Assembly: GCF_036014195.1 (NCBI RefSeq)
Contig: NZ_CP107918.1
Location: forward strand, 4,340,001 to 4,404,000
Reading direction: 5' to 3'
From: Streptomyces sp. NBC_00442
GTDB taxonomy: Bacteria; Actinomycetota; Actinomycetes; Streptomycetales; Streptomycetaceae
DNA: 64,000 nt
Below, one piece after another: positions 1 to 64,000 of this stretch; position 1 is the stretch's first letter, and the number at the start of each line of letters is the position of its first letter. Under the pieces are notes generated by a model. The model had not been told where the DNA came from, did not search any database, and saw nothing but the letters and a program-made list of their open reading frames with translations. The position numbers were made by a program, and so were the translations under genes.

Positions 1-1026
1 AAGCAGAGCCAGGTCGTGGACGATCTGGAGATACGGGACCCGGGGCCGGGGGAGGTGCTCGTGGCCATCGCGGCGGCGGGCCTGTGCCACTCGGACCTCT
101 CCGTCATCGACGGGACGATCCCGTTCCCGGTGCCGGTGGTCCTCGGACACGAGGGTGCGGGCGTGGTGGAGGCGGTCGGCTCCGGGGTCACCCATGTGAC
201 GCCCGGCGACCACGTCGCGCTGTCCACGCTCGCCAGCTGCGGCGCGTGCGCGGAGTGCGACCGGGGCCGGCCCACGATGTGCCGCAAGGCGATCGGCATG
301 CCGGGCCGGCCGTTCTCGCGGGGCGGGGCCCCGCTGTACCAGTTCGCCTCGAACTCGGCGTTCGCCGAGCGCACCCTCGTCAAGGCCGTGCAGGCGGTGA
401 AGATCCCCGAGGACGTGCCGCTCACCTCGGCGGCGCTGATCGGCTGCGGGGTCCTGACGGGCGTGGGTGCGGTCCTGAACCGGGCCCGGGTGGACATCGG
501 GGAGAGCGTCGTGGTCATCGGCGCGGGCGGGATCGGGCTCAATGTCCTCCAGGGCGCGCGCATCGCCGGCGCCTCCGTGGTCGTCGCGGTGGACACCAAT
601 CCGGCGAAGGAGCCGCTGGCCCGCCAGTTCGGCGCGACCCACTTCCTGCCCTCGGTCGAGGGGGTGCGCGAGATCCTTCCCCGCGGCGCCGACCACGCCT
701 TCGAATGCGTGGGCCACCCGGCCCTGGTGCGCGCCGCCGTCGACCTCCTGGACCGGCACGGCCAGGCGGTCCTGCTGGGCATGACCGCCCCCACGGTGGA
801 GGCGGCCTTCCTGCCCGCGGAGCTCTTCCTCGACAAGTCCATCCTCGGCTGCCGGTACGGGAGTTCACGCCCACAGCGCGACATCCCCCGCTACTGCGAT
901 CTGTACCGCACGGGGGCCCTGCTGCTCGACGAGCTCGTCACCAGGACGTACCCCGTCGAGGACTTCACCAAGGCGGCGGAGGATCTGCACGAGGGGCGGG
1001 TGGCGCGCGGCGTGCTGACCTTCTAG
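1..1026 (+). CDS. Zinc-dependent alcohol dehydrogenase, 5' end outside window
   Basis: Medium-chain NAD(P)-dependent dehydrogenase expected to oxidise an alcohol with a catalytic zinc. The frame is open from base 1 and the first possible start in the window (GTG at 16) falls inside the N-terminal GroES-like fold, so the true start lies upstream. Visible motifs are the catalytic-zinc Cys in GLCHSD, the GHEGAG zinc motif, a four-Cys structural zinc cluster beginning CGACAEC, and a Rossmann GAGGIG loop followed by an Asp in VAVDTN, which favours NAD over NADP. The stop codon TAG (1024-1026) interlocks with the stop of the convergent regulator: the two genes share a CTAG palindrome. Cofactor preference is an inference and the substrate is unknown. 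Confidence 0.9.
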   Translation, partial: KQSQVVDDLEIRDPGPGEVLVAIAAAGLCHSDLSVIDGTIPFPVPVVLGHEGAGVVEAVGSGVTHVTPGDHVALSTLASCGACAECDRGRPTMCRKAIGMPGRPFSRGGAPLYQFASNSAFAERTLVKAVQAVKIPEDVPLTSAALIGCGVLTGVGAVLNRARVDIGESVVVIGAGGIGLNVLQGARIAGASVVVAVDTNPAKEPLARQFGATHFLPSVEGVREILPRGADHAFECVGHPALVRAAVDLLDRHGQAVLLGMTAPTVEAAFLPAELFLDKSILGCRYGSSRPQRDIPRYCDLYRTGALLLDELVTRTYPVEDFTKAAEDLHEGRVARGVLTF

Positions 1027-2063
1027 CTCCCGGGCCGGCCCGCCGTCCCCGTGCGGAACGTGCGCCGGTAGGCGGTCGGCGGGACGCCGAGGGCCGCCTG
1101 GAGGTGCTGGCGCAGCGAGGTCGCCGTGCCGAAGCCCGCCGCGCGCGCTATCGCGTCGACCGAGAGGTCGGTCGATTCGAGGAGCTGGCGTGCGTGTTCC
1201 ACGCGCTGCTGGGTGAGCCACTGGCCGGGGCTCAGGCCCACTTCCTCGCGGAAGCGGCGGGTGAAGGTGCGGACCGACATCGCCTCCTGTTCGGCCATGT
1301 CGCGCAGCTGGATCGGCTCGTGCAGGCGGCCCAGCGCCCAGGCGCGGGCGGCCGTCGTCGTCGCCACCTGGGGTTCGGGGACCGGACGTTGGATGAACTG
1401 GGACTGGCCTCCGGCCCGGTGCGGGGGGACCACCGTGCGCCGGGCCACGTCGTTGGCGACGGCCGAGCCGTGGTCGCGCCGCACGATGTGCAGACACAGG
1501 TCGATCCCGGCGGCGACCCCGGCCGAGGTCAGCACGTCGCCGTCGTCGATGAACAGGACCTCCGGGTCGACGTCCACGGCCGGGAAGATCCGCTGGAAGT
1601 GCTCGGCGCAGGCCCAGTGCGTGGCGGCGGGGCGCCCGTCGAGCAGCCCGGCCGCGGCCAGGACGTAGCCGCCGGTGCAGATCGCCACCATGCGGGTGCC
1701 GGGGCGTACGAGGGCGAGGGCGGCGGCCAGTTCGGGGGTGAGGACACCCTCGTCGAAGACCGGCCCGAGTTCGTAGGACGCGGGGACGACGACCGTGTCC
1801 GCGGTGGCCAGCGCCTCGGGGCCGTTCTCCACGAGGACCGAGAAGTCCGCGTCGGTGCACACCGGGCCGGGCGGCCGCACCGAGCAGGTGACCACCTCGT
1901 ACAACGGTCCGCGCACCGGGTCCTTGGCCCGGCCGAAGATCCGCTGCGGGATGCCCAGTTCGAAGGGGAGCAGCCCGTCGAGCGCGAGCACCACGACCCG
2001 GTGCGGCCGCGCGTCCTCAAGGGCGCCGTCGCCGCCACGACCACGGGCACGAGCCGGATCCAT
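1023..2063 (-). CDS. GlxA-family transcriptional regulator (DJ-1/PfpI + AraC)
   Basis: Transcription factor of 346 aa with an N-terminal DJ-1/PfpI amidase-like domain (about residues 20-190; Cys elbow in AICTGGYVL) and a C-terminal AraC-type double helix-turn-helix (RTFTRRFREEVGLSPGQWL, then IARAAGFGTATSLRQHL). The architecture is the same as that of AdpA, but AdpA is longer and I see nothing that identifies this as AdpA. ATG at 2063 is chosen because GGAGG lies 8 nt upstream; an in-frame extension to 2141 would run into the divergent promoter. It is divergent from the MFS exporter at 2145, so it may control that gene. The intergenic palindrome at 2110-2121 lies between the two starts. Confidence 0.9.
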   Translation of the reverse strand: MDPARARGRGGDGALEDARPHRVVVLALDGLLPFELGIPQRIFGRAKDPVRGPLYEVVTCSVRPPGPVCTDADFSVLVENGPEALATADTVVVPASYELGPVFDEGVLTPELAAALALVRPGTRMVAICTGGYVLAAAGLLDGRPAATHWACAEHFQRIFPAVDVDPEVLFIDDGDVLTSAGVAAGIDLCLHIVRRDHGSAVANDVARRTVVPPHRAGGQSQFIQRPVPEPQVATTTAARAWALGRLHEPIQLRDMAEQEAMSVRTFTRRFREEVGLSPGQWLTQQRVEHARQLLESTDLSVDAIARAAGFGTATSLRQHLQAALGVPPTAYRRTFRTGTAGRPGS

Positions 2064-2109
2064 CGCGCTCTCCTCCCTGCTGTTCGGTGGTGGTCCCGCC
2101 GTCCAGTGG

Positions 2110-2121
2110 TGGTATAGACCA
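2110..2121. promoter_or_regulatory. DasR-like (dre) palindrome, TGGTATAGACCA
   Basis: The 12-mer differs by one base from the core TGGTCTAGACCA of the DasR operator known from Streptomyces N-acetylglucosamine control. The outer two bases on each side do not match the 16-mer consensus. It lies in the 81-bp gap between the divergent GlxA-type regulator and the MFS gene, where a repressor could act on both. It could also simply be a site for another GntR-family protein. Confidence 0.4.
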
Positions 2122-2144
2122 TCACCTGGTACATCTGCCATCTT

Positions 2145-3479
2145 GTGACGGACAAGTCTGCAAGCGCCCAGGACATTCCCCCGGCGGCATCCCCAGCGAT
2201 ATCCCCGGCGACATCCCCAGCGATGGCCTCAGCGGCGGCCCCGCCGTTGAACGCGCTGCCCGCGCCCGGCCCGCAGCTGTGGAATCACCAATTCCGGCTC
2301 TTCTTCACGGCTCGCACGGTCGCCCTCTTCGGCGACGGCATGGTCCCGGTCGCGCTCGCCGCCGGGCTGCTCGGCGCGGGCCGCCCCGCCTCCTCCGTCG
2401 GCTACGCGCTCGGCGCCTGGATGGGGCCGTTCGCCGCGCTCGTCCTGTTCGGCGGCGTGCTCGCCGACCGCTTCACCCCGCGCCGGATGATGGTCGTCGC
2501 GGACGCCCTGCGGCTCGTCGGGGCGAGCGTGCTCGCCGTCTCGTTCATGGTGCTCGACGGCGGCCCGCCGCTGTGGGAGGTGTACGCCCTGAGCGCGCTT
2601 TCCGGCGTCGGCGCGGCCCTCTTCCAGCCGGGCGTCGCCTCGACGGTGCCGCGCATCGCCACCGACGTTCAGCGCGCCAACGCGGTACTCGGCGTCTCCG
2701 AGGCCCTCATGGGCATGGCGGGCCCCGCCTTCGCGGGCGCGGTCGCCGGGCTGTGGGGCGCGGGCGCGGTCTTCGCCGCGAACGCCGCGACGTTCGGCGT
2801 CAGCGGCATCTGCCTCTTCCTGCTCAGGCTCGGCGCGGCCGGGGCGAGCGACGTCCCGCGCGGCGGCTTCGGCGCCGAACTGGCCGGGGGATGGCGGGAG
2901 TTCAGGGCGCGCACGTGGCTGTGGGGCGTCATCACCGTCTGGACGGTGTACGGCCTGACCGTGCTCGGCCCCGCGACCCCGCTCACCGCGGTCCTGGTGA
3001 CCGAGGGCCACGGCGCCGGAACGTATGGCGCGCTCATGGCCGTCAACGGTGCGGGCAGCGTCCTCGGCGGCCTGCTGGCCCTGCGGCTGCGCCCCGCCCG
3101 GCCGCTCGCGGCGGGCGCGCTCGCCCTCCTCGGCGTATCCGTCGCGCTGCTCTCGCTCGGGCTCGACCTGCCCGTGGCCGCCCTGGGCGCCGGCCAGTTC
3201 ACGCTCGGCGCGGCCTTCGCGTTCTGGCTGGTGATGTGGTCCACGACCGTCCAGACCCAGGTGCCGCCCGAGGCCCTGAACCGGCTGCACGCCTACGACG
3301 TCGCCGGATCCCTGCTGATGCTCGCGGCCGGACGGGCGCTGGCCGGCCCGGTCGCCGAGGCGTTCGGCGCCGAGAAGCTGCTGCTCGTGGGGGCCGGCCT
3401 CAACGTCGTGGCGGTCGCGGTCCTCCTCGCCGTCCCGGCGATCAGCGGCCTGCGGCGCGTCGGAAGCGGGGTGGGCTGA
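2145..3479 (+). CDS. MFS transporter, MFS_3/EntS-like exporter type
   Basis: Integral membrane exporter of 444 aa with 10-12 predicted membrane helices. The opening FFTARTVALFGDGMVPVAL and the loop LADRFTPRRMM (motif A-like, between helices 2 and 3) are typical of the MFS_3 group that includes enterobactin exporters and many drug or metabolite exporters. The first ~40 residues are a hydrophilic Ala/Pro-rich tail. GTG at 2145 is the start of the open frame. There is no strong Shine-Dalgarno, so translation may be weak or from a short leader. It is divergent from the GlxA-type regulator, the usual arrangement for a regulated exporter. The substrate is unknown. Confidence 0.85.
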   Translation: MTDKSASAQDIPPAASPAISPATSPAMASAAAPPLNALPAPGPQLWNHQFRLFFTARTVALFGDGMVPVALAAGLLGAGRPASSVGYALGAWMGPFAALVLFGGVLADRFTPRRMMVVADALRLVGASVLAVSFMVLDGGPPLWEVYALSALSGVGAALFQPGVASTVPRIATDVQRANAVLGVSEALMGMAGPAFAGAVAGLWGAGAVFAANAATFGVSGICLFLLRLGAAGASDVPRGGFGAELAGGWREFRARTWLWGVITVWTVYGLTVLGPATPLTAVLVTEGHGAGTYGALMAVNGAGSVLGGLLALRLRPARPLAAGALALLGVSVALLSLGLDLPVAALGAGQFTLGAAFAFWLVMWSTTVQTQVPPEALNRLHAYDVAGSLLMLAAGRALAGPVAEAFGAEKLLLVGAGLNVVAVAVLLAVPAISGLRRVGSGVG

Positions 3480-3606
3480 GGAGGCGGGCCCTCTGGGGGC
3501 GGGTGGCGGGTGGGGCGGGGCGCGAGGGGGGTGTTGGCCCGATCCCTGCGAAGGGTGGCCTCTGGGCCACTCGTACGGCCGGAACCGTACGGCCACGCTG
3601 GATGAC

Positions 3607-4917
3607 GTGACCCAGACAACCGACAGCCCCGTCGCCGTCCCCGCGCCGCCCCGCAAGGCCGAGCCCAGGATCCACCGCGCGTGGTTCGTCGCGGCCGTCG
3701 CCTTCGTCACGATCATCGGAGCCGCGGCCTTCCGCTCGCTGCCCGGACTGCTCATCGACCCCCTGCACCAGGAGTTCCACTGGTCGCGCGGCACGATCGG
3801 CGCCGCGGTCTCGGTGAACCTCGCCCTCTACGGACTGACCGCGCCCTTCGCCGCCGCGCTGATGGACCGGTTCGGCATCCGCAAGGTCGTAGCGGTCGCC
3901 CTGACCGTCATCGCGGTGGGTTCCGGGCTCACCGTGTTCATGCACACCGCCTGGCAACTCATCCTCTATTGGGGCCTGTTGGTGGGACTCGGCAGCGGCT
4001 CGATGGCGCTCGCGTTCGCCGCGACCGTCACCAACCGCTGGTTCACCGAGCGCCGCGGCCTGGTCACCGGCATCCTCACCGCCGCCTCCGCGTCCGGCCA
4101 GCTGATCTTCCTGCCGCTGCTCTCCTGGATGGTCGAGGCCCACGGATGGCGCCCGGCCGCCATCACGGTGACGCTGGCCGCGCTCGCCGTCGTCCCGTTC
4201 GTCTGGCTCCTGCTGCGCGACCACCCCGCGGACGTCGGCCTCGCACCGTACGGTTCTTCGGCCGAGTACGTCCCCAAGCCCGCCCCCGTCACGGGAGCCG
4301 CCCGCCGCACCCTCACCGTCCTCGTCAAGGCCGCCCGCACCGGGCCGTTCTGGCTGCTCGCCGGCACCTTCGCGATCTGCGGCGCCACGACCAACGGCCT
4401 GGTGCAGACCCACTTCGTACCGGCCGCCCACGACCACGGCATGCCGGTCACCGCGGCCGCGGGACTCCTCGCGGTCGTCGGGGTCTTCGACGTCGTCGGC
4501 ACGATCTTCTCCGGCTGGCTCACCGACCGCTTCGAATCGCGCCGCCTGCTCGCCACGTACTACGCGCTGCGCGGCATCTCGCTGCTGTTCCTGCCCATGC
4601 TGCTCGCGCCCAGTGTGCACCCGCCGATGATCTTCTTCATCGTCTTCTACGGGCTCGACTGGGTCGCCACCGTGCCGCCGACCATCGCGCTGTGCCGCGG
4701 GCACTACGGCGAGGACAGCGCCATCGTCTTCGGCTGGGTGCTCGCCTCGCACCAGGTCGGCGCGGCTGTCGTGGCCTTCCTCGCCGGAGTCGCCCGTGAC
4801 GTCTTCGGCAGCTACGACGTCGTCTGGTACGCCTCGGGCGCGCTGTGCGCGGCGGCCGCGCTGATGGCCCTCGTCATCCGGCACCGCGGCCCGGCCGGGG
4901 AACCGCTCGCCGCGTGA
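3607..4917 (+). CDS. MFS transporter, monocarboxylate/oxalate-type
   Basis: Major facilitator of 436 aa with twelve predicted helices. Motif A-like loops DRFGIRKVVAV (after helix 2) and LTDRFESRRLLA (after helix 8) are present, and the sequence RWFTERRGLVTGI at about residue 140 is typical of the monocarboxylate-porter/OFA branch. It probably imports or exports a small organic acid. The start is GTG at 3607, 127 bp after the previous MFS gene; the ribosome-binding site is poor. The two MFS genes belong to different subfamilies, so they are neighbours rather than a tandem duplication. Confidence 0.85.
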   Translation: MTQTTDSPVAVPAPPRKAEPRIHRAWFVAAVAFVTIIGAAAFRSLPGLLIDPLHQEFHWSRGTIGAAVSVNLALYGLTAPFAAALMDRFGIRKVVAVALTVIAVGSGLTVFMHTAWQLILYWGLLVGLGSGSMALAFAATVTNRWFTERRGLVTGILTAASASGQLIFLPLLSWMVEAHGWRPAAITVTLAALAVVPFVWLLLRDHPADVGLAPYGSSAEYVPKPAPVTGAARRTLTVLVKAARTGPFWLLAGTFAICGATTNGLVQTHFVPAAHDHGMPVTAAAGLLAVVGVFDVVGTIFSGWLTDRFESRRLLATYYALRGISLLFLPMLLAPSVHPPMIFFIVFYGLDWVATVPPTIALCRGHYGEDSAIVFGWVLASHQVGAAVVAFLAGVARDVFGSYDVVWYASGALCAAAALMALVIRHRGPAGEPLAA

Positions 4918-4971
4918 GTCCCTCTTCCTCCGTGGAGGCCCTACGGGGCCGCGACCGAGGGGGAGCGTGCC

Positions 4972-5451
4972 GTGAGACCGAGCGAGAAGGCGGGCGCCGT
5001 GCTGGCCGCGGCCCTGCTGTGCGCGACCACGGCCGCCTGCGGCACCGCCCACCCGGGCGCCACGCCCCGGGCCCCGGCGAGCACGGCCCCGGCGACCTCG
5101 GCATGCGCCGCCGCCGGCACGCCGGGCGCGGCCGCCGACGGCCCCGCGAGCCCCTGCCTGGCGGAGGGCTGGTCCGACATGACGCGGGGCTTCGTCGACT
5201 ACTACGCCCAGCACCTCACCAAGGCGGACGACGGGATGTGGCCGTCGGTCGTGGCGGTACGGATGCACCGGCAGGGCGGGAGGGGGAAGGCCGTCGTCAC
5301 GGTCAACTTCGTTCCGCTGGGCTCGGGCGGCTGGCAGGGGCGCCGGGTGGCGGAGGTGTTCGGGGACTGGCGGGGTGGGGAGTACGGGGACCAGGGGGTC
5401 CTCCGGGTGGAATCTCCCACCGGAGCCCTCATCACCGAGCGCCCCTGGTAA
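4972..5451 (+). CDS. Small secreted lipoprotein of unknown function
   Basis: Protein of 159 aa with an N-terminal signal sequence (basic RPSEK, hydrophobic AGAVLAAALLC) and a possible lipobox TAAC at residues ~21-24, followed by an Ala/Pro/Thr-rich linker. The mature part (about residues 65-159) contains WSDMTRGFVDYYAQHL and a C-terminal β-rich segment; I do not recognise the family. The start is GTG at 4972. The lipobox has Thr at -3, which is unusual, so plain secretion is the alternative. Confidence 0.65.
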   Translation: MRPSEKAGAVLAAALLCATTAACGTAHPGATPRAPASTAPATSACAAAGTPGAAADGPASPCLAEGWSDMTRGFVDYYAQHLTKADDGMWPSVVAVRMHRQGGRGKAVVTVNFVPLGSGGWQGRRVAEVFGDWRGGEYGDQGVLRVESPTGALITERPW

Positions 5452-5481
5452 GCGCCTGCCCGGATTTGAGGGGCGTGGGGA

Positions 5482-5512
5482 ACAGCGCCCCAGGGGCGCG
5501 GGGAACTGCGCC
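5482..5512 (+). repeat. Copy of the GGGGCGCGGGGAACTGCGC dispersed repeat
   Basis: A single short copy of the same GC-rich element that forms arrays at 8771-9128 (opposite orientation) and 41000-41350. It sits just upstream of the PNPOx-like gene start at 5538. Confidence 0.7.
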
Positions 5513-5537
5513 GGACCTCCCTCGCGACAATGGCCGC

Positions 5538-6188
5538 ATGGAATTCCGCCAGCTCCTCCACACCCTCCGCGTCTGGGACGCAACGCTCCCCACCTTCAAC
5601 CCCGACACCGCCCCCCAAACCCCGCTCCCCCTCTTCCAGTCGTGGCTGACGCACGCCGCCGAAGCCGGCCAGCCCGAGCCGCACACGATGTCGCTCGCGA
5701 CGGTCGACCCGCAGGGCCGCCCCGACGTCCGCACCCTCACGCTGCACGACGCCGACGACCAGGGCTGGCACTTCGGTTCGCACTCCACCAGCGCGAAGGG
5801 ACGGCAGCTGGCCGCGCACCCGGAGGCCGCGCTGGCCTTCTACTGGCCGGCGGTGGGCCGCCAGGTGCGGGTGCGCGGCACCGTGACCCCGGCCGGCCAG
5901 GACGTGTCGCAGGCCGACCTGCACGCCCGCTCGACGGGTGCGCTCGCGGCGGCCCTGGTCGGCAGGATGAGTGAAGTCCTGGACAGTTTTGAGGAGTTGG
6001 AGCGGGCATCGGCGGCAGCCTGGGAACGTGCCCAGGCGGCCCCGGACACTCTCGTACCCACCTGGACCCGTTACGTGCTGGACCCGACGGAGGTCGAGTT
6101 CTTCCAGGGCGACGCGCAGCGACGGCACGTACGGCTGCGCTACCGCCGCGAAGGCGCCGCCTGGTCCCGCGAACTCCTCTGGCCCTGA
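5538..6188 (+). CDS. Pyridoxamine 5'-phosphate oxidase-like flavoprotein
   Basis: Protein of 216 aa with the split-barrel FMN-binding fold of PdxH relatives. PDVRTLTLHDAD and HFGSHSTSAKGRQL are FMN-binding segments, and the C-terminal YVLDPTEVEFFQGDAQRRH resembles the PdxH C-terminal domain that contacts the substrate. It therefore probably oxidises a pyridoxal-type or similar substrate with FMN, but divergence from true PdxH leaves the reaction uncertain. ATG at 5538 begins the conserved part; a much longer in-frame extension (from 4845) runs back through the lipoprotein gene and is a shadow. Confidence 0.8.
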   Translation: MEFRQLLHTLRVWDATLPTFNPDTAPQTPLPLFQSWLTHAAEAGQPEPHTMSLATVDPQGRPDVRTLTLHDADDQGWHFGSHSTSAKGRQLAAHPEAALAFYWPAVGRQVRVRGTVTPAGQDVSQADLHARSTGALAAALVGRMSEVLDSFEELERASAAAWERAQAAPDTLVPTWTRYVLDPTEVEFFQGDAQRRHVRLRYRREGAAWSRELLWP

Positions 6189-6280
6189 CGGCCCGAAGCG
6201 GGGCGGTGGCCCCGCACCGGAAGGGTCTGTGCAACCCCCACGCGCAAGCCGGTGCGGGGCCGACCGGGGGCGTTCGCCCG

Positions 6281-6727
6281 TCAACGGGGGCGCTGGGAGC
6301 CCCCGTCCGGCGCGGGGCCGAACACGGGCACGGTCACGCCGTCCTCGGCCCCGGTCCGGAAGCTCACGTACAGCTCCATCCCGATCCGCAATGCGGCCTG
6401 GGGGCACCCGACGACCTCGGTCATCATGCGGGGGCCCTCGGCCAGGTCGACGACGGCGGCGACGTAGGGGACGCGGTCGCCGAAGGGCGGCAGGTCGTTG
6501 CGGTGCACGACGGACCAGGTGTAGAGCGTGGCGCGCCCTTCGGCCCGGAGCCAGGTCACGTCGTCGCTCCAGCAGTACGGGCAGAACTCGCGCGGGTAGT
6601 GGTGCGGGCGGCCGCAGGCGGCGCAGTGGCGGATGAGGAGGCGGCCCTCGGCGGCGGCGTCCCAGTACGTGCGGGTGAAGGCGTCGACGTCGGGCGTGGC
6701 CGCGCCGGACGCGCCGGGCCCGGTCAT
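6281..6727 (-). CDS. OB-fold/DUF35 acyl-CoA-associated protein with zinc ribbon
   Basis: Protein of 148 aa with an N-terminal rubredoxin-like zinc ribbon (Cys pairs in CAAC and CPYC) and a C-terminal OB fold (about residues 60-140). DUF35 proteins are partner subunits of Ltp/SCP-x-type thiolases, as in the Ltp2-DUF35 aldolase of steroid side-chain breakdown. ATG at 6727 overlaps the stop of the DoxX gene in an ATGA, so the two are translationally coupled. No thiolase is adjacent; the unpaired thiolase at 13414-14598, behind the same type of operator, is a plausible partner (inference). Confidence 0.85.
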   Translation of the reverse strand: MTGPGASGAATPDVDAFTRTYWDAAAEGRLLIRHCAACGRPHHYPREFCPYCWSDDVTWLRAEGRATLYTWSVVHRNDLPPFGDRVPYVAAVVDLAEGPRMMTEVVGCPQAALRIGMELYVSFRTGAEDGVTVPVFGPAPDGGSQRPR

Positions 6728-7176
6728 CGGAACAGTCCCATCGCGTCGTCGAGCGACCAGGTCTGCCACGACATGGCGCCGAGGGCGACCAGCGAGATGA
6801 GGGCCATCATCGCGTTCTGCCCCTGCTCGGCCCAGTCGTGGATCATCAGGACCAGATAGAGAAGATTGAGCAGGAGCCCGCAGACGAGGGCGACGGGGGT
6901 CAGGAATCCGGCCACCAGGCCGAGGCCCAGGGCGAGTTCGGCGTAGACGACCACGTACGCCATCGCCTTCGGGCGAGGGCGGACCACGGCGTCGAAGCCG
7001 CTGCGGACCGCGCTCCATTTGTGCTTGGCGGCGACGTCGGACGCCCAGGCGATGCCGGTACCGCGCTCGAACCAGCCCTTCTTGTCCTTGTGCCGCCAGC
7101 TCTCCAGCCACCACAGGCCGAGGCCTATGCGCAGGACGGCCAGCCACTCGGCGCCGCCGAGCCAGATCGAGTCCAC
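6724..7176 (-). CDS. DoxX-like small membrane protein
   Basis: Protein of 150 aa with about four membrane helices (segments starting EWLAVLRIGLGLWWLES, AYVVVYAELALGLGLVAG, LVCGLLLNLLYLVLMI and MMALISLVALGAM). DoxX/TQO-type proteins are membrane subunits of quinone-linked redox systems. GTG at 7176 is preferred over an ATG at 7209 because AAGGGG precedes it at good distance and conservation begins there. It is first in a two-gene operon with the DUF35 gene. Its upstream region holds the 25-bp tandem array and the operator at 7364-7378. Confidence 0.8.
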   Translation of the reverse strand: MDSIWLGGAEWLAVLRIGLGLWWLESWRHKDKKGWFERGTGIAWASDVAAKHKWSAVRSGFDAVVRPRPKAMAYVVVYAELALGLGLVAGFLTPVALVCGLLLNLLYLVLMIHDWAEQGQNAMMALISLVALGAMSWQTWSLDDAMGLFR

Positions 7177-7200
7177 GCCGGGCCCCTTCCGCGTACGTCT

Positions 7201-7338
7201 TCCGTGCACGTGTCCGCCTACGTGTTCCGTGCACGTGTCCGCCTACGTGTTCCGTGCACGTGTCCGCCTACGTGTTCCGTGCACGTGTCCGCCTACGTGT
7301 TCCGTGCACGTGTCCGCCTACGTGTTCCGTGCACGTGT
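7201..7338. repeat. 25-bp tandem repeat array
   Basis: Five exact copies (7201-7325) plus a half copy of a unit that begins TCCGTGCACGTG and ends CGCCTACGTGT. Each unit contains the hexamer palindrome CACGTG and a TACGTG. The array fills the space between the DoxX gene (start 7176, minus strand) and the operator at 7364. The rest of the 312-bp gap (7177-7488) holds that operator and the leader of the monooxygenase gene. Confidence 0.95.
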
Positions 7339-7363
7339 TCCGTGTACGTGCGTCCCCGTGTTT

Positions 7364-7378
7364 CTGACGGTACGTCAG
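7364..7378. promoter_or_regulatory. Operator copy 1, CTGACGGTACGTCAG
   Basis: Perfect 6+3+6 palindrome of the recurring CTGACGnnnCGTCAG element. It lies between the divergent DoxX-DUF35 operon (start 7176) and the flavin monooxygenase (start 7489), so one site could serve both. Confidence 0.75.
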
Positions 7379-7488
7379 TTCAGCGGATCCGGGGGCCGTG
7401 CGCAAGGGGCGGGGGCGTGATCAGATCGCAATCCATTCCGGGCTTGACCGAGACCCATCAAGTATTCACAGCGTTACGCTCAGCGTTC

Positions 7489-8631
7489 ATGGTCGACACC
7501 ACCCACCCCGCGAGCCCCGTCTATGTGATCGGCGCCGGGCCCGGCGGTCTCGCCGTCGCCGCCTCGCTGCGAGCGCGGGGCGTGCGGGCCGTCGTGCTGG
7601 AGAAGTCCGACGCCGTGGCGGCGTCCTGGCGGCGCCACTACGACCGGCTGCACCTGCACACCACGCGCCGGCTCTCCTCGCTGCCCGGCCTGCGGATGCC
7701 GCGCCGGTTCGGACGCTGGGTCGCTCGTGACGACGTCGTGCGCTACCTGGAGAAGTACGCCGCCGTCCACGACCTGGAGATCGTCACCGGGGTCGAGGTC
7801 GAGCGCATCGAGCGCGGCCCGGGGGGCGAGGGGTGGGTGCTGCACGCGACCGGGGGGCGGCGGCTGGTCACGCCGGCCGTGGTGGTGGCCACCGGGTACA
7901 ACCACACGCCGTATGTTCCCGACTGGCCCGGAGCGCGGACGTTCACCGGCGAGATGGTGCACGCGAGCCTCTACCGCAATCCCGGGTCGTACGTGGGCCG
8001 GGACGTCCTCGTCGTGGGGGCCGGCAACACCGGGGCGGAGATCGCGGCCGACCTCGCGGGGGGCGGGGCGGCGCGGGTGCGGCTCGCGGTGCGGACCGCG
8101 CCGCACATCGTGCGCCGCTCCACGGCGGGGTGGCCCAGCCAGGCCACCGGCATTCTGGTGCGCCGGCTCCCGGTACGCCTGGTGGACCGGTGTGCGGCGC
8201 TGATCGAACGGCTCTCCGTGCCCGACCTCTCCGCCTACGGTCTGCCACGGCCGGCCCGTGGGTTGTACGCGCGGGTGCGCGAGGGGGCGATTCCCGTGCA
8301 GGACGTGGGCCTGATCGAGGCGGTCCGCGCCGGGCGGGTCGAACCGGTCGCGGCGGTCGACTCCTTCGACGACGGCAAGGTCGTCCTCGCGGACGGGACG
8401 CGACTTTCGCCGGACGCGGTGATCTGCGCGACGGGGTACCGGCGGGGGCTTGAGCCGCTGGCCGGGCACCTCGGGGTGCTCGACGAGCGGGGGCGGCCTC
8501 GGGTGCGGGGGGCTCGTACGGTGCCGGGGGCGGCGGGGCTGTACTTCACGGGGTTCACGAATCCGATCAGCGGGATGCTGCGGGAGCTCCGCATCGATGC
8601 GGAGCGCATCGCGAAAGCCTTGTCCCGCTGA
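7489..8631 (+). CDS. Flavin-containing monooxygenase (CzcO/YUCCA type)
   Basis: FAD- and NADPH-dependent monooxygenase of 380 aa. The FAD Rossmann loop GAGPGGL is at residues ~14-20, the NADPH loop VGAGNTGAE near residue 175, and ATGYNHTPYVPDW in the linker. FTGEMVHASLY resembles the Baeyer-Villiger fingerprint FxGxxxHxxxW but has Tyr in place of Trp, so N-, C- or Baeyer-Villiger oxygenation are all possible. ATG at 7489 starts immediately before the first β-strand; longer in-frame ORFs cross the repeat array. The operator at 7364 places it in the dispersed catabolic regulon. Spacing from operator to start is 110 bp, longer than at the other sites. Confidence 0.9.
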   Translation: MVDTTHPASPVYVIGAGPGGLAVAASLRARGVRAVVLEKSDAVAASWRRHYDRLHLHTTRRLSSLPGLRMPRRFGRWVARDDVVRYLEKYAAVHDLEIVTGVEVERIERGPGGEGWVLHATGGRRLVTPAVVVATGYNHTPYVPDWPGARTFTGEMVHASLYRNPGSYVGRDVLVVGAGNTGAEIAADLAGGGAARVRLAVRTAPHIVRRSTAGWPSQATGILVRRLPVRLVDRCAALIERLSVPDLSAYGLPRPARGLYARVREGAIPVQDVGLIEAVRAGRVEPVAAVDSFDDGKVVLADGTRLSPDAVICATGYRRGLEPLAGHLGVLDERGRPRVRGARTVPGAAGLYFTGFTNPISGMLRELRIDAERIAKALSR

Positions 8632-8770
8632 GTCCGGCACCGCCCGGCCGGCGGGTACGCCCTGCGGCCGGGGCGCGCGCCCTCGTCCACGGGCCGTGGA
8701 CAGCCGGGCGCGCAGTTCCCCGCGTCCCTCGAAGGGTCGTCTTCAGGGTGCGGGCCGTGGAGGGTTGCCC

Positions 8771-9128
8771 GCGCAGTTCCCCGCGCCCCTAACCCCGCTT
8801 TCGTCCGCGGACCGTGCCCGCTTCTCGCGCAGTTCCCCGCGCCCCTAACCCCGCCTTCGTCCGCGGACCGTGCCCGCGTCCCGCGCAGTTCCCCGCGCTC
8901 CTAACCCCGCTTTCGTCCGCGGACCGTGCCCGCTTCCCGCGCAGTTCCCCGCGCCCCTAACCCCGCCTTCGTCCGCGGACCGTGCCCGCGTCCCGCGCAG
9001 TTCCCCGCGCCCCTAACCCCGCCTTCGTCCGCGGACCGTGCCCGCGTCCCGCGCAGTTCCCCGCGCTCCTAACCCCGCTTTCGTCCGCGGACCGTGCCCG
9101 CTTCTCGCGCAGTTCCCCGCGCCCCTGT
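8771..9128. repeat. 56-bp tandem repeat array of GC-rich dispersed element
   Basis: Six full 56-bp units (8771-9106) plus a partial seventh. Each starts GCGCAGTTCCCCGCG, then a CCTAACCCCGC segment and a TCCGCGGACCGTGCCCGC segment. Units differ at a few fixed places (gctttc/gccttc; cttctc/cgtccc), so they form subtypes rather than a single recent expansion. The 800-bp gap 8632-9432 holds two further degenerate copies (8707-8770), this array, a GC-rich stretch with no gene (9129-9338) and two operator copies. The same element, inverted, recurs at 41000-41350. Confidence 0.95.
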
Positions 9129-9338
9129 AGGGCACCCGGCGCCGAGGGGTCGCGCCCGTCGCGGCGGGGCCGCGCAGTGCTGCAGCCCCGCGGCCCATGG
9201 CTACGCGGTGCCGGGCGGAGGCCCAGGGTGGCTGGAAAGGGGGTTTGGGGGTGGCTTGGGGGCGGGCAGGGCTTGCACGCGTCCCACGTACGGGGGCGCT
9301 CGCCCCGCAAGGTCCAGGCTTTGCCCGCACACCGGTTC

Positions 9339-9353
9339 CTGACTGACCGTCAG
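9339..9353. promoter_or_regulatory. Operator copy 2, CTGACTGACCGTCAG
   Basis: One mismatch in the left arm of CTGACGnnnCGTCAG. It is the first of two sites, 24 bp apart centre to centre, upstream of the acyl-CoA synthetase gene; such spacing would put both dimers on nearly the same DNA face. Confidence 0.65.
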
Positions 9354-9362
9354 GTCTGTAAT

Positions 9363-9377
9363 CTGACTGTACGTCAG
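9363..9377. promoter_or_regulatory. Operator copy 3, CTGACTGTACGTCAG
   Basis: One mismatch in the left arm. The preceding bases make TAATCT (9359-9364), a possible -10 box overlapped by the operator; the same TAATCT-operator overlap is seen at 26092. It lies 55 bp before the synthetase start. Confidence 0.7.
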
Positions 9378-9432
9378 TTACCACCGGCACGGCTCCATCA
9401 TGTTGGCCATCGACCCAGGAGCGGGCGGAACG

Positions 9433-11658
9433 ATGCTTGGATCGACTCACGGCACCCTCACGACCGACTTCCGCGCACGGGTGGTCGCCTGCGGCGAACA
9501 GCCCGGCCCCGGCGCCGTCCACGGCAGAGCGGCGGGCGAGGGCGACCTGGACGTCAGCGGCCGCCCGCTGTACGCCGACGTACCGGACCTGGACCGGTTC
9601 TTCCGGCCCGAGTCCGTCGCCGTCATCGGTGCCTCCGATGCCGAGGGACGCCCCAACACCGGCATCACCCGCCAGCTCGTCGACTGGGCCCAGCGGGTCG
9701 GCGCCCGCGTCCACCCCGTCCACCCGACCCGCACCACCGTCTTCGGACTGCCCTGCGTGCCCGCCGTTTCCGACCTGCCGGAACAGGTCGATCTCGCCGT
9801 GCTCCTGGTCGGTGACCCCCTCCCCGTCATCGAGGAACTCGCCGAAGCCAAGGTGAAGTTCGCCGTCGCCTTCGCGTCCGGGTTCGCCGAGACCGGCGAG
9901 CGGGGAGCCGCCGCCCAGGAACGGCTCGCCGCGGCCGTCAAGCGGTCCGGGCTCCGGCTGCTCGGGCCCAACACCAACCTCAACGCCTTCGAGCGCTTCC
10001 GGGACGACCTCGACGGGCCGGCCATCGCCCTCATCACCCAGTCCGGGCACCAGGGCCGGCCCGTTTTCACCCTCCAGGAGCTGGGTGTGCGGCTCTCGCA
10101 CTGGGCGCCCACCGGCAACGAGGCCGACCTCGAAACCTCCGACTTCATCTCCTACTTCGCCGAACGCCCCGAGGTCGGCGCCATCGCCTGTTACGTGGAA
10201 GGGCTCAAGGACGGGCGGGCCTTTCTGCTGGCCGCCGACCGCGCGGCCCGCGCCGGCGTACCCGTGGTGGCCGTGAAGGTCGGCCGCACCGAGGCCGGCG
10301 CGCGCATGGCCGCCTCACACACCGGCAAGCTGACCGGCGCCGACGACGTCGTGGACGCCGCCATGCGTCAGTACGGCGTCATCCGCGTGGACGGCCTCGA
10401 TCAACTCCAGGACACCGCGACCCTGTTGGCAAGGGCCCGCAGGCCGAGTGCCGACGGCGTCGTCGTCTATTCGATCTCCGGTGGCACCGGGGCGCACTTC
10501 TCCGACCTCGCCAGCGCCGCCGGGCTCCACCTGCCGGCCCTCTCCGCCGCCAAACAGGCCGAACTCCACGAGTGGATACCGCCCTACCTCAGCGTCGCCA
10601 ACCCCGTCGACAACGGCGGGCACCCCGTCGGCGACTGGCGCGGCCGGAAAATCATCGACGCGATCCTCGCCGACCCGTCCGTGGGGGTGCTGATCTGCCC
10701 CATCACCGGACCTTTCCCGCCCATGAGCGACAAGCTGGCGCAGGACCTGGTGGACGCGGCGGAACAGACGGACAAGCTGGTGTGCGTGGTGTGGGGCTCG
10801 CCGCTCGGCACCGAGGCCGCCTACCGGGAGACGCTGCTCGGCTCGGACCGGGTCGCCACGTTCCGCACCTTCGCCAACTGCATCGGCGCCGTGCGGGCCC
10901 ACCTCGCCCACCACCGGTTCACCACCGGATACCGCTCCCCGTTCGACGAGGCGCCCCGCGTGCCCTCCCCCTCGTTCCGCAAGGCGCAGGCCCTGATGCG
11001 CCCGGGTCAGCAGCTCAGCGAGCACGCGGCGAAGCAGCTGCTTCGGGCGTACGGGATCCGGGTGCCGCGCGAGCAGCTCGTGACCAGCGCGGCTGCGGCC
11101 GTGCGCGCGGCGGGGCTCGTGGGCTACCCCGTCGTCATGAAGGCCTCGGGCGCCCGCCTCGCCCACAAGAGCGAACTCGGTCTGGTCAAGGTCGGGTTGA
11201 CCTCGGCCAGCCAGATCCGCGACGCCTATCGCGAGCTGACCGACATCGCCCGGTACGAGGGGGTCGACCTGGACGGCATCCTGGTCTGCCAGATGGTCGA
11301 GCGGGGCGTCGAGATGGTCGTCGGCGTCACGCACGACTCGCTGTTCGGGCCCACCGTGACCGTCGGGCTCGGCGGCGTCCTCGTGGAGGTGCTCGGCGAC
11401 TCGGCCGTGCGGGTGCCGCCGTTCGGCGAGGACCAGGCGCGGGACATGCTCGACGAGCTGCGGGGGCGGGCGCTCCTCGACGGCGTACGCGGCGGGCCCC
11501 CGCTGGACGTGGACGCGCTCGTCGAGGTCGTCCTGCGCGTCCAGCGCATGGCCCTCGAACTGGGCGACGAGCTCGCCGAGCTGGACATCAACCCGCTGAT
11601 GGTGCTCCCGCGCGGGCAGGGCGCCGTCGCGCTCGACGCCCTCGCCATCTGCCGCTGA
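9433..11658 (+). CDS. NDP-forming acyl-CoA synthetase, single-chain
   Basis: Acyl-CoA synthetase (acetate-CoA ligase family, NDP-forming) of 741 aa: acid + CoA + ATP gives acyl-CoA + ADP + phosphate. Domain order is a CoA-binding Rossmann domain (SVAVIGASDAEGRPNTGI, near residue 60), two succinyl-CoA-ligase-like domains with the phosphohistidine loop ASHTGKLTG (near residue 300), and a C-terminal ATP-grasp domain (YPVVMKASGARLAHKSELG, near residue 565). ATG at 9433 is chosen over ATG at 9400; neither has a strong Shine-Dalgarno, so this is uncertain. Two operator copies lie upstream and an enoyl-CoA hydratase follows, suggesting it activates an acid intermediate of the regulated pathway. The acid is unknown. 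Confidence 0.88.
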   Translation: MLGSTHGTLTTDFRARVVACGEQPGPGAVHGRAAGEGDLDVSGRPLYADVPDLDRFFRPESVAVIGASDAEGRPNTGITRQLVDWAQRVGARVHPVHPTRTTVFGLPCVPAVSDLPEQVDLAVLLVGDPLPVIEELAEAKVKFAVAFASGFAETGERGAAAQERLAAAVKRSGLRLLGPNTNLNAFERFRDDLDGPAIALITQSGHQGRPVFTLQELGVRLSHWAPTGNEADLETSDFISYFAERPEVGAIACYVEGLKDGRAFLLAADRAARAGVPVVAVKVGRTEAGARMAASHTGKLTGADDVVDAAMRQYGVIRVDGLDQLQDTATLLARARRPSADGVVVYSISGGTGAHFSDLASAAGLHLPALSAAKQAELHEWIPPYLSVANPVDNGGHPVGDWRGRKIIDAILADPSVGVLICPITGPFPPMSDKLAQDLVDAAEQTDKLVCVVWGSPLGTEAAYRETLLGSDRVATFRTFANCIGAVRAHLAHHRFTTGYRSPFDEAPRVPSPSFRKAQALMRPGQQLSEHAAKQLLRAYGIRVPREQLVTSAAAAVRAAGLVGYPVVMKASGARLAHKSELGLVKVGLTSASQIRDAYRELTDIARYEGVDLDGILVCQMVERGVEMVVGVTHDSLFGPTVTVGLGGVLVEVLGDSAVRVPPFGEDQARDMLDELRGRALLDGVRGGPPLDVDALVEVVLRVQRMALELGDELAELDINPLMVLPRGQGAVALDALAICR

Positions 11659-11780
11659 CCCCCACATCATCGCGCGGCCCACCCCGCATCCCCGTACCCC
11701 CCTGTCGCCCATACCGGGCCCTCCCCCCCGTACCGGTCCTCGTACTCGGACCCGTGACCCGCCTCGCTTGGAGCCCCTCC

Positions 11781-12581
11781 ATGGACCCCCTGCACTCATT
11801 GGTACTGCACGCCACTGACAACGGCGTCTCGTGGATCACGCTCAACCGCCCCGATGCCATGAACGCCGTCACCTGGGACCAGCGCGAACGGGTCATCTCG
11901 CTGCTCGGCGCGGCCTCCGCCGACCCTGCCGTACGGGCCGTCGTGATCACTGCCACCGGCAAGGGGTTCTGCGCGGGGGCCGACCTGCGCGGGGCTCCCT
12001 CGACCGGGGGTGAACGGGTCGCGGGGGACGTAGCGCGCACCATCCGCCAGGGCGCCCAACGTCTGATCGGCGCCGTACTGGACTGCGAGAAACCGGTGAT
12101 CGCGGCGGTCAACGGCACCGCCGCCGGCCTCGGCGCCCACCTCGCGCTCGCCTGCGACCTGGTCCTCGCCGCCGAATCGGCCCGGTTCATCGAGGTGTTC
12201 GTACGCCGGGGCCTGGTCCCGGACGGCGGCGGGGCCTATCTGCTGCCGCGCCTCGTGGGACCCCAGCGCGCGAAGGAACTCATGTTCTTCGGGGACGCGC
12301 TCGGGGCGGCCGACGCCGAGCGCATGGGCCTGGTCAACCGTGTGGTCGCGGATGCCGCGCTCCCCGCCATGGCCAAGGAATGGGCCGAGCGGCTCGCCGC
12401 CGGGCCGACCCGCGCCATCGCCCTCACCAAGCAGCTGGTGAACGCCTCCCTGGACACCGACCGCGCCGCCGCGTTCGCGGCCGAGGCCTGGGCCCAGGAG
12501 ATCAACATGACCACGCGGGACGCCAACGAGGGTGTGGCGGGCTTCGTGGAACGACGCACGCCCAAGTACCGCGGTTTGTAG
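11781..12581 (+). CDS. Enoyl-CoA hydratase/isomerase family protein
   Basis: Crotonase-fold protein of 266 aa. Oxyanion-hole segments are GKGFCAGADLRG and NGTAAGLGAHLALACDLV; the active-site helix is RRGLVPDGGGAYLLPRLVG, with Asp where classical hydratases often carry the second Glu. It probably hydrates or isomerises an enoyl-CoA. ATG at 11781 gives the usual N-terminus for the family. It follows the acyl-CoA synthetase by 122 bp on the same strand without a visible terminator or operator, so it is probably co-transcribed with it. Confidence 0.9.
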   Translation: MDPLHSLVLHATDNGVSWITLNRPDAMNAVTWDQRERVISLLGAASADPAVRAVVITATGKGFCAGADLRGAPSTGGERVAGDVARTIRQGAQRLIGAVLDCEKPVIAAVNGTAAGLGAHLALACDLVLAAESARFIEVFVRRGLVPDGGGAYLLPRLVGPQRAKELMFFGDALGAADAERMGLVNRVVADAALPAMAKEWAERLAAGPTRAIALTKQLVNASLDTDRAAAFAAEAWAQEINMTTRDANEGVAGFVERRTPKYRGL

Positions 12582-12682
12582 GGGGGTGTGGGCCGACGGG
12601 CGAGTCCCGACCCCCGGCCCACAACACCCATCCCCGGCTCCCGCTTCCCGGCCCCCGCTCCCCGCTCTCCGGGGGTTCTCAT

Positions 12683-12697
12683 CTGACGCATCGTCAG
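12683..12697. promoter_or_regulatory. Operator copy 4, CTGACGCATCGTCAG
   Basis: Perfect 6+3+6 palindrome ending only 5 bp before the ATG at 12703. The transcript of the flavin reductase must therefore be leaderless or start inside the site, unless a later start (12712-12730) is used. Confidence 0.75.
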
Positions 12698-12702
12698 GTT
12701 CA

Positions 12703-13323
12703 ATGGGTGACGTGATGGGACACGCAGGGATGGCGGCCACCGTCGTCCGATACCTCAGGTCCGTCGGCGCCGCCACGGTCGCCGAGCCCGTCGAGTTCTT
12801 GCCCCGGCCGGATCTTCGGGCCGTCCGGGACGACGAACGGGCGCCCCTCGATCCCGCGCTGTTCCGGCGCGTGCTCGGGCAGTTCGCCAGTGGGGTCACC
12901 GTCATCACCGCCGAGGACCCGGGCGGGCCGACCGGCTTCGCCTGCCAGTCCTTCGCCTCGCTCTCCCTCGACCCGCCCCTGGTCGCCTTCATGGTCGCCC
13001 GCACCTCGACGACCTGGCCGCGCATCGCGCAGGCCGGGGTGTTCTGCGTGAACATCCTGGGGGCCGAACAGGGCTCACTGTGCAGGGGGTTCGCGGTCAG
13101 TGGGGCCGACAAGTTCGCCGGGGTCGCTCATCGTCCCGCGCCGGCGACGGGGTCGCCACTGCTCGACGGGGTGGCCGCGTGGGTCGACTGCCGTGTCCAC
13201 GCGGTGCACACGGGTGGGGATCACCTCATTGTGGTGGGGCGGGTCGAGGGGCTGGGGGAGGGCGGGGAGGGGGTTGGTCCTCTGCTCTTCCACCGGGGGC
13301 GGTTCGGGCAGTTCACCACCTGA
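12703..13323 (+). CDS. Flavin reductase family protein (HsaB-like)
   Basis: NAD(P)H:flavin oxidoreductase of 206 aa that would supply reduced FMN/FAD to a partner oxygenase. The core begins LFRRVLGQFASGVTVITAE (near residue 52), followed by GFACQSFASLSLDPPLV, the flavin-binding signature shared with HsaB and related reductases. The first ~45 residues are an extra N-terminal segment. ATG at 12703 is the most upstream start after the operator, but GTG 12712, ATG 12715 or ATG 12730 would also fit. A two-component oxygenase partner is not obvious in the window. Confidence 0.85.
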   Translation: MGDVMGHAGMAATVVRYLRSVGAATVAEPVEFLPRPDLRAVRDDERAPLDPALFRRVLGQFASGVTVITAEDPGGPTGFACQSFASLSLDPPLVAFMVARTSTTWPRIAQAGVFCVNILGAEQGSLCRGFAVSGADKFAGVAHRPAPATGSPLLDGVAAWVDCRVHAVHTGGDHLIVVGRVEGLGEGGEGVGPLLFHRGRFGQFTT

Positions 13324-13413
13324 CCCCGCGGCCCGCCGCGACCCCCGCCGCGACCCCCTCGGAGTGTCGCAGAGGGGAGGGGAGGGGGGATCGGGGGCTC
13401 CCGGGGTCCGGGG

Positions 13414-14598
13414 CTACCCGCGGCCCAGGACGACCGTTCCGGAGGAGCAGAACCAACCCCCCGTCCCCGAGGCCACCGCCACCTCGGGAAGGCTGCCGTC
13501 GGCCCGACGGACCTGCCCCGCCCCGCTCTCCCCGCGCAGCTGCCGCACCGCCTCCACCAGGAGGAACAGCCCCCGCATCCCGGGATGACAGGCGGAGAGC
13601 CCGCCGCCGTCGGTGTTGACGGGCAGGCTCCCGCCCCGCAGCAGCCGCCCCTTCTCGACGAACGCCCCGCCCTCCCCCTTCGCGCAGAACCCCAGGTCCT
13701 CCAGCGTCACCAGGGTCATATAGGTGAACGCGTCGTAGATCTCGGCCAGGTCCACGTCGCCGGGCCGCACCCCCGCCCGCTCGAAGGCGATCCGGCCCGA
13801 CTCCGCCGCCGGGGACACCGTGAAGTCCTGCCACTGCGACATCGCCGTGTGGGAGACCGACGTGCCCGAACCCAGCACCCATACCGGCGATTTGACGGTG
13901 TCCGGCACGTACTCCTCGGCCGCGAGCAGTACCGCGCAGCCGCCGTCGGAGCGTATGCAGCAGTGCAGCTTGGTGAAGGGGTCCGCGATCATCGGCCCGG
14001 ACAGCACTTCGTCGACGGTGATCGGGTCGCTGAACATCGCGTCCGGGTTGGTGGCCGCGTTCGCCCGCGCCTGCACGGCCACCTCGGCCAACTGCTCGAT
14101 CGTCGTGCCGAATTGGTGCATGTGGCGTCGCGCGGCCATCGCGTACTTGGCGATCAGCGTGTGGCCGTACGGCGCCTCGAACTGGAGCGGCCCCCGGCTG
14201 CCGAAGGAGAGGTTCGAGGTGCGCCGCCCCGCCTTGATGTCGGCGCGCGCGGTCGACCCGTACACCAGGAGGACGGCGCGCGCGTGCCCGGCGGCGATCG
14301 CTTCGGCGGCGTGCGCGGCCATGACCTCCCAGGTGGCGCCTCCGACGGAGGTGGAGTCGACCCAGGTGGGCCGGAGCCCGAGGTACTCGGCGACCTCCAC
14401 CGGCGCGAGCGTGCCGAGCCCGGCCGAGCCGAACCCGTCGATGACGCCGCGGTCGAGCCCGGAGTCGGCGAGCGCGCGCCGGGCGGCCTGGGCGTGCAGG
14501 GCGTAGGGGGTGAGGTCGTCCACGCGTCCGGTGTCGGACAGTGCGACGCCGACGACAGCGACCTTGCGGGGGCGATGTGCTGAGGGCGAGGAGGACAT
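13414..14598 (-). CDS. Ltp-type thiolase-fold protein (lipid-transfer/SCP-x family)
   Basis: Thiolase-fold protein of 394 aa. GGGLSACHPGMRG near the C-terminus is the SCP-x/Ltp signature. The loop where degradative thiolases carry the nucleophilic Cys reads STSVGGAT with no Cys, as in Ltp2-type aldolases, which cleave by a retro-aldol reaction together with a DUF35 protein. I infer an aldolase-like or non-classical role. It is monocistronic and no DUF35 gene adjoins it; the DUF35 protein at 6281-6727 is a candidate partner. ATG at 14598 lies 4 bp from the operator at 14603-14617, so its message is probably leaderless. Confidence 0.88.
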   Translation of the reverse strand: MSSSPSAHRPRKVAVVGVALSDTGRVDDLTPYALHAQAARRALADSGLDRGVIDGFGSAGLGTLAPVEVAEYLGLRPTWVDSTSVGGATWEVMAAHAAEAIAAGHARAVLLVYGSTARADIKAGRRTSNLSFGSRGPLQFEAPYGHTLIAKYAMAARRHMHQFGTTIEQLAEVAVQARANAATNPDAMFSDPITVDEVLSGPMIADPFTKLHCCIRSDGGCAVLLAAEEYVPDTVKSPVWVLGSGTSVSHTAMSQWQDFTVSPAAESGRIAFERAGVRPGDVDLAEIYDAFTYMTLVTLEDLGFCAKGEGGAFVEKGRLLRGGSLPVNTDGGGLSACHPGMRGLFLLVEAVRQLRGESGAGQVRRADGSLPEVAVASGTGGWFCSSGTVVLGRG

Positions 14599-14602
14599 GA
14601 AT

Positions 14603-14617
14603 CTGACGGTACATCAG
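14603..14617. promoter_or_regulatory. Operator copy 5, CTGACGGTACATCAG
   Basis: One mismatch in the right arm. It directly abuts the start of the thiolase gene on the minus strand (4 bp). Confidence 0.65.
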
Positions 14618-14687
14618 ATACGGGGCCGGCAGGAGGCGTCGAACAACTCCGTGCGCGGGCTGTGCATCTGTCGGCTCCGCGCCTAAC

Positions 14688-14702
14688 ATGACGCCCCGTC
14701 AG
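14688..14702. promoter_or_regulatory. Operator copy 6, ATGACGCCCCGTCAG
   Basis: One mismatch in the left arm. It lies 35 bp before the acyl-CoA dehydrogenase start. TAACAT (14684-14689) overlaps its left end and could be the -10 box. Together with copy 5 it controls a divergent pair with one site per gene. Confidence 0.65.
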
Positions 14703-14737
14703 TTCAGAGGCACGGCCTCTGGGGGAGGAGCCCGCCG

Positions 14738-15925
14738 ATGGACGCCACCTTCACCGCGGAACAGGACGAGATCCGCCGCACCCTGCACGAACTGCTCGCC
14801 AAGCACTGCCGCCCACAGGACGTGAAGAGCGCGGTCCGCACGCCGCTCGGGCACGACGCCGCGCTCTGGGGCCGGCTCTCCGCCGAGCTCGGACTCGCGG
14901 GCCTCGCGCTGCCCGAGGCGTACGGGGGAGTCGGCTGCACCCCGGTCGAACTCGCCCTGGCCTGCGAGGAGGTGGGCCGCGCCCTGCTGCCCTCGCCGCT
15001 GCTCGCGACGGCCGTGCTCGCGGCCCCGCTCATCGCCGCCCTCGGTACCGAGGCCCAGAAGGCCGAGCTGCTTCCGCCCCTGGCCCGCGGTGAGCGGAGC
15101 GCCACCCTGGTGGTGCCCGGCACCGGCCTCGCGCTCGCGCTCGGGCTCACCGGAACGGGCGAGGACGGCGCGTGGGCCGGCGGCGGCCGGGCCGGAGGCG
15201 TGCAGGCCGGGCATGCGCCGGACGGCGGATGGCGGCTGTACGGGGAGGCCGCGCAGGTGCTCGACGGGCACAGCGCCCACCTGCTCCTGGTCGCCGCGCA
15301 CACCGGCGGGTTCGCTCGCAGCCGCACCCTCCTCTTCGCCGTACGCGGCGATGCGGCGGGCCTGCGCCGCACCCGGCAGACCACCCTCGACGAGACCCGC
15401 ACGCAGGCGCGGGTCCAACTGCGCGATGTCGAAGGACAGTTGCTCGGGCCCGACGACTCCACCGATCCGCACGCCGCGCTCGCCGCCGTAGGCCGCAGCG
15501 CCGCGGCCTGTCTGGCCGCCGAGGCGGTCGGGGCGGCGAGCGAGGCGCTGGAGCGGACGGTGGCGTACGTGAAGGAGCGCGAGCAGTTCGGGCGGGCCAT
15601 CGGATCCTTCCAGGCGGTCAAGCACCGGCTCGCCGACCTGTACGTCCAGGTGCAGGCGGCACGGTCGGCGGCGTACTACGCGGCCTGGGACCCCGGCGCG
15701 GGCGCCCTCGCGCTCGCCCAGGGGCTCGACGCGCTGCGGTCAGCCGCCTCCGAGGCGGTCCAGCTGCACGGCGGCATCGGCTTCACGTGGGAACACGAGG
15801 CGCACCTCTACTTCAAGCGGGCCGCCGCCGACGAACTGCTCTTCGGGCCCGTGCACCGGCTGCGCGGACACGCCGCGGAGCAGGCCGGTCTGTTCGGCCC
15901 CGCCGCGCACGAGGTGACGGCGTGA
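14738..15925 (+). CDS. Acyl-CoA dehydrogenase (FadE type)
   Basis: Flavin-dependent acyl-CoA dehydrogenase of 395 aa. N-terminal helical domain with LAGLALPEAYGGVGCTPVEL, C-terminal domain with REQFGRAIGSFQAVKHRLAD and the signature LHGGIGFTWEHEAHLYFKRA. The last is typical of the FadE subunits of actinobacterial steroid and cholesterol-type pathways, which often work as heterotetramers. No second FadE gene is nearby, so a homomeric enzyme or a partner elsewhere is possible. ATG at 14738 is preceded by GGGGGAGG at good spacing. The following gene overlaps its stop (GTGA). Confidence 0.92.
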   Translation: MDATFTAEQDEIRRTLHELLAKHCRPQDVKSAVRTPLGHDAALWGRLSAELGLAGLALPEAYGGVGCTPVELALACEEVGRALLPSPLLATAVLAAPLIAALGTEAQKAELLPPLARGERSATLVVPGTGLALALGLTGTGEDGAWAGGGRAGGVQAGHAPDGGWRLYGEAAQVLDGHSAHLLLVAAHTGGFARSRTLLFAVRGDAAGLRRTRQTTLDETRTQARVQLRDVEGQLLGPDDSTDPHAALAAVGRSAAACLAAEAVGAASEALERTVAYVKEREQFGRAIGSFQAVKHRLADLYVQVQAARSAAYYAAWDPGAGALALAQGLDALRSAASEAVQLHGGIGFTWEHEAHLYFKRAAADELLFGPVHRLRGHAAEQAGLFGPAAHEVTA

Positions 15926-16446
15926 AGCCCGGGGCCGCCAAGGCCGCGCCGGGGGTGCGGCTCATGCGGAGGGTGTCCTCGACACGGGCGTTCGCCAGGG
16001 TCGCCCCGCACGTCGTGCCCGCGATGGACCGGGCCGTCCACCGCCTCACCCGGGGCAAGGTCTTGCTCAGCGCGCAGATGCTGCCCGGCGTCGTCCTGAC
16101 CGCGCGCGGCGCCAAGTCCGGTCTGGCGCGCAGCACTCCGCTGGCCTGCATGCCGCTTGAGGAGAGCGGGGCGTGGGTGCTCATCGGGTCCAACTTCGGC
16201 CGGCCCGGCCACCCGGCGTGGACCGCGAACCTGCTCGCCCATCCGGATGCCGAGATCAGCTGGAAGGGCCGGGACATCGCGGTGCGGGCCCGGCTGCTCG
16301 AAGGGGCGGAGCGTGCCGCGGCCTGGCGGGCCGCGCTCGACTTCTGGCCGCCGTACGCCACGTATCAGTCCAGGATCGAGCGCGAGATCCGGCTCTTCCG
16401 CCTGGAGCCGAGAGCCGACGGGCCCAGGGCTCAAGGGGCGCCCTGA
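15922..16446 (+). CDS. Deazaflavin (F420)-dependent nitroreductase family protein
   Basis: Protein of 174 aa of the Ddn-like split-barrel family that uses F420H2. The segment VVLTARGAKSGLARSTPL and WVLIGSNFGRPGHPAWTANL are the characteristic core. GTG at 15922 overlaps the stop of the acyl-CoA dehydrogenase gene (GTGA), so the two are coupled and probably work on related intermediates. F420 use fits with fbiC and the LLM oxidoreductases elsewhere in the window. The physiological substrate is unknown. Confidence 0.85.
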   Translation: MKPGAAKAAPGVRLMRRVSSTRAFARVAPHVVPAMDRAVHRLTRGKVLLSAQMLPGVVLTARGAKSGLARSTPLACMPLEESGAWVLIGSNFGRPGHPAWTANLLAHPDAEISWKGRDIAVRARLLEGAERAAAWRAALDFWPPYATYQSRIEREIRLFRLEPRADGPRAQGAP

Positions 16447-16505
16447 GGAGCCGCCCCGGGGCGCCGGGACCCGGGGATCCGGGATCGGAGGGGCGAAGAC
16501 GCAAA

Positions 16506-16550
16506 CGCCGACGGCGGTCATCCCCTCACGGGGGTGAACCGCCGTCGGCG
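16506..16550. terminator. Strong bidirectional hairpin terminator
   Basis: A 13-bp perfect outer stem (16506-16518 with 16538-16550, CGCCGACGGCGGT) is capped by an inner CCCC/GGGG stem. It lies between the convergent nitroreductase and TetR genes and can end both transcripts. Confidence 0.85.
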
Positions 16551-16592
16551 CGACAGGACTTGCTCGGCGGACGGTGTGCGCGCGTACTCCCG

Positions 16593-17240
16593 CTATTTCG
16601 TCGGCTTCTTGCCCGTGATGCCCAGGTGGACCAAGAGCGCCAGGTTCGGCCGGAGTTCGGCCTGCTTGACGCCCCAGGTCTGGAAGCCCTTCTGGTGCGA
16701 GGCCACCGACGCGAGCATCGCCACGAGGGAGCCGGCCATCGCCGCGGGGCTGACGTCCTTGTCGACCTTGCCCTTGGTCTGGAGGTCGGTGACCGCGTCC
16801 GTAAGGGAGTTGGTGACCGAGTTCAGGATCTTCATGCGGATCTTGTAGAAGCGTTTGTCGCCCTCGGCCGCGCCCAGGTCGACGACCCGCAGGATCGCGT
16901 CGTTCTTGCGCCAGAAGTCGAGGAAGCCCTCCACGAGTTCCTCGGCCGTCTGCCAGCCCGCCCGGCCGACCCAGGAGCGGCCCTCGACCAGAGCGGTCAA
17001 CCCGGCGCCCTCCTTGGCCATTTCCTCCGCGATCTCCAGGACGGCGCCCTCGACGTCGGGGAAGTACTGGTAGAAGGTCGCGGGTGAAGTGCCCGCCTTC
17101 CGGGCCACATCGATGACTTTTACGTCCCGGTACGGCGACGAGCTGAGCATTTCACTGAGGCAGTCGAGCAGCTTCTGCCGTGTCGCCTGGCCGCGTCGGC
17201 CGGCCACGCGGCCGTCGACGGTGCGTACTTGTCCTGTCAT
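16593..17240 (-). CDS. TetR-family transcriptional regulator
   Basis: Repressor-type protein of 215 aa. The N-terminal helix-turn-helix (RQKLLDCLSEML, then VIDVARKAGTSPATFYQYF, residues ~20-65) is followed by an all-helical ligand domain (WRKNDAILRVVDLGAAEGD, FYKIRMKILNSVTNSL). It is divergent from the VOC gene beside afsK, the position of a TetR gene in the S. coelicolor afs locus as I recall it. It is the only TetR gene in the window and so the local candidate for binding CTGACGnnnCGTCAG. Its own start is preceded by a half-site: on its strand CTGACGGCATGACAG (17248 down to 17234) has a perfect left arm and a degenerate right arm. There is no clear Shine-Dalgarno. Confidence 0.92.
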   Translation of the reverse strand: MTGQVRTVDGRVAGRRGQATRQKLLDCLSEMLSSSPYRDVKVIDVARKAGTSPATFYQYFPDVEGAVLEIAEEMAKEGAGLTALVEGRSWVGRAGWQTAEELVEGFLDFWRKNDAILRVVDLGAAEGDKRFYKIRMKILNSVTNSLTDAVTDLQTKGKVDKDVSPAAMAGSLVAMLASVASHQKGFQTWGVKQAELRPNLALLVHLGITGKKPTK

Positions 17241-17596
17241 GCCGTCAGCTTACCGAGGGGTGATCGGAGCGCGATTCGGCCGAGTGCAAATGGGGGCCCG
17301 AGCGCGATCCGCGCCCCTGGGCACGCGGAAACGGGCACGCGGAACCGGGCGCGGGGGGCGGGTGCGGGCGGCGGGTTCCGGTGGCCTGATCTCGTCCACC
17401 ACTCGAATGGTGTTATCAACAGCCTGTGGACAACTTTGGTGGACAAGCGGTGCGCGGTCTGGGGTGAGAGGGCCCCCGTGCGTCGAAAAGTGACCATATG
17501 TTCGAATTGTGCGCCTGCGTCGGCCGGGACGGCTCGTTAGCTTGGCCCCGACGCGGCCTCGCGGCGGGACGGGCACCTCAGGAAGGAAACAGGCGC
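17241..17596. other. Intergenic region between TetR and VOC genes with DnaA-box-like cluster
   Basis: A 356-bp gap without a gene. It holds the divergent promoters of the TetR and VOC genes. Three 9-mers resembling DnaA boxes lie within 34 bp: TTATCAACA (17413-17421), TGTGGACAA (17425-17433, exact complement of TTGTCCACA) and GGTGGACAA (17438-17446, one mismatch). In the rest I see only GC-rich sequence. Confidence 0.5.
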
Positions 17597-18391
17597 ATGG
17601 GCGGATATCCGGAAGGCGCGCCGTGCTGGGCCGACGTCTCGCTGTCCGACGTCGCGGCCGGCAAGCGGTTCTACGGGGAGCTCCTCGGCTGGACCTTCGA
17701 CGAGAACGCCGACGAGCAGCGGTACGGGCAGTACACGAACGCCTACCGGGACGGACAGCGCGTCGCCGCCCTCCAGCCCAAGCGGGACGGGCGGATGCCG
17801 ACCACCTGGACCGTCTACTTCGCCACCCCCGACGTCCGCGCGCTGGCCGCCCGGGTCCGCGACGCGGGCGGCCGGGTCATCACCGACCCGGCCCCGGTGC
17901 CGCCGCACGGCACGATGGCGATCGCCACCGACCCGGGCGGCGCCGTCTTCGCCCTGTGGCAGGCCGACGCGCACGCCGGCTTCGAGCGGACCCGCCGGCC
18001 CGGATCGTTCTGCTGGACCGAGGTCTACACCCGCGACAAGGACCAGGCCGACGCGTTCTACGAGTCCGTCTTCGGCTACCTGGGGGCCGCCGCGGGCAGC
18101 CCCGACGAGCTGGGGGCCGACATGCGCACCTGGTCGCTGCCCGGCACCGCACCGGGGCCCGGCACCGCGGTCGCCGCCCGTGCCCTGATGTCGCCGGCCT
18201 TCCCCGCGGCCCTGCCCGATCACTTCCTCGTGTACTTCCTCGTCGAGGACTGCGACGCCACGGCCGCCGCCTGCACCCGGCTCGGCGGCCGGGTCACCGC
18301 CCAGCCGTTCGACATCCAGTACGGACGGATGGCCGTCCTCCACGACAACCAGGGCGCCACCTTCGCCGTCCTGCAAGGTGCGGACGCGTAA
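17597..18391 (+). CDS. kbpA: VOC-superfamily protein, probable KbpA (AfsK-binding protein)
   Basis: Two tandem glyoxalase/VOC modules in 264 aa: CWADVSLSDVAAGKRFYGEL begins the first and CWTEVYTRDKDQADAFYESV the second. Such proteins are metal-dependent enzymes or binding proteins. Immediately upstream of afsK, S. coelicolor encodes KbpA, an AfsK-binding protein of about 252 aa that inhibits AfsK autophosphorylation; size and position fit, but the name rests on position and my memory rather than a sequence alignment. ATG at 17597 has AGGAAGGAAA upstream. A longer in-frame ORF from 17498 is not needed. Confidence 0.7.
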   Translation: MGGYPEGAPCWADVSLSDVAAGKRFYGELLGWTFDENADEQRYGQYTNAYRDGQRVAALQPKRDGRMPTTWTVYFATPDVRALAARVRDAGGRVITDPAPVPPHGTMAIATDPGGAVFALWQADAHAGFERTRRPGSFCWTEVYTRDKDQADAFYESVFGYLGAAAGSPDELGADMRTWSLPGTAPGPGTAVAARALMSPAFPAALPDHFLVYFLVEDCDATAAACTRLGGRVTAQPFDIQYGRMAVLHDNQGATFAVLQGADA

Positions 18392-18550
18392 GTACGCGAG
18401 GGCGCCGCGGGCGTCCAGCCCGGGGCGGGGCGTCCACGTCCCGACCCGGGTTGGCCACCGACCACCTCCGGCAGGGAGAATCGGGGTGCCGCGTGAGACG
18501 CTGCACGGGGCCGCATTCACGCACGGCCCGTACGGGGAGGTGGCAGGCAA

Positions 18551-20917
18551 GTGGAGCAGCTGACGCAGCACGACCCGAGGCGGATCGGTCCCTTCGAGGT
18601 CTTGGGACGGCTCGGTGCCGGCGGCATGGGTCTCGTCTATCTGGCGCGCTCGGCGTCCGGCCGCCGCGTCGCCATCAAGACGGTGCGCACCGAGCTCGCC
18701 GAGGACCAGCTCTTCCGGGTCCGCTTCACGCGCGAGGTGGAGGCCGCCCGCGCGGTCAGCGGCTTCTACACCGCCGCCGTCGTCGACGCCGACCCGCGCG
18801 CACCCGTCCCGTGGCTGGCCACCGCCTACGTACCGGCGCCCTCCCTCGAAGAAATAGTGAATGAGTGCGGGCCCCTCCCGGCCCAGGCGGTGCGCTGGCT
18901 CGCCGCCGGCATCGCGGAGGCGCTCCAGTCCATCCACGGCGCGGGCCTGGTGCACCGCGACCTGAAGCCGTCCAATGTCCTCGTCGTCGAGGACGGGCCC
19001 CGTGTGATCGACTTCGGCATCGCGTCCGGGGTCTCCAACACCCGCCTGACCATGACGAACGTCGCGGTCGGCACGCCCGCGTACATGTCACCGGAGCAGG
19101 CCAAGGACTCGCGCAGCGTCACCGGGGCGTCCGACGTCTTCTCGCTGGGCTCCACCCTCGTCTTCGCGGCCACCGGGCACGCGCCCTTCCATGGCGCCAA
19201 CCCCGTCGAGACCGTGTTCATGCTGCTGCGCGAGGGCCCGGACATCACGGGCCTGCCGGACGAGCTCCGCCCGCTCATCGAGTCGTGCATGCAGATGGAG
19301 TACCCCAACCGGCCCTCGCCCGAGGACCTCCAGGCGCAGCTCGCCCCGCACCTCTTCGCCTCCGGCTCGGACGACAGCGGCACCGCGTCGGCCTGGCTGC
19401 CACCGCGCTCCGTCGCCATGATCGAGCAGCGCAGGGGCGGCGGCCGCATGCAGCTCCTCGCTCCGCCCGCCGACCCGGCGCCGAGCCCGGCCGCGCGCTC
19501 GGGCCGGCCGGGCCCGCAGGCGCCGCCCCGCCCTGCGGACCCCCCGTACGCGGCCCGGCACGCCGGGGCCTCCGCCGTCACGTATCCGCCGGTCCACGCC
19601 GACGAGCCGGTGCGGCTGCCCGGCGCCAAGGTGCCCATCGGGCCGGGGCCCCGCGTCGCCGACGCCTCCCGGGTCGCCGTCGACGCCGGATCCGCCACGG
19701 GCTGGGTCCGCAGGCCCGGCGCCGCTGCGACGGGCGGCGCCCAGACCGCGCCGGTGCCCCCGCCCGCCCATCCGCCGGAAGTGCCCGGCCGCTGGCGCCC
19801 CTGGCGCTTTCGCATGTCGAACGACGTGTGGGGCACCCCCGCCGTGGCCGGGGACCTGCTGTACGTGACGTCCTTCGAGGTGCACGCCCTGGACGTGGGC
19901 ACCGGCCGCCGCCAGTTCAAGACGCGCGACGTCGCCTGGGCGATGGCCGTCGAAGCCGGCCGCATCCACGCCTCCGACGGACCCACCCTGTACGCCCTGG
20001 ACGCGAGCGACGGCGGCGAGCTGTGGCGGCTCCAGGCGGACGCCTGGGTGTACTCGCTCAAGGCCGACCGCGGCACCGTTGTCACCGGCACCCGCGGCGG
20101 CGGCGTACAGGCCTGGGAGGCCGCCAACGGCGAGCAGCTGTGGGCGATCTCCGGCGCCCAGAGCGACTTCGAGACCCCCGAGGCCGGCCCGGTCGTCCAC
20201 GACGGCACGGTCTACGTCTGGCAGGACGCACGGCTGCGCGCCCTGGACGCCCGCACCGGCACCGAGCGCTGGTCCTACCCGGTGGGCGACGCGGCCTCCT
20301 GCGGCGGCGTCCCCGTGCGGGTCACGCCGGCCGAGGACGGATACGTCTACGTCTCGGCCGGCACCCGCGTCCTCGCCGTCGACATCGGGTCCGGCCACGT
20401 CCGCTGGCACTTCGAGGCGCCCGCGGTCTTCCTGTGTCCCCCGGCGTTCGCGCCGGGCCCCGCGGTGACCGGCGGCGGCGTGTACCTCGCCGACTACCTC
20501 GGCACGGTCTACGCCCTCGACGCCTCGACCGGCAAGGACCGCTGGCGCATCGCCACCGAGGCCCGCGCCTCCGTCGAGCCGGTCCTGGTGGCCGACGGCA
20601 ACGTCCACGTGGGCAGCGGCAACGCGCTGTACACCCTGGACGCGGTCACCTCGACCCCCAAGTGGCGCTTCGCCGCGGGCGGCGCGGTGGTGGGCACCCC
20701 GGTGGTCGCCGACGGCCGCATCCACTTCGGCTCCGCCGACCACTGCCTCTACACGCTGGACGCGGCAGGCGGCCAGCTCCGCTGGAAGCTCGCCACCGGC
20801 GGCGAGATCAGCGGATCTCCCGTGGTGCGCAACGGAGTTGTCTACGCGTGCAGCAAGGACCGCTGCGTGTACGCCCTGGACGCGGTGAAGGGAACGGCCA
20901 CTTCGGGCTCCCGGTGA
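18551..20917 (+). CDS. afsK: AfsK serine/threonine protein kinase with PQQ-type propeller
   Basis: Hanks-type kinase of 788 aa that phosphorylates AfsR in the control of secondary metabolism and growth. Kinase domain residues ~14-275: glycine loop GRLGAGGMG, Lys-43 in [12 protein letters not shown] (Asp-137), DFG (Asp-154), activation segment with Thr-167, which aligns with the autophosphorylated Thr-168 of S. coelicolor AfsK as I recall. A Pro/Ala-rich linker (about 290-415) leads to a β-propeller of PQQ repeats (about 415-788; repeated LYALDA.., VYVSAG.., LYTLDA..). There is no membrane segment. GTG at 18551 follows GGGAGG. In this strain the next afs genes lie about 8 kb away with catabolic genes in between. 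Confidence 0.96.
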
Positions 20918-21103
20918 GCCCCCGCATGACGTACTGTGGCGCTCGCCCGCACGGCCCCGTACGGAGCCGTCGGCAGCGAGGCGAGGAGGTGGGACCCATC
21001 ACCGCAGCAGCAGGCAGGGTGCTCTCCCTCCGCGACCGCTCGGTCCGCCCCTGAACAGGTGACCGCGAGAGCGCCCTTCGGTATCCGAAAGGCCTTGTCC
21101 CGC

Positions 21104-21892
21104 ATGTCAGTCGAACCGCTTTCCCCCTCCACCGTCGTGACCCGGCTGCGCGCCGCCGGGTGCGTATTCGCCGAGGACGAGGCGGAGTTGCTCCTCGCCA
21201 CGGCCCGCCGTCCCGCCGAGCTCGCCGCGATGGTGGAGCGCAGGATCTCCGGCCTTCCCCTCGAACACGTCCTGGGCTGGGCCGAGTTCCACGGCCTCCG
21301 AGTCGCGGTGGACCCCGGGGTCTTCGTCCCGCGCCGGCGCACCGAGTTCCTCGTCCAGCAGGCGCTGGCCGCCGCGGACGCGTCCGGGCCGGTCGTCGTC
21401 GTGGACCTGTGCTGCGGCTCGGGGGCGCTGGGCGCTGCCCTGGCGTCGGCGCTGCCCGGCTCCGAACTGCACGCCGCCGACATCGAACCCGCCGCCGTGC
21501 GCTGCGCCCGCCGCAACCTCGCCGCGTTCGGCGGTCACGTCTACGAGGGCGACCTCTTCGCGCCCCTCCCCGCGGAGCTGCGCGGCCGCGTCTCCATCCT
21601 GACGGCGAACGTCCCGTACGTGCCCTCCGGCGAAGTCGGCCTCCTGCCGCCCGAGGCCCGCGACCACGAACCGCTGGTCGCCCTCGACGGCGGCGCGGAC
21701 GGCCTCGACATCATGCGCCGCGTCGCCCTGGCCGCACCGCGGTGGCTCGCCCCCGGCGGCACCCTCCTCGTCGAGACCAGCGAACGGCAGGTGCCGGGGG
21801 CGCTCGCGGCGATGGCCGCGGGCGGCCTGCGCGCCCGCCTGGTCACCTCGGACGAGCTGTACGCGACGGTGGTGACGGGCGTACGGGAGTGA
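21104..21892 (+). CDS. HemK/PrmC-like protein-glutamine methyltransferase
   Basis: SAM-dependent methyltransferase of 262 aa. SAM-binding motif VVVDLCCGSGALGAAL (near residue 95) and the catalytic NxPY motif as NVPYVPSGEV (near residue 167) place it with N5-glutamine methyltransferases that modify release factors or other proteins. It is probably a paralogue rather than the housekeeping PrmC, since it does not sit with prfA. ATG at 21104 gives a normal family N-terminus; a longer in-frame ORF starts at 20936. It is convergent with the membrane-protein gene that ends at 21949. Confidence 0.82.
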   Translation: MSVEPLSPSTVVTRLRAAGCVFAEDEAELLLATARRPAELAAMVERRISGLPLEHVLGWAEFHGLRVAVDPGVFVPRRRTEFLVQQALAAADASGPVVVVDLCCGSGALGAALASALPGSELHAADIEPAAVRCARRNLAAFGGHVYEGDLFAPLPAELRGRVSILTANVPYVPSGEVGLLPPEARDHEPLVALDGGADGLDIMRRVALAAPRWLAPGGTLLVETSERQVPGALAAMAAGGLRARLVTSDELYATVVTGVRE

Positions 21893-21948
21893 TCGCCGTA
21901 CCGGGACGAGGGCGCACCGCCCCGGCCTGAGCGGGCCGGAACGGCGGG

Positions 21949-22797
21949 CTACTTGTGCCGGGGTTCGTCCGCGGGCGGCTCCTCCGGGGGCTCCTCGGGG
22001 AGAGGCTCGTCCGGGGGCTCGGCGGAGCGGGGCTCGTAGGGGGCGCCGACGGGGTGCCCGTGCGTGTACGGGGAGTCCGAGGCGTGCCGGTAACGGGTCC
22101 CGGCGGCCGGCGGCTCCTGCGCGGGCGGGGCTTGACCGGGGCTCTGGCCGCCGGGGTACGGGCCACCGCCGTCCTCGCCGCCGGGGTAGTGGTCGCCCGG
22201 GTGCTGGTAGGGGCCCCCGGCCGGTCCGGGCCGTCCGGCCGCACCGGGCCGCTCCCGGCCGGGCTCCTCGTACGAGGGCCGGGGCTCGACGGGCTCTTCG
22301 CGTCCGGCCTCGTAGGCGGGCTCGTCGCGGCGCGCGGCCCGCTCGTCCAGGGTCGGCCTGCCGTAGCGGCTCCGCGCGGGCGCGGAGCGGCGGCCCGACA
22401 TCAGGGCCGCGCCGATCAGCATCACCACGCCGCCGCCCAGCGCCAGCGCGACGCCCTGTCCGAGTCCCTTGCCCGACGAGTCGACCGTCAGGCTGCCCGC
22501 GGCCTGGCCCTGCCGCACCATCCACAGCACGGTGAAGCCGAGTACCACGAGGGCGGCGACGATCACGAGCACGCGGGAACGCAGCACGAGGGCGATCAGG
22601 GTCACCAGGGCGGCGAAGGCGAACGGGAGCAGCATCGAGCCGGCCACCTCGGCCTTGTCGGCGGAGATGCCCGAGAACAGGTCGTCGATGCGGTAGGCGC
22701 TGCCGTGACGGCCGTCGTACCAGGCACGGAAGGGGCTCCAGACGGCGGCCGCCGCTCCTACGAGAGCGAGGATCGAGCCGATGACATTGCGCACCAT
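21949..22797 (-). CDS. Membrane protein with four helices and Pro/Glu-rich tail
   Basis: Protein of 282 aa, family not recognised. Four hydrophobic segments (NVIGSILALVGAAAAVW, SMLLPFAFAALVTLIALVL, VLVIVAALVVLGFTVLWMV, GVALALGGGVVMLIGAALM) occupy residues 1-135, with an extracytoplasmic loop after the first. The remaining ~145 residues are a disordered, charged, Pro/Glu/Arg/Gly-rich tail (RPSYEEPGRERPGAAG), presumably cytoplasmic. ATG at 22797 has AAGGAGGGCC upstream, a strong ribosome-binding site. Confidence 0.75.
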   Translation of the reverse strand: MVRNVIGSILALVGAAAAVWSPFRAWYDGRHGSAYRIDDLFSGISADKAEVAGSMLLPFAFAALVTLIALVLRSRVLVIVAALVVLGFTVLWMVRQGQAAGSLTVDSSGKGLGQGVALALGGGVVMLIGAALMSGRRSAPARSRYGRPTLDERAARRDEPAYEAGREEPVEPRPSYEEPGRERPGAAGRPGPAGGPYQHPGDHYPGGEDGGGPYPGGQSPGQAPPAQEPPAAGTRYRHASDSPYTHGHPVGAPYEPRSAEPPDEPLPEEPPEEPPADEPRHK

Positions 22798-22987
22798 CTC
22801 CGGCCCTCCTTAAAGGCGGCTCTCGCTGCCGACGCTACGCCCGGTGCGCCCGCGCCGCTACCTGTGGGAGTGCGGCGGGGACGGCGGGGAGATCGTGTGC
22901 CGGGCGGCGCGCGGGCCGCGAAACCGCCCTGCATGTCCATGCCGGCCGCTGTTACGGTGTCGGCCGGTCTTCGGAGGGGGTACGACG

Positions 22988-23647
22988 GTGTTCCGTCGCG
23001 GAATGAAGTGCGCGGCCGTGCTGGCGGGGACGGTGCTCGCCCTGACGGGTTTCTCCGGCCACGGCCACGGCGGTCACGGCCACGGTTCGAGCTCGGGGGG
23101 CGGATGCTCCAACTCCCACAAGAGCAACGGGAGTTCGGGTACGAGCGACAGCAGTGACGACAGCAGTGACGACAGGACCACCACCGGCTACACCACCGGC
23201 GGCGGCAGCAGCAGTACGAGCGGCGGCACCGGCGACGCCTCCGGCGACAGCGGCAGCACGAGTGGCGGCTACACCGGTGGCACCAGTGGCTACACCAGTG
23301 GCAGCCGTTACGGCACCAGCACCAACGGCACCACATCCGGCTCCGGCGGCCGCTCCACGGCCGGGACCACGACCGCCGTCAGCTCGACCGTCACCGCGTG
23401 CGCCTCGGCGAACACGGGCGTGGAGAGCTCCACGGTGCATGTGACGACGGGCAGCGGCTCCGGCACCGGCAGCCGCCGCTACCAGGTACGGGTCACCTTC
23501 CTCGACGCGAACGGCGTATCCGTCGACGAAGGGTCCACCACGGTGAGCCTGACCCCGAGCGCCTCGCGCGACGTCACGGTGCCGATGGACCACCCCGGCC
23601 TGCTCGACAAGGTGGCCCGCTGCGAAGCCGAGGTGAAGCCCGCCTAG
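22988..23647 (+). CDS. Secreted Ser/Gly/Thr-rich protein with His-Gly motif
   Basis: Protein of 219 aa with an N-terminal signal peptide (MFRRGMKCAAVLAGTVLALT). The mature N-terminus carries GHGHGGHGHG, a possible metal-binding motif, followed by ~100 residues of low-complexity Ser/Gly/Thr/Asp sequence. The C-terminal ~75 residues form a compact β-rich domain (RYQVRVTFLDANGVSVDEGS) with two Cys (TACASAN and VARCEAE) that could form a disulfide. GTG at 22988 is chosen because GGAGGGGG precedes it by 8 nt; ATG at 23003 is the alternative. It lies between afsK and afsS, roughly where S. coelicolor has SCO4424, but I cannot confirm orthology. Confidence 0.75.
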   Translation: MFRRGMKCAAVLAGTVLALTGFSGHGHGGHGHGSSSGGGCSNSHKSNGSSGTSDSSDDSSDDRTTTGYTTGGGSSSTSGGTGDASGDSGSTSGGYTGGTSGYTSGSRYGTSTNGTTSGSGGRSTAGTTTAVSSTVTACASANTGVESSTVHVTTGSGSGTGSRRYQVRVTFLDANGVSVDEGSTTVSLTPSASRDVTVPMDHPGLLDKVARCEAEVKPA

Positions 23648-23686
23648 CCGAGGCCGTGCGGCCGTTCACCGCATCCGGAACTCCTT

Positions 23687-24460
23687 TCACCGCATCCGGA
23701 ACTCCTTCGAGCGCCGCGCGCCGAACAGCTCCGCCTGCCGGCCGGGCGGCAGGTTCCCCAGCGCCACGAAGGCCGGGGCGCGGGAGAGGGCCTGGGCGAG
23801 GGTGGCCTCCTTTGCCGCCCACACCGAGCGCACCGTCCCCTGGACCGCCTCCGTCGGGAACGAGGCGATCGTCTCCGCGCACCGCACGGCGGACGTCAAC
23901 TCCCCTCCAGGTGCGGTGACTTCGCTGACGAATCCGATCTCGTGGGCCCGTCGCGCCGACATCCGCTCGGCCGTCCCCATCAGCGCGAGGCGGGCCGCCT
24001 CGCCGTGCGGCATCCGCAGCGCGAGGTACATCGACTCGTAGGCGCTGACCATCCCGTACGTGGTGTGCGGGTCGAAGAAGCTCGCGTCCTCGGCGGCGAT
24101 CACGAACTCGGCCTCGCCCAGCAGGTAGAAGGCACCGCCGCAGGCCATCCCGCGCACGGCGGCGATCACCGGCTTCCACAGGTCGTTGGCCTTCGGGCCG
24201 ATCGAGAGCAGCGGATCCTCGGTGGAGTACGGGGACGAGGGCTGCGCCACCTCGGCCGAGCGGTCGATCCCGGTGCAGAACGCCCGCTCCCCGGAGCCGG
24301 TCAGAACGGCGGCCCGTACGGTGTCGTCGAACCTCAGATCCCGCCATACTTGGGCAAGTCGACGGGCCGTCTCCAGATCGATGGCGTTGAGGCGCTCGGG
24401 CCGGTCCAGGGTGACCACCGCGACGCCGGTGTCCTTGTCGCGGGTCACCTGGACGCTCAT
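23687..24460 (-). CDS. Enoyl-CoA hydratase/isomerase family protein
   Basis: Crotonase of 257 aa, last gene of a thiolase-DUF35-hydratase operon. Motifs: VVTLDRPERLNAIDLET, oxyanion-hole segments GSGERAFCTGIDRS and RGMACGGAFYLLGEAEFVIA, active-site region FFDPHTTYGMVSAYESMYLA. The last segment departs from classical hydratases (no Glu pair at the usual places), so it may be a different crotonase activity. ATG at 24460 overlaps the DUF35 stop (ATGA). The large upstream in-frame extension to 25951 is a shadow of the thiolase gene. Confidence 0.88.
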   Translation of the reverse strand: MSVQVTRDKDTGVAVVTLDRPERLNAIDLETARRLAQVWRDLRFDDTVRAAVLTGSGERAFCTGIDRSAEVAQPSSPYSTEDPLLSIGPKANDLWKPVIAAVRGMACGGAFYLLGEAEFVIAAEDASFFDPHTTYGMVSAYESMYLALRMPHGEAARLALMGTAERMSARRAHEIGFVSEVTAPGGELTSAVRCAETIASFPTEAVQGTVRSVWAAKEATLAQALSRAPAFVALGNLPPGRQAELFGARRSKEFRMR

Positions 24461-24888
24461 GGGCGCTCCAGGAGCCAGCGCGGCACGCTCACCCCGTCGA
24501 CCTCGGTGAACGTGACCTGGACGCGGGCGCCGATCCGCAGCCGGGACGGGTCGACGGAGTCGAGCGGCGCGTCCGGCTCGGCGACCACGTTGCCGACCAG
24601 GCGGATCAGGGGGTCCTCGGCGAGTTCGACGACGACCGCGTTGTAGGGAGCCATCGCCGCGTAGTCGGGGAGCAGCGGGGGGTGCGGGAAGACGTACGAC
24701 CAGATGCGGGCGCGGCCCGACACCCGGCGCCACTCGCTGTCGAAGGACTGGCAGTGCGGGCAGCAGGGGCGGGGCGGGAAGCGGAGCCGGCCGCAGTCGG
24801 GGGCTGCGCAGGCCTGGACGCGGAGCTCGCCGCGGGCCGCGTACTCCCAGAAGGGGGCGCCGTCGTCGTCCACCACGGGTGTCAGCAT
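24457..24888 (-). CDS. OB-fold/DUF35 protein, thiolase partner subunit
   Basis: Protein of 143 aa with a zinc ribbon (Cys in CAAPDC and CCPHC) and an OB fold. It starts 3 bp after the thiolase stop and overlaps the hydratase start (ATGA), so the three are made together. Adjacent DUF35 and Ltp-type thiolase genes encode a stable complex in steroid side-chain catabolism (Ltp2-DUF35 aldolase); by analogy this DUF35 protein probably completes the acyl-CoA pocket of the thiolase at 24892-26040. Confidence 0.88.
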   Translation of the reverse strand: MLTPVVDDDGAPFWEYAARGELRVQACAAPDCGRLRFPPRPCCPHCQSFDSEWRRVSGRARIWSYVFPHPPLLPDYAAMAPYNAVVVELAEDPLIRLVGNVVAEPDAPLDSVDPSRLRIGARVQVTFTEVDGVSVPRWLLERP

Positions 24889-24891
24889 CTC

Positions 24892-26040
24892 TCAACTCCT
24901 CAGCAGGATCGCGGACGTGGGCACGCCTTCGCCCGCGGTGACCAGGCAGGTGGCGGCGTTCGGCACCTGGGCGGTGCTGGTGCCGCGCAGCTGTTTGACG
25001 CCCTCGTTGATGAGGTTGAACCCGTGGACGTAGGCCTCGCTCAGGCCGCCGCCGCCGGTGTTGAGGGGCAGCCGCCCGCCGATCTCCAGGGCGCCGCCCT
25101 CGGTGAACGCGCCGCCCTCGCCGCGCCCGCAGAATCCGTAGCCCTCCAGGGAGAGCGGGATGAGTGGGGTGAACGCGTCGTAGATCTGCGCCACATCGAC
25201 GTCGCCGGGCCCGAAGTCGGCCTGTTTCCACAGGTGTCGGGCGGCGGTCCAGGCGGGCCCCGTGAGCGGGTCGTCGTTCCAGTAGTTGACCATGCCGTGG
25301 TGCTGGGCGGGCAGGCCCTGGGCGGCGGAGTGCACGTACACGGGCTTCTGCCGGCAGTCCCGGGCCCGCTCGGCGGAGACCACGACACACGCCAACGCGC
25401 CGTCCGTTTCGAGGCAGTTGTCGAAGAGGCAGAGCGGGTCGCTGATCCAGCGGGAGGTCATGTACATCTCGCGGGTCAGCGGGCGCTCGTACATGATCGC
25501 GGCCGGGTTCTGGTTGGCGCGGTTGCGGCAGGCGAGCGCCACGTTGAAGAGGTGGTCGCGGGTGGCGCCGTACTCGTGGAAGTAGCGGCGGGCCAGCATG
25601 CCGATCTCGTCGGCGGGCCGCAGCAGGCCGAAGGGGCGGGTCCACTGGGCGGGAGTGGGCAGCTGAACGGCCGTGTTCTTCCAGGGCCTTGGCCCGCTGC
25701 CCCGCTTGCGCGAGCGCCAGGCCACGCCCACGCTCGCCTGCCCGGTCGCGATGGCGGAGGCGAGGTGCCCGACGGTGGCGCAGGAACCGCCGCCCCCGAA
25801 CCCGATCTTGCTGAAGAAGGTCACGTCCCCGGCACCGACGGACTTGGCGACCTCGACCTCGTCGGTCTCCTCCATCGTGTACGAGGCGAACGCGTCGACC
25901 TCGGAGGGGCTGATGCCCGCGTCGTCGAGCGCGGCGAGGATCGCCCGGCACGCCAAGGTCTTCTCGGATTCGGGCAGTTGCCTGGCGAACGGCGTCTGCC
26001 CGATGCCGACTATGGCTGTCGCGTCCTTCAGAGTGGCCAT
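24892..26040 (-). CDS. Ltp2-like thiolase-fold aldolase
   Basis: Thiolase-fold protein of 382 aa of the SCP-x/Ltp2 type. The N-terminus AIVGIGQTPFARQ, the glycine loop GFGGGGSCATVGH, the segment VAQIYDAFTPLIPLSLEGYG and the C-terminal LNTGGGGLSEAYVHG are all typical. By my hand alignment the nucleophile position holds Gly, not Cys, which favours retro-aldol cleavage over thiolysis. First gene of the operon with DUF35 and hydratase genes. The operator 26096-26110 is 55 bp upstream; on this strand CTGACT followed 17 bp later by TAGCCT could be its -35/-10. Confidence 0.9.
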   Translation of the reverse strand: MATLKDATAIVGIGQTPFARQLPESEKTLACRAILAALDDAGISPSEVDAFASYTMEETDEVEVAKSVGAGDVTFFSKIGFGGGGSCATVGHLASAIATGQASVGVAWRSRKRGSGPRPWKNTAVQLPTPAQWTRPFGLLRPADEIGMLARRYFHEYGATRDHLFNVALACRNRANQNPAAIMYERPLTREMYMTSRWISDPLCLFDNCLETDGALACVVVSAERARDCRQKPVYVHSAAQGLPAQHHGMVNYWNDDPLTGPAWTAARHLWKQADFGPGDVDVAQIYDAFTPLIPLSLEGYGFCGRGEGGAFTEGGALEIGGRLPLNTGGGGLSEAYVHGFNLINEGVKQLRGTSTAQVPNAATCLVTAGEGVPTSAILLRS

Positions 26041-26095
26041 GGCCCCACCTCCACGAGCGTCACCAGTGCTGACAGCGGAGGAGGCTACAGCTAAT

Positions 26096-26110
26096 CTGAC
26101 GGTTAGTCAG
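26096..26110. promoter_or_regulatory. Operator copy 7, CTGACGGTTAGTCAG
   Basis: One mismatch in the right arm. It lies midway between the divergent thiolase operon (start 26040) and the FadD gene (start 26132). TAATCT (26092-26097) overlaps its left end, a possible -10 for FadD. Confidence 0.7.
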
Positions 26111-26131
26111 CTAGCGTGGGGAGGGCTTTCG

Positions 26132-27712
26132 ATGCGCGGGGACCTGGAGTGGGGCACGATCGCGAAGCTGGTGCGGAGCGCCGCCGAGCGGTACGGCGAC
26201 CGGGAGGCGGTCGTCGAGGGCCGCGGCCGGATCTCGTACGCGGAGCTCGGCGAGCGCGTGGAGCGCGCGGCGGCGGCGTGCGTCGCGGCCGGGGTGGAGC
26301 CGGGCGACCGCGTCGCGCTGTGGGCGCCCAACACCGCGGACTGGATCGTCTCGGCGCTCGGCGCGGTGAGCGCGGGCGCGGTGCTCGTGCCGCTGAACAC
26401 ACGGTTCAAGGGCGCGGAGGCCGCGTACGTCCTGGAAAGCAGCCGCGCCAAGCTGCTGTTCATCACCGGCACCTTCCTCGGCACGTCCTACGTCGCCTCG
26501 CTGCGCCGCGCCACGGCCCAGGGGAGCGGCACGGGCCCGCTGCCCTCGCTCCCGCACCTGGAGCAGGTGGTGGTCCTCTCGGACGACGCACCCGACAGCT
26601 TCCGCACGTGGAAGGACTTCCTGGCCGGCGGCGAGGGCGTATCGGCCGCCGAGGTGACGGCACGCGCCGAGGCGCTCTCCCCGTCCTCCCCCTCCGACAT
26701 CGTCTACACCTCCGGCACCACCGGCCGCCCCAAGGGCGCGGTGATCACCCACGCCCAGACCCTGCGGTGCTATGCGATCTGGGCGGAGCTCGCGGGCCTT
26801 CGCGCGGGCGACCGCTATTTGATCGTGAACCCGTTCTTCCACACCTTCGGCTACAAGGCGGGCATCATCGCCTGCCTCATGCGGGGCGCGACGATGGTGC
26901 CGCAACCGGTGTTCAACGTCGACACCGCGCTCGCCAACATCGCCGCCGAACGCATCTCGGTCCTGCCCGGCCCGCCCACCCTCCACCAGGCGCTCCTCGA
27001 CCATCCCTCCCGCGACCAGCACGACCTGAGCGCCCTGCGCCTCGTGGTGACCGGCGCCGCGGTGGTGCCGCTGCGCCTGGTCGAGCGGCTGCGGACCGAA
27101 CTGGGAGTGGACACCGTCCTGACCGCGTACGGCCTGTCCGAGGCGAGCGGCATCGTCACGATGTGCCGCCGCGGCGACCCGGCACAGGTCATCGCCTCGA
27201 CCTCGGGCCGCGCGATACCCGGCACCGAGATACGCGTCCTGGCCGAGCCGGGCGAACCGGGCGAGATCCAGGTACGCGGATTCAACGTGATGCGCGGCTA
27301 CTTCGAGGACGCGGCGGAAACGACCCGGACCATCGACACCGACGGCTGGCTGCACACCGGGGACATCGGCGTCCTGGACCCCGCGGGCAACCTGCGCGTC
27401 ACCGACCGGATCAAGGACATGTTCATCGTCGGCGGCTTCAACGCCTACCCGGCGGAAATAGAGCAACTCCTCGGCCTGCACCCGGAGGTGGCCGACGTGG
27501 CCGTGATCGGCATCCCGGACCCCCGCCTCGGCGAAGTCGGCCGCGCCTACGTGATCCGTCGCCCCGGCTCCCCCTTGACGGCGGACGACCTGATCGCCTG
27601 GTCCCGCCGCGAGATGGCCAACTACAAGGTACCGAGGGAGGTCGAATTCGTGGCCGAACTCCCGCGCAACGCGAGCGGGAAGGTCGTGAAGGGAGAGCTG
27701 CGGGGGAGGTGA
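26132..27712 (+). CDS. FadD3-like acyl-CoA ligase
   Basis: AMP-forming acyl-CoA synthetase of 526 aa. Motifs: P-loop YTSGTTGRPKGAVITH, FFHTFGYKAGI, VLPGPPTLHQALLDHP, LTAYGLSEASG, HTGDIGVLD, RIKDMFIVGGFNAYPAEIE and the catalytic Lys in NASGKVVKGEL. Several stretches closely resemble M. tuberculosis FadD3, the ligase for the hexahydroindanedione propionate (HIP) left from steroid rings A/B; I base this on memory of FadD3. It would activate a cyclic or branched acid for β-oxidation. ATG at 26132 follows the operator by 21 bp and has GGGGAGGG upstream. Confidence 0.9.
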   Translation: MRGDLEWGTIAKLVRSAAERYGDREAVVEGRGRISYAELGERVERAAAACVAAGVEPGDRVALWAPNTADWIVSALGAVSAGAVLVPLNTRFKGAEAAYVLESSRAKLLFITGTFLGTSYVASLRRATAQGSGTGPLPSLPHLEQVVVLSDDAPDSFRTWKDFLAGGEGVSAAEVTARAEALSPSSPSDIVYTSGTTGRPKGAVITHAQTLRCYAIWAELAGLRAGDRYLIVNPFFHTFGYKAGIIACLMRGATMVPQPVFNVDTALANIAAERISVLPGPPTLHQALLDHPSRDQHDLSALRLVVTGAAVVPLRLVERLRTELGVDTVLTAYGLSEASGIVTMCRRGDPAQVIASTSGRAIPGTEIRVLAEPGEPGEIQVRGFNVMRGYFEDAAETTRTIDTDGWLHTGDIGVLDPAGNLRVTDRIKDMFIVGGFNAYPAEIEQLLGLHPEVADVAVIGIPDPRLGEVGRAYVIRRPGSPLTADDLIAWSRREMANYKVPREVEFVAELPRNASGKVVKGELRGR

Positions 27713-27890
27713 GCGGGCCGGATCGCGCGGCGCCGGCGGCTGCGTGGTCGTTGGCCGTGCGGGGAGGCAGCCCGTTCCCCGGACCGGCGATGATCACACC
27801 TTGTTAGCCTCTTGGCAGCGATGTGCCCGGACCCCCGGGACGCTCACACGCGCGCACTGATCAGAGCCGCGCTCACGAAGGAGAGACTCG

Positions 27891-28418
27891 GTGACGGGCC
27901 GTCTCAAGGGCATGTGGAAACGCTTCCGGGACCGCCGCATGGGGACCGAATACCCGGACAGCGGCGTCACTCCGCTTCCCGCCTGGCAGGTCAAAGAGGC
28001 GTTGATGGCGCTCAATGGCACCGGTGTGCCGTTCCGCGTACGGACCGCTTTCGGCGGGGAGAAGGCCCATGTGGTGGCGGAGTGGCAGATCGTGCTGCCC
28101 GCGATGGGGGACTCCGTCTCGGCAGAGAAGGTGGAGCGGTCCATGAAGACCCGCATGCGGCTGGCCCCCGCCGTGCGCGAGGTGCACGTACTCGACGAGG
28201 TGCGTGAGGTGGGGCTGGTGGGGGACCCGCCCCGGCGGACCCTGTCGCGCCGATGGAGCCGCGGACCGTACGTCGGGCGGCAGTGGTGGTGGGAAAAGGG
28301 TCCGGACGGCCGTCGCCACAAGGTGGTCATCTTCGACTCGCGGGACATGCGTGATCCCCTGCGCAACACCGTCCTGGAGGCGGGCTGGACCTGGCGTGGG
28401 GTAATGCGGCTGAGGTGA
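27891..28418 (+). CDS. Conserved actinobacterial hypothetical protein
   Basis: Basic protein of 175 aa with no signal peptide or membrane segment. It opens with a positively charged stretch (GRLKGMWKRFRDRRMG), has a central MALNGTGVPFRVRTAFGGEK segment and ends with aromatic-rich RQWWWEKGPDGRRHKVVIFD. I do not recognise a function. The GTG start at 27891 is preceded by AAGGAGAG. The gene is followed by a strong hairpin that also faces the afsS 3' end. Confidence 0.7.
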   Translation: MTGRLKGMWKRFRDRRMGTEYPDSGVTPLPAWQVKEALMALNGTGVPFRVRTAFGGEKAHVVAEWQIVLPAMGDSVSAEKVERSMKTRMRLAPAVREVHVLDEVREVGLVGDPPRRTLSRRWSRGPYVGRQWWWEKGPDGRRHKVVIFDSRDMRDPLRNTVLEAGWTWRGVMRLR

Positions 28419-28446
28419 CGGTCCCCGCGCTGTCGGAGAGCGAAGG

Positions 28447-28500
28447 CCGGCCGCGATGCGGGACCGCTCCCCCCCCGGGGTGGTCCCGCATCGCGGCCGG
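28447..28500. terminator. Long hairpin terminator between the 27891 gene and afsS
   Basis: A perfect 19-bp stem (28447-28465 with 28482-28500, beginning CCGGCCGCGATGCGGG) with a 16-nt C/G-rich loop. It is placed to end both the plus-strand hypothetical gene and the minus-strand afsS transcript. Confidence 0.85.
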
Positions 28501-28565
28501 TCGTGTGCCTCGGCCGCGGCGGCTCCCCTCCCGCGCCGCCGCGGCCGTCCCCCGCTCGGATGGGT

Positions 28566-28769
28566 CTACTGCACCTGCGACCGGTGCGGCTCGGACGTGG
28601 CGTGCTGGTCGAGCGGCGTGATAGGCGGCTCGTCCGTGGCGTGCTGGTCGAGTGTGAGGACGGGGCTGCCGGTGGCGTGCTGGTCGAGCGTGGCGATGGC
28701 GGGCTGGTCCGTGGCGTGCTGGTCCTGAGGCGTGACGATCGGCGGCTCGTTCTTCTTCACGTCGCCCAT
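28566..28769 (-). CDS. afsS: AfsS (AfsR2-type) small regulator with DQHAT repeats
   Basis: Peptide of 67 aa directly downstream of afsR on the same strand. In S. coelicolor, afsS is switched on by phosphorylated AfsR and stimulates antibiotic production. Four repeats of a ~13-residue unit, each with the pentapeptide DQHAT (residues 16-20, 29-33, 41-45, 54-58), separated by Pro/Thr-rich spacers; hydrophilic and probably disordered. ATG at 28769 is chosen over ATG at 28778, which would sit directly on the GGGAG ribosome-binding site. S. coelicolor AfsS is 63 aa with similar repeats, so this copy may carry one more spacer or repeat. Confidence 0.93.
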   Translation of the reverse strand: MGDVKKNEPPIVTPQDQHATDQPAIATLDQHATGSPVLTLDQHATDEPPITPLDQHATSEPHRSQVQ

Positions 28770-28942
28770 GAATCTCATCTCCCGTTGAAGACGCTGCCTG
28801 ATGCTCGGCGAAACCGTCCGGCCACTCCCCCGAGGGTGGCCGGACGGACTTGCCAGGGCCGGCCCGAACAGCGGCCGGCCTCCCCGCCGGCCCCGGTGCC
28901 CCCCGACACGACGGGCCGACATCCATGAGCATGCCGGGTGCC

Positions 28943-28961
28943 GATAAACGTTCAATGAACG
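28943..28961 (-). promoter_or_regulatory. Predicted AfsR-binding direct repeats of the afsS promoter
   Basis: On the minus strand two heptamers, CGTTCAT and CGTTTAT, start 11 nt apart, the usual spacing for SARP-family binding sites. About 10 bp further is CATGCT, a possible -10. The site lies just after the afsR stop codon (28977), so afsS has its own promoter inside the 207-bp gap (28770-28976). Confidence 0.6.
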
Positions 28962-28976
28962 CCCCGGCGGGATTCG

Positions 28977-31949
28977 TTAAGCGGCCGCCACGGGGCTGAG
29001 CAGGGTGCGGACCTGGGCGGCCTCGGGGGAGCCGAGCTCCTCGAAGATGGCCAGCGCGTCGCGCCAGCAGACCTGAGCCCGGCCGGCGTGCCCGATGTCG
29101 GCGAGCGCCCGGCCGAGCACGGTCAGCACATTGCCGCGCCGCCACTCGCCGCCGATGCCGCGCAGCACCGTGAGCGCCATCTCGGCGTTGGCCGCGGCCT
29201 GCGCGGGCCGCCTGCCCGCGAGGTCGACCTCCGCGAGCCGGAACAGCGTCATGCCCTCCCACAGGCGCTGCCTGCTGTCGCGGAACACGGCGAGCGCCTC
29301 GTGGAGACGCTCGGCGGCCGCGGACAGGGTGCCGCTCTGGGTGAGCGCGAGCCCCAGCGCGTACCGGGCGTTGGCGCCGCGCAGCTCGTGACCCATCGCG
29401 TCGTAGATGGCGAGGCCCTCCTGGGCCAGGGTCACCGCGCTCGCGGTGCGTCCCATGGCCAGGTGGATCCGGGACAGGTTGCACAGCGCGCTCGCCTCGC
29501 CGGGCCGGTTGTCGTCGGCCCGGAACGCGTCGATGGCGCGCGTCAGATGGGTCTCGCCGTCGGTGTGCCGGTTCTGGTAGAGCGCGATGATCCCGCGGGC
29601 GTTGGAGGCCCAGCACAGCGGCAGCGGATCCTGCGTGGGGGCCGCGAGGCGCATGGCTTCCTGGGCCTCGCGGTCGGCGGGTTCGAAGCGGCCCGCCAGC
29701 TGGTGCACATTGGCGAGCGTCATCACCGCACGGCCCTCGGCCCGGGTGTCGGCCACGGTGCGGGCCGCCTCACGGACGGCCTCCGCGGTCGCCTCGTACT
29801 GCCGGGAGTTGGCGCCGGACTCGCCCAGGTCGAGCGCCGCGTACAGGAGGTCGACGGCGCGGCGCAGGGTGCGCGGCCCCGACTGCTGGCGTACGCAGGC
29901 GAGCAGCGGGTCGGCCTCGGAGTACAGCCAGTCCTGCGCCGAGCGGCGGTCGCCGAACGCGAGCCCCCGGTGCGCGGTCGGCTCCAGGTGGTCCACGAGG
30001 CGGTCCCCGGGCCGTTCGAGCGCGTACACGCCGGCCGCCGTCGCCAGGTAGAAGTCGAGCAGCCGCGACATCGCCGACTCCCGCTCCGCCGCCGGAAGGT
30101 CCGGGCGTTCGGCGCAGGAACGGGCGTAGAGGCGTACGAGGTCGTGGTAGCGGTAGCGGCCGGGCGCCGCGGACTCCACCAGGCTGGTGTCGACCAGGGA
30201 CTCCAGGATGTCCTCGGTCTCCTGCTCGGGCAGGTCGAGGACGGCGGCCGCGGCCGCGAGCGAGATGTCGGGCCCGTCGGGCAGCCCGAGCAGGCGGAAC
30301 GCACGGGACTGGGCGGGCTCCAGATGCCCGTAGCCGAGCTCGAAGGTCGCCTTGACCGCCAGGTCGCCGGCCTGGAGTTCGTCGAGGCGGCGGCGCTCGT
30401 CCGCGAGCTTCGCGGCGAGCACCGAGACCGTCCAGGTGCGGCGCGAGGCGAGCCGGGACGCGGCGATGCGGATGGCGAGCGGCAGGAAGCCGCAGGCGGC
30501 GACCACGTCGAGGGCCGCCTCGCGCTCGGCGGACACCCGCTCCACGCCGACGATCCTGGTGAACAGCTGGAGCGCCTCGTCGGGGGACATCACATCCAGG
30601 TCGACGAGGTGCGCGCCGGCGAGGTCGACCATCCGGATGCGGCTGGTGACCAGCGCCGCGCATCCGGCGGTGCCCGGAAGCAGCGGCCGGATCTGGGCCG
30701 CGTCACGGGCGTTGTCGAGCAGGACCAGGACCCGGCGGCCGTCGAGCGTGGAGCGGAACAGGGCGGCCCGCTCCTCCAGCGAGTCCGGGATCGCCGAGTC
30801 CGGGGTGCCGAGCGCGCGCAGGAACGCGCCGAGGACGGTGTCCGGTTCCGCGAAGTGCGACCCCGCACCCTGGAGGTCGACGTACAGCTGGCCGTCGGGG
30901 AAGCAGGGCCGGGCGGCGTGGGCGACGTGCACGGCGAGCGTGGTCTTGCCGACACCCCCGATGCCGGCGAGCGCGGAGACCGCCATCACCGTCGTCTCGG
31001 CGCCGGCGAGCCGCGCGGTGAGCTCGCGCACGAAGGAGTCGCGTCCCGTGAAATCCGGTACGGAAGCGGGCAGTTGGGCCGGCCGCATCGGGGCGGGAGC
31101 GGCCGCCGCTGCTCCGGTGCCGGCCCCGGCCCCGGTTCCGGCGGGCCTGCGGGCCAGGTCCTCGTCGGCGCGCAGGATGCGCTGCTGGAGGCGGGCCAGT
31201 TCGGGCCGCGGGTCCACGCCGAGTTCGTCGGCGAGCAGCCGCCGGGTGTCCGCGTACACGGCGAGGGCCTCGGCCTGGCGGCCGCTGCGGTACAGGGCCA
31301 GCATCAGGAGTTCGCGCAGGCGCTCGCGCAGCGGATGGGCGGCGGTCAGCGCGGTCAGTTCGGAGACGGCCTCGGCGTGGCAGCCGGCCTCCAGGTCCAT
31401 GTCGAGGCGCGCCTCGATGAGCTGGAGGCGCCATTCGCCGAGCCGGGTGCGCTGGTTCTCGGCGTAGGGACCGGGCACGTTGGCCAGGGGCTCGCCGTCC
31501 CAGTGGGCGAGCGCGGCGTTCAGCAGGTGGCGGGACCGGGCCTGGTCGCCGCCGGCCCGCGCCTTCTCGGCGGCCGTGGCCAGCTCCTGGGCGCGGGTGA
31601 GGTCGAGGGCGCCGGCGGCCGCCCGGATCGCGTACCCCCCGGACTCGCTGACCAGGACGCCGGGGCCGAGGATCTTGCGCAGCCTGGAGGCGTACGTACG
31701 GATCGCGGCCAGGGCCTGCGAGGGCGGCTCGTCGCCCCAGATGGCGTCGATGAGTTCGGAGGCGGTGGCCGTGCGGCCGTCGCGCAGCAGCAGGGCGGCG
31801 AGCAGGGCGCGCTGCTGGGGGGAGCCGGACGGCAGGAGCTCCTCGTCCCGCCAGGCCCGCACGGGTCCGAGTACGCCGAAGCGGAGTCCGGCGCCGGTCG
31901 CCTCCGGAGCGCGCTGCTGCGGTACGCGTGGCCCGCCGTCACGGTCCAT
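28977..31949 (-). CDS. afsR: AfsR, SARP-family global regulator with NB-ARC ATPase
   Basis: Pleiotropic regulator of 990 aa (S. coelicolor AfsR is 993 aa as I recall). Order of domains: OmpR/SARP winged-helix DNA-binding domain (about residues 22-115, starting LRFGVLGPVRAW), bacterial transcriptional activation domain (about 120-265), NB-ARC ATPase (P-loop ALAGIGGVGKTT near residue 330), and C-terminal TPR repeats (about 650-980). Phosphorylated by AfsK in response to signals such as SAM, it activates afsS. ATG at 31949 follows GGGGGCAGGA. The sequence is intact. Confidence 0.97.
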   Translation of the reverse strand: MDRDGGPRVPQQRAPEATGAGLRFGVLGPVRAWRDEELLPSGSPQQRALLAALLLRDGRTATASELIDAIWGDEPPSQALAAIRTYASRLRKILGPGVLVSESGGYAIRAAAGALDLTRAQELATAAEKARAGGDQARSRHLLNAALAHWDGEPLANVPGPYAENQRTRLGEWRLQLIEARLDMDLEAGCHAEAVSELTALTAAHPLRERLRELLMLALYRSGRQAEALAVYADTRRLLADELGVDPRPELARLQQRILRADEDLARRPAGTGAGAGTGAAAAAPAPMRPAQLPASVPDFTGRDSFVRELTARLAGAETTVMAVSALAGIGGVGKTTLAVHVAHAARPCFPDGQLYVDLQGAGSHFAEPDTVLGAFLRALGTPDSAIPDSLEERAALFRSTLDGRRVLVLLDNARDAAQIRPLLPGTAGCAALVTSRIRMVDLAGAHLVDLDVMSPDEALQLFTRIVGVERVSAEREAALDVVAACGFLPLAIRIAASRLASRRTWTVSVLAAKLADERRRLDELQAGDLAVKATFELGYGHLEPAQSRAFRLLGLPDGPDISLAAAAAVLDLPEQETEDILESLVDTSLVESAAPGRYRYHDLVRLYARSCAERPDLPAAERESAMSRLLDFYLATAAGVYALERPGDRLVDHLEPTAHRGLAFGDRRSAQDWLYSEADPLLACVRQQSGPRTLRRAVDLLYAALDLGESGANSRQYEATAEAVREAARTVADTRAEGRAVMTLANVHQLAGRFEPADREAQEAMRLAAPTQDPLPLCWASNARGIIALYQNRHTDGETHLTRAIDAFRADDNRPGEASALCNLSRIHLAMGRTASAVTLAQEGLAIYDAMGHELRGANARYALGLALTQSGTLSAAAERLHEALAVFRDSRQRLWEGMTLFRLAEVDLAGRRPAQAAANAEMALTVLRGIGGEWRRGNVLTVLGRALADIGHAGRAQVCWRDALAIFEELGSPEAAQVRTLLSPVAAA

Positions 31950-32109
31950 TCCTGCCCCCTGTACCCCCGTACTCCTGTGTGTGGCCCCCGCCAGTCTGCC
32001 CTGTCCGGAGGGGTCGCGTCAGCAACGGGTGACGCTCTGCACAAGGCCTCGACACATGCCCTTCACACACATCGCGGGCCCGGTGGTTCCCCGAAGCGCA
32101 CGCGACTTA

Positions 32110-32124
32110 CTGACGGATCGTCAG
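32110..32124. promoter_or_regulatory. Operator copy 8, CTGACGGATCGTCAG
   Basis: Perfect 6+3+6 palindrome in the 196-bp divergent region between afsR and the amidohydrolase, 21 bp before the latter. Its left arm CTGACG, a 17-bp spacer and TACCGT (32133-32138) would make a plausible -35/-10 pair. Confidence 0.75.
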
Positions 32125-32145
32125 ATTCGGTCTACCGTAGGACAC

Positions 32146-33381
32146 ATGGAGACCGAGCGCACGGATACCTTCCCGAAGATCATCTCGGTGGACGACCACA
32201 CGGTGGAGCCCCCCACCGTCTGGCAGGACCGCCTCCCGTCCAAGTACCGGGACATCGGCCCGCGCATCGTCCGCGCCCCCTTGAAGGAAATGACGTTCCT
32301 CGGCGGCAAGTTCGCGCCGGTCATGGGCGCCAAGGGCGACGACGGGCCGGTCGGCGACTGGTGGGTGTACGAGGACCTGCACCGCCCGCTGACCCGCCTC
32401 GACACGGCGGTCGGCTACGACAGGGACGAGATCCGGCTCGAAGTCATCACCTACGAGCAGATGCGCAAGGGCTCGTACGACGTGACGGCACGCCTCGCCG
32501 ACATGGACGTGAACCACGTCCAGTCCGCGCTCTGCTTCCCCACCTTCCCCCGCTTCTGCGGCCAGACCTTCACCGAGGCGTCCGACCGCGAACTCGGGCT
32601 GCTCGCGGTGCGGGCGTACAACGACTGGATGGTGGAGGAGTGGTGCGGCCCCGACGCCCACGGCCGTCTCATCCCGCTCACCCTGATCCCGCTGTGGGAC
32701 GCCGGCCTCGCCGCCGCCGAGGTCCGCCGCAACGCCGCACGCGGGGTGCGCGCGGTGGCCTTCTCCGAGATACCGCCGCACCTGGGACTGCCGTCCATCC
32801 ACACCGACGCGTGGGACCCCTTCCTCGCGGCGTGCGACGAGACCGGCACGGTCATCGCCATGCACATCGGCTCGTCCAGCAAGATGCCCTCCACCTCACC
32901 GGACGCACCACCGGCCGTCGGCTCGACGATCACCTTCGCCAACTGCTGCTTCTCGATGGTCGACTGGCTGATGAGCGGCAAGTTCGAACGCTTCCCCAAC
33001 CTGAAGATCATGTACGCGGAGGGCCAGATCGGCTGGATCCCGTACATCCTGGAGCGGGCGGACGTGGTGTGGGAGGAGAACCGGGGCTGGGGCGGCGTCG
33101 CGGACAAGGTCCACCGCCCCCCGTCCGAACTCTTCACCGAGCACGTCTACGGCTGCTTCTTCGACGACGCGTTCGGCCTCCGCAACCTGGACGCGATCGG
33201 CGTCGCCAACGTCCTGTACGAGACGGACTACCCGCACTCGGACTCGACGTGGCCCAAGTCCAAGGAGGTCGGCGAGGCGCAGATGGGGCACCTGGCGGGG
33301 GATGTGGTGGAGCGGATCGTGCGGGGCAACGCGATCGAGCTTCTCGGGCTTACGCCCGGGGGGTTGTGGGCGGGGGAGTAG
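32146..33381 (+). CDS. Amidohydrolase-2 family metal-dependent hydrolase
   Basis: TIM-barrel protein of 411 aa of the ACMSD/amidohydrolase-2 group, which hydrolyse or decarboxylate ring-cleavage and related acids. The N-terminal metal motif is degenerate (KIISVDDHTVEPP, DxH instead of HxH); further candidate ligands are His in VIAMHIGSSSK and Asp in ETDYPHSDSTWP. Such proteins are abundant in actinobacterial steroid and terpenoid gene clusters, often without a known substrate. ATG at 32146 is 21 bp after a perfect operator, which places it in the regulon. The longer in-frame ORF from 31480 runs through afsR antisense and is a shadow. Confidence 0.88.
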   Translation: METERTDTFPKIISVDDHTVEPPTVWQDRLPSKYRDIGPRIVRAPLKEMTFLGGKFAPVMGAKGDDGPVGDWWVYEDLHRPLTRLDTAVGYDRDEIRLEVITYEQMRKGSYDVTARLADMDVNHVQSALCFPTFPRFCGQTFTEASDRELGLLAVRAYNDWMVEEWCGPDAHGRLIPLTLIPLWDAGLAAAEVRRNAARGVRAVAFSEIPPHLGLPSIHTDAWDPFLAACDETGTVIAMHIGSSSKMPSTSPDAPPAVGSTITFANCCFSMVDWLMSGKFERFPNLKIMYAEGQIGWIPYILERADVVWEENRGWGGVADKVHRPPSELFTEHVYGCFFDDAFGLRNLDAIGVANVLYETDYPHSDSTWPKSKEVGEAQMGHLAGDVVERIVRGNAIELLGLTPGGLWAGE

Positions 33382-33451
33382 GCGGGGGCGCGGAGGAACC
33401 CGGGCCCGGCGGGACCCCGCACACCCGCAACCCCGCCGGGGCCCCCGGGGC

Positions 33452-33721
33452 TCAGCGCCCGGCCGCGTAGGAGACGAAGGCGGCCCAGGTGCGCGGGGTG
33501 ACGCCGAGGCGGTCGCCTTCGGGGGTCTTGGAGTCGCGGATGTGGATGGTGGTGGGGCAGGCGGCGATCTCTACGCAGTCTTCGCCGTCACTGCTGCTGC
33601 TGTAGCTGCTCTTGAACCACGTCGCGGCGACCTCGACGCAGTCGTTGCCGTTGCTGCTGTCGCTGTAGGTGCTCTTGAACCACGTCAGCTCGGTGCTTTC
33701 GACGGCGGACTCGCGGATCAT
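33452..33721 (-). CDS. DUF397 protein with duplicated core
   Basis: Protein of 89 aa. DUF397 proteins are small partners of XRE-family regulators in Streptomyces. Here the family core occurs twice in tandem: TWFKSTYSDSSNGNDCVEVA (residues ~13-32) and TWFKSSYSSSSDGEDCVEIA (residues ~34-53), then the usual IHIRDSKTPEG and W-AFVSYA ending. DUF397 proteins normally have one core. Start ATG at 33721 overlaps the XRE stop (ATGA). Confidence 0.9.
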   Translation of the reverse strand: MIRESAVESTELTWFKSTYSDSSNGNDCVEVAATWFKSSYSSSSDGEDCVEIAACPTTIHIRDSKTPEGDRLGVTPRTWAAFVSYAAGR

Positions 33722-34548
33722 GTTTCTCCCAGCACTCGCTCGATGAAGGCCCGTGATTCCCCTGGCGTGAGAGCCTGGGCCCGGATGATGCCATAGCGCA
33801 GTTCCAGGATACGAAGCTGGCACGGATCTGAGATCGGCCGACCACCGAATTTGCCATCCCCACGACCTACCGCTGAGCCGTTGCCGAACTTCAGCACCTC
33901 GATCATGCCGGCCGTCCCGGGGTGGTCGCCGCGGGACGTCGGCATCACCTGGAGTTCCACGTTCGGCAACTCTGCCAACACTAGGAGCCGTTGGAGCTGC
34001 TGGCGAAGAACCGTGCTCCCTCCGATCGGTCGCCGCAGCGTCACTTCCTCCTGGACGAAGCTGAGCTCGGGGCCAGGCGTGCGATCGAAGACGGAACCAC
34101 GGGCGACCCTCGCGGAGACCATCCGCTCCAGTTCGCCCGACGAATAGGCGGGCCTTCGTGTTCGCAGGAGCGCCCGCGCGTACTCCTCCGTCTGCAACAG
34201 CCCATGGATGTTGTGGTTGGCGTACATGCACAACTCCACCGCCTGCCCCTCCAGTTTGGCCAGTTCGCGAACCGTCTTCGGGTATCGGGCCACGGCGACG
34301 TCCTTCTTCATCGCCGAGAGCCTGCCGCCCGCCCCCAGTACCTCGTCCGCCTGGTCGAGGTACTCGGAGCGGGGGATCCGCCGCCCGCCCTCCACCTTGT
34401 AGACCAAGTCCTCGCCGTACCCAATCGCCGCACCGAACTCCGCCGCCGTCAACCCGGCGGTCTCGCGCCAGAGTTTGAGCTGGCGCCCCACCGTCGCCGC
34501 CACCGCACACGCCTCGTCGTCCGGGTCCACGCCCCAGTCGTCACTCAT
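33718..34548 (-). CDS. XRE-family regulator with DUF5753-type sensor domain
   Basis: DNA-binding protein of 276 aa: helix-turn-helix near the N-terminus (LKLWRETAGLTAAEFGAAIG, VYKVEGGRRIP) and a C-terminal domain with GLLQTEEYARALLRTRRP and LPNVELQVMPTSRGDHPG. Paired with the DUF397 gene through an ATGA overlap and divergent from the HATPase gene at 34660, a standard Streptomyces regulatory trio linked to development and antibiotic control. ATG at 34548 has CGGAGG 9 nt upstream; GTG at 34554 is the alternative. Confidence 0.92.
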   Translation of the reverse strand: MSDDWGVDPDDEACAVAATVGRQLKLWRETAGLTAAEFGAAIGYGEDLVYKVEGGRRIPRSEYLDQADEVLGAGGRLSAMKKDVAVARYPKTVRELAKLEGQAVELCMYANHNIHGLLQTEEYARALLRTRRPAYSSGELERMVSARVARGSVFDRTPGPELSFVQEEVTLRRPIGGSTVLRQQLQRLLVLAELPNVELQVMPTSRGDHPGTAGMIEVLKFGNGSAVGRGDGKFGGRPISDPCQLRILELRYGIIRAQALTPGESRAFIERVLGET

Positions 34549-34659
34549 CCGCACCCACCTCCGAGCAAAGCCGTACCCCCGGACACTCGGGACGCCACCG
34601 GACAGAGCCGGGACAGAAACTCTGCGTACTCACCCGATCACTGGTCAGGGTAGGCGCGC

Positions 34660-35289
34660 GTGGCCACGCTGAGTGACGTGAAAGAAGAAACTGCCCCAGA
34701 GGTACGTCAGTTCAGCGTCCAGCTCTCCTGTACACGGCGCGGCGTCCGGATCGCCCGGGTGCTGGCGATCGAGCAACTGCGCCGGTGGGGGCGGGAGTTC
34801 GAGGAGGTGCAGTACGTCGTGGGCGAGCTGGCGGCCAATGCCGCGCTGCACGGGCGGGTGCCGGGGCGGGACATGCGGCTGGTGCTGCGGGACGACGGGG
34901 TGACCCTGCGTATCGAGGTCGTGGACGCGCGCGGTGACCGGCTGCCCGTGGTGCGCAGGGACCCGGGCGGCGAATCGGGCCGGGGGCTGCTGCTCGTCGC
35001 GGCGCTCGCCGACCGCTGGGGCGTCCTCGCGGGGCCGGGCCCCTGCAAGACGGTGTGGGCGGAGCTGCCGGTGCCGCGCGCGGCGGGCCGCGAGGGTCCG
35101 GGGCCGGGCTCAGGCGGCCGTGCGGGGAGCGGCCACGTGCCACCGTCCGCGCGTGACGGTGAGGGCGGCGCCCAGGACGCACCCCACCAGCACGCCCACG
35201 CCGTGGTTGTTGTGCAGGACGCACAGGACACCGCCTGCGGCCGGGATCAGGAGGGGGAGGAGGCGGCGCGGCAGCGGGCCGGAGCGTAG
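34660..35289 (+). CDS. ATP-binding protein of the RsbW/anti-sigma (HATPase_c) family
   Basis: Protein of 209 aa; the first ~140 residues are a GHKL ATPase domain of the RsbW type (N-box VGELAANAALHG, G1-like VVDARGDRLP, G2 ESGRGLLLVAALADRWG). The last ~65 residues are a Gly/Arg/His-rich tail with no recognised domain. The tail overlaps the rhomboid-like gene on the other strand by 180 bp, so either the C-terminus is extended by drift after loss of an earlier stop, or the overlap is real. GTG at 34660 is the first start; GTG at 34678 is possible. Divergent from the XRE gene. Confidence 0.85.
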   Translation: MATLSDVKEETAPEVRQFSVQLSCTRRGVRIARVLAIEQLRRWGREFEEVQYVVGELAANAALHGRVPGRDMRLVLRDDGVTLRIEVVDARGDRLPVVRRDPGGESGRGLLLVAALADRWGVLAGPGPCKTVWAELPVPRAAGREGPGPGSGGRAGSGHVPPSARDGEGGAQDAPHQHAHAVVVVQDAQDTACGRDQEGEEAARQRAGA

Positions 35290-35784
35290 GGCTACGGTCA
35301 CGGCGAGGGCGCCCACCAGGCCGCACAGGGCCACCGAGTCGCCGCCGCCGACCGGGCTCCACCCCGCCATGCTGACCGCCTGCGCGGCGACCCCGCTCAC
35401 CGCGAACACCACCGGCATCACGGCCGGGCCGAGCGCGCGCTGGGCGGCCGGTGCGATGACGAGCAACGCTGCCAGGTTGAAGGCGAGTTGGTACCAGCCG
35501 GAGGTCTGCACCAACAGCGCGGTCACCGCCCGCCACCAGGGCGCGCCGGGCTCGCGCCGGAGGTGGCCCATGACGGACGGCGCCGCCGTCTGCACGACGG
35601 CCATCACCGTCATCGCGCCGGCCATGGCCGCCGCCACCCACGGCACCGGCCGCCCCCACAGGGCACGCACCAGCTCGACGGGGCTCATGCGCCGCCCGCC
35701 GCCGACGAGGCTCTTGATGACCTCGACCCCGGGCAGCACGACGGCCGCCGCGCAGCCGTAGAGGATCACCGTGTGAAGGGACAT
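35110..35784 (-). CDS. Rhomboid-like integral membrane protein
   Basis: Protein of 224 aa with about six membrane helices. WWRAVTALLVQTSGWYQLAFNLAALLV matches the rhomboid helix-2 region, but Gln replaces the usual His residues while the Asn is kept; GGGDSVALCG corresponds to the GxSG serine motif and NNHGVGVLVG to the catalytic His helix. It may be an active intramembrane protease or a degenerate relative. ATG at 35784 begins the first helix. Its 3' end overlaps the HATPase gene by 180 bp. Quoted helix segments exceed the proof available; motif assignment is by eye. Confidence 0.7.
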   Translation of the reverse strand: MSLHTVILYGCAAAVVLPGVEVIKSLVGGGRRMSPVELVRALWGRPVPWVAAAMAGAMTVMAVVQTAAPSVMGHLRREPGAPWWRAVTALLVQTSGWYQLAFNLAALLVIAPAAQRALGPAVMPVVFAVSGVAAQAVSMAGWSPVGGGDSVALCGLVGALAVTVALRSGPLPRRLLPLLIPAAGGVLCVLHNNHGVGVLVGCVLGAALTVTRGRWHVAAPRTAA

Positions 35785-35870
35785 GGCTTCATCCTGACCG
35801 GTGGCCCCCGGGGCGCGGCAGAGCGGTCCGTCCTCGGACGGCGGTGACATTCGTCCGGCCCGGCGTCACC

Positions 35871-36293
35871 ATGAACGCCATGGCGCTGACACCTGACGAA
35901 GCAGACAGGATCCTTGCCGACAACTTCGCCCCCTGGGTGCTCGAACTCGGGCTCCGTGTCGAGGAGACCGGCGAGCGGCACGCCGTGCTGCGCCTGCCCT
36001 GGTCCGAGCGGCTGGCCCGGGACGGCGGCGGGCTCAGCGGTCAGGCCCTGATGGCCGCCGCCGACACCGCCACCGTGATCGCGGTGGCCTCCGCGCGAGG
36101 AGCGTACGGCCCGATGACGACCGTGCAGCAGTCCACGAGCTTCCAGCGCCCGGTGACCGGCGCGGACGTCCTGATCGACGCCCGCGTGACCAAGCTCGGC
36201 CGGCGGATGGCCTTCGCCGAGATCACGATGACGGCCGAGGGAACGGAAGAGCCGGCCGCCCGCGCCTCCACGGTGTACGCCCTCCTCGGCTGA
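35871..36293 (+). CDS. Hotdog-fold PaaI-type thioesterase
   Basis: Protein of 140 aa that would hydrolyse an acyl-CoA thioester. Recognisable segments are GGGLSGQALMAAADTATVIA and MTTVQQSTSFQRPVTGADVL, the helix and strand of the PaaI hotdog fold. ATG at 35871 or 35880 could start it; there is no clear ribosome-binding site. No operator of the CTGACG type is present, so it is not obviously part of the catabolic regulon. Confidence 0.82.
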   Translation: MNAMALTPDEADRILADNFAPWVLELGLRVEETGERHAVLRLPWSERLARDGGGLSGQALMAAADTATVIAVASARGAYGPMTTVQQSTSFQRPVTGADVLIDARVTKLGRRMAFAEITMTAEGTEEPAARASTVYALLG

Positions 36294-36348
36294 GCCCGGA
36301 TATGTGACTGGCGAGGCGCAACTCGGTTTTTCCCGGAGGCAGTTGTAG

Positions 36349-36376
36349 TTGACCAATGCATTGCCCGTGCTATATC
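36349..36376 (+). promoter_or_regulatory. Possible promoter in AT-richer gap
   Basis: TTGACC (36349-36354) and TATATC (36371-36376) are separated by 16 bp. They stand out in a relatively AT-rich 224-bp gap (36294-36517) and would give the small membrane protein at 36518 a leader of about 130 nt. Confidence 0.4.
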
Positions 36377-36517
36377 AAACCTAGGCTCCGATGGATGAAA
36401 TGAGGTCGCCTGGAATCGATGGTCAAGTGATCGTTTCGCATGTTACGTTCGGTCGTGTCCGGCAGGGAAAGTCCGGTTGACGGTCCGTCGGCCCTACGCA
36501 GAGACGGAGCGTCCTGG

Positions 36518-36799
36518 ATGAGCGACACCGCGTCCGCCCGCGCCGCCGCCCGGGTCACCTGGGCCCTTCCCCTGTTGGCACTGGCCCCGCTCGCGGTCAT
36601 CGGCGTCCTCGCGGATCGGACGTCCGGTGGATGGAGCGGAATTTCCTGGGCGCTGTTGACCCTGTCCTTCCTTTTGGCCGCGTTCGAGTGGACGGCGGTA
36701 TTGCGTCACGGAACTCGCCGGTCCGCGCGATGGGGCATGTGCATTCTCGTCCACGCCGTGCTGGCCTGGCAGTTGATTGCTCTTTTGATGCGCGCGTAA
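36518..36799 (+). CDS. Small membrane protein of unknown function
   Basis: Protein of 93 aa with three hydrophobic segments (TWALPLLALAPLAVIGVLA, ISWALLTLSFLLAAFEWTAV, CILVHAVLAWQLIALLM). No family recognised. ATG at 36518 is preceded by GGAG (9 nt). Codon use is a little less GC-rich than its neighbours (several codons ending in A or T), as is the upstream gap, which might reflect a later arrival. Confidence 0.6.
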   Translation: MSDTASARAAARVTWALPLLALAPLAVIGVLADRTSGGWSGISWALLTLSFLLAAFEWTAVLRHGTRRSARWGMCILVHAVLAWQLIALLMRA

Positions 36800-36805
36800 C
36801 GGCAC

Positions 36806-37546
36806 TCACGCCTTCAAGGCGATGAGACGGTACAGCGGGTCCGGGCGTGCCATGTCCTGGTCCGGTAGCGCGGCGAGGCGTCGGTGCGCCTCGGACGCCT
36901 CGTCCGGTGCCGCCGCGTCCGTGTACCAGGGGATGCGGCCGGCCTCGATCGCCTGACGCCATCCGTGCGGGCTGCGGCCCTGCCCGATTCCGGGGAACAC
37001 CGTCTCTCCTGCGAGCTCCAGCCCCAGCTCCGCCGCCCAACTGAGCACCCGAGCACCGTCGTCGGGGACGCGGGGCGCGTACTGGCGCCGCAGGTCCGCC
37101 GTGACCTGGGCGATGTCGCTGTCCTCGGCGAAGTGTGCGTCGTTCTTGTCGACGGTGGTGATCAGTACCCCGCCGGGCCGCAGCACCCTGGCCGCCTCGG
37201 CCAGGACCGATGCGGGGTCCGGCAGGAGGTGCAGCAACCAGACGATCACGACGGCGTCCACGCCCTTCGATGCGAAGGGCAGCCGCGTGGCGTCGCCGCA
37301 CACGACGCCTCCCGGCAGCCGCTGCCCGGCACGGCTCAGCATCCCGGGCGAGCGGTCGATGCCCACCACGGTCCGCTCCGGGCCCCGCAGCCTGCTGGTC
37401 ACGATGCCCGTCCCGCACGCGATGTCCAGGATCGTGGACGGTCCTCGCGGCAGCAGCGGCTCCACCGCGGCAGCGGCCGCTTCGGCTCGCGGTTCACCGC
37501 CTCGGGACGCGTCGTAGGTCCGGGCCTCGTCGTCGTAATTGATCAC
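36806..37546 (-). CDS. Class I SAM-dependent methyltransferase
   Basis: Methyltransferase of 246 aa of the UbiE/type-11 group. SAM motif ILDIACGTGIVTSRL (near residue 40), acidic residue in VVGIDRSPGML, motif ARVLRPGGVLITTVD. The substrate is unknown. The start is GTG at 37546; no strong ribosome-binding site. It ends 7 bp from the convergent small membrane-protein gene. Confidence 0.85.
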   Translation of the reverse strand: MINYDDEARTYDASRGGEPRAEAAAAAVEPLLPRGPSTILDIACGTGIVTSRLRGPERTVVGIDRSPGMLSRAGQRLPGGVVCGDATRLPFASKGVDAVVIVWLLHLLPDPASVLAEAARVLRPGGVLITTVDKNDAHFAEDSDIAQVTADLRRQYAPRVPDDGARVLSWAAELGLELAGETVFPGIGQGRSPHGWRQAIEAGRIPWYTDAAAPDEASEAHRRLAALPDQDMARPDPLYRLIALKA

Positions 37547-37659
37547 CCGCCCATTCTGGCCCGGCGTCCGTCGCGCGGCGCATCCATTACGGGGCGGCCT
37601 CGAAGTGTCCTTCGCGAGTCACCGCTTCCCGGCACCGTCGCCTCCCGCACACCCCTTGC

Positions 37660-37674
37660 CTGACGATGCATCAG
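37660..37674. promoter_or_regulatory. Operator copy 9, CTGACGATGCATCAG
   Basis: One mismatch in the right arm; first of two sites 40 bp apart upstream of the LLM oxidoreductase. Confidence 0.6.
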
Positions 37675-37699
37675 CTATGACGATGGGGTCCGTACGCAT

Positions 37700-37714
37700 G
37701 TGACGGATCGTCAG
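37700..37714. promoter_or_regulatory. Operator copy 10, GTGACGGATCGTCAG
   Basis: One mismatch at the first base. It ends 23 bp before the GTG start of the LLM oxidoreductase. Confidence 0.65.
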
Positions 37715-37737
37715 ATACGGCTGGAGGCGGGCACGCG

Positions 37738-38682
37738 GTGCCGATACTGCCGAACGGGCGTCTGGTGTACGGGATGCAGCTTCCCGTCCAGTCGCAGAGC
37801 ACCATGTACGCGGAGGAGTGGGAGGCCGGCGCCGGCCCCCGCGACCTCGTCGAGATCGCGCGGGCCGCCGACCGGTCGGGCTTCGCCTATGTCGCGAGCT
37901 GCGACCACGTGGCCATTCCGCGCCGGCTCGCCGGGCCGATGAGCACCATCTGGTACGACCCGGTCTCCACCCTCTCCTACCTGGCGGCCGCCACCGAGCG
38001 GGTCCTGCTGATGAGCCATGTCGCGGTCGTTGGGCTGCGCCACCCCCTCGTCACCGCCAAGCAGTACGCGACCTTGGACCACCTCAGCGGCGGCCGGCTG
38101 ATCCTGGGGGTCGGCGCCGGGCACGTGCGGGAGGAGTTCGACGCGGTCGGGGCGGACTTCGAGCGCCGCGGGCCCGTGCTCGACGAGACGATCGACGCGC
38201 TCAGGGTCGCGCTCGGGCCCGAGGAGTACCCCGAGTTCCACGGCGAACGGTTCTCCTTCGACGGGCTCTGCCAGCGGCCCCGGCCGGCGCAGCGGCGCGT
38301 GCCGATCTGGGTGGGCGGGTCGTCCCCGGCGGCCGTGCGGCGGGCCGCCCTGCGCGGCGACGGCTGGCTGCCGCAGGGAGACCCGCGCGATCGACTGCCG
38401 TCCCAGATAGCCAGGTTGAGGGAACTGCGGGAGCGGGCCGGCGTGGACGATCCCATCACCGTGGGCGCGATCACCGAGGCGCTGTACGTGGGTGAACCCG
38501 GCTGGGCCACCGGCCGGCGCACCCTCACCGGCAAACCGGAGGCGCTCGCCGAGTCCCTGCGGGCGTACCGGGCGATGGGCGTGGACCAGATCCAGGTGCG
38601 GTTCCGGTCGCGCGGATGCGACGAACTCCGCGACCAGATGGCCGCGTTCGGGGCCGAGGTCGCCCCGCACCTCAATGACTAG
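37738..38682 (+). CDS. LLM-class F420-dependent oxidoreductase
   Basis: Luciferase-like TIM-barrel enzyme of 314 aa that would transfer hydride from F420H2 (or FMN). Motifs: GFAYVASCDHVAIP near residue 50, LDHLSGGRLILGVGAGH near residue 118 and RVPIWVGGSSPAAVRRAA. The GTG start at 37738 follows two operator copies. The SDR gene starts 8 bp after its stop, so the two form an operon. Its substrate is probably an intermediate of the regulated pathway. Confidence 0.88.
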   Translation: MPILPNGRLVYGMQLPVQSQSTMYAEEWEAGAGPRDLVEIARAADRSGFAYVASCDHVAIPRRLAGPMSTIWYDPVSTLSYLAAATERVLLMSHVAVVGLRHPLVTAKQYATLDHLSGGRLILGVGAGHVREEFDAVGADFERRGPVLDETIDALRVALGPEEYPEFHGERFSFDGLCQRPRPAQRRVPIWVGGSSPAAVRRAALRGDGWLPQGDPRDRLPSQIARLRELRERAGVDDPITVGAITEALYVGEPGWATGRRTLTGKPEALAESLRAYRAMGVDQIQVRFRSRGCDELRDQMAAFGAEVAPHLND

Positions 38683-38690
38683 GAGTCGCT

Positions 38691-39476
38691 ATGGGCAAGC
38701 TCGACGGACGGGTCGTCTTCATCACCGGTGGTGCGCGGGGGCAGGGGGAGCAGGAGGCGCGGCTGTTCGTGGCGGAGGGCGCCCAGGTCGTCGTCGCCGA
38801 TGTGCTCGATGAGCAAGGGGAGGCTTTGGTAAAGGAGTTGGGTGAGGGGGTCGCCCGGTTCGTGCATCTCGACGTGAGCCGGGAGGAGGAGTGGGGGGCC
38901 GCCGTCGCGACGGCCAAGGAGGCCTTCGGGAAGATCGACGGGCTGGTCAACAACGCGGGGATCCTTCGTTTCAACTCGCTCGTCGACACCCCGCTCGACG
39001 AGTTCATGCAGGTCGTCCAGGTCAACCAGGTCGGCTGCTTCCTCGGGATCAAGACGGTCGCGCCCGAGATCGGTGCCGCGGGCGGCGGCACCATCGTCAA
39101 CACCGCCTCGTACACGGCGATGACCGGCATGGCGGCGGTGGGGACGTACGCGGCCACCAAGCACGCCATCCTCGGCCTCACCCGGGTCGCCTCGCTGGAG
39201 CTCGCCCACCTCGGGATACGGGTCAACGCGGTGTGTCCCGGGGCCATCGACACCGCGATGTCCAACCCGGCGCAGCTCGATCCGACGGCGGACGCGGCGC
39301 AGACCTCGGCCGCCCTCGACGAGCTCTACCGCAAGCTCGTGCCGCTCGGCCGGGTGGGCAGGCCCGAGGAGGTGGCCGCCCTCGCCCTCTTCCTCTCCGC
39401 GGGGGACTCCTCGTACATCACGGGACAGCCCTTCGTGATCGACGGCGGGTGGCTCGCGGGGGTGTCGCTGTTCTGA
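38691..39476 (+). CDS. SDR oxidoreductase, hydroxysteroid-dehydrogenase-like
   Basis: Classical short-chain dehydrogenase of 261 aa. NAD-binding TGGARGQG, Asp in VVADVLDEQGEA (NAD preference), NNAGIL, catalytic Ser in NTASYTAM, YAATK (Tyr-Lys) and the C-terminal YITGQPFVIDGGW. The N-terminal half resembles the Streptomyces 3α,20β-hydroxysteroid dehydrogenase. ATG at 38691 has AGGAG 5 nt upstream. Co-transcribed with the LLM gene; its stop codon lies inside operator copy 11. Confidence 0.9.
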   Translation: MGKLDGRVVFITGGARGQGEQEARLFVAEGAQVVVADVLDEQGEALVKELGEGVARFVHLDVSREEEWGAAVATAKEAFGKIDGLVNNAGILRFNSLVDTPLDEFMQVVQVNQVGCFLGIKTVAPEIGAAGGGTIVNTASYTAMTGMAAVGTYAATKHAILGLTRVASLELAHLGIRVNAVCPGAIDTAMSNPAQLDPTADAAQTSAALDELYRKLVPLGRVGRPEEVAALALFLSAGDSSYITGQPFVIDGGWLAGVSLF

Positions 39477-39487
39477 CGGTGCGTCAG
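39473..39487. promoter_or_regulatory. Operator copy 11, CTGACGGTGCGTCAG
   Basis: Perfect palindrome that covers the TGA stop codon (39474-39476) of the SDR gene. With copy 12 (62 bp downstream) it would control the next LLM gene. Confidence 0.7.
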
Positions 39488-39534
39488 GTATTGACGGTCC
39501 ACGCGGCCGGTGGAACAGTCGAGCCCGTCACAAT

Positions 39535-39549
39535 CTGACGATGCGTCAG
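39535..39549. promoter_or_regulatory. Operator copy 12, CTGACGATGCGTCAG
   Basis: Perfect palindrome 32 bp before the TTG start of the LLM gene. TGATAT about 16 bp after its left arm may be the -10. Confidence 0.75.
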
Positions 39550-39581
39550 AAACTCGTGATATCTCATGAAGGAGAAGTCCC

Positions 39582-40709
39582 TTGGAATTCGGACTCTTTG
39601 TGCAGGGATACGTGCCGGCAGCACGGTCCGCGGTCGACCCCATGGCGGAGCACAAGGCGCTGATGGAGGAGACGAAGTACGTCATCCAGGCCGACAAGTC
39701 CGGCTTCAAGTACGCCTGGGCCTCCGAGCACCACTTCCTGGAGGAGTACTCCCACCTCTCGGCCAACGAGGTCTTCCTCGGCTACCTCGCCCACGCCACC
39801 GACCGCATCCACCTCGGCTCGGGCATCTTCAACCCGCTGGCCCAGGTCAACCACCCGGTCAAGGTCGCCGAGAAGGTGGCCATGCTCGACCACCTCTCCG
39901 AAGGCCGCTTCGAGTTCGGCAGCGGCCGAGGCGCGGGCTCGCACGAGATCCTCGGGTTCATACCGGGCGTCACCGACATGAACTACACCAAGGAAATCTG
40001 GGAAGAGACCATCGCGGAGTTCCCCAAGATGTGGCTCCAGGAGGAGTACCCGGGGTTCCAGGGCAAGCACTGGCAGCTTCCGCCGCGCAAGATCTTCCCC
40101 AAGCCGTACGGGAAGTCGCACCCGGCCATGTGGTACGCCGCCGGGTCGCCGTCCTCGTACGCGATGGCGGCGCGCAAGGGGCTCGGAGTGCTCGGGTTCT
40201 CCGTGCAGAAGGTCTCCGACATGGAGTGGGTCCTGGAGCAGTACAAGACGGCGATCCGGGACGCCGAGCCGGTCGGGGACTTCGTCAACGACAACGTAAT
40301 GGTGACGTCGACGGCGATCTGCGCGCCGACGCACGACGAGGCGGTACGGATCGCCGTCGAGGGCGGGCTCAACCGGCTCCAGTCGCTGGTGTTCCGCTAC
40401 CACGACACGTTCCCTCGTCCCGAGGGGATTCCGGAGTGGCCGGAGCTGCTGCCGGAGTACAACGCGGAGATCATCGAGCTGCTCATCGCGGAAGAGCTGA
40501 TGATCTGCGGGGATCCGGACGAGGTTGCTGCGCAGTGCGGGCGGTGGGAGCGGGCGGGGGCGGATCAGTTGTCCTTCGGACTGCCGATCGGGGTGTCGTT
40601 CGAGGACACGATGCAGACGATTCGGTTGATCGGGGAGCATGTGATTCCGAAGATCGACACGGATCCGGTGCACCGGACGTCCCGCTTCCGGGCGGCGTCG
40701 GGTTCCTGA
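39582..40709 (+). CDS. LLM-class flavin-dependent oxidoreductase/monooxygenase
   Basis: Luciferase-family protein of 375 aa, longer than the two F420-type LLM enzymes and more like FMN-dependent monooxygenases: N-terminal MEFGLFVQGYVP, the EHH motif in WASEHHFLEEYSHLS, NPLAQVNHPVKVAEKVAMLD and GRFEFGSGRGAGSHE. The start is TTG at 39582, a rare choice, supported by GAAGGAGAAG 6-9 nt upstream and by the conserved N-terminus beginning exactly there. Two perfect operators lie upstream. A flavin reductase such as that at 12703 could supply it with reduced flavin. Confidence 0.88.
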   Translation: MEFGLFVQGYVPAARSAVDPMAEHKALMEETKYVIQADKSGFKYAWASEHHFLEEYSHLSANEVFLGYLAHATDRIHLGSGIFNPLAQVNHPVKVAEKVAMLDHLSEGRFEFGSGRGAGSHEILGFIPGVTDMNYTKEIWEETIAEFPKMWLQEEYPGFQGKHWQLPPRKIFPKPYGKSHPAMWYAAGSPSSYAMAARKGLGVLGFSVQKVSDMEWVLEQYKTAIRDAEPVGDFVNDNVMVTSTAICAPTHDEAVRIAVEGGLNRLQSLVFRYHDTFPRPEGIPEWPELLPEYNAEIIELLIAEELMICGDPDEVAAQCGRWERAGADQLSFGLPIGVSFEDTMQTIRLIGEHVIPKIDTDPVHRTSRFRAASGS

Positions 40710-40756
40710 GGGGTCTGCCCACCCCTTCGCCCCGGCGGCGGGTTGCGAGGCCCGGC

Positions 40757-40958
40757 CCCCTGGGGCTCCGCCCCAGCCCCCGACGCGTTTTCCCACCCTC
40801 CCCCAAGCTCTTAATGAGCAGGGGGGACCCCCATCCCGTGCGGCGAGTTGAGAGGCTCGGCTCCCTGGGGGCTCCGCCCCCAGACCCCCGTTCGCGCCTT
40901 AAGGGCGCTCGTCCTCAATCTCCCCCAAGGCCTTAAGGGCCAGGGGGGACCCCCATGA
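40757..40958. repeat. Paired palindromic intergenic repeats
   Basis: Two copies of a CTGGGGGCTCCGCCCCCAG-type palindrome (40757-40776, 40865-40883) alternate with two copies of a block starting TCCCCCAAG and ending CAGGGGGGACCCCC (40799-40833, 40920-40955). The family recurs inverted at 53384-53460. Part of the 965-bp gene-free gap 40710-41674, whose remainder holds the 103-bp repeats, a GC-rich stretch without a gene (41351-41614) and the 13-bp repeats. Confidence 0.85.
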
Positions 40959-40999
40959 CGGACTGAGGATGCCCATGCGGGCCGGCACCGAGCAGTTAA

Positions 41000-41350
41000 G
41001 GGGCGCGGGGAACTGCGCGGGACGCGGGCACGGTCCGCAGACGAAGGTGGGGTTGGGGGAGCGGGGCTGTGGGCGCGAGCCATCGGCGCCCGGTGCCCTA
41101 CAGGGGCGCGGGGAACTGCGCGGGACGCGGGCACGGTCCGCAGACGAAGGTGGGGTTGGGGGAGCGGGGCTGTGGGCGCGAGCCATCGGCGCCCGGTGCC
41201 CTACAGGGGCGCGGGGAACTGCGCGAGACGCGGGCACGGTCCGCACCCGAACCGGGGGTTTTTGGGGGCGCGGGGAACTGCGCGACCAGCCGTCCACGGT
41301 CCGCGGACGAAGGCGGGGTTAGGGGCGCGGGGAACTGCGCGACCAGCCAC
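41000..41350. repeat. 103-bp tandem units and derivatives of the GC-rich dispersed element
   Basis: Two nearly identical 103-bp units (41000-41102, 41103-41205) followed by three shorter variants. Each starts GGGGCGCGGGGAACTGCGC and most continue with GGTCCGC and GACGAAGG segments, the reverse complement of the unit found at 8771-9128. The extra 47 bp in the long unit contains the GAGCCATCGGCGCCCGG block also seen just after the first array. Confidence 0.92.
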
Positions 41351-41614
41351 GCACGGGCTGCGGGTGGAAGGGGGGTGGGGCCGAGCCCGTCGACCCCGGG
41401 GAACGGGGGGTGGGTGGGGAACCCCCCGGGCCGGGGCCCAGCGAGCCCGACCGACGGGCGGAGGGCGCGAAGAACCCGCCCCGCATGCGCGAGACGGCGT
41501 CTTCCCGGACCGCCGTCTCGTAACCCGCCCCGGCCGGAGGCAACCCCGCGGCCGCCCCCGGCCGGGCCGGGCCCACCCCCCGGGTGCGACGTACCCCGGG
41601 TGCCAAGAGGAGCT

Positions 41615-41667
41615 CCGTACCGGAAAGCCGTACCGGAAACCCGTACCGGAAAGCCCGTACAGGAAAG
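41615..41667. repeat. 13-bp repeats in leader of the D-aminoacylase gene
   Basis: Four copies of CCGTACCGGAAAG (41615, 41628, 41641, 41655; the last is CCGTACAGGAAAG). The last copy overlaps the AGGAAAGG ribosome-binding site of the gene starting at 41675, so copy-number changes could alter its leader. Confidence 0.9.
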
Positions 41668-41674
41668 GGACCCC

Positions 41675-43414
41675 ATGCTCGACCATTTGATCAAGGGCGC
41701 CACCCTCGTGGACGGCACCGGCGCCCCCGCCCGGCTCGCCGACGTCGGGATACGGGCGGGGCGGATCGCCGTCGTCGCCGGGCCAGGAGGGGTGACGGAG
41801 GGCGCCGTCACCAGTGAGGACGCCACCGGGCTCGTGCTCGCGCCCGGGTTCGTCGACCCGCACACCCACTACGACGCCCAGCTGTTCTGGGACCCGTACG
41901 CCACCCCGTCCATGAACCACGGCGTCACCACCGTCGCCGGCGGCAACTGCGGATTCACCCTCGCCCCGCTGCACCCCGACCGTCCCGAGGACGCCGACTA
42001 CACCCGGCGCATGATGTCCAAGGTGGAGGGGATGTCCCTCAAGGCCCTTGAGGAGGGGGTCAGTTGGGGCTGGAGCGGCTTCGGGGAGTACTTGGACGCA
42101 CTCGACGGACGCATCGCCGTCAACGCGGGGTTCATGGTCGGGCACTGTGCGCTGCGGCGCCACGTGATGGGGCCCGACGCGGTCGGCGGGCAGCCGAGTC
42201 CCGAGCAGCTCGACGCCATGCTCGCCCTGCTCCACGACGCCATGGACGCCGGCGCCTGGGGGCTCTCCACCACCCAGTCATCCACCCACTCCGACGGCGA
42301 CGGCAAACCCGTGGCATCCCGGCACGCGCTGCCCGCCGAACTCCTCGCGCTGTGCGAAGCCGTCGGGCAGCACGAGGGCACGCAGTTGGAAGCGATCGTC
42401 GCCGGGTGCCTCGACCAGTTCGCGGACGACGAGATCGACCTGCTCGTCGAGATGAGCTCCGCCGCGGGACGTCCGCTCAACTGGAACGTCCTGACCATCG
42501 ACGCCGCCGTACCCGAACGCGTACCGCGTCAGCTGATCCCAAGTGAGCGTGCCCGCAAGGCCGGTGGCCGCATCGTCGCGCTCACCATGCCGATCCTGAC
42601 GCCCATGAACATGTCGCTCGGCACGTTCTGCGCCCTCAACCTCATACCGGGGTGGGGCGAGATCCTCGGCCTGCCCGTCCCCGAGCGCATCGACAAGCTG
42701 CGCGACGCGGACGTACGGGCCGAGATGCTGCGGCGCGCCGACAGCAAGGAAGCCGGCATCTTCCGGCGGCTGGCCAACTTCGGGCGCTACGTCATCGGTG
42801 ACACCTACAGCCCCGAGAACGAGGGTTTGTCGGGGCGGGTGGTCGGGGACATCGCCGCCGAGCGGGGGCTCGACCCCTTCCACTGCCTCGTCGAGATCTG
42901 CGCCAACGACCTTCTGCGTACAGTCCTTTGGCCCATGCCGACCGACAACGATCCCGCCACCTGGGAGCTGCGCCGCGAGACCTGGGAGCACGACGACGTG
43001 CTGCTCGGCGGGTCCGACGCCGGGGCGCACCTCGACCGGATGTGCGGGGCTCCGTACACCACCCGCTTCCTCGGGGACTGCCTGCGCGGGCGCAAGCTCG
43101 TCCCGTTGGAGCGGGCCGTGAAGATGCTCACCGACGATCCCGCCCGCCTCTTCGGGCTGCGCGGGCGCGGGCGGATCGAGGAGGGGTTCCATGCCGACCT
43201 CGTCCTGTTCGACCCGGAGCGCATCGAGGCCGGGCCCGCCACCCTCGTGCACGACCTGCCGGGCGACAGCCCCCGGCTCGACTCCAAGGCGATCGGCATC
43301 GTCTCGGTCCGGGTCAACGGCGTCGAGACGCTCCGCGACGACCGGGTGACGGGCGCGGTGCCCGGCACCGTGCTCCGTTCGGGGCGCGACACCAGGACGG
43401 TGAGCACCAAGTGA
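41675..43414 (+). CDS. N-acyl-D-amino-acid deacylase-like amidohydrolase
   Basis: Metal-dependent amidohydrolase (amidohydrolase-3/D-aminoacylase group) of 579 aa. Metal-binding PGFVDPHTHYDAQ near residue 66 (HxH), Asn/Cys segment TTVAGGNCGFTLAP, and the catalytic Asp in LLGGSDAGAHLDRMCG. Relatives often sit in actinobacterial lipid and steroid gene sets with no proven substrate. ATG at 41675 follows AGGAAAGGGA. It is coupled to the aldehyde dehydrogenase gene by a GTGA overlap. There is no CTGACG-type operator upstream, so this operon may be controlled differently. Confidence 0.88.
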   Translation: MLDHLIKGATLVDGTGAPARLADVGIRAGRIAVVAGPGGVTEGAVTSEDATGLVLAPGFVDPHTHYDAQLFWDPYATPSMNHGVTTVAGGNCGFTLAPLHPDRPEDADYTRRMMSKVEGMSLKALEEGVSWGWSGFGEYLDALDGRIAVNAGFMVGHCALRRHVMGPDAVGGQPSPEQLDAMLALLHDAMDAGAWGLSTTQSSTHSDGDGKPVASRHALPAELLALCEAVGQHEGTQLEAIVAGCLDQFADDEIDLLVEMSSAAGRPLNWNVLTIDAAVPERVPRQLIPSERARKAGGRIVALTMPILTPMNMSLGTFCALNLIPGWGEILGLPVPERIDKLRDADVRAEMLRRADSKEAGIFRRLANFGRYVIGDTYSPENEGLSGRVVGDIAAERGLDPFHCLVEICANDLLRTVLWPMPTDNDPATWELRRETWEHDDVLLGGSDAGAHLDRMCGAPYTTRFLGDCLRGRKLVPLERAVKMLTDDPARLFGLRGRGRIEEGFHADLVLFDPERIEAGPATLVHDLPGDSPRLDSKAIGIVSVRVNGVETLRDDRVTGAVPGTVLRSGRDTRTVSTK

Positions 43415-44871
43415 GCGCACAGGAAGAAAAGTTGTTCATCGGTGGCGAGTGGGTCGAGCCCGACGGCGGGCACTATCCCGTGCTCGATCCCGCGACCGAG
43501 GACGTGGTGGGGCTCGCGCCCGAGGCCGGCCGCGACCAGGTGTACCGGGCGGCCGCCGCGGCGCGGGAGGCCTTCGGCGCCTGGTCGCGCACGCGTCCCG
43601 AGGAGCGGGCGGCGATCCTGGACCGGGCCGCCGACCTCATGCAGCGCGACTTCGTGGCCAACGCCGAACTCGCCCGCGCCGAGACCGGAGCCACCACCGC
43701 CACCGCCCGCGGCATGCAGGTCGGGGTGGGGGTCTCGCGGTTCCGGCGGTACGCCAAGGGCGCCCTGGAGCCGGTGGAGCGGGCGCTCGTACCGCAGGTG
43801 AACGAGGCGGGGCCGATGGGGCGCGCGGGGGTGTTCGGCGCGCTCGCCGTGCGCCAGCCGGTCGGTGTGGTCACCTGCATCACCTCGTACAACAATCCGT
43901 GGGCGAATCCGGCGGGCAAGGTGGCGCCCGCGCTCGCGATGGGCAACACCGTCGTGGTGAAGCCCGCTCCGCAGGACCCGCTGTCGGTGTTCAGGATGGC
44001 GGCGGCGCTGGAGGAGGCGGGGGTGCCGCCCGGGGTTGTGAACGTGGTCACCGGGTCCGCGCCGGCGGTCGGCGAGGCGGCCGTCGACTCGCCCGACGTC
44101 GACATGGTCTCCTTCACCGGTTCCACCGCCGTGGGGCAGCGGATCGCCGAGGTGTGCGGGCGCGACATGAAGCGGCAGCTGATGGAGCTCGGCGGCAAGG
44201 GCGCCGCGGTCGTCTTCGACGACGCCGACCTCGACTCGGCGGTCCAGGGCATCGGCACCACGTTCTCCTTCTACAGCGGGCAGATCTGCACCGCGCCGAC
44301 CCGCGTCCTGGTCCAGCGCGCCGTCCACGACCAGCTGGTCGAGAGGCTCGCGGCGTACGCCGGGTTCCTGAAGGTCGGAGATCCGACGGCCCGTGACACG
44401 GTGGTCGGTCCGGTCATCTCGGCCGCCCACCGCGACCGGGTGGAGTCTTATGTGGAGCTGGGCCGCAAGGAGGGGGCGACGGTCGTGGCGGGCGGTGAGC
44501 GCCCACCACTCGACCGCGGTTTCTATGTGGCCCCGACCCTCCTCGCGGAGTGCACCAACGCCATGCGGGTGGCCCGCGAGGAGATCTTCGGCCCGGTCGT
44601 CGTGGTCATCCCCTTCGACGACGAGGAAGAGGGCGTCGCGCTCGCCAACGACAGCGAGTACGGCCTGCTCGACTACGTGTGGTCCGGCGACGTGGCCCGC
44701 GCCTTCCGCGTCGCGCGCCGGCTGCGGGCCGGCGGGGTGGGAGTGAACACGATCGGCCGCAACATGGAGGCGCCGTTCGGCGGCTTCAAGAAGAGCGGGG
44801 TGGGCCGGGACGTCGGCTCGTACGCGCTGCACGCGTACAGCGAACTCCAGTCGATCGTCTGGCCCGGCTAG
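43411..44871 (+). CDS. NAD(P)-dependent aldehyde dehydrogenase
   Basis: Aldehyde dehydrogenase of 486 aa that oxidises an aldehyde to the acid. Motifs: cofactor segment TSYNNPWANPAGKVAPALAM, VSFTGSTAVGQR, catalytic Glu in LMELGGKG and catalytic Cys in YSGQICTAPTR (near residue 289), EEIFGPVVVV. GTG at 43411 overlaps the preceding stop (GTGA), so the deacylase and dehydrogenase are made together and may act in sequence. Confidence 0.93.
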   Translation: MSAQEEKLFIGGEWVEPDGGHYPVLDPATEDVVGLAPEAGRDQVYRAAAAAREAFGAWSRTRPEERAAILDRAADLMQRDFVANAELARAETGATTATARGMQVGVGVSRFRRYAKGALEPVERALVPQVNEAGPMGRAGVFGALAVRQPVGVVTCITSYNNPWANPAGKVAPALAMGNTVVVKPAPQDPLSVFRMAAALEEAGVPPGVVNVVTGSAPAVGEAAVDSPDVDMVSFTGSTAVGQRIAEVCGRDMKRQLMELGGKGAAVVFDDADLDSAVQGIGTTFSFYSGQICTAPTRVLVQRAVHDQLVERLAAYAGFLKVGDPTARDTVVGPVISAAHRDRVESYVELGRKEGATVVAGGERPPLDRGFYVAPTLLAECTNAMRVAREEIFGPVVVVIPFDDEEEGVALANDSEYGLLDYVWSGDVARAFRVARRLRAGGVGVNTIGRNMEAPFGGFKKSGVGRDVGSYALHAYSELQSIVWPG

Positions 44872-44903
44872 ACCGCGCTGTTGCTGCCTGGCTGCTCCTG
44901 CCC

Positions 44904-44959
44904 GACTGTTCCGCCCCGACTGTTCCGCCCCGACCGTTTCTCCCCGACCGTTTCTCCCC
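44904..44959. repeat. 14-bp minisatellite, four units
   Basis: Two copies of GACTGTTCCGCCCC followed by two of GACCGTTTCTCCCC, directly downstream of both convergent genes (aldehyde dehydrogenase and ABM protein). C-rich on one strand; no hairpin potential seen. Confidence 0.9.
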
Positions 44960-44964
44960 GGCTG

Positions 44965-45288
44965 CTACTTGGGCTGGAGCTCGGCCATCTGGCTCCAGCC
45001 CTGTCCGGGCACCTCGACGTTGATGATCTCCGGGGTGGCGGCGATGGCACCGGCCATCGTTTCGAGCCCGGCCCGGAAGTGGTCGGACTCGACGTGGGCC
45101 GAGCCCGCGGCGGCGTCGGCGAAGGCTTCGAGCAGGGTGTACTGGGCGGGGTCGTCCAGGCCGCGCGACCAGTCGAAGAACAGGTTGCCCGGCTCGGCGC
45201 GGGTGGCGCGGGTGAAGGCGTCGACGAGGGTGGGCCAGTTGTCGGCGTGCTCGGGGCGGACGGTGAACCTGACGGCGATGAAGATCAT
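44965..45288 (-). CDS. ABM-domain protein (quinol monooxygenase-like)
   Basis: Small dimeric α/β-barrel protein of 107 aa of the antibiotic-biosynthesis-monooxygenase family: MIFIAVRFTVRPEHADNW start, FFDWSRGLDDPAQYTLLEAF core, and His in HVESDHF. Members are cofactor-free oxygenases of quinols or heme/aldehyde-binding proteins. ATG at 45288 begins the first β-strand; GAAAGG is close to it. Monocistronic. Confidence 0.82.
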   Translation of the reverse strand: MIFIAVRFTVRPEHADNWPTLVDAFTRATRAEPGNLFFDWSRGLDDPAQYTLLEAFADAAAGSAHVESDHFRAGLETMAGAIAATPEIINVEVPGQGWSQMAELQPK

Positions 45289-45358
45289 GCCTTTCACTGT
45301 GCCAGGCCCACCCACCCACCGCGAAACCGGCCATACCGGACGCCCGTCGGGTGCCGTC

Positions 45359-46891
45359 TCACCCTCCCAGGAACACCGGGTTCGTGAGCGCCGCCATCGG
45401 GCCGGGGAAGCCGGGGGCCGTGGGGGTGTGACGGACCTCGGCGCGGATGTAGGTGGCGTTGGCCGGGGTGGTCCGCCACGTCGCCGTGCCGGTGCCCGAG
45501 GCGGGGAGCGCGGTGGTGTGCAGGGTGCCCTGGTCGGTGACGAAGGCCACCGTGCAGCCGGGGGCGCCGGTCACCTCCAGTCGGGCGGTCACCGGCTCGT
45601 CGGGGGAGGCCCGCAGGCGGTCGCCGATGCCCGCGTGCCGGCCGTAACCTCCCGAGACGCCGAAGGACAGGGAGACCGCCGCGGACTCCGCCACGTACGA
45701 GTGTCCCGCCCGCAGGCCCGCCTGGATCGCCCGTGTCGTCAGGTCGTCGGCCAGGACCACCGTCTGGGGGCCGCCGACGCGGTCCGGGTCGCGGTGGGCG
45801 TCGCTGTTGCCCATCGCGGGCAGCCACGCACGTCCCGAACGGGACGCGACAGCAAGGGAGTTGTCCCATTCGGCGAGGGTCGCCTCGTCGTCGGGGGTGT
45901 ACGGGCCGTTCCACACCTCCACCGCGTCCGCGTCACCGAAGCCGAACTTCCAGTTGCAGCCGACGCACGTGGCGTGCGGGTGGGCGGGGACCACGAGCCC
46001 GCCCGCCGCGCGGACCCCGCGCGCGACGTGGCCGAAACGGTGGTCCCGGGCCCGGTAGCGCCAGTCGACGAACCGGCCGGGCTCGGTACCGAGGGCGACC
46101 ACGTGCCCGTTGCGGGTGGTTATCTCCTCGCCGGTCATGATCAGCAGATCGTCGCCCCACAGGCCCTGCCACGCCCGGTGGCCCGACGTCGTGTTGTGCT
46201 CGGAGGTGTTGATGAAGTCGAGCCCGGCCGCGCGGGCCAGCGCCGCGATCTCGGCCGGGGTGCGGCCGCCGTCGGAGTGCACCGAGTGCAGATGGCAGTC
46301 GCCCCGGTACCAGGCGCGGCCCCGCCCCTTGGCGCGCGGCGGCGGATAGACCGGCGCCGGTGTGGTGCCGGGATCGCCGTACTTCAGCGTGACCGTCACT
46401 GTGTACGGCAGGCCCTGCGGGGCGACCGTGTACGGGCCGAGCGCGATGTGCCAGGTCCCGGCGCGCACGGGGCCCCGCAGATAGCCGGGGGTCGCGTCGT
46501 CGGCCCGCAGGAAGAACTCCGTGCGCGCCCCGCCCGACCAGCCTCGGAACCCGGCCCCGCCGAGCGCCGTGCCGCGCTCGTCGAAGATGCCGATGTCGAG
46601 CGCGTTGTTCTGGGTGCCGGCCGGCACGCTCGCCTTCTCGTACGCGTAGGAGACCGCCAACTCCCGTACACCATGTGGCACTTCCACGGGAAGGTAGACG
46701 AAATCGGGGGCGCCGGGCGGCAGTGTGCCGCGCACCGTCCTGGTCTCGTCGGGGCGCGCGCCACCGGCCGCACCGGCCCCGCCGCCCGGCGCCGCGTTCG
46801 CGAAGCTCACGCTTCCCAACGTAAGGGCGGCGGCCGCGCCCGTCGCGATGAGGCCGCGTCTGCCGATGGATCCGGATCCGTTCTCGGTCAT
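45359..46891 (-). CDS. Tat-exported PHP-domain phosphoesterase (CehA/McbA type)
   Basis: Secreted metallo-phosphoesterase of 510 aa. N-terminal Tat signal GRRGLIATGAAAALTLG, an N-terminal β-sandwich (about residues 45-200) and a PHP catalytic domain with metal ligands in GDCHLHSVHSDGG, NTSEHN, PAHPHATC and GNSDAHRDP. CehA/McbA relatives hydrolyse phospho- or carbamate esters outside the cell. A C-terminal β domain follows. ATG at 46891 has GGGAG at good spacing; the in-frame extension to 47005 encodes only RST repeats and is rejected. Confidence 0.88.
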   Translation of the reverse strand: MTENGSGSIGRRGLIATGAAAALTLGSVSFANAAPGGGAGAAGGARPDETRTVRGTLPPGAPDFVYLPVEVPHGVRELAVSYAYEKASVPAGTQNNALDIGIFDERGTALGGAGFRGWSGGARTEFFLRADDATPGYLRGPVRAGTWHIALGPYTVAPQGLPYTVTVTLKYGDPGTTPAPVYPPPRAKGRGRAWYRGDCHLHSVHSDGGRTPAEIAALARAAGLDFINTSEHNTTSGHRAWQGLWGDDLLIMTGEEITTRNGHVVALGTEPGRFVDWRYRARDHRFGHVARGVRAAGGLVVPAHPHATCVGCNWKFGFGDADAVEVWNGPYTPDDEATLAEWDNSLAVASRSGRAWLPAMGNSDAHRDPDRVGGPQTVVLADDLTTRAIQAGLRAGHSYVAESAAVSLSFGVSGGYGRHAGIGDRLRASPDEPVTARLEVTGAPGCTVAFVTDQGTLHTTALPASGTGTATWRTTPANATYIRAEVRHTPTAPGFPGPMAALTNPVFLGG

Positions 46892-47160
46892 GAGCTGAAC
46901 TCCCAGCGAATCGAGAGGGGTGGATCGAGAGGGGGTGGAACGAGAGGGGGGGATCGAGAGGAGCAGGAGGAGAGGGCGCCCGCAGACTGCCGGGTGCCTG
47001 CCCACTGTCGTACCCGCGGGTGAACGGGGGGAGTCGGTGAGTTGAGGGGGCGTGTCCGATTCACGCGGCGCGCGGAGGCGACCGCCGGGCGTCCCTTGCG
47101 GGCTCGCGGCGCTGGGGATAGGAAGTGATCCCCACCCCGGACCGACCGGAAGGTATGCCG

Positions 47161-47991
47161 ATGCGCATCGCCGTCACCATCTTCCTCACCGACCAGACGA
47201 TCACCCCCGTACGGCTGGCGCGCGAGCTGGAGGAGCGCGGGTTCTCCGGGCTCTACCTGCCCGAGCACACCCACATCCCGGTCGAGCGGGCCACGCCCTA
47301 CCCGGCGGGCGGCGAGCTGCCGGAGGAGTACGGGCGCACCCTCGACCCGTTCGTGGCGCTCGGCCAGGCCTCGGCCGTCACCGAGCGCCTGCACCTCGGC
47401 ACCGGGATCACGCTGGTCGCCCAGCACGATCCGATCGACCTCGCCAAGCAGATCGCGACGCTCGACCACCTGTCCGGCGGGCGCTTCACGCTCGGGCTCG
47501 GCTTCGGCTGGAACAAGGAGGAGGCGGCGGATCACGGCGTCGAGTGGACGACCCGGCGCGACCTCGTGCGGGACCGGATGGCGCTCATGCGCGCCCTGTG
47601 GGCCGCTGAACCGACCGCCCACGACGGCGTGTTCGGGTCGGTCAGGGCCTCGCACGCCCACCCCAAGCCGCACCGGAACGGCGCGCCGCGCACCCTGGTC
47701 GGCGGGGCGGCGGGGCCGAAGCTGTTCGCGGGCATCGCGGAGTACGCGGACGGCTGGCTGCCCATCGGCGGGCGCGGCCTGAGCGAGTCGCTGCCCGTGC
47801 TGCGCCAGGTGTGGGCGGACGCCGGGCGCGCGGAGGGCGACCTCCAGGTCGTCCCGTACGCGGTCCTGCCGGAGACGGGCAAGTTGGCGCACTACGCGGA
47901 CCTCGGCATCGAGGAGGTCGTGCTCCAGCTGCCGTCCGCCGACGACACCTCGGTGCTCAAGGTGCTCGACGAGTACGCCCGGTACCTGTAG
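47161..47991 (+). CDS. LLM-class F420-dependent oxidoreductase
   Basis: Luciferase-fold enzyme of 276 aa, probably F420-dependent (TIGR03619-like N-terminus IAVTIFLTDQTITPVRLARE; GLYLPEHTHIPVER; LDHLSGGRFTLGLGFGWNKEE). Substrate unknown. ATG at 47161 is chosen over 47155 because GGAAGG is 7 nt from it and only 1-2 nt from the other. It has its own promoter region (46892-47160, no other feature) without a CTGACG operator. Confidence 0.86.
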   Translation: MRIAVTIFLTDQTITPVRLARELEERGFSGLYLPEHTHIPVERATPYPAGGELPEEYGRTLDPFVALGQASAVTERLHLGTGITLVAQHDPIDLAKQIATLDHLSGGRFTLGLGFGWNKEEAADHGVEWTTRRDLVRDRMALMRALWAAEPTAHDGVFGSVRASHAHPKPHRNGAPRTLVGGAAGPKLFAGIAEYADGWLPIGGRGLSESLPVLRQVWADAGRAEGDLQVVPYAVLPETGKLAHYADLGIEEVVLQLPSADDTSVLKVLDEYARYL

Positions 47992-48015
47992 GCGGGCGCC
48001 GGGGGACGACAGGAA

Positions 48016-48040
48016 GGGGCGGCCCCGGTGGGGCCGCCCC
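48016..48040. terminator. Bidirectional hairpin terminator
   Basis: Perfect 11-bp stem GGGGCGGCCCC/GGGGCCGCCCC with a 3-nt loop, between the convergent LLM and CocE-type genes. Confidence 0.8.
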
Positions 48041-48054
48041 CGTCCCGCGCTCGC

Positions 48055-49755
48055 TCAGCTCAGCGGGATCTCCAGATACGACGGGTCCTCGTCGGGCGAG
48101 GTGACGGTGATCGTGCCGGGTGTCTCGTCGGCGGGGCCGCCGTAGAACGGGTCCACCGAGTCGAGGACCAGCATCAGGCGGTGGCCGGCCTTCACGTCGT
48201 ACCCGGTGACCTGGAGCGCGAGGTCGACGGCGGTGGGCGTGTCCGCGGCGCCGAGCAGCGTGTACGGCGCGTGCGTGATGATGCGGGCGATCCCGAGGGC
48301 GTTGACGTCGAAGAGGTACGCCACGAACAGCGCGTCCGCGGTGTCGGCGGCGACCGTCACCCGCAGCCGCGGCACGCCGCGCAGCTGGTGCCGCGAGGGC
48401 AGGGGGGCGCTGGTCCACACGCCGGCCGCGCTCCGGTCGATCTTCCCGGTCCGGTACGCCTTGGGCAGGCCGGCCAGTTCGGCGTACCCGGTGACCAGGA
48501 TCTGGTCGGCGACGGTGGCCGGGGTGTCGGTGCCGGTGGTGAACGTGGTGTGCAGGCCGTCGGCGGGCTTGTCCAGGAGACCGCCGTCCCTGGCGCCGTC
48601 GGCGGGGCCGGTCAGATAGAACCGCTCGGGGGTGCCGGTGGCCGCGTGCCAGGTCGGCCGGGACTCCAGGGCCCGGCCCCACATGACCTCGCTGACCACC
48701 TGGTCCTCGGCGCCGGACTCCTCGTCGAAGGCCGCGGCCGCGGCCTCGTCCCCGTTCTCGCCCCCGCCCACTTCGAGGAGGTGGCGGTCGAACCAGCGGT
48801 GGGCGTCCTGCCAGATCCGGTTGGGCAGGCCCAGGATTCCGGTCATCTCGGGGCCCGAGTGGTCGCCGATCGACCAGAGCAGCCGCTTGGGGCCGCTCAG
48901 CGCGTTGAACATCTTCAGCGTCTGGTTGCCCGGGAACAGCGTCTCGTGCCAGGCCTGCGCGAAGAGCACCGGAACCTGACGGTCATTCAGTTTCTCGGCG
49001 CGGTGGTACGGCGAACGCGACGCGGCCCACCGCAGTGTCTCCTCGACGTTCTCGTTCGCCAGGACGTCGTCGAACGCCTTCTGGGTGCGCGCGCTGAGCC
49101 GGGCCGTGGCCGCGGCGCCGAGCAGGGTCCGCACGGCCGCCACGTGCCGGGTGTTGTTCTCGTAGAACGCCTCGCCCAGGTCGCCCCAGGTGCTGAGCGC
49201 GACCACCGCGTGCACCCGCGGGTCCTCCGCGGCGACGAGCTGACTGATGCCCGAACCGTAGGAGTCGCCGAGGAAGCCGACCCTGCCGATGGCGCCGGGG
49301 CCGCCCGCCTCGGAGACGAGGTGGTCGAGCGCCTTGATGCCGTCGGCGATGTCCGCCTCGCCCGCCACCTCGACCTCGCCGCCGGACTCGCCGAAGCCCC
49401 GTGCGGTATAGGCCAGTACGTGATAGCCGCGGCGCGCGAAACGCATGGCCTGCACGGCGTAGACGGTCCAGCCCTGCTTGGCCCACGGCGAGGGCATCAC
49501 GATCAGCGGGTGCGGCCCTTCGCCGTTGTGCAGCCATAACGCGGCGTCCAGCTCCACACCCTCGCCGACCGGCACCCTCACCCCGTCCCGGAACGTCGCC
49601 GCCTCGCGTGCCGCGTCGACCTCGGCCGCCCGCGCGGGGGCGAGCGCGGAGGTGTCACCCGTGCGCAGCGCCTGGACGACCTGCGCGAGCACCCCTTCGT
49701 CCAGCTCCGGGTAGAGGCTCACCACGGCGTTCGGTCGCGTTTCCTTTGAAGTCAC
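48055..49755 (-). CDS. CocE/NonD-family serine hydrolase
   Basis: α/β-hydrolase of 566 aa with a C-terminal jelly-roll domain (X-Pro dipeptidyl-peptidase/CocE type). Catalytic Ser-165 in [11 protein letters not shown]; a candidate His in SIGDHSGPE; the C-terminal ~200 residues (after PERFYLTGP) form the β-sandwich. It cleaves esters or acyl-peptides of unknown nature. GTG at 49755 starts the family N-terminus; the same frame stays open to 52626 opposite fbiC, which is a shadow. Confidence 0.88.
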
Positions 49756-49977
49756 GTCGGTCCCATCCCAGTTCGTCGTCGACTCGCACCGATGCCGCCG
49801 CCCGGACCGGCGGCGACAACGCTCAGTATCGACGCGAACGCACTGCGTGCAGGCCCGTTTGGTGGGGATCGGCCGGAAACGTCCCGCACCGTGGTGCGGT
49901 CGTGGCCCGGGGCGGCGAGAGGTGCCCGAGATGACGCCCGCGGGTTCGCCCCGCGCTCGCGCTCGTATCCTCGAAGG

Positions 49978-52602
49978 ATGACTCCCAGCGCACAGTCCCC
50001 GCAGGCAGAAGGACCGGACCCGGCCCAGCGGCGGTCCGGGGCGCCGACCGCCAACTCGATGCGGCGCGCGCTGAAACGCGCCAGGGACGGTGTGGCGCTC
50101 GACGTCGCCGAGGCGGCCGTGCTGCTCCAGGCCCGCGGCGCCGACCTCGACGACCTCACCGCCTCCGCCGCCCGGGTCCGCGACGCGGGCCTCGAAGCGG
50201 CCGGCCGGCCGGGCGTCATCACGTACTCCAAGAGCGTCTTCATCCCGCTCACCCGGCTGTGCCGGGACACCTGCCACTACTGCACCTTCGTCACCGTGCC
50301 CGGCAAGCTGCGCCGGGCCGGCCACGGGATGTTCATGTCGCCCGACGAGGTGCTCGACATCGCCCGCCGCGGGGCCGAACTCGGCTGCAAGGAAGCCCTG
50401 ATCACCCTCGGCGACAAGCCCGAGGACCGCTGGCCCGAGGCCCGCGCATGGCTCGACGCGCACGGCTACGACGACACGATCGCCTACGTACGCGCCATGT
50501 CCGTCCGCATCCTGGAGGAGACGGGCCTGCTCCCGCACCTCAACCCCGGGGTCCTGTCGTGGACCGACTTCCAGCGGCTCAAGCCCGTCGCGCCCTCCAT
50601 GGGCATGATGCTGGAGACCACCGCGACCCGCCTGTGGTCCGAGCCCGGCGGCCCCCACTTCGGCTCCCCGGACAAGGAACCGGCCGTGCGGCTGCGGGTG
50701 TTGGAGGACGCGGGCCGCTCGTCCGTGCCGTTCACCAGCGGGCTGCTCATCGGCATCGGCGAGACGTACGAGGAGCGCGCCGACTCGCTGTTCGCGCTGC
50801 GCCGCGTGGCGCGCGCCTACCACGGCATCCAGGAGCTGATCATCCAGAACTTCCGCGCCAAGCCGGACACGGCGATGCGCGGCATGCCCGACGCCGACCT
50901 CGACGACCTGGTGGCGACGGTCGCCGTCGCCCGGCACATCATGGGCCCCGCCGCCTGCCTCCAGGCGCCGCCCAACCTGGTGGCGGGGGAGTACGGGCGC
51001 CTGATCGGCGCGGGCATCGACGACTGGGGCGGGGTCTCGCCGGTCACCATCGACCACGTCAACCCCGAGCGCCCCTGGCCGCGCATCGAGGAACTGGCGG
51101 AGAAGTCCGGCGCCGCAGGCTTCTCGCTGCGCGAACGCCTGTGCATCTACCCGGAGTTCGTCCAGCGCGGCGAGCCGTGGCTCGACCCCCGGCTGCTGCC
51201 GCACGTACGCGCGCTCGCCGACGCGGAGACCGGCCTCGCCGACGAGGGCGCCGCGGTGCGCGGGCTGCCCTGGCAGGAACCCGACGAGGGCTTCACCAGC
51301 AGCGGCCGCACCGATCTGCACCACACCATCGACACCGAGGGCCGCACCGGCGACCGCCGCGAGGACTTCGACTCCGTGTACGGCGACTGGGCGGCGCTGC
51401 GCGAGGCGGCGGCCCCGGGCATGGTGCCCTCGCGCATCGACGCCGACGTACGTCAGGCCCTTTCGGCCGCCGCCGACGACCCGACGAAGCTGAGCGACGA
51501 CGAGGCGCTCGCGCTGCTGCACGCGGACGGCGAGGCGCTGGACGCGCTGTGCCGGATCGCGGACGACGTCCGCAAGTCCGTGACGGGCGACGACGTGACG
51601 TACATCGTCACGCGCAACATCAACTTCACCAACGTCTGCTACACCGGCTGCCGCTTCTGTGCCTTCGCGCAGCGCCGCACGGACGCGGACGCGTACACCC
51701 TGTCCCTGTCCCAGGTGGCGGACCGGGCCGAACAGGCCTGGGAGGTCGGGGCGGTCGAGGTGTGCATGCAGGGCGGCATCCACCCCGACCTGCCGGGCAC
51801 GGCCTACTTCGACATCGCGCGGGCCGTGAAGGAGCGGGTGCCGGGGATGCACGTCCACGCGTTCTCGCCGATGGAGGTGGTGAACGGCGCGACCCGCACC
51901 GGGATGTCCGTCCGCGAGTGGCTGACCGAGGCGAAGGCATCCGGTCTGGACTCGATCCCGGGCACGGCGGCGGAGATCCTCGACGACGAGGTCCGCTGGA
52001 TCCTCACCAAGGGCAAGCTGCCCACCGCCACGTGGATCGAGGTGGTGAAGACCGCCCATGAGCTGGGCATCCGCTCCTCCTCCACGATGATGTACGGGCA
52101 TGTCGACCAGCCCCGCCACTGGCTGGGGCACTTGCGCACCCTCGCCCGCATCCAGCAGGAGACCGGCGGCTTCACGGAGTTCGTCACGCTGCCCTTCATC
52201 CACACCAACGCGCCGGTGTATCTGGCCGGCATCGCACGGCCCGGCCCCACGGCCCGCGACAACAGGGCCGTCACGGCGATGGCCCGCCTCCTCCTCCACC
52301 CCCACATCCCCAACATCCAGACCAGCTGGGTGAAGCTGGGACAGGAGGGCGCGGCGGAGATGCTGCGCTCGGGCGCCAACGACCTGGGCGGGACGTTGAT
52401 GGAGGAGACCATCTCCCGTATGGCGGGCTCCAGCTACGGCTCGTACCGCTCCATCAAGGACCTGGAGGCCATCGCGGAGGCGGCGGGCCGGCCGTCCCGG
52501 GCACGCACGACGCTGTACGGCGAGGTGCCGGCCGAGCGGGTCTCGGCGGCCCGCACCTCCGACGGCCACCTTCCGGACCTCCTCCCGGTCCTGGACGCCT
52601 AG
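49978..52602 (+). CDS. fbiC: FbiC, bifunctional FO synthase (CofG-CofH fusion)
   Basis: Radical-SAM enzyme of 874 aa that makes 7,8-didemethyl-8-hydroxy-5-deazariboflavin, the chromophore of coenzyme F420. The N-terminal CofG half has the [4Fe-4S] Cys triad C95, C99, C102 (CRDTCHYC) and the C-terminal CofH half C554, C558, C561 (CYTGCRFC). Fusion of the two is normal in actinobacteria. ATG at 49978 is preceded by GAAGG with almost no spacing, so a short leader is likely. It supplies the cofactor for the F420-type enzymes in the window. Confidence 0.97.
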
Positions 52603-52726
52603 GGAATGCGAGAGGCCCATCAGCAAGGGGTTGGCCAGGCCGATTCCTCGTCACTCCACAGCGCGCCGATGAGTTTGTCGCTCCCGGTCGGTCCAAGCTC
52701 GTGACACCCCAGGAAAGGACACCGCC

Positions 52727-53332
52727 ATGTCGGAGCTTCTCGTCGACTTCATCACCTCCCTCGACGGCTACGCATCGGGAGAGGGATGGCCCGGGTTCTG
52801 GGGCCTCGAGGGCCCGGAGTACCTCGCATGGCTGGGCGAGCAGCCCGAGGCCACCTACCTGATGGGAGCGAACACCTACCGCCTGATGTCGGGCTTCGCC
52901 GCAGGCGACGTCCCCAGTGGCCAGGACGAGTTCAGGCCCGAGGAGGAGGCCTCCGTCGACGAGCTCACGCAAGCGTCGAAGGTGGTGTTCTCCTCCTCCC
53001 TCAAGGAGCCACTGACGTGGGCCAACTCCACGCTCGTCCGCGACGACGCGGTCGAGGCGGTCCGTGCCATGAAGTCGAGCGGCTCGGGGCTCCTCCGCAC
53101 GATCGGCAGCCTCAGCCTGTGCCGGTCCCTGCTGCGAGCCGGACTCGTCGACCGCTTCCGGGTCGTGATGTTCCCGGTGATCACCGGGGCCACGGGCGAA
53201 GAACGCATCTACGACGGCTATCCGGACGTTGCCCTCGAGCTGGTCGAGCACCGCACCTTCGACGGCCGCAGCCAACTGGTCGAGTACAAGCCCCGCGTGC
53301 TCGAACACCCGCCGCTCGGCGCCCCTGCGTGA
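52727..53332 (+). CDS. Dihydrofolate-reductase-family protein (RibD C-terminal type)
   Basis: Protein of 201 aa with the DHFR/RibD-C fold. N-terminal LLVDFITSLDGYASGEGWPG, TYLMGANTYRLMSGFA, then LLRTIGSLSLCRSLLRAGLVD and FRVVMFPVITGATG. Members are NADPH-dependent reductases of unknown substrate, common in Streptomyces. ATG at 52727 is preceded by AGGAAAGGA. Monocistronic, 124 bp after fbiC. Confidence 0.88.
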   Translation: MSELLVDFITSLDGYASGEGWPGFWGLEGPEYLAWLGEQPEATYLMGANTYRLMSGFAAGDVPSGQDEFRPEEEASVDELTQASKVVFSSSLKEPLTWANSTLVRDDAVEAVRAMKSSGSGLLRTIGSLSLCRSLLRAGLVDRFRVVMFPVITGATGEERIYDGYPDVALELVEHRTFDGRSQLVEYKPRVLEHPPLGAPA

Positions 53333-53383
53333 TGTCGCCCTCGGCGCCGGCCCGGACGCCGCCGGGCCGGAGCCCGGTGCGCC

Positions 53384-53460
53384 TGGCCCTTAAGGCCTTG
53401 GGGGAGTGTGCCGGCGAGCGCCCTTCAGGCGCGAACGGGGGCCGGGGCGGAGCCTCGGGG
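53384..53460. repeat. Inverted copy of the 40757-40958 repeat family
   Basis: Reverse complement shares CCCCCGTTCGCGCC, AAGGGCGCTCG and the TCCCCCAAGGCCTTAAGGGC block with the region 40864-40942, 12.5 kb away. It fills most of the gap before the ADP-ribosylglycohydrolase gene. Confidence 0.8.
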
Positions 53461-53524
53461 TTGGCTGGGAACGGTCGGATTGGGGGCTTAAGCGGGCGCA
53501 TCCGTTCAGGTACCGTGCTGCCGC

Positions 53525-54643
53525 ATGAGCGCAGCCGCATCCGCACCCATATGGGGCCGGGCCGAACAGCAGGACTTCCGCAGCCGTGTGCGGGGCTGTC
53601 TGCTGGGCGGGGCGATCGGCGACACCCTGGGCGCGGGCGTCGCCGGGCTCGCGCTCGGCGAGATCCGCGAGCGGCACGGCCCGGACGCCCTGGCCGACCT
53701 CGTCCCGGTGTACGGCCGCGCGGGCGCCGTGACCGCGGCCAGCCAGCTCACCCTGTTCACCGTGGACGGGCTCATACGCGCCCAGGTCCGCCGTGACACC
53801 GGCGCCTGGCACCCGCCCACCGATGTGCACCGGGCGCATCTGCGCTGGGCCGCCACCCAGCGCGACTGGGGTCCCGACGAGCGCCGCGAGGACAACGGCT
53901 GGCTCGCCGGCCAGGAGTGGCTCTACGCCCGCCGCGACCCGGCCAAGGCCTGCCTCGTGGGGCTCGGCGACGACCTCATGGGCACCCTGGAGCAGCCCAA
54001 GAACCCCGGCGCCGACGACCCCGCCGCGCTCACCCGTTCCGCTCCGTTCGGCCTCCTCGTGGGCTGGGAGCCGCAACTGGTTCTGCAACTGGCCGTGGAG
54101 TGCGCCACGCAGACCCACGGCGACCCGGCGGCCTATCTTTCCGCGGGCGCGCTCGCCGTCATCGTGCACGGCCTCGCCCGGGGCGAGGCCATCGACGGCG
54201 CCGTGCAGCGGGCGCTGGCGCAGCTCGCCGTGCGCCCCGGGCACCAGCGGGTCACCGAGGCGCTCCAGCACGCGCTGGGCGCCGTACGCCAGGGCATGCC
54301 GAGCCCGGCCCTCGTCGCCACCCTCGGCACCGGGCACACCGCCCCCGAGGCGCTCGCGATCGGCGTGTACTGCGCCTTGGTCGGCGAGGACATCCGGCAC
54401 GGGCTGCTGCTCTCGGTCAACCACGACGGACCCTCGGACGCCACCGGCGCCGTGTGCGGGAGCCTGCTCGGCGCGATGCACGGCGAGACCGCGCTGCCAC
54501 CCGCCTGGCTCGCCCAACTAGAGGGCCGCGCCACGGTACTTGAGCTCGCCGACGACTTCGCGATGGAGATGACGCAGGGGCCTGCCCTGCACGGCCCCGC
54601 CGTCAACACGGCGGGGTGGCTGCTCCGCTACCCGAGGGGCTGA
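53525..54643 (+). CDS. ADP-ribosylglycohydrolase (DraG) family protein
   Basis: Protein of 372 aa, all-helical DraG fold, expected to remove ADP-ribose from a protein or nucleic-acid target using two Mg ions. N-terminal GCLLGGAIGDTLGAGV (usual GDALG here GDTLG) and C-terminal metal motif NHDGPSDATGAVCGSLLGA are present. ATG at 53525. Monocistronic; target unknown. Confidence 0.9.
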   Translation: MSAAASAPIWGRAEQQDFRSRVRGCLLGGAIGDTLGAGVAGLALGEIRERHGPDALADLVPVYGRAGAVTAASQLTLFTVDGLIRAQVRRDTGAWHPPTDVHRAHLRWAATQRDWGPDERREDNGWLAGQEWLYARRDPAKACLVGLGDDLMGTLEQPKNPGADDPAALTRSAPFGLLVGWEPQLVLQLAVECATQTHGDPAAYLSAGALAVIVHGLARGEAIDGAVQRALAQLAVRPGHQRVTEALQHALGAVRQGMPSPALVATLGTGHTAPEALAIGVYCALVGEDIRHGLLLSVNHDGPSDATGAVCGSLLGAMHGETALPPAWLAQLEGRATVLELADDFAMEMTQGPALHGPAVNTAGWLLRYPRG

Positions 54644-54725
54644 AACCACTCGTGCGGGCGAAGGATCGCCTTCCGCGCCGCGTGTCACTCGCGCGCACGC
54701 GCGGCCGTTCGCCAGGGTCGTCGTC

Positions 54726-55331
54726 ATGACCCCCCTCCCCACGGCCCGTACCGCGCACGCCCGTCGCGCCCTGTCGGCCCGCTGGTTCACGGCACCGCTG
54801 GTCGCCCTCGCGCTGCTCGGCTCCGGTGCCGGGCCCTCCTCCGCGGCTCCCGCCGCCGACGCCGATCAGCAGAGCTACGTACAGAGCGAGGCCGACCCCG
54901 CGTTCACCGGCCCCGCGTTCACCGGCCCCGCGTTCACCGAGCCCGCGTTCACCGACCCCGCGTTCACCGACCCCGCGGCCCGGCGGGACGAACTCCCGCC
55001 GTACGACGCCGGGGAGGCCCAGCAGGCCGTGGACGACATGGTGATGGACGAGCAGGAGGGCGCGGAAGAGGGCGCGCGGGAGGACGGGAAGGGGCGGCAC
55101 TGCCCGCCGGCCGACGACGACGGCAAGGGCGGCATCGACGGACAGGGTGGCGTCGACGGGCAGGGCGGCCTCGGCCGGCAGGGCACGTACGAGCGCTGGG
55201 GCCCGCACCGCGACGAGGCCTACCCGGCAGAGGGCGGCGGCGACGGCCAGGACGCCCCCGCGCCGAGCGGCGACGACCCGCGGGGCCCGCAGGACTCGCA
55301 GGACCCGCAGGACCCGAGGATCGTCGGCTGA
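54726..55331 (+). CDS. Secreted acidic protein with PAFT repeats
   Basis: Protein of 201 aa with a signal peptide (RWFTAPLVALALLGSGAG, cleavage near SSAAPA). Just after it comes a five-fold repeat of PAFT(G/E/D) (residues ~58-82), then an acidic, Gly/Asp/Gln-rich, probably disordered region with a single Cys. No family recognised. ATG at 54726. No operon partner. Confidence 0.65.
   Translation: MTPLPTARTAHARRALSARWFTAPLVALALLGSGAGPSSAAPAADADQQSYVQSEADPAFTGPAFTGPAFTEPAFTDPAFTDPAARRDELPPYDAGEAQQAVDDMVMDEQEGAEEGAREDGKGRHCPPADDDGKGGIDGQGGVDGQGGLGRQGTYERWGPHRDEAYPAEGGGDGQDAPAPSGDDPRGPQDSQDPQDPRIVG
54898..54972. repeat. 15-bp in-frame tandem repeat (five units)
   Basis: Units of the form CCCGCGTTCACCGGC, varying only at the last three bases, encode the PAFT repeats of the secreted protein. 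Unit length divisible by three keeps the frame. Confidence 0.9.
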
Positions 55332-55392
55332 CACGCCGCACGAGCGACGGCGGGCGGGCCGGGCGGGGTCGAGCCGCCCGGCCGTACCGTCC

Positions 55393-55434
55393 GGGGACAG
55401 GGGACAGGGGACAGGGGACAGGGGACAGGGGACC
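55393..55434. repeat. Heptanucleotide repeat GGGGACA x6
   Basis: Five exact GGGGACA units and a final GGGGACC, in the convergent gap between the PAFT protein gene and the symporter gene. Such short tracts change copy number easily. Confidence 0.95.
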
Positions 55435-55436
55435 GG

Positions 55437-55472
55437 GACCCGGGGTCAGTCGGCGACCCGGGGTCAGTCGGC
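55437..55472. repeat. 18-bp direct duplication spanning the symporter stop codon
   Basis: GACCCGGGGTCAGTCGGC occurs twice in tandem. The second copy contains the stop codon and last two codons of the symporter gene (ends 55464), so the duplication copied the gene's 3' tip downstream. Confidence 0.92.
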
Positions 55473-57038
55473 TGCCACCGCCGTCGTGTCCGCGGCGCCG
55501 GGCTGCGTCGGCACGCCGGTCGCCGCGCCCGTCGAACCGGGGCCGCCGTCATCGGAGTTGATCCGTGCGAGCAGTGCGTCCCGCTCCGGGGTGTCCTCCG
55601 GCTTGAGCAGCCCGATCACGACGTACAGGACGAGCGAGATCGCCAGCGGCACCGACACCTGCCACTGCAGGGCCACGCCCGCCTTCTGCGAGCCGTCCAG
55701 GTCGTAGTTGACGAAGAAGAACGCGACCAGCCCGGCCGCCCAGCTGGTGAGCGCCGCCGTCGGCCCCGACCTGCGGAACGGCTTGAGCAGGCCCAGCATG
55801 AACGGTATCGCGATCGGGCCCATGAGCCCCGCCACCCACTTGATCACCACGGTGATGATGTCCTTGAACGTGGGCGAGCTGACCTGGGTCGCGACCGTCA
55901 TCGACAGGCCGAGGAAGGCCAGTGTCGACAGACGGGCCGCCACGAGGCCCGCGCGCGCGTTCCAGCCGCGCGCCGCCTTCGACACGACCGGCATGATGTC
56001 CCGGGTGAAGACGGCCGAGATGGCGTTGGCGTCGGACGAGCACATGGCCATGGTGTGCGAGAAGAACCCGACGACGACCAGGCCGAGCATGCCGTGCGGC
56101 AGGAGCGTCTCGGTCATCAGGGCGTAACTGTCCGATCCGTCGGGCTTGATGGCGTGGACGAGCAGCGGCGCGCACCACATGGGGAAGAAGAGCACGGTGG
56201 GCCACACCGCCCACAGGATCGCCGACAGCCAGGCCGAACGGGTCGCGGAGTGCGCCGAGTCGGTGGCCATGTAGCGCTGTGCCTGGTTCCACATGCCGCC
56301 GTTGTACTCGAAGGTCTTGATGAACAGGAACGCCAGCAGGAAGGTGATGGTGTATGGGCCCGCGGTGGGGTTCGTGTGGCCGCTGGGCAGCTTGTCCCAG
56401 ACCGTCCACAGGGTGGAGACGCCGTCCAGCTTGCCCATGACGGCGACGAGCATCGCGACCCCGGCCGCCAACTGGATGATGAACTGGCCGAGTTCGGTGA
56501 GCGCGTCCGCCCACAGGCCGCCGACCGTGCAGTAGATCGCGGTGATGCACCCGGTGACGAAGATGCCCTGGGTGATGCCGATGCCGGTGAAGACCGACAA
56601 CAGGGTGGCGATCGCCGCCCACTTGGCGCCCACGTCGACGATCTTCAGAAGCAGTCCGGACCAGGCGAGGGCCTGCTGGGTGGAGACGTTGTAGCGGTTC
56701 TTGAGGTACTCCAGCGGCGAGGCCACGCGCAGCCGCGAGCGCAGCCGGTTGAGGCGGGGCGCGAAGAGTCTCGCTCCGGTGGCGATGCCGACCGCGATGG
56801 GGAAGGACCAGGTCACGAGGGATGTGACGCCGTACTGGTAGGCGATGCCGGCGTAGCCGGTGAACATCACCGCGCTGTAGCCGGACATGTGGTGCGAGAC
56901 GCCGGACAGCCACCACGGCATGCGGCCGCCCGCGGTGAAGAAGTCGGAGACGTCGTCGACCCGCTTGTGGGACCAGATGCCGATCGCGACCATCACGCCG
57001 AAGTAGCCGATGAGCACGGTCCAGTCGAGACTGTTCAT
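55464..57038 (-). CDS. Sodium:solute symporter (SSS family)
   Basis: Permease of 524 aa with 13 predicted helices. N-terminal DWTVLIGYFGVMVAIGIWSH, the SSS signature region around GGRMPWWLSGVSHHMSGYS and LLAFLFIKTFEYNGGMWNQAQRY. The closest groups I know carry sugars, myo-inositol or sialic acid. ATG at 57038 has GGGAGGGGG 3-8 nt upstream. Its promoter lies in the AT-richer gap 57039-57344. Confidence 0.88.
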   Translation of the reverse strand: MNSLDWTVLIGYFGVMVAIGIWSHKRVDDVSDFFTAGGRMPWWLSGVSHHMSGYSAVMFTGYAGIAYQYGVTSLVTWSFPIAVGIATGARLFAPRLNRLRSRLRVASPLEYLKNRYNVSTQQALAWSGLLLKIVDVGAKWAAIATLLSVFTGIGITQGIFVTGCITAIYCTVGGLWADALTELGQFIIQLAAGVAMLVAVMGKLDGVSTLWTVWDKLPSGHTNPTAGPYTITFLLAFLFIKTFEYNGGMWNQAQRYMATDSAHSATRSAWLSAILWAVWPTVLFFPMWCAPLLVHAIKPDGSDSYALMTETLLPHGMLGLVVVGFFSHTMAMCSSDANAISAVFTRDIMPVVSKAARGWNARAGLVAARLSTLAFLGLSMTVATQVSSPTFKDIITVVIKWVAGLMGPIAIPFMLGLLKPFRRSGPTAALTSWAAGLVAFFFVNYDLDGSQKAGVALQWQVSVPLAISLVLYVVIGLLKPEDTPERDALLARINSDDGGPGSTGAATGVPTQPGAADTTAVAAD

Positions 57039-57429
57039 GTGCCCCCTCCCAGGGGTCCGCCTGTGCACGTCGCTGTACGACGCCTGTGAACTCGGATGCT
57101 CTTCGTCGGCACGTCCGGCTCAGCGGTACCCCGTGCGGGAGTGGGGACTTCGGGGATTGAACCCTTTGGCGGAGGGGGTGGTCAAGACATCTGATGGTCA
57201 TGGATATGAACGTCGATCAGAAAGTCGAACGAATTTGCCTTCGCTTTGCCTTTGGGAGTGTTGTCGTACGCGCGGCGGGAGCCACACGATGGGCGGGCGC
57301 TTCGTCGGCTCCGCCCACCAGGGCGTGTACGTACAGAAACGGACGACCGCACGGGATGCGGGTCCCGTGCGGTCGCGGTGGAAATGCTCAACCGGCCTGC
57401 TCTTGTGCGGAGTTGGGGGTTAGGGCGGA
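57039..57429. other. 391-bp gap upstream of symporter gene
   Basis: No gene seen; short ORFs here do not look coding. It contains the SDR terminator (57345-57374) and an AT-richer stretch (about 57180-57260) that probably carries the symporter promoter on the minus strand. I cannot assign an operator. Confidence 0.5.
57345..57374 (-). terminator. Hairpin terminator of the SDR gene
   Basis: Perfect 12-bp stem GACCGCACGGGA/TCCCGTGCGGTC with a 6-nt loop, 56 bp past the SDR stop on the minus strand. Confidence 0.8.
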
Positions 57430-58212
57430 TCACCTCATCAGTTCACCGGCGTTCACCAGGAGGGACTGGCCGGTGATCGCGCGGGCCCGGTCGGAGGCCA
57501 GGAAGACCACGGCGTCCGCCACGTCGCCGTCCGTGGCCAGCTCCGGCAGTGCCATCCGCTCCGTGAGGCGCCCGAGCACCTCTTCCTCGGGCACGCCCTC
57601 GGTGTGCGCGGTGAACTGCACGTACGCCTGCACCGGCGGCCCCCACATCCAGCCCGGCAGGACCGTGTTGACCCGGATCCGGTCGGGCCCGAGCTCCCTC
57701 GCCATCGAGTACATCGCGGAGGTGAGCGCGCCCTTGGACGCCGCGTACGCCGCCTGCCACACCTGGGAGGGCGCGGCCACCGACGACTGCGTACCGATGA
57801 CGACGACCGAGCCTCCGCCCGCCTTGAGCGCCGGCAGGCAGGCCCGGGTCATGCGCAGGGTGCCGAGCAGGTTCACGTCGATGACCTGCTGCCAGGTGGC
57901 GAAGTCCGCGTCCTGGAGGCCGCCGAAGTAACTGTCCCAGGCCGCCACGTGCACGACCGCGTCGATGCCGCCGAACCGCTCCAGGGCGAGCGCGGCCAGC
58001 GCCTCGCACTGCGCCTCGTCGGTGATGTCCGTCGCCAGGTGGGCGGTGCGGGCGCCGTCCGGGTCGATCTCGGTGGCGGACTTCGCGAGGTTGGCCGCGG
58101 TGCGCGCGCCGAGCACCGCGTTGCCGCCGTCGCGCACGACGGCCGCGGCGACCTGGTGCCCGAGCCCGGCCCCGACCCCGGAGACGATGACGGTCTTCCC
58201 ACTCAGCAACAT
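57430..58212 (-). CDS. SDR-family oxidoreductase
   Basis: Short-chain dehydrogenase of 260 aa. SGVGAGLGHQV replaces the usual TGxxxGxG, LGART at the cofactor-discriminating place, VVHVAAWDSYF instead of NNAG, catalytic IGTQSSVAAPSQVWQAAYAASK (split here as Ser and YAASK), and C-terminal ITGQSLLVNAGE. These departures suggest an unusual substrate. ATG at 58212 follows GGGAGG. The operator 58242-58256 is 29 bp upstream. Confidence 0.88.
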   Translation of the reverse strand: MLLSGKTVIVSGVGAGLGHQVAAAVVRDGGNAVLGARTAANLAKSATEIDPDGARTAHLATDITDEAQCEALAALALERFGGIDAVVHVAAWDSYFGGLQDADFATWQQVIDVNLLGTLRMTRACLPALKAGGGSVVVIGTQSSVAAPSQVWQAAYAASKGALTSAMYSMARELGPDRIRVNTVLPGWMWGPPVQAYVQFTAHTEGVPEEEVLGRLTERMALPELATDGDVADAVVFLASDRARAITGQSLLVNAGELMR

Positions 58213-58241
58213 CCGGTGGCCTCCCGGCTCTGGCACATTTT

Positions 58242-58256
58242 CTGACGGAGCGTCAG
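58242..58256. promoter_or_regulatory. Operator copy 13, CTGACGGAGCGTCAG
   Basis: Perfect palindrome in the 82-bp divergent gap between the SDR gene (start 58212) and the EthD-like gene (start 58295). It is the outermost copy, 18.7 kb from the nearest other one. Confidence 0.75.
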
Positions 58257-58294
58257 AGTAAGGCGCGTCCGGTGGCAGAGGGAAGGGACGCGGC

Positions 58295-59134
58295 ATGAGC
58301 GAGGACACACGGCCCGAGGCGTACGCGGAGCTGGCGTCGGTGGGGCCCTACGGGGTGCGCCCGGGGCACGCGCTGATCACCATGGTGGAGCCGCACCCGG
58401 GCCATGAGTACGCGTACAACCGCTGGTACGAGGACGACCACTACTACGCCGGCGCGATGGCCATGCCCTGGATGTTCTCCGGGCGGCGCTGGGTGGCCAC
58501 CCGTGAACTCCAGGAACTGCGCTACCCCGAGAAGTCGGCGATCGCCCAGCCGGTCGGCGCCGGGTGCTACCTCTCCACGTACTGGATCACCGACGGCCGC
58601 TACGACGAGCACATGAAATGGACCGTCGGCATCAACAAGCGCCTCAACCGCGACGGGCGCGTCTACCAGGACCGCACGCACGTCTTCACCGCGTTCCAGG
58701 ACCACGAGGCGACCGTCTACCGCGACGGCGCGGCCGGCCCCCGCGACCATCACGCGCTCGACCACCCCTACGCGGGCCTGGTCCTCCAGGTCATCGACGC
58801 CGAAAGTCCCGCCGCGCGGGGCGAGTTGCTCGAATGGCTGCGCTCGCGCCACCTGCCACGGCGCCTCGCCGGCGGGCCGGCCGCCCTGGTGACGGTCTTC
58901 GCGCCGACGCCCCTGCCGGGCGACCGCATGACGTACGTGAAGCAGGTCGAGGGCGTCGGCACCCGGCTCACCCTGCTCTGGTTCCTGGAGCGGGACCCGA
59001 GGGAGGTGTGGGCGGAGCACTTCACCGGGCTCGATGCGGCGGTCGCCGAAACCGGCCTCGGGAGAGTGGAGTTGGCGGCGCCCTTCATCCCGACCGTGCC
59101 GGGCACCGACCGCTACGTGGACGAACTGCGGTAG
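58295..59134 (+). CDS. Hypothetical protein, possibly two EthD-like barrels
   Basis: Protein of 279 aa, family not recognised with certainty. The segment YNRWYEDDHYYAGAMAMPWM (about residues 47-66) followed by FSGRRWVATREL is typical of dimeric α/β-barrel (EthD-like) proteins, and the second half (LVLQVIDAESPAARGELLEW onward) has a similar strand-helix pattern, so it may be a fused pair of such domains. No signal peptide. ATG at 58295 follows GGAAGGGA. The operator upstream puts it in the catabolic regulon; a catalytic or binding role on a hydrophobic intermediate is my guess. Confidence 0.75.
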   Translation: MSEDTRPEAYAELASVGPYGVRPGHALITMVEPHPGHEYAYNRWYEDDHYYAGAMAMPWMFSGRRWVATRELQELRYPEKSAIAQPVGAGCYLSTYWITDGRYDEHMKWTVGINKRLNRDGRVYQDRTHVFTAFQDHEATVYRDGAAGPRDHHALDHPYAGLVLQVIDAESPAARGELLEWLRSRHLPRRLAGGPAALVTVFAPTPLPGDRMTYVKQVEGVGTRLTLLWFLERDPREVWAEHFTGLDAAVAETGLGRVELAAPFIPTVPGTDRYVDELR

Positions 59135-59288
59135 CCCGGTCGGGTCGCGGTGTCCGGCCGGAGGGGAGCGGAGCGGCCGCCCCTCGGTCCACGGGCGCGG
59201 GCATGGCCGAGCCCCCTCGGCCGGGACGGCGGGCCAGTCGAGAGGGCTCTTGTCGGTAATGCGGGTATCACGATGGCGGATGGCGTGG

Positions 59289-59492
59289 TCAGCTGAGGGA
59301 ATCCCGGGTCACCTCGGCCACGAACGCGTTCCACGCGCCGGGGGCGAAGGAGATCGAGGGGCCCTCGCAGACCTTGGAGTCCCGCACTGCAATGGCTTCC
59401 ATCACAGGGGACTTGACCTCAACGCATGCGCCGTTTCCGGTGGAGTACGAGGACTTGGTCCAGGTGTCCGTGGCGCCCTGAAGAATTGCCAT
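59289..59492 (-). CDS. DUF397 protein
   Basis: Protein of 67 aa with a single DUF397 core: TWTKSSYSTGNGACVEVKS, then IAVRDSKVCEGPSISFAPGAW and FVAEV. Normal length for the family. Located 174 bp downstream of the XRE gene on the same strand; the two are expected to act together. Confidence 0.9.
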   Translation of the reverse strand: MAILQGATDTWTKSSYSTGNGACVEVKSPVMEAIAVRDSKVCEGPSISFAPGAWNAFVAEVTRDSLS

Positions 59493-59666
59493 GTTCGCTC
59501 CGGTTCTTGCGAGTTGGTCGTTCTCGGCCAGCGTTTTTCGTTGGCGTGATCGACGCTACTCGCAGCGTCCGGGGTGCGGGGCGGCCATTCACTCGACCGG
59601 ATGGCATATTCCGGCTGGGCCTTCCACCACGGTACGCGTGGGGTGTACCGTGCCGCGTTTCAACGC

Positions 59667-60536
59667 TCAGTCGGCCGTTCCATCGGCATACCCCTTGGCG
59701 ATCGCGGTGATGAATTCCCGGGTCTGGTCCACATTCAGGGCCTGGGCCCGCAGATGCTCGTACATCACGCTGTATTTCTGGACATCATTGGCCTTTTCCA
59801 GGTACAGATCGCTGGTGATGCCCTCGATGTAGACGACGCTGGAGTCCGACGCGTCGGGGAATTCCAGGATCGCGTACTGACCGTTGATTCCGGGATGCGC
59901 GCCCATGCTGAACGGCAGCACCTGCACGGTCACATGGGGCAGCTGGGACTGCGTGATGAGGAACTCCAGCTGGTCGATCATCAGCTGCTTGCCGCCGACC
60001 GTGCGGCGCAGCGCCGCCTCGTCGATGACCACCCAGAGCCGCAGCGGGTTCTCCTCCGCCTTCACGCGCTCCTGCCGGCGCAGCCGGACGTTCACCCGCT
60101 TCTCGACGTCGGTGGTCGCCGTCTCCGGGAGCGCGCCCGCGATCAGCGCCTCCGCGTACTGCCGGGTCTGGAGCAGGCCGGGCACGACCTGGGGATCGTA
60201 GACGCGCAGGCTCGCCGCGTCCGTCTCCAGGCCGATGTAGACGCTGTACGGGATGTCGCCGAAGGCGTGCCACCAGCCCTGCTGGCGGGAGTCCTTGGCC
60301 ATCTGCATCAGCGAGTCGACGATGCGGTGGTCCTCGACCTCGTACACCCCGCACAGATCGCGCACGTCGCGCTGGCTGATGGAGCGGCGGCCGTTCTCCA
60401 GACGGCTGATCTTCGACTGGGACACCAGCAGGCGCTCGGCGACCTCTTCGGCCGTCATGCCCTTCAGCTCGCGGAGTCTGCGCAGCTCCTGGCCCAGTCG
60501 GCGCCGCCTGACGGTGGGATTGACATTGGACGCCAC
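59667..60536 (-). CDS. XRE-family regulator with DUF5753-type sensor domain
   Basis: DNA-binding protein of 289 aa. Helix-turn-helix LRELKGMTAEEVAERLLVSQ and SKISRLENGRRSIS (residues ~20-55), then the sensor domain with VVPGLLQTRQYAEALIAGAL and LPHVTVQVLPFSMGAHPGIN. Partner of the DUF397 gene downstream. As I recall, S. coelicolor has an equivalent XRE/DUF397 pair beside a D-Ala-D-Ala carboxypeptidase gene, the same order as here. Confidence 0.92.
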   Translation of the reverse strand: MASNVNPTVRRRRLGQELRRLRELKGMTAEEVAERLLVSQSKISRLENGRRSISQRDVRDLCGVYEVEDHRIVDSLMQMAKDSRQQGWWHAFGDIPYSVYIGLETDAASLRVYDPQVVPGLLQTRQYAEALIAGALPETATTDVEKRVNVRLRRQERVKAEENPLRLWVVIDEAALRRTVGGKQLMIDQLEFLITQSQLPHVTVQVLPFSMGAHPGINGQYAILEFPDASDSSVVYIEGITSDLYLEKANDVQKYSVMYEHLRAQALNVDQTREFITAIAKGYADGTAD

Positions 60537-60655
60537 GGGTAACGCACCTCCGGCTCACGGCTTTTCTGTTCTTCTGCTCAGCTGTACTGCTCAGCAGACT
60601 GCCACCAACATCCGGGCGCGCGCTGGAAAACGGCCACACACAGCTACTACGCGAA

Positions 60656-60685
60656 CGCGCGGGGCTGTTGGGACAGCCCCGCGCG
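60656..60685 (-). terminator. Hairpin terminator of the GPP34 gene
   Basis: Perfect 13-bp stem CGCGCGGGGCTGT/ACAGCCCCGCGCG with a 4-nt loop, about 95 bp past the GPP34 stop on the minus strand and upstream of the XRE start. Confidence 0.85.
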
Positions 60686-60780
60686 TCGTGGTGCGGCTCC
60701 CGAACCGGGTCATGGGGACGACGGTGCGGCGGTGGTGCGGTGTGCGGTGTAGCGGTGGTGCTAGGAGTGGTGCGGCGGCG

Positions 60781-61521
60781 CTAGTGGTGAACCACGGCCC
60801 TGGCCATCGCCCCGTGATGCGGCTGCATCGGGACGCCGGCCGCCGCGGCGTGGCGGCTTCCGTTGTCCGGCGTGGTGGTGCTGCGGCGTGGCTGAGCGGC
60901 CACACCGTTCTGGACGTCCATCACCGCGTGCGCGACGAGGCCGCCCATCGGGTCGTGCCTGATCAGATCCCTGAGACGGGAGCGCGATGACCGCCCCTCG
61001 TTGCCGGGGTACAGGTGCTTGCCGAGCCCGACTGCGTGGGCCAGCGCGGCAAGCGCCGCGGTCCGCGGGTCCGGCGGTACGCCGGTGCGGATCGCGCTGT
61101 CCAGCCGGGCCCTGATGTCCCGGCTGATCGCCGTGTCCGTCGCTTGGTAGCGAGTCGTCGGCAGCACCCCGCACATCTGGCCCGACACGGCATGGACCAT
61201 GCCGCACCGCTCCAGGTGCGCGAGGTAGATCTGACGGAGCCCGAGACGGGGCCCGCCGATCCAGTGGACCGCCCGAACCGGACTGCCGCGCCTGCGCAGC
61301 AGTTCCAGTGCGGAGTCCAAGGTCGGATCTCCTGTCGGCCGTGCCATCACCACGGCGATACGATCCCCGTCTGGGGCTATCCGTCCTGCCAGAGCCAGCT
61401 CCACTAGCTGGGCTCCGGCGAGGCCGAGGTCGAGCGACTGCGGCTGCGCTGTGGTACCCGTGGCCGGGTCCAGAGCGAGCAGCAACAGCTCTTCCGGAAT
61501 AGTTCTGCGGCTCCTGCCCAT
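60781..61521 (-). CDS. GPP34 (Golgi phosphoprotein 3)-like protein
   Basis: Protein of 246 aa with the all-helical GPP34 fold known to bind phosphoinositides in eukaryotes; the bacterial role is unknown. TIPEELLLLALDPATG at the N-terminus and LGLAGAQLVELALAGRIAP are the family hallmarks, with HLERCGMV and the LAALAHAVGLGKHLYP helix later. ATG at 61521 has GGGAGG upstream; the in-frame extension to 61608 is not conserved-looking. Divergent from the carboxypeptidase gene. Confidence 0.85.
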   Translation of the reverse strand: MGRSRRTIPEELLLLALDPATGTTAQPQSLDLGLAGAQLVELALAGRIAPDGDRIAVVMARPTGDPTLDSALELLRRRGSPVRAVHWIGGPRLGLRQIYLAHLERCGMVHAVSGQMCGVLPTTRYQATDTAISRDIRARLDSAIRTGVPPDPRTAALAALAHAVGLGKHLYPGNEGRSSRSRLRDLIRHDPMGGLVAHAVMDVQNGVAAQPRRSTTTPDNGSRHAAAAGVPMQPHHGAMARAVVHH

Positions 61522-61717
61522 CCATGCCTCCCCGCGTGGATGAATGACAGGGTGACCCCTCTCACATTCATCTGTCGAGAGCGCCTGGGTGGTTCGTACG
61601 GGAACCAACAGGTATGTCGTTCTCGTCTAGCCGGGGGGTCCTACCCGGCACACAGGACACTGGTACATGGTTCGGACAGTTTCGGATGACGCCACCCGGC
61701 GTCTGGAGGAGGCATCG

Positions 61718-64000
<2,283 letters not shown>

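Follow-up and report, generated by a model that had tools for sequence, protein, structure and literature searches.

KstR and KstR2 are TetR repressors of cholesterol catabolism in mycolic-acid actinobacteria, where they stand over many acyl-CoA and steroid-ring enzymes; their operators are of the AAC..GTT type and AnCAAGnnCTTGnT. EthR of M. tuberculosis is a local regulator of a monooxygenase, and TetR repressors typically have a site at their own promoter. BkaR of mycobacteria is an autoregulatory TetR repressor with palindromic operators (core GTTA(N)T(N4)A(N)TAAC, branched-chain keto-acid type) at CoA-metabolism promoters, and its regulon counts 10 genes in M. smegmatis and at least 12 predicted in M. 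tuberculosis (PMC3920632). Two further papers propose TetR regulators outside KstR/KstR2 for sterol-induced operons, namely an Rv0767c-type protein with 'motif X' (PMC6593523) and SRTF1 (PMC7807495). In S. coelicolor, the TetR gene SCO4421 lies close to afsK. Its expression is reported to be lower in a whiA mutant and to be seen in spores, not in vegetative hyphae, no visible phenotype of its deletion was detected, and the passages on it describe no target or operator (PMC3878966).

The window, by which we mean the whole stretch of 64,000 nucleotides analysed here, carries a repeated palindrome with the consensus AnCTGACGnnnCGTCAGnT. This palindrome is very probably the operator of a TetR repressor encoded at 16593-17240(-), which would silence catabolic genes. 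The gene types overlap with those under KstR/KstR2 (FadD3-, IpdE2-, HsaB-, ChsH2- and FadA5-like), whereas the consensus is unlike the KstR motifs. The likeness to BkaR lies in the TetR type and in palindromic operators at CoA-metabolism promoters, but the operator core differs (PMC3920632). The Rv0767c-type protein and SRTF1 are TetR regulators likewise. EthR has the nearest solved fold and is the best-scoring named TetR by sequence, with about 18% identity over the fold. By its position beside kbpA-afsK the regulator is probably the orthologue of SCO4421, which lies close to afsK as well.

The palindrome and its placement in the window

The sequence-only reading had listed 13 copies of the palindrome, six with perfect arms and seven with one mismatch, and all 13 are present with exactly that split (Table 1). 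They had also been called non-coding and upstream, and 13/13 site centres are indeed non-coding and at most 250 bp before a called gene, the gene borders coming from a simple gene caller whose start positions are uncertain by tens of bases. With an intergenic fraction of 0.169 in the window, the chance of 13/13 intergenic centres is 9e-11. Three extra sites lie a short way beyond the left end of the window, at 4331774, 4331852 and 4337379 in genome coordinates, so that the cluster amounts to 16 sites over about 67 kb.

Table 1. Predicted operators and genes of the cluster, in window positions (mm, mismatch).
Feature	Position	Strand	Remarks
Predicted operator, perfect arms	7364..7378		between 6724-7176(-)/6281-6727(-) and 7489-8631(+)
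Predicted operator, 1 mm	9339..9353		first of pair 24 bp apart; precedes ADP-forming acyl-CoA ligase-like gene 9433-11658
Predicted operator, 1 mm	9363..9377		second of pair begun by 9339
Predicted operator, perfect arms	12683..12697		precedes HsaB-like flavin reductase gene 12730-13323
Predicted operator, 1 mm	14603..14617		between thiolase 13414-14523(-) and IpdE2-like acyl-CoA dehydrogenase 14738-15925(+)
Predicted operator, 1 mm	14688..14702		second copy, gap shared with 14603
Predicted operator, 1 mm	26096..26110		between Ltp-type thiolase 24892-26040(-) and FadD3-family ligase 26132-27712(+)
Predicted operator, perfect arms	32110..32124		precedes amidohydrolase gene 32146-33381(+); gap shared with afsR
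Predicted operator, 1 mm	37660..37674		between methyltransferase 36806-37546(-) and F420 LLM 37738-38682(+)
Predicted operator, 1 mm	37700..37714		second copy, gap shared with 37660
Predicted operator, perfect arms	39473..39487		overlaps stop codon of SDR ORF 38691-39476
Predicted operator, perfect arms	39535..39549		precedes LLM oxidoreductase 39600-40709
Predicted operator, perfect arms	58242..58256		between SDR 57430-58212(-) and uncharacterised 58295-59134(+)
Imperfect site, candidate autoregulatory half-site	17234..17248		CTGACGGCATGACAG on minus strand; over TetR start codon; PWM 15.3
ChsH2-type zinc ribbon/OB-fold protein	6281..6727	-	
Flavin-dependent monooxygenase-like protein	7489..8631	+	
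ADP-forming acyl-CoA synthetase-like protein	9433..11658	+	under curated cut-offs
Enoyl-CoA hydratase family protein	11781..12581	+	under curated cut-offs
HsaB-like flavin reductase	12730..13323	+	191.6 bits, under 230 cut-off
Thiolase-domain protein	13414..14523	-	
IpdE2-like acyl-CoA dehydrogenase	14738..15925	+	under cut-off
Deazaflavin-dependent nitroreductase family protein	15922..16446	+	
TetR-family regulator, proposed repressor	16593..17240	-	215 aa; TetR_N + TetR_C_38
Operon-like run: enoyl-CoA hydratase, ChsH2-like OB protein, Ltp-type thiolase	23687..26040	-	
FadD3-family acyl-CoA ligase	26132..27712	+	over curated cut-off
Amidohydrolase family 2 protein	32146..33381	+	
F420-dependent LLM oxidoreductase, Rv2161c type	37738..38682	+	over cut-off
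SDR oxidoreductase	38691..39476	+	
LLM-class oxidoreductase	39600..40709	+	under cut-offs
SDR oxidoreductase	57430..58212	-	
Uncharacterised protein	58295..59134	+	63% identical homologue in G026 likewise preceded by site

With as many as 3 mismatches allowed, the window holds 51 matches, below the shuffled mean of 70.3; the excess is therefore confined to 0-1 mismatch. This total would suit a chance or compositional repeat, but among all 4096 arms of 6 bases CTGACG with a gap of 3 ranks first in the window, having 13 upstream copies, 6 of them perfect, against 3 and 2 for the runner-up. The same arms with any other gap within 0-8 give 0-1 copy. The site at 39473, which covers a stop codon, fits a role of the palindromes at the RNA level, where they would form hairpins or terminators at 3' ends. 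Against such a role, 15/16 sites of the cluster are classed as upstream of starts, many of them in divergent gaps without any 3' end.

Four matches with 2 mismatches had been absent from the sequence-only reading, at 17234, 36477, 36892 and 48976. The first lies on the TetR start codon, 36477 is intergenic with a PWM score under 9, and 36892 is within a called gene. As an additional operator 48976 is doubtful, lying within a CocE-type hydrolase gene.

Copies in other Streptomyces loci and across the genome

In 80 Streptomyces loci, 262/270 sites are placed upstream of a gene, and the A/T at -2/+2 of the palindrome is conserved. The position of 14603 and 14688, between the thiolase and the IpdE2-like gene, accounts for 105 sites in 59 loci, and that of 26096 for 70 sites in 51 loci. 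The arms of the amidohydrolase site are perfect in 20/20 same-genus orthologues (own included) while the spacer varies, and 1-2 sites were found at 8/8 paralogue loci examined. A chance repeat would not be expected to keep arms and not spacer in 20/20 orthologous loci; together with the ranking of the arm, this makes it untenable for the cluster sites, and scarcely credible as a whole.

The survey of the own genome took in 124 sites with at most 1 mismatch out of 146 forward matches, those left out being mostly mismatched at arm positions 2-4. Outside the cluster there are 108 sites, of which 45 are inside ORFs, a point in favour of chance, 21 are on stop codons, 32 upstream and 10 elsewhere. 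With 32/108 upstream, unfiltered genome-wide hits are not mainly promoter sites; with so many intragenic and on stop codons, plain genome-wide counts mislead. Among purely upstream sites outside the cluster with a PWM score of at least 22, 10/13 stand before genes that HMMs assign to CoA or redox chemistry; six matches of that score outside the cluster are within genes. Unselected stretches with 76 genes held at least one AMP-binding enzyme and no other CoA or redox gene among the matches listed (25 of 99 families). Two good upstream matches, 343818 and 2333384, lie before genes for short proteins whose N-termini are of the secreted type.

Five genomes of family f15 have the TetR and 109-218 perfect copies. 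In G051, the one sampled, the copies lie away from TetR, and the 14 perfect copies in 400 kb comprise 9 on stop codons, 4 intragenic, 1 elsewhere and 0 upstream. Plain motif counting was rejected as proof of a large regulon, the f15 copies being mainly stop-codon or intragenic in the genome sampled. The stop codons covered in G051 and by 21/108 outside sites favour an RNA role, but the upstream placement of 262/270 sites in Streptomyces loci and the conserved A/T at -2/+2 speak against it, and we consider it very improbable.

The TetR regulator and its co-occurrence with the motif

The protein has an N-terminal TetR_N helix-turn-helix and a helical C-terminal domain, and its predicted structure is a confident TetR fold (pLDDT 90), with the acyl-CoA-responsive DesT and FadR lower than EthR among the structure matches. 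A PDB sequence search at E<=0.001 gave EthR, YvdT and an unnamed TetR, and KstR/KstR2 were absent from the matches at that threshold. Identity is at least 90% across the best 80 Streptomyces loci, and the segment GTSPATFYQYF is identical in 10/11 aligned orthologues, with one change in the remaining one. The 15-mer over the start codon is identical in 72/80 Streptomyces loci, with centre variants in the other 8; this site runs into coding sequence, and selection on the protein may therefore explain some of the site's conservation.

In a genome of another family (G026), a 65% identical TetR is embedded in a series of homologous catabolic genes, and 9 sites fall within 80 kb there. No site with at most 1 mismatch was found directly before the TetR of G026, and the own TetR's site in the window genome is imperfect. 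In chosen stretches of families f14 and f16, 41/45 sites are upstream, a site lies at TetR's own promoter or start in 5/5 genomes examined (G050, G052, G070, G098 and G131), and the amidohydrolase homologue is preceded by a site at 29 bp in 3/3 f16 stretches.

Five TetR-bearing genomes of f16 have 7-14 perfect copies and three without TetR have 0, 0 and 1, while in f18 the mean is 4.8 in 6 genomes with a close TetR and 1.5 in 13 without. Four f18 genomes whose TetR match is weak (1-3 copies) are left out of this comparison, as is f15, because the G051 copies are mainly stop-codon or intragenic, none upstream. A single TetR copy is present in 39/41 relatives, the two without it having 0 and 1 perfect motif. 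In the class survey, three of the 24 genomes from the same genus (G172, G251 and G260) have TetR with just 1-2 perfect copies, and as many as 4-5 copies occur in genomes where TetR has no match (G060 4, G155 4, G171 5).

The palindrome could instead be the operator of another transcription factor, with the TetR gene merely one target. Binding by TetR is deduced, further regulators occur nearby, such as XRE-type proteins in the window and, as the one DNA-binding regulator among 9 unassigned proteins scanned in the G026 cluster, an ECF sigma factor, and G057 and G065 have a TetR match (45% and 43%, that of G065 with an internal TGA) but no perfect motif. We nevertheless regard another factor as unlikely. 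In f1 and G026 TetR lies amid the sites, and in G050, G070 and G098 it shares a contig with sites; its presence goes with that of the motif in f16 and f18, and own-promoter sites are what TetR repressors typically have, BkaR being an example (PMC3920632). The candidacy of this TetR, put forward in the sequence-only reading, thus gains support from sequence footprinting, synteny, own-promoter sites and co-occurrence, and the catabolic regulon that it proposed gains support from the upstream sites, the amidohydrolase orthologues and G026 synteny.

A proposed catabolic regulon

From the placement, conservation and linkage of the sites and their co-occurrence with TetR, all read directly from the sequences, we infer binding, repression rather than activation, an inducer and a type of substrate. 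A TetR dimer on one or two operator copies, about 30-130 bp before start codons, would block transcription of acyl-CoA ligases, acyl-CoA dehydrogenases, hydratases, Ltp/ChsH2-type thiolases, F420-/flavin-dependent oxidoreductases and the amidohydrolase. Besides the cluster, the regulon would take in about ten other loci. TetR would probably be freed from DNA by an acyl-CoA intermediate of the pathway, and it may also control its own gene.

The substrate probably resembles a steroid or other polycyclic or branched lipid. The 'steroid-like' chemistry suggested earlier holds as a resemblance and not as an identification. Two findings lean towards steroids, the FadD3-family ligase and, at genome position 5521588, a FadA5-type thiolase (over cut-off) accompanied by a P450. 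KshA (PF19298), the 3-ketosteroid 9-alpha-hydroxylase of classical steroid ring degradation, had no match in the own genome, but the cut-off was likewise passed by none of 14 control genomes. The connection to afs is positional only, 32110 lying in the gap shared with afsR; no match to afsK, afsR or kbpA was found in 80 kb of G026, and control of afsR by 32110 is unsupported beyond this shared position. More speculative, and rather doubtful, is a genus-wide, sporulation-expressed TetR that runs a large F420-/CoA-dependent lipid-breakdown regulon set among the afs genes, with 32110 also tuning afsR, so that the turnover of storage or membrane lipids would be linked with antibiotic control and sporulation.

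No mention of the motif was found in open-licence literature (a subscription paper could exist), nor of six neighbouring SCO gene numbers; among the matches listed, titles and abstract openings name neither motif nor regulon. The regulon thus appears new to the open-licence literature searched, the type, a TetR over catabolism, being itself known. An operator and a target set would be assigned to a highly conserved Streptomyces TetR for which the one paper found detected no mutant phenotype (PMC3878966). The finding predicts an inducible catabolic pathway common to several actinobacterial families, and both the identity of its substrate and possible cross-talk with afsR can now be tested directly.

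Distribution of the palindrome

The 13 palindromes (CTGACG arms, three-base gap) that the sequence-only reading had listed between 7364 and 58256 were all recovered by a motif scan of the window, and the centres of 13/13 are non-coding, in agreement with its intergenic claim. When the 4096 possible six-base arms were compared at a gap of 3, CTGACG ranked first both for gene-upstream copies (13, next arm 3) and for perfect copies (6, next arm 2), and with other gaps it occurred 0-1 times. At up to three mismatches the window has 51 matches whereas shuffles average 70.3, so the motif stands out at 0-1 mismatch only. Three extra sites beyond the left edge of the window, at 2.6 to 8.2 kb from it, bring the cluster to 16.

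The whole genome holds 26 perfect copies and 146 at up to one mismatch (reversed control, 1 and 26), and 124 of the 146 were examined for position. The expectation that copies precede genes held within the cluster, where 15 sites are upstream and one overlaps a stop codon, but failed for much of the remainder, since 45 of the 108 outside sites fall inside ORFs and 21 overlap stops (32 are upstream, 6 convergent and 4 other). A PWM was built from footprints; its training set was the cluster sites of relatives, and scores within the cluster are therefore no independent check. All 16 sites scored 20-33; the only other matches of at least 9 in the surrounding 144 kb were the TetR site (15.3), a two-mismatch site inside a CocE/NonD hydrolase gene (21.8) and one intragenic match (15.3). 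Outside the cluster, in 0.92 Mb of stretches chosen largely around motif matches, PWM matches of at least 22 were upstream in 13 cases, inside genes in 6, on stops in 2 and both upstream and on a stop in 2. CoA or redox genes, a grouping picked after the genes were seen, follow 10 of these 13 upstream matches by HMM; the background was one AMP-binding enzyme in 76 genes of unselected stretches (among the matches listed, 25 of 99 families).

In family f15 the same sequence probably has an unrelated use as 3'-end hairpins. Five genomes of this family (G051, G069, G084, G097 and G110) carry 109-218 perfect copies each, and in 400 kb of G051 (L251-L270) 9/14 perfect copies cover a stop codon.

Conservation of the sites and of the TetR gene

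Same-genus genomes were taken as Streptomyces. The TetR of NBC_00442 is identical to that of Streptomyces record L035, and around the TetR gene in 80 Streptomyces loci 262/270 sites are upstream, 4 inside genes and 4 elsewhere, with an imperfect site over the TetR start codon in 80/80. The symmetric consensus gains A at -2 / T at +2 (84%); TGA..TCA is invariant, as selection at up to one mismatch favours. The amidohydrolase site has perfect arms and three variable central bases in 20/20 same-genus orthologues (own included), and paralogue loci have 1-2 sites each in 8/8 examined; the amidohydrolase had no match in 5 of 25 genus genomes searched.

In f14/f16 stretches, picked for holding perfect sites or TetR, 41/45 sites are upstream, 3 fall within called ORFs and 1 lies elsewhere, and a site lies at the TetR promoter or start in 5/5 genomes. 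The TetR sites of G098 and G050 were scored as inside, the former owing to an overlapping ORF call and the latter because it falls at the called start; for G052 the start was called too short. In 3/3 f16 stretches a site precedes the start of the amidohydrolase homologue (66-67%) by 29 bp. In G026, a genome of another family, TetR sits among homologues of cluster genes with 9 sites in 80 kb, in which afsK, afsR and kbpA had no match. Nine unassigned proteins of that cluster were scanned, giving one ECF sigma factor (L244:8458-8997), whose homologue was not found in the window region, and no other DNA-binding domain among these nine.

TetR is single copy in 39/41 relatives (E<=1e-15), and the two without it have 0 and 1 perfect motif. 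TetR presence and perfect copies were also compared in a class survey of 246 genomes. With TetR, f16 genomes have 14, 14, 13, 14 and 7 copies, against 0, 0 and 1 without; f18 genomes with a close TetR have 1, 3, 6, 4, 9 and 6, against a mean of 1.5 in 13 without (p 0.016 and 0.005 in Mann-Whitney tests that take no account of relatedness; f15 and four f18 genomes with weak TetR matches and 1-3 copies were left out). There are counter-examples: G057 and G065 carry a TetR match yet no perfect copy, three same-genus genomes have only 1-2, and G060, G155 and G171 reach 4-5 without TetR. The G065 homologue (C74:75373-75993) has one in-frame TGA and is possibly decayed.

GTSPATFYQYF is unchanged in 10/11 aligned TetR sequences, the other having a single P to S change, and is present in the f15 TetR as well. 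EthR is the nearest match to the predicted fold (pLDDT 90); DesT and FadR rank lower.

Predicted targets and regulator

CoA, flavin, F420 and steroid-like target types, proposed from the sequence, were also returned by HMM scans, several below cut-off. Predicted cluster targets include a ChsH2-like OB protein, an FMO-like flavoprotein, an ADP-forming acyl-CoA ligase-like protein, enoyl-CoA hydratases, thiolases (one Ltp-type above cut-off), a FadD3-family ligase (above cut-off), LLM oxidoreductases and SDRs, the amidohydrolase, and, below cut-off, an HsaB-like flavin reductase and an IpdE2-like acyl-CoA dehydrogenase. Homologues of the FbiC-like gene and of the third LLM gene adjoin one another in G026.

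Features of the cluster (window coordinates) and elsewhere (genome coordinates, marked g)
Feature	Position	Remark
TetR	16593-17240(-)	proposed repressor
Amidohydrolase	32146-33381(+)	predicted cluster target, HMM; site at 32110
Third LLM gene	47155-47991	near cluster targets, no own site
Site in CocE/NonD hydrolase gene	48976-48990	
FbiC-like radical SAM protein	50092-52602	no own site; close to LLM genes of F420 type; predicted role in F420 (precursor) synthesis
Left-hand sites	g4331774, g4331852, g4337379	followed by acyl-CoA ligase; amidohydrolase/acyl-CoA dehydrogenase run; cyclase/SDR pair
Enoyl-CoA hydratase	g388077	HMM
Acyl-CoA dehydrogenases	g3608961, g3804138	HMM
P450 + steroid 3-ketoacyl-CoA thiolase	g5521588	HMM; thiolase above cut-off
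LLM	g5548422	HMM
Ferredoxin reductase	g5822413	HMM
ChsH2-like with thiolase	g6639841	HMM
PPOX	g6691166	HMM
Nitronate monooxygenase	g7037260	HMM
Ligase/hydratase	g7048837	HMM
Rv3169-family protein	g6601200	outside the ten CoA/redox matches
Other upstream matches	g343818, g2333384	do not appear to fit CoA/redox pattern
Second site-bearing stretch (L202-L204)	g5521588-5561732	P450, FadA5-type steroid thiolase, Rv3520c-type LLM, IpdE2-like dehydrogenase, MaoC hydratase after sites

On sequence grounds the palindromes are very probably operators. The TetR protein put forward by the sequence-only reading is still the most likely owner of these predicted operators, from linkage, own-promoter sites and co-occurrence with the motif. 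It would act as a repressor; an acyl-CoA intermediate may be the inducer, and, more tentatively still, a steroid-like lipid might be the substrate. The interleaving of the sites with the afs genes looks like chromosomal neighbourhood.
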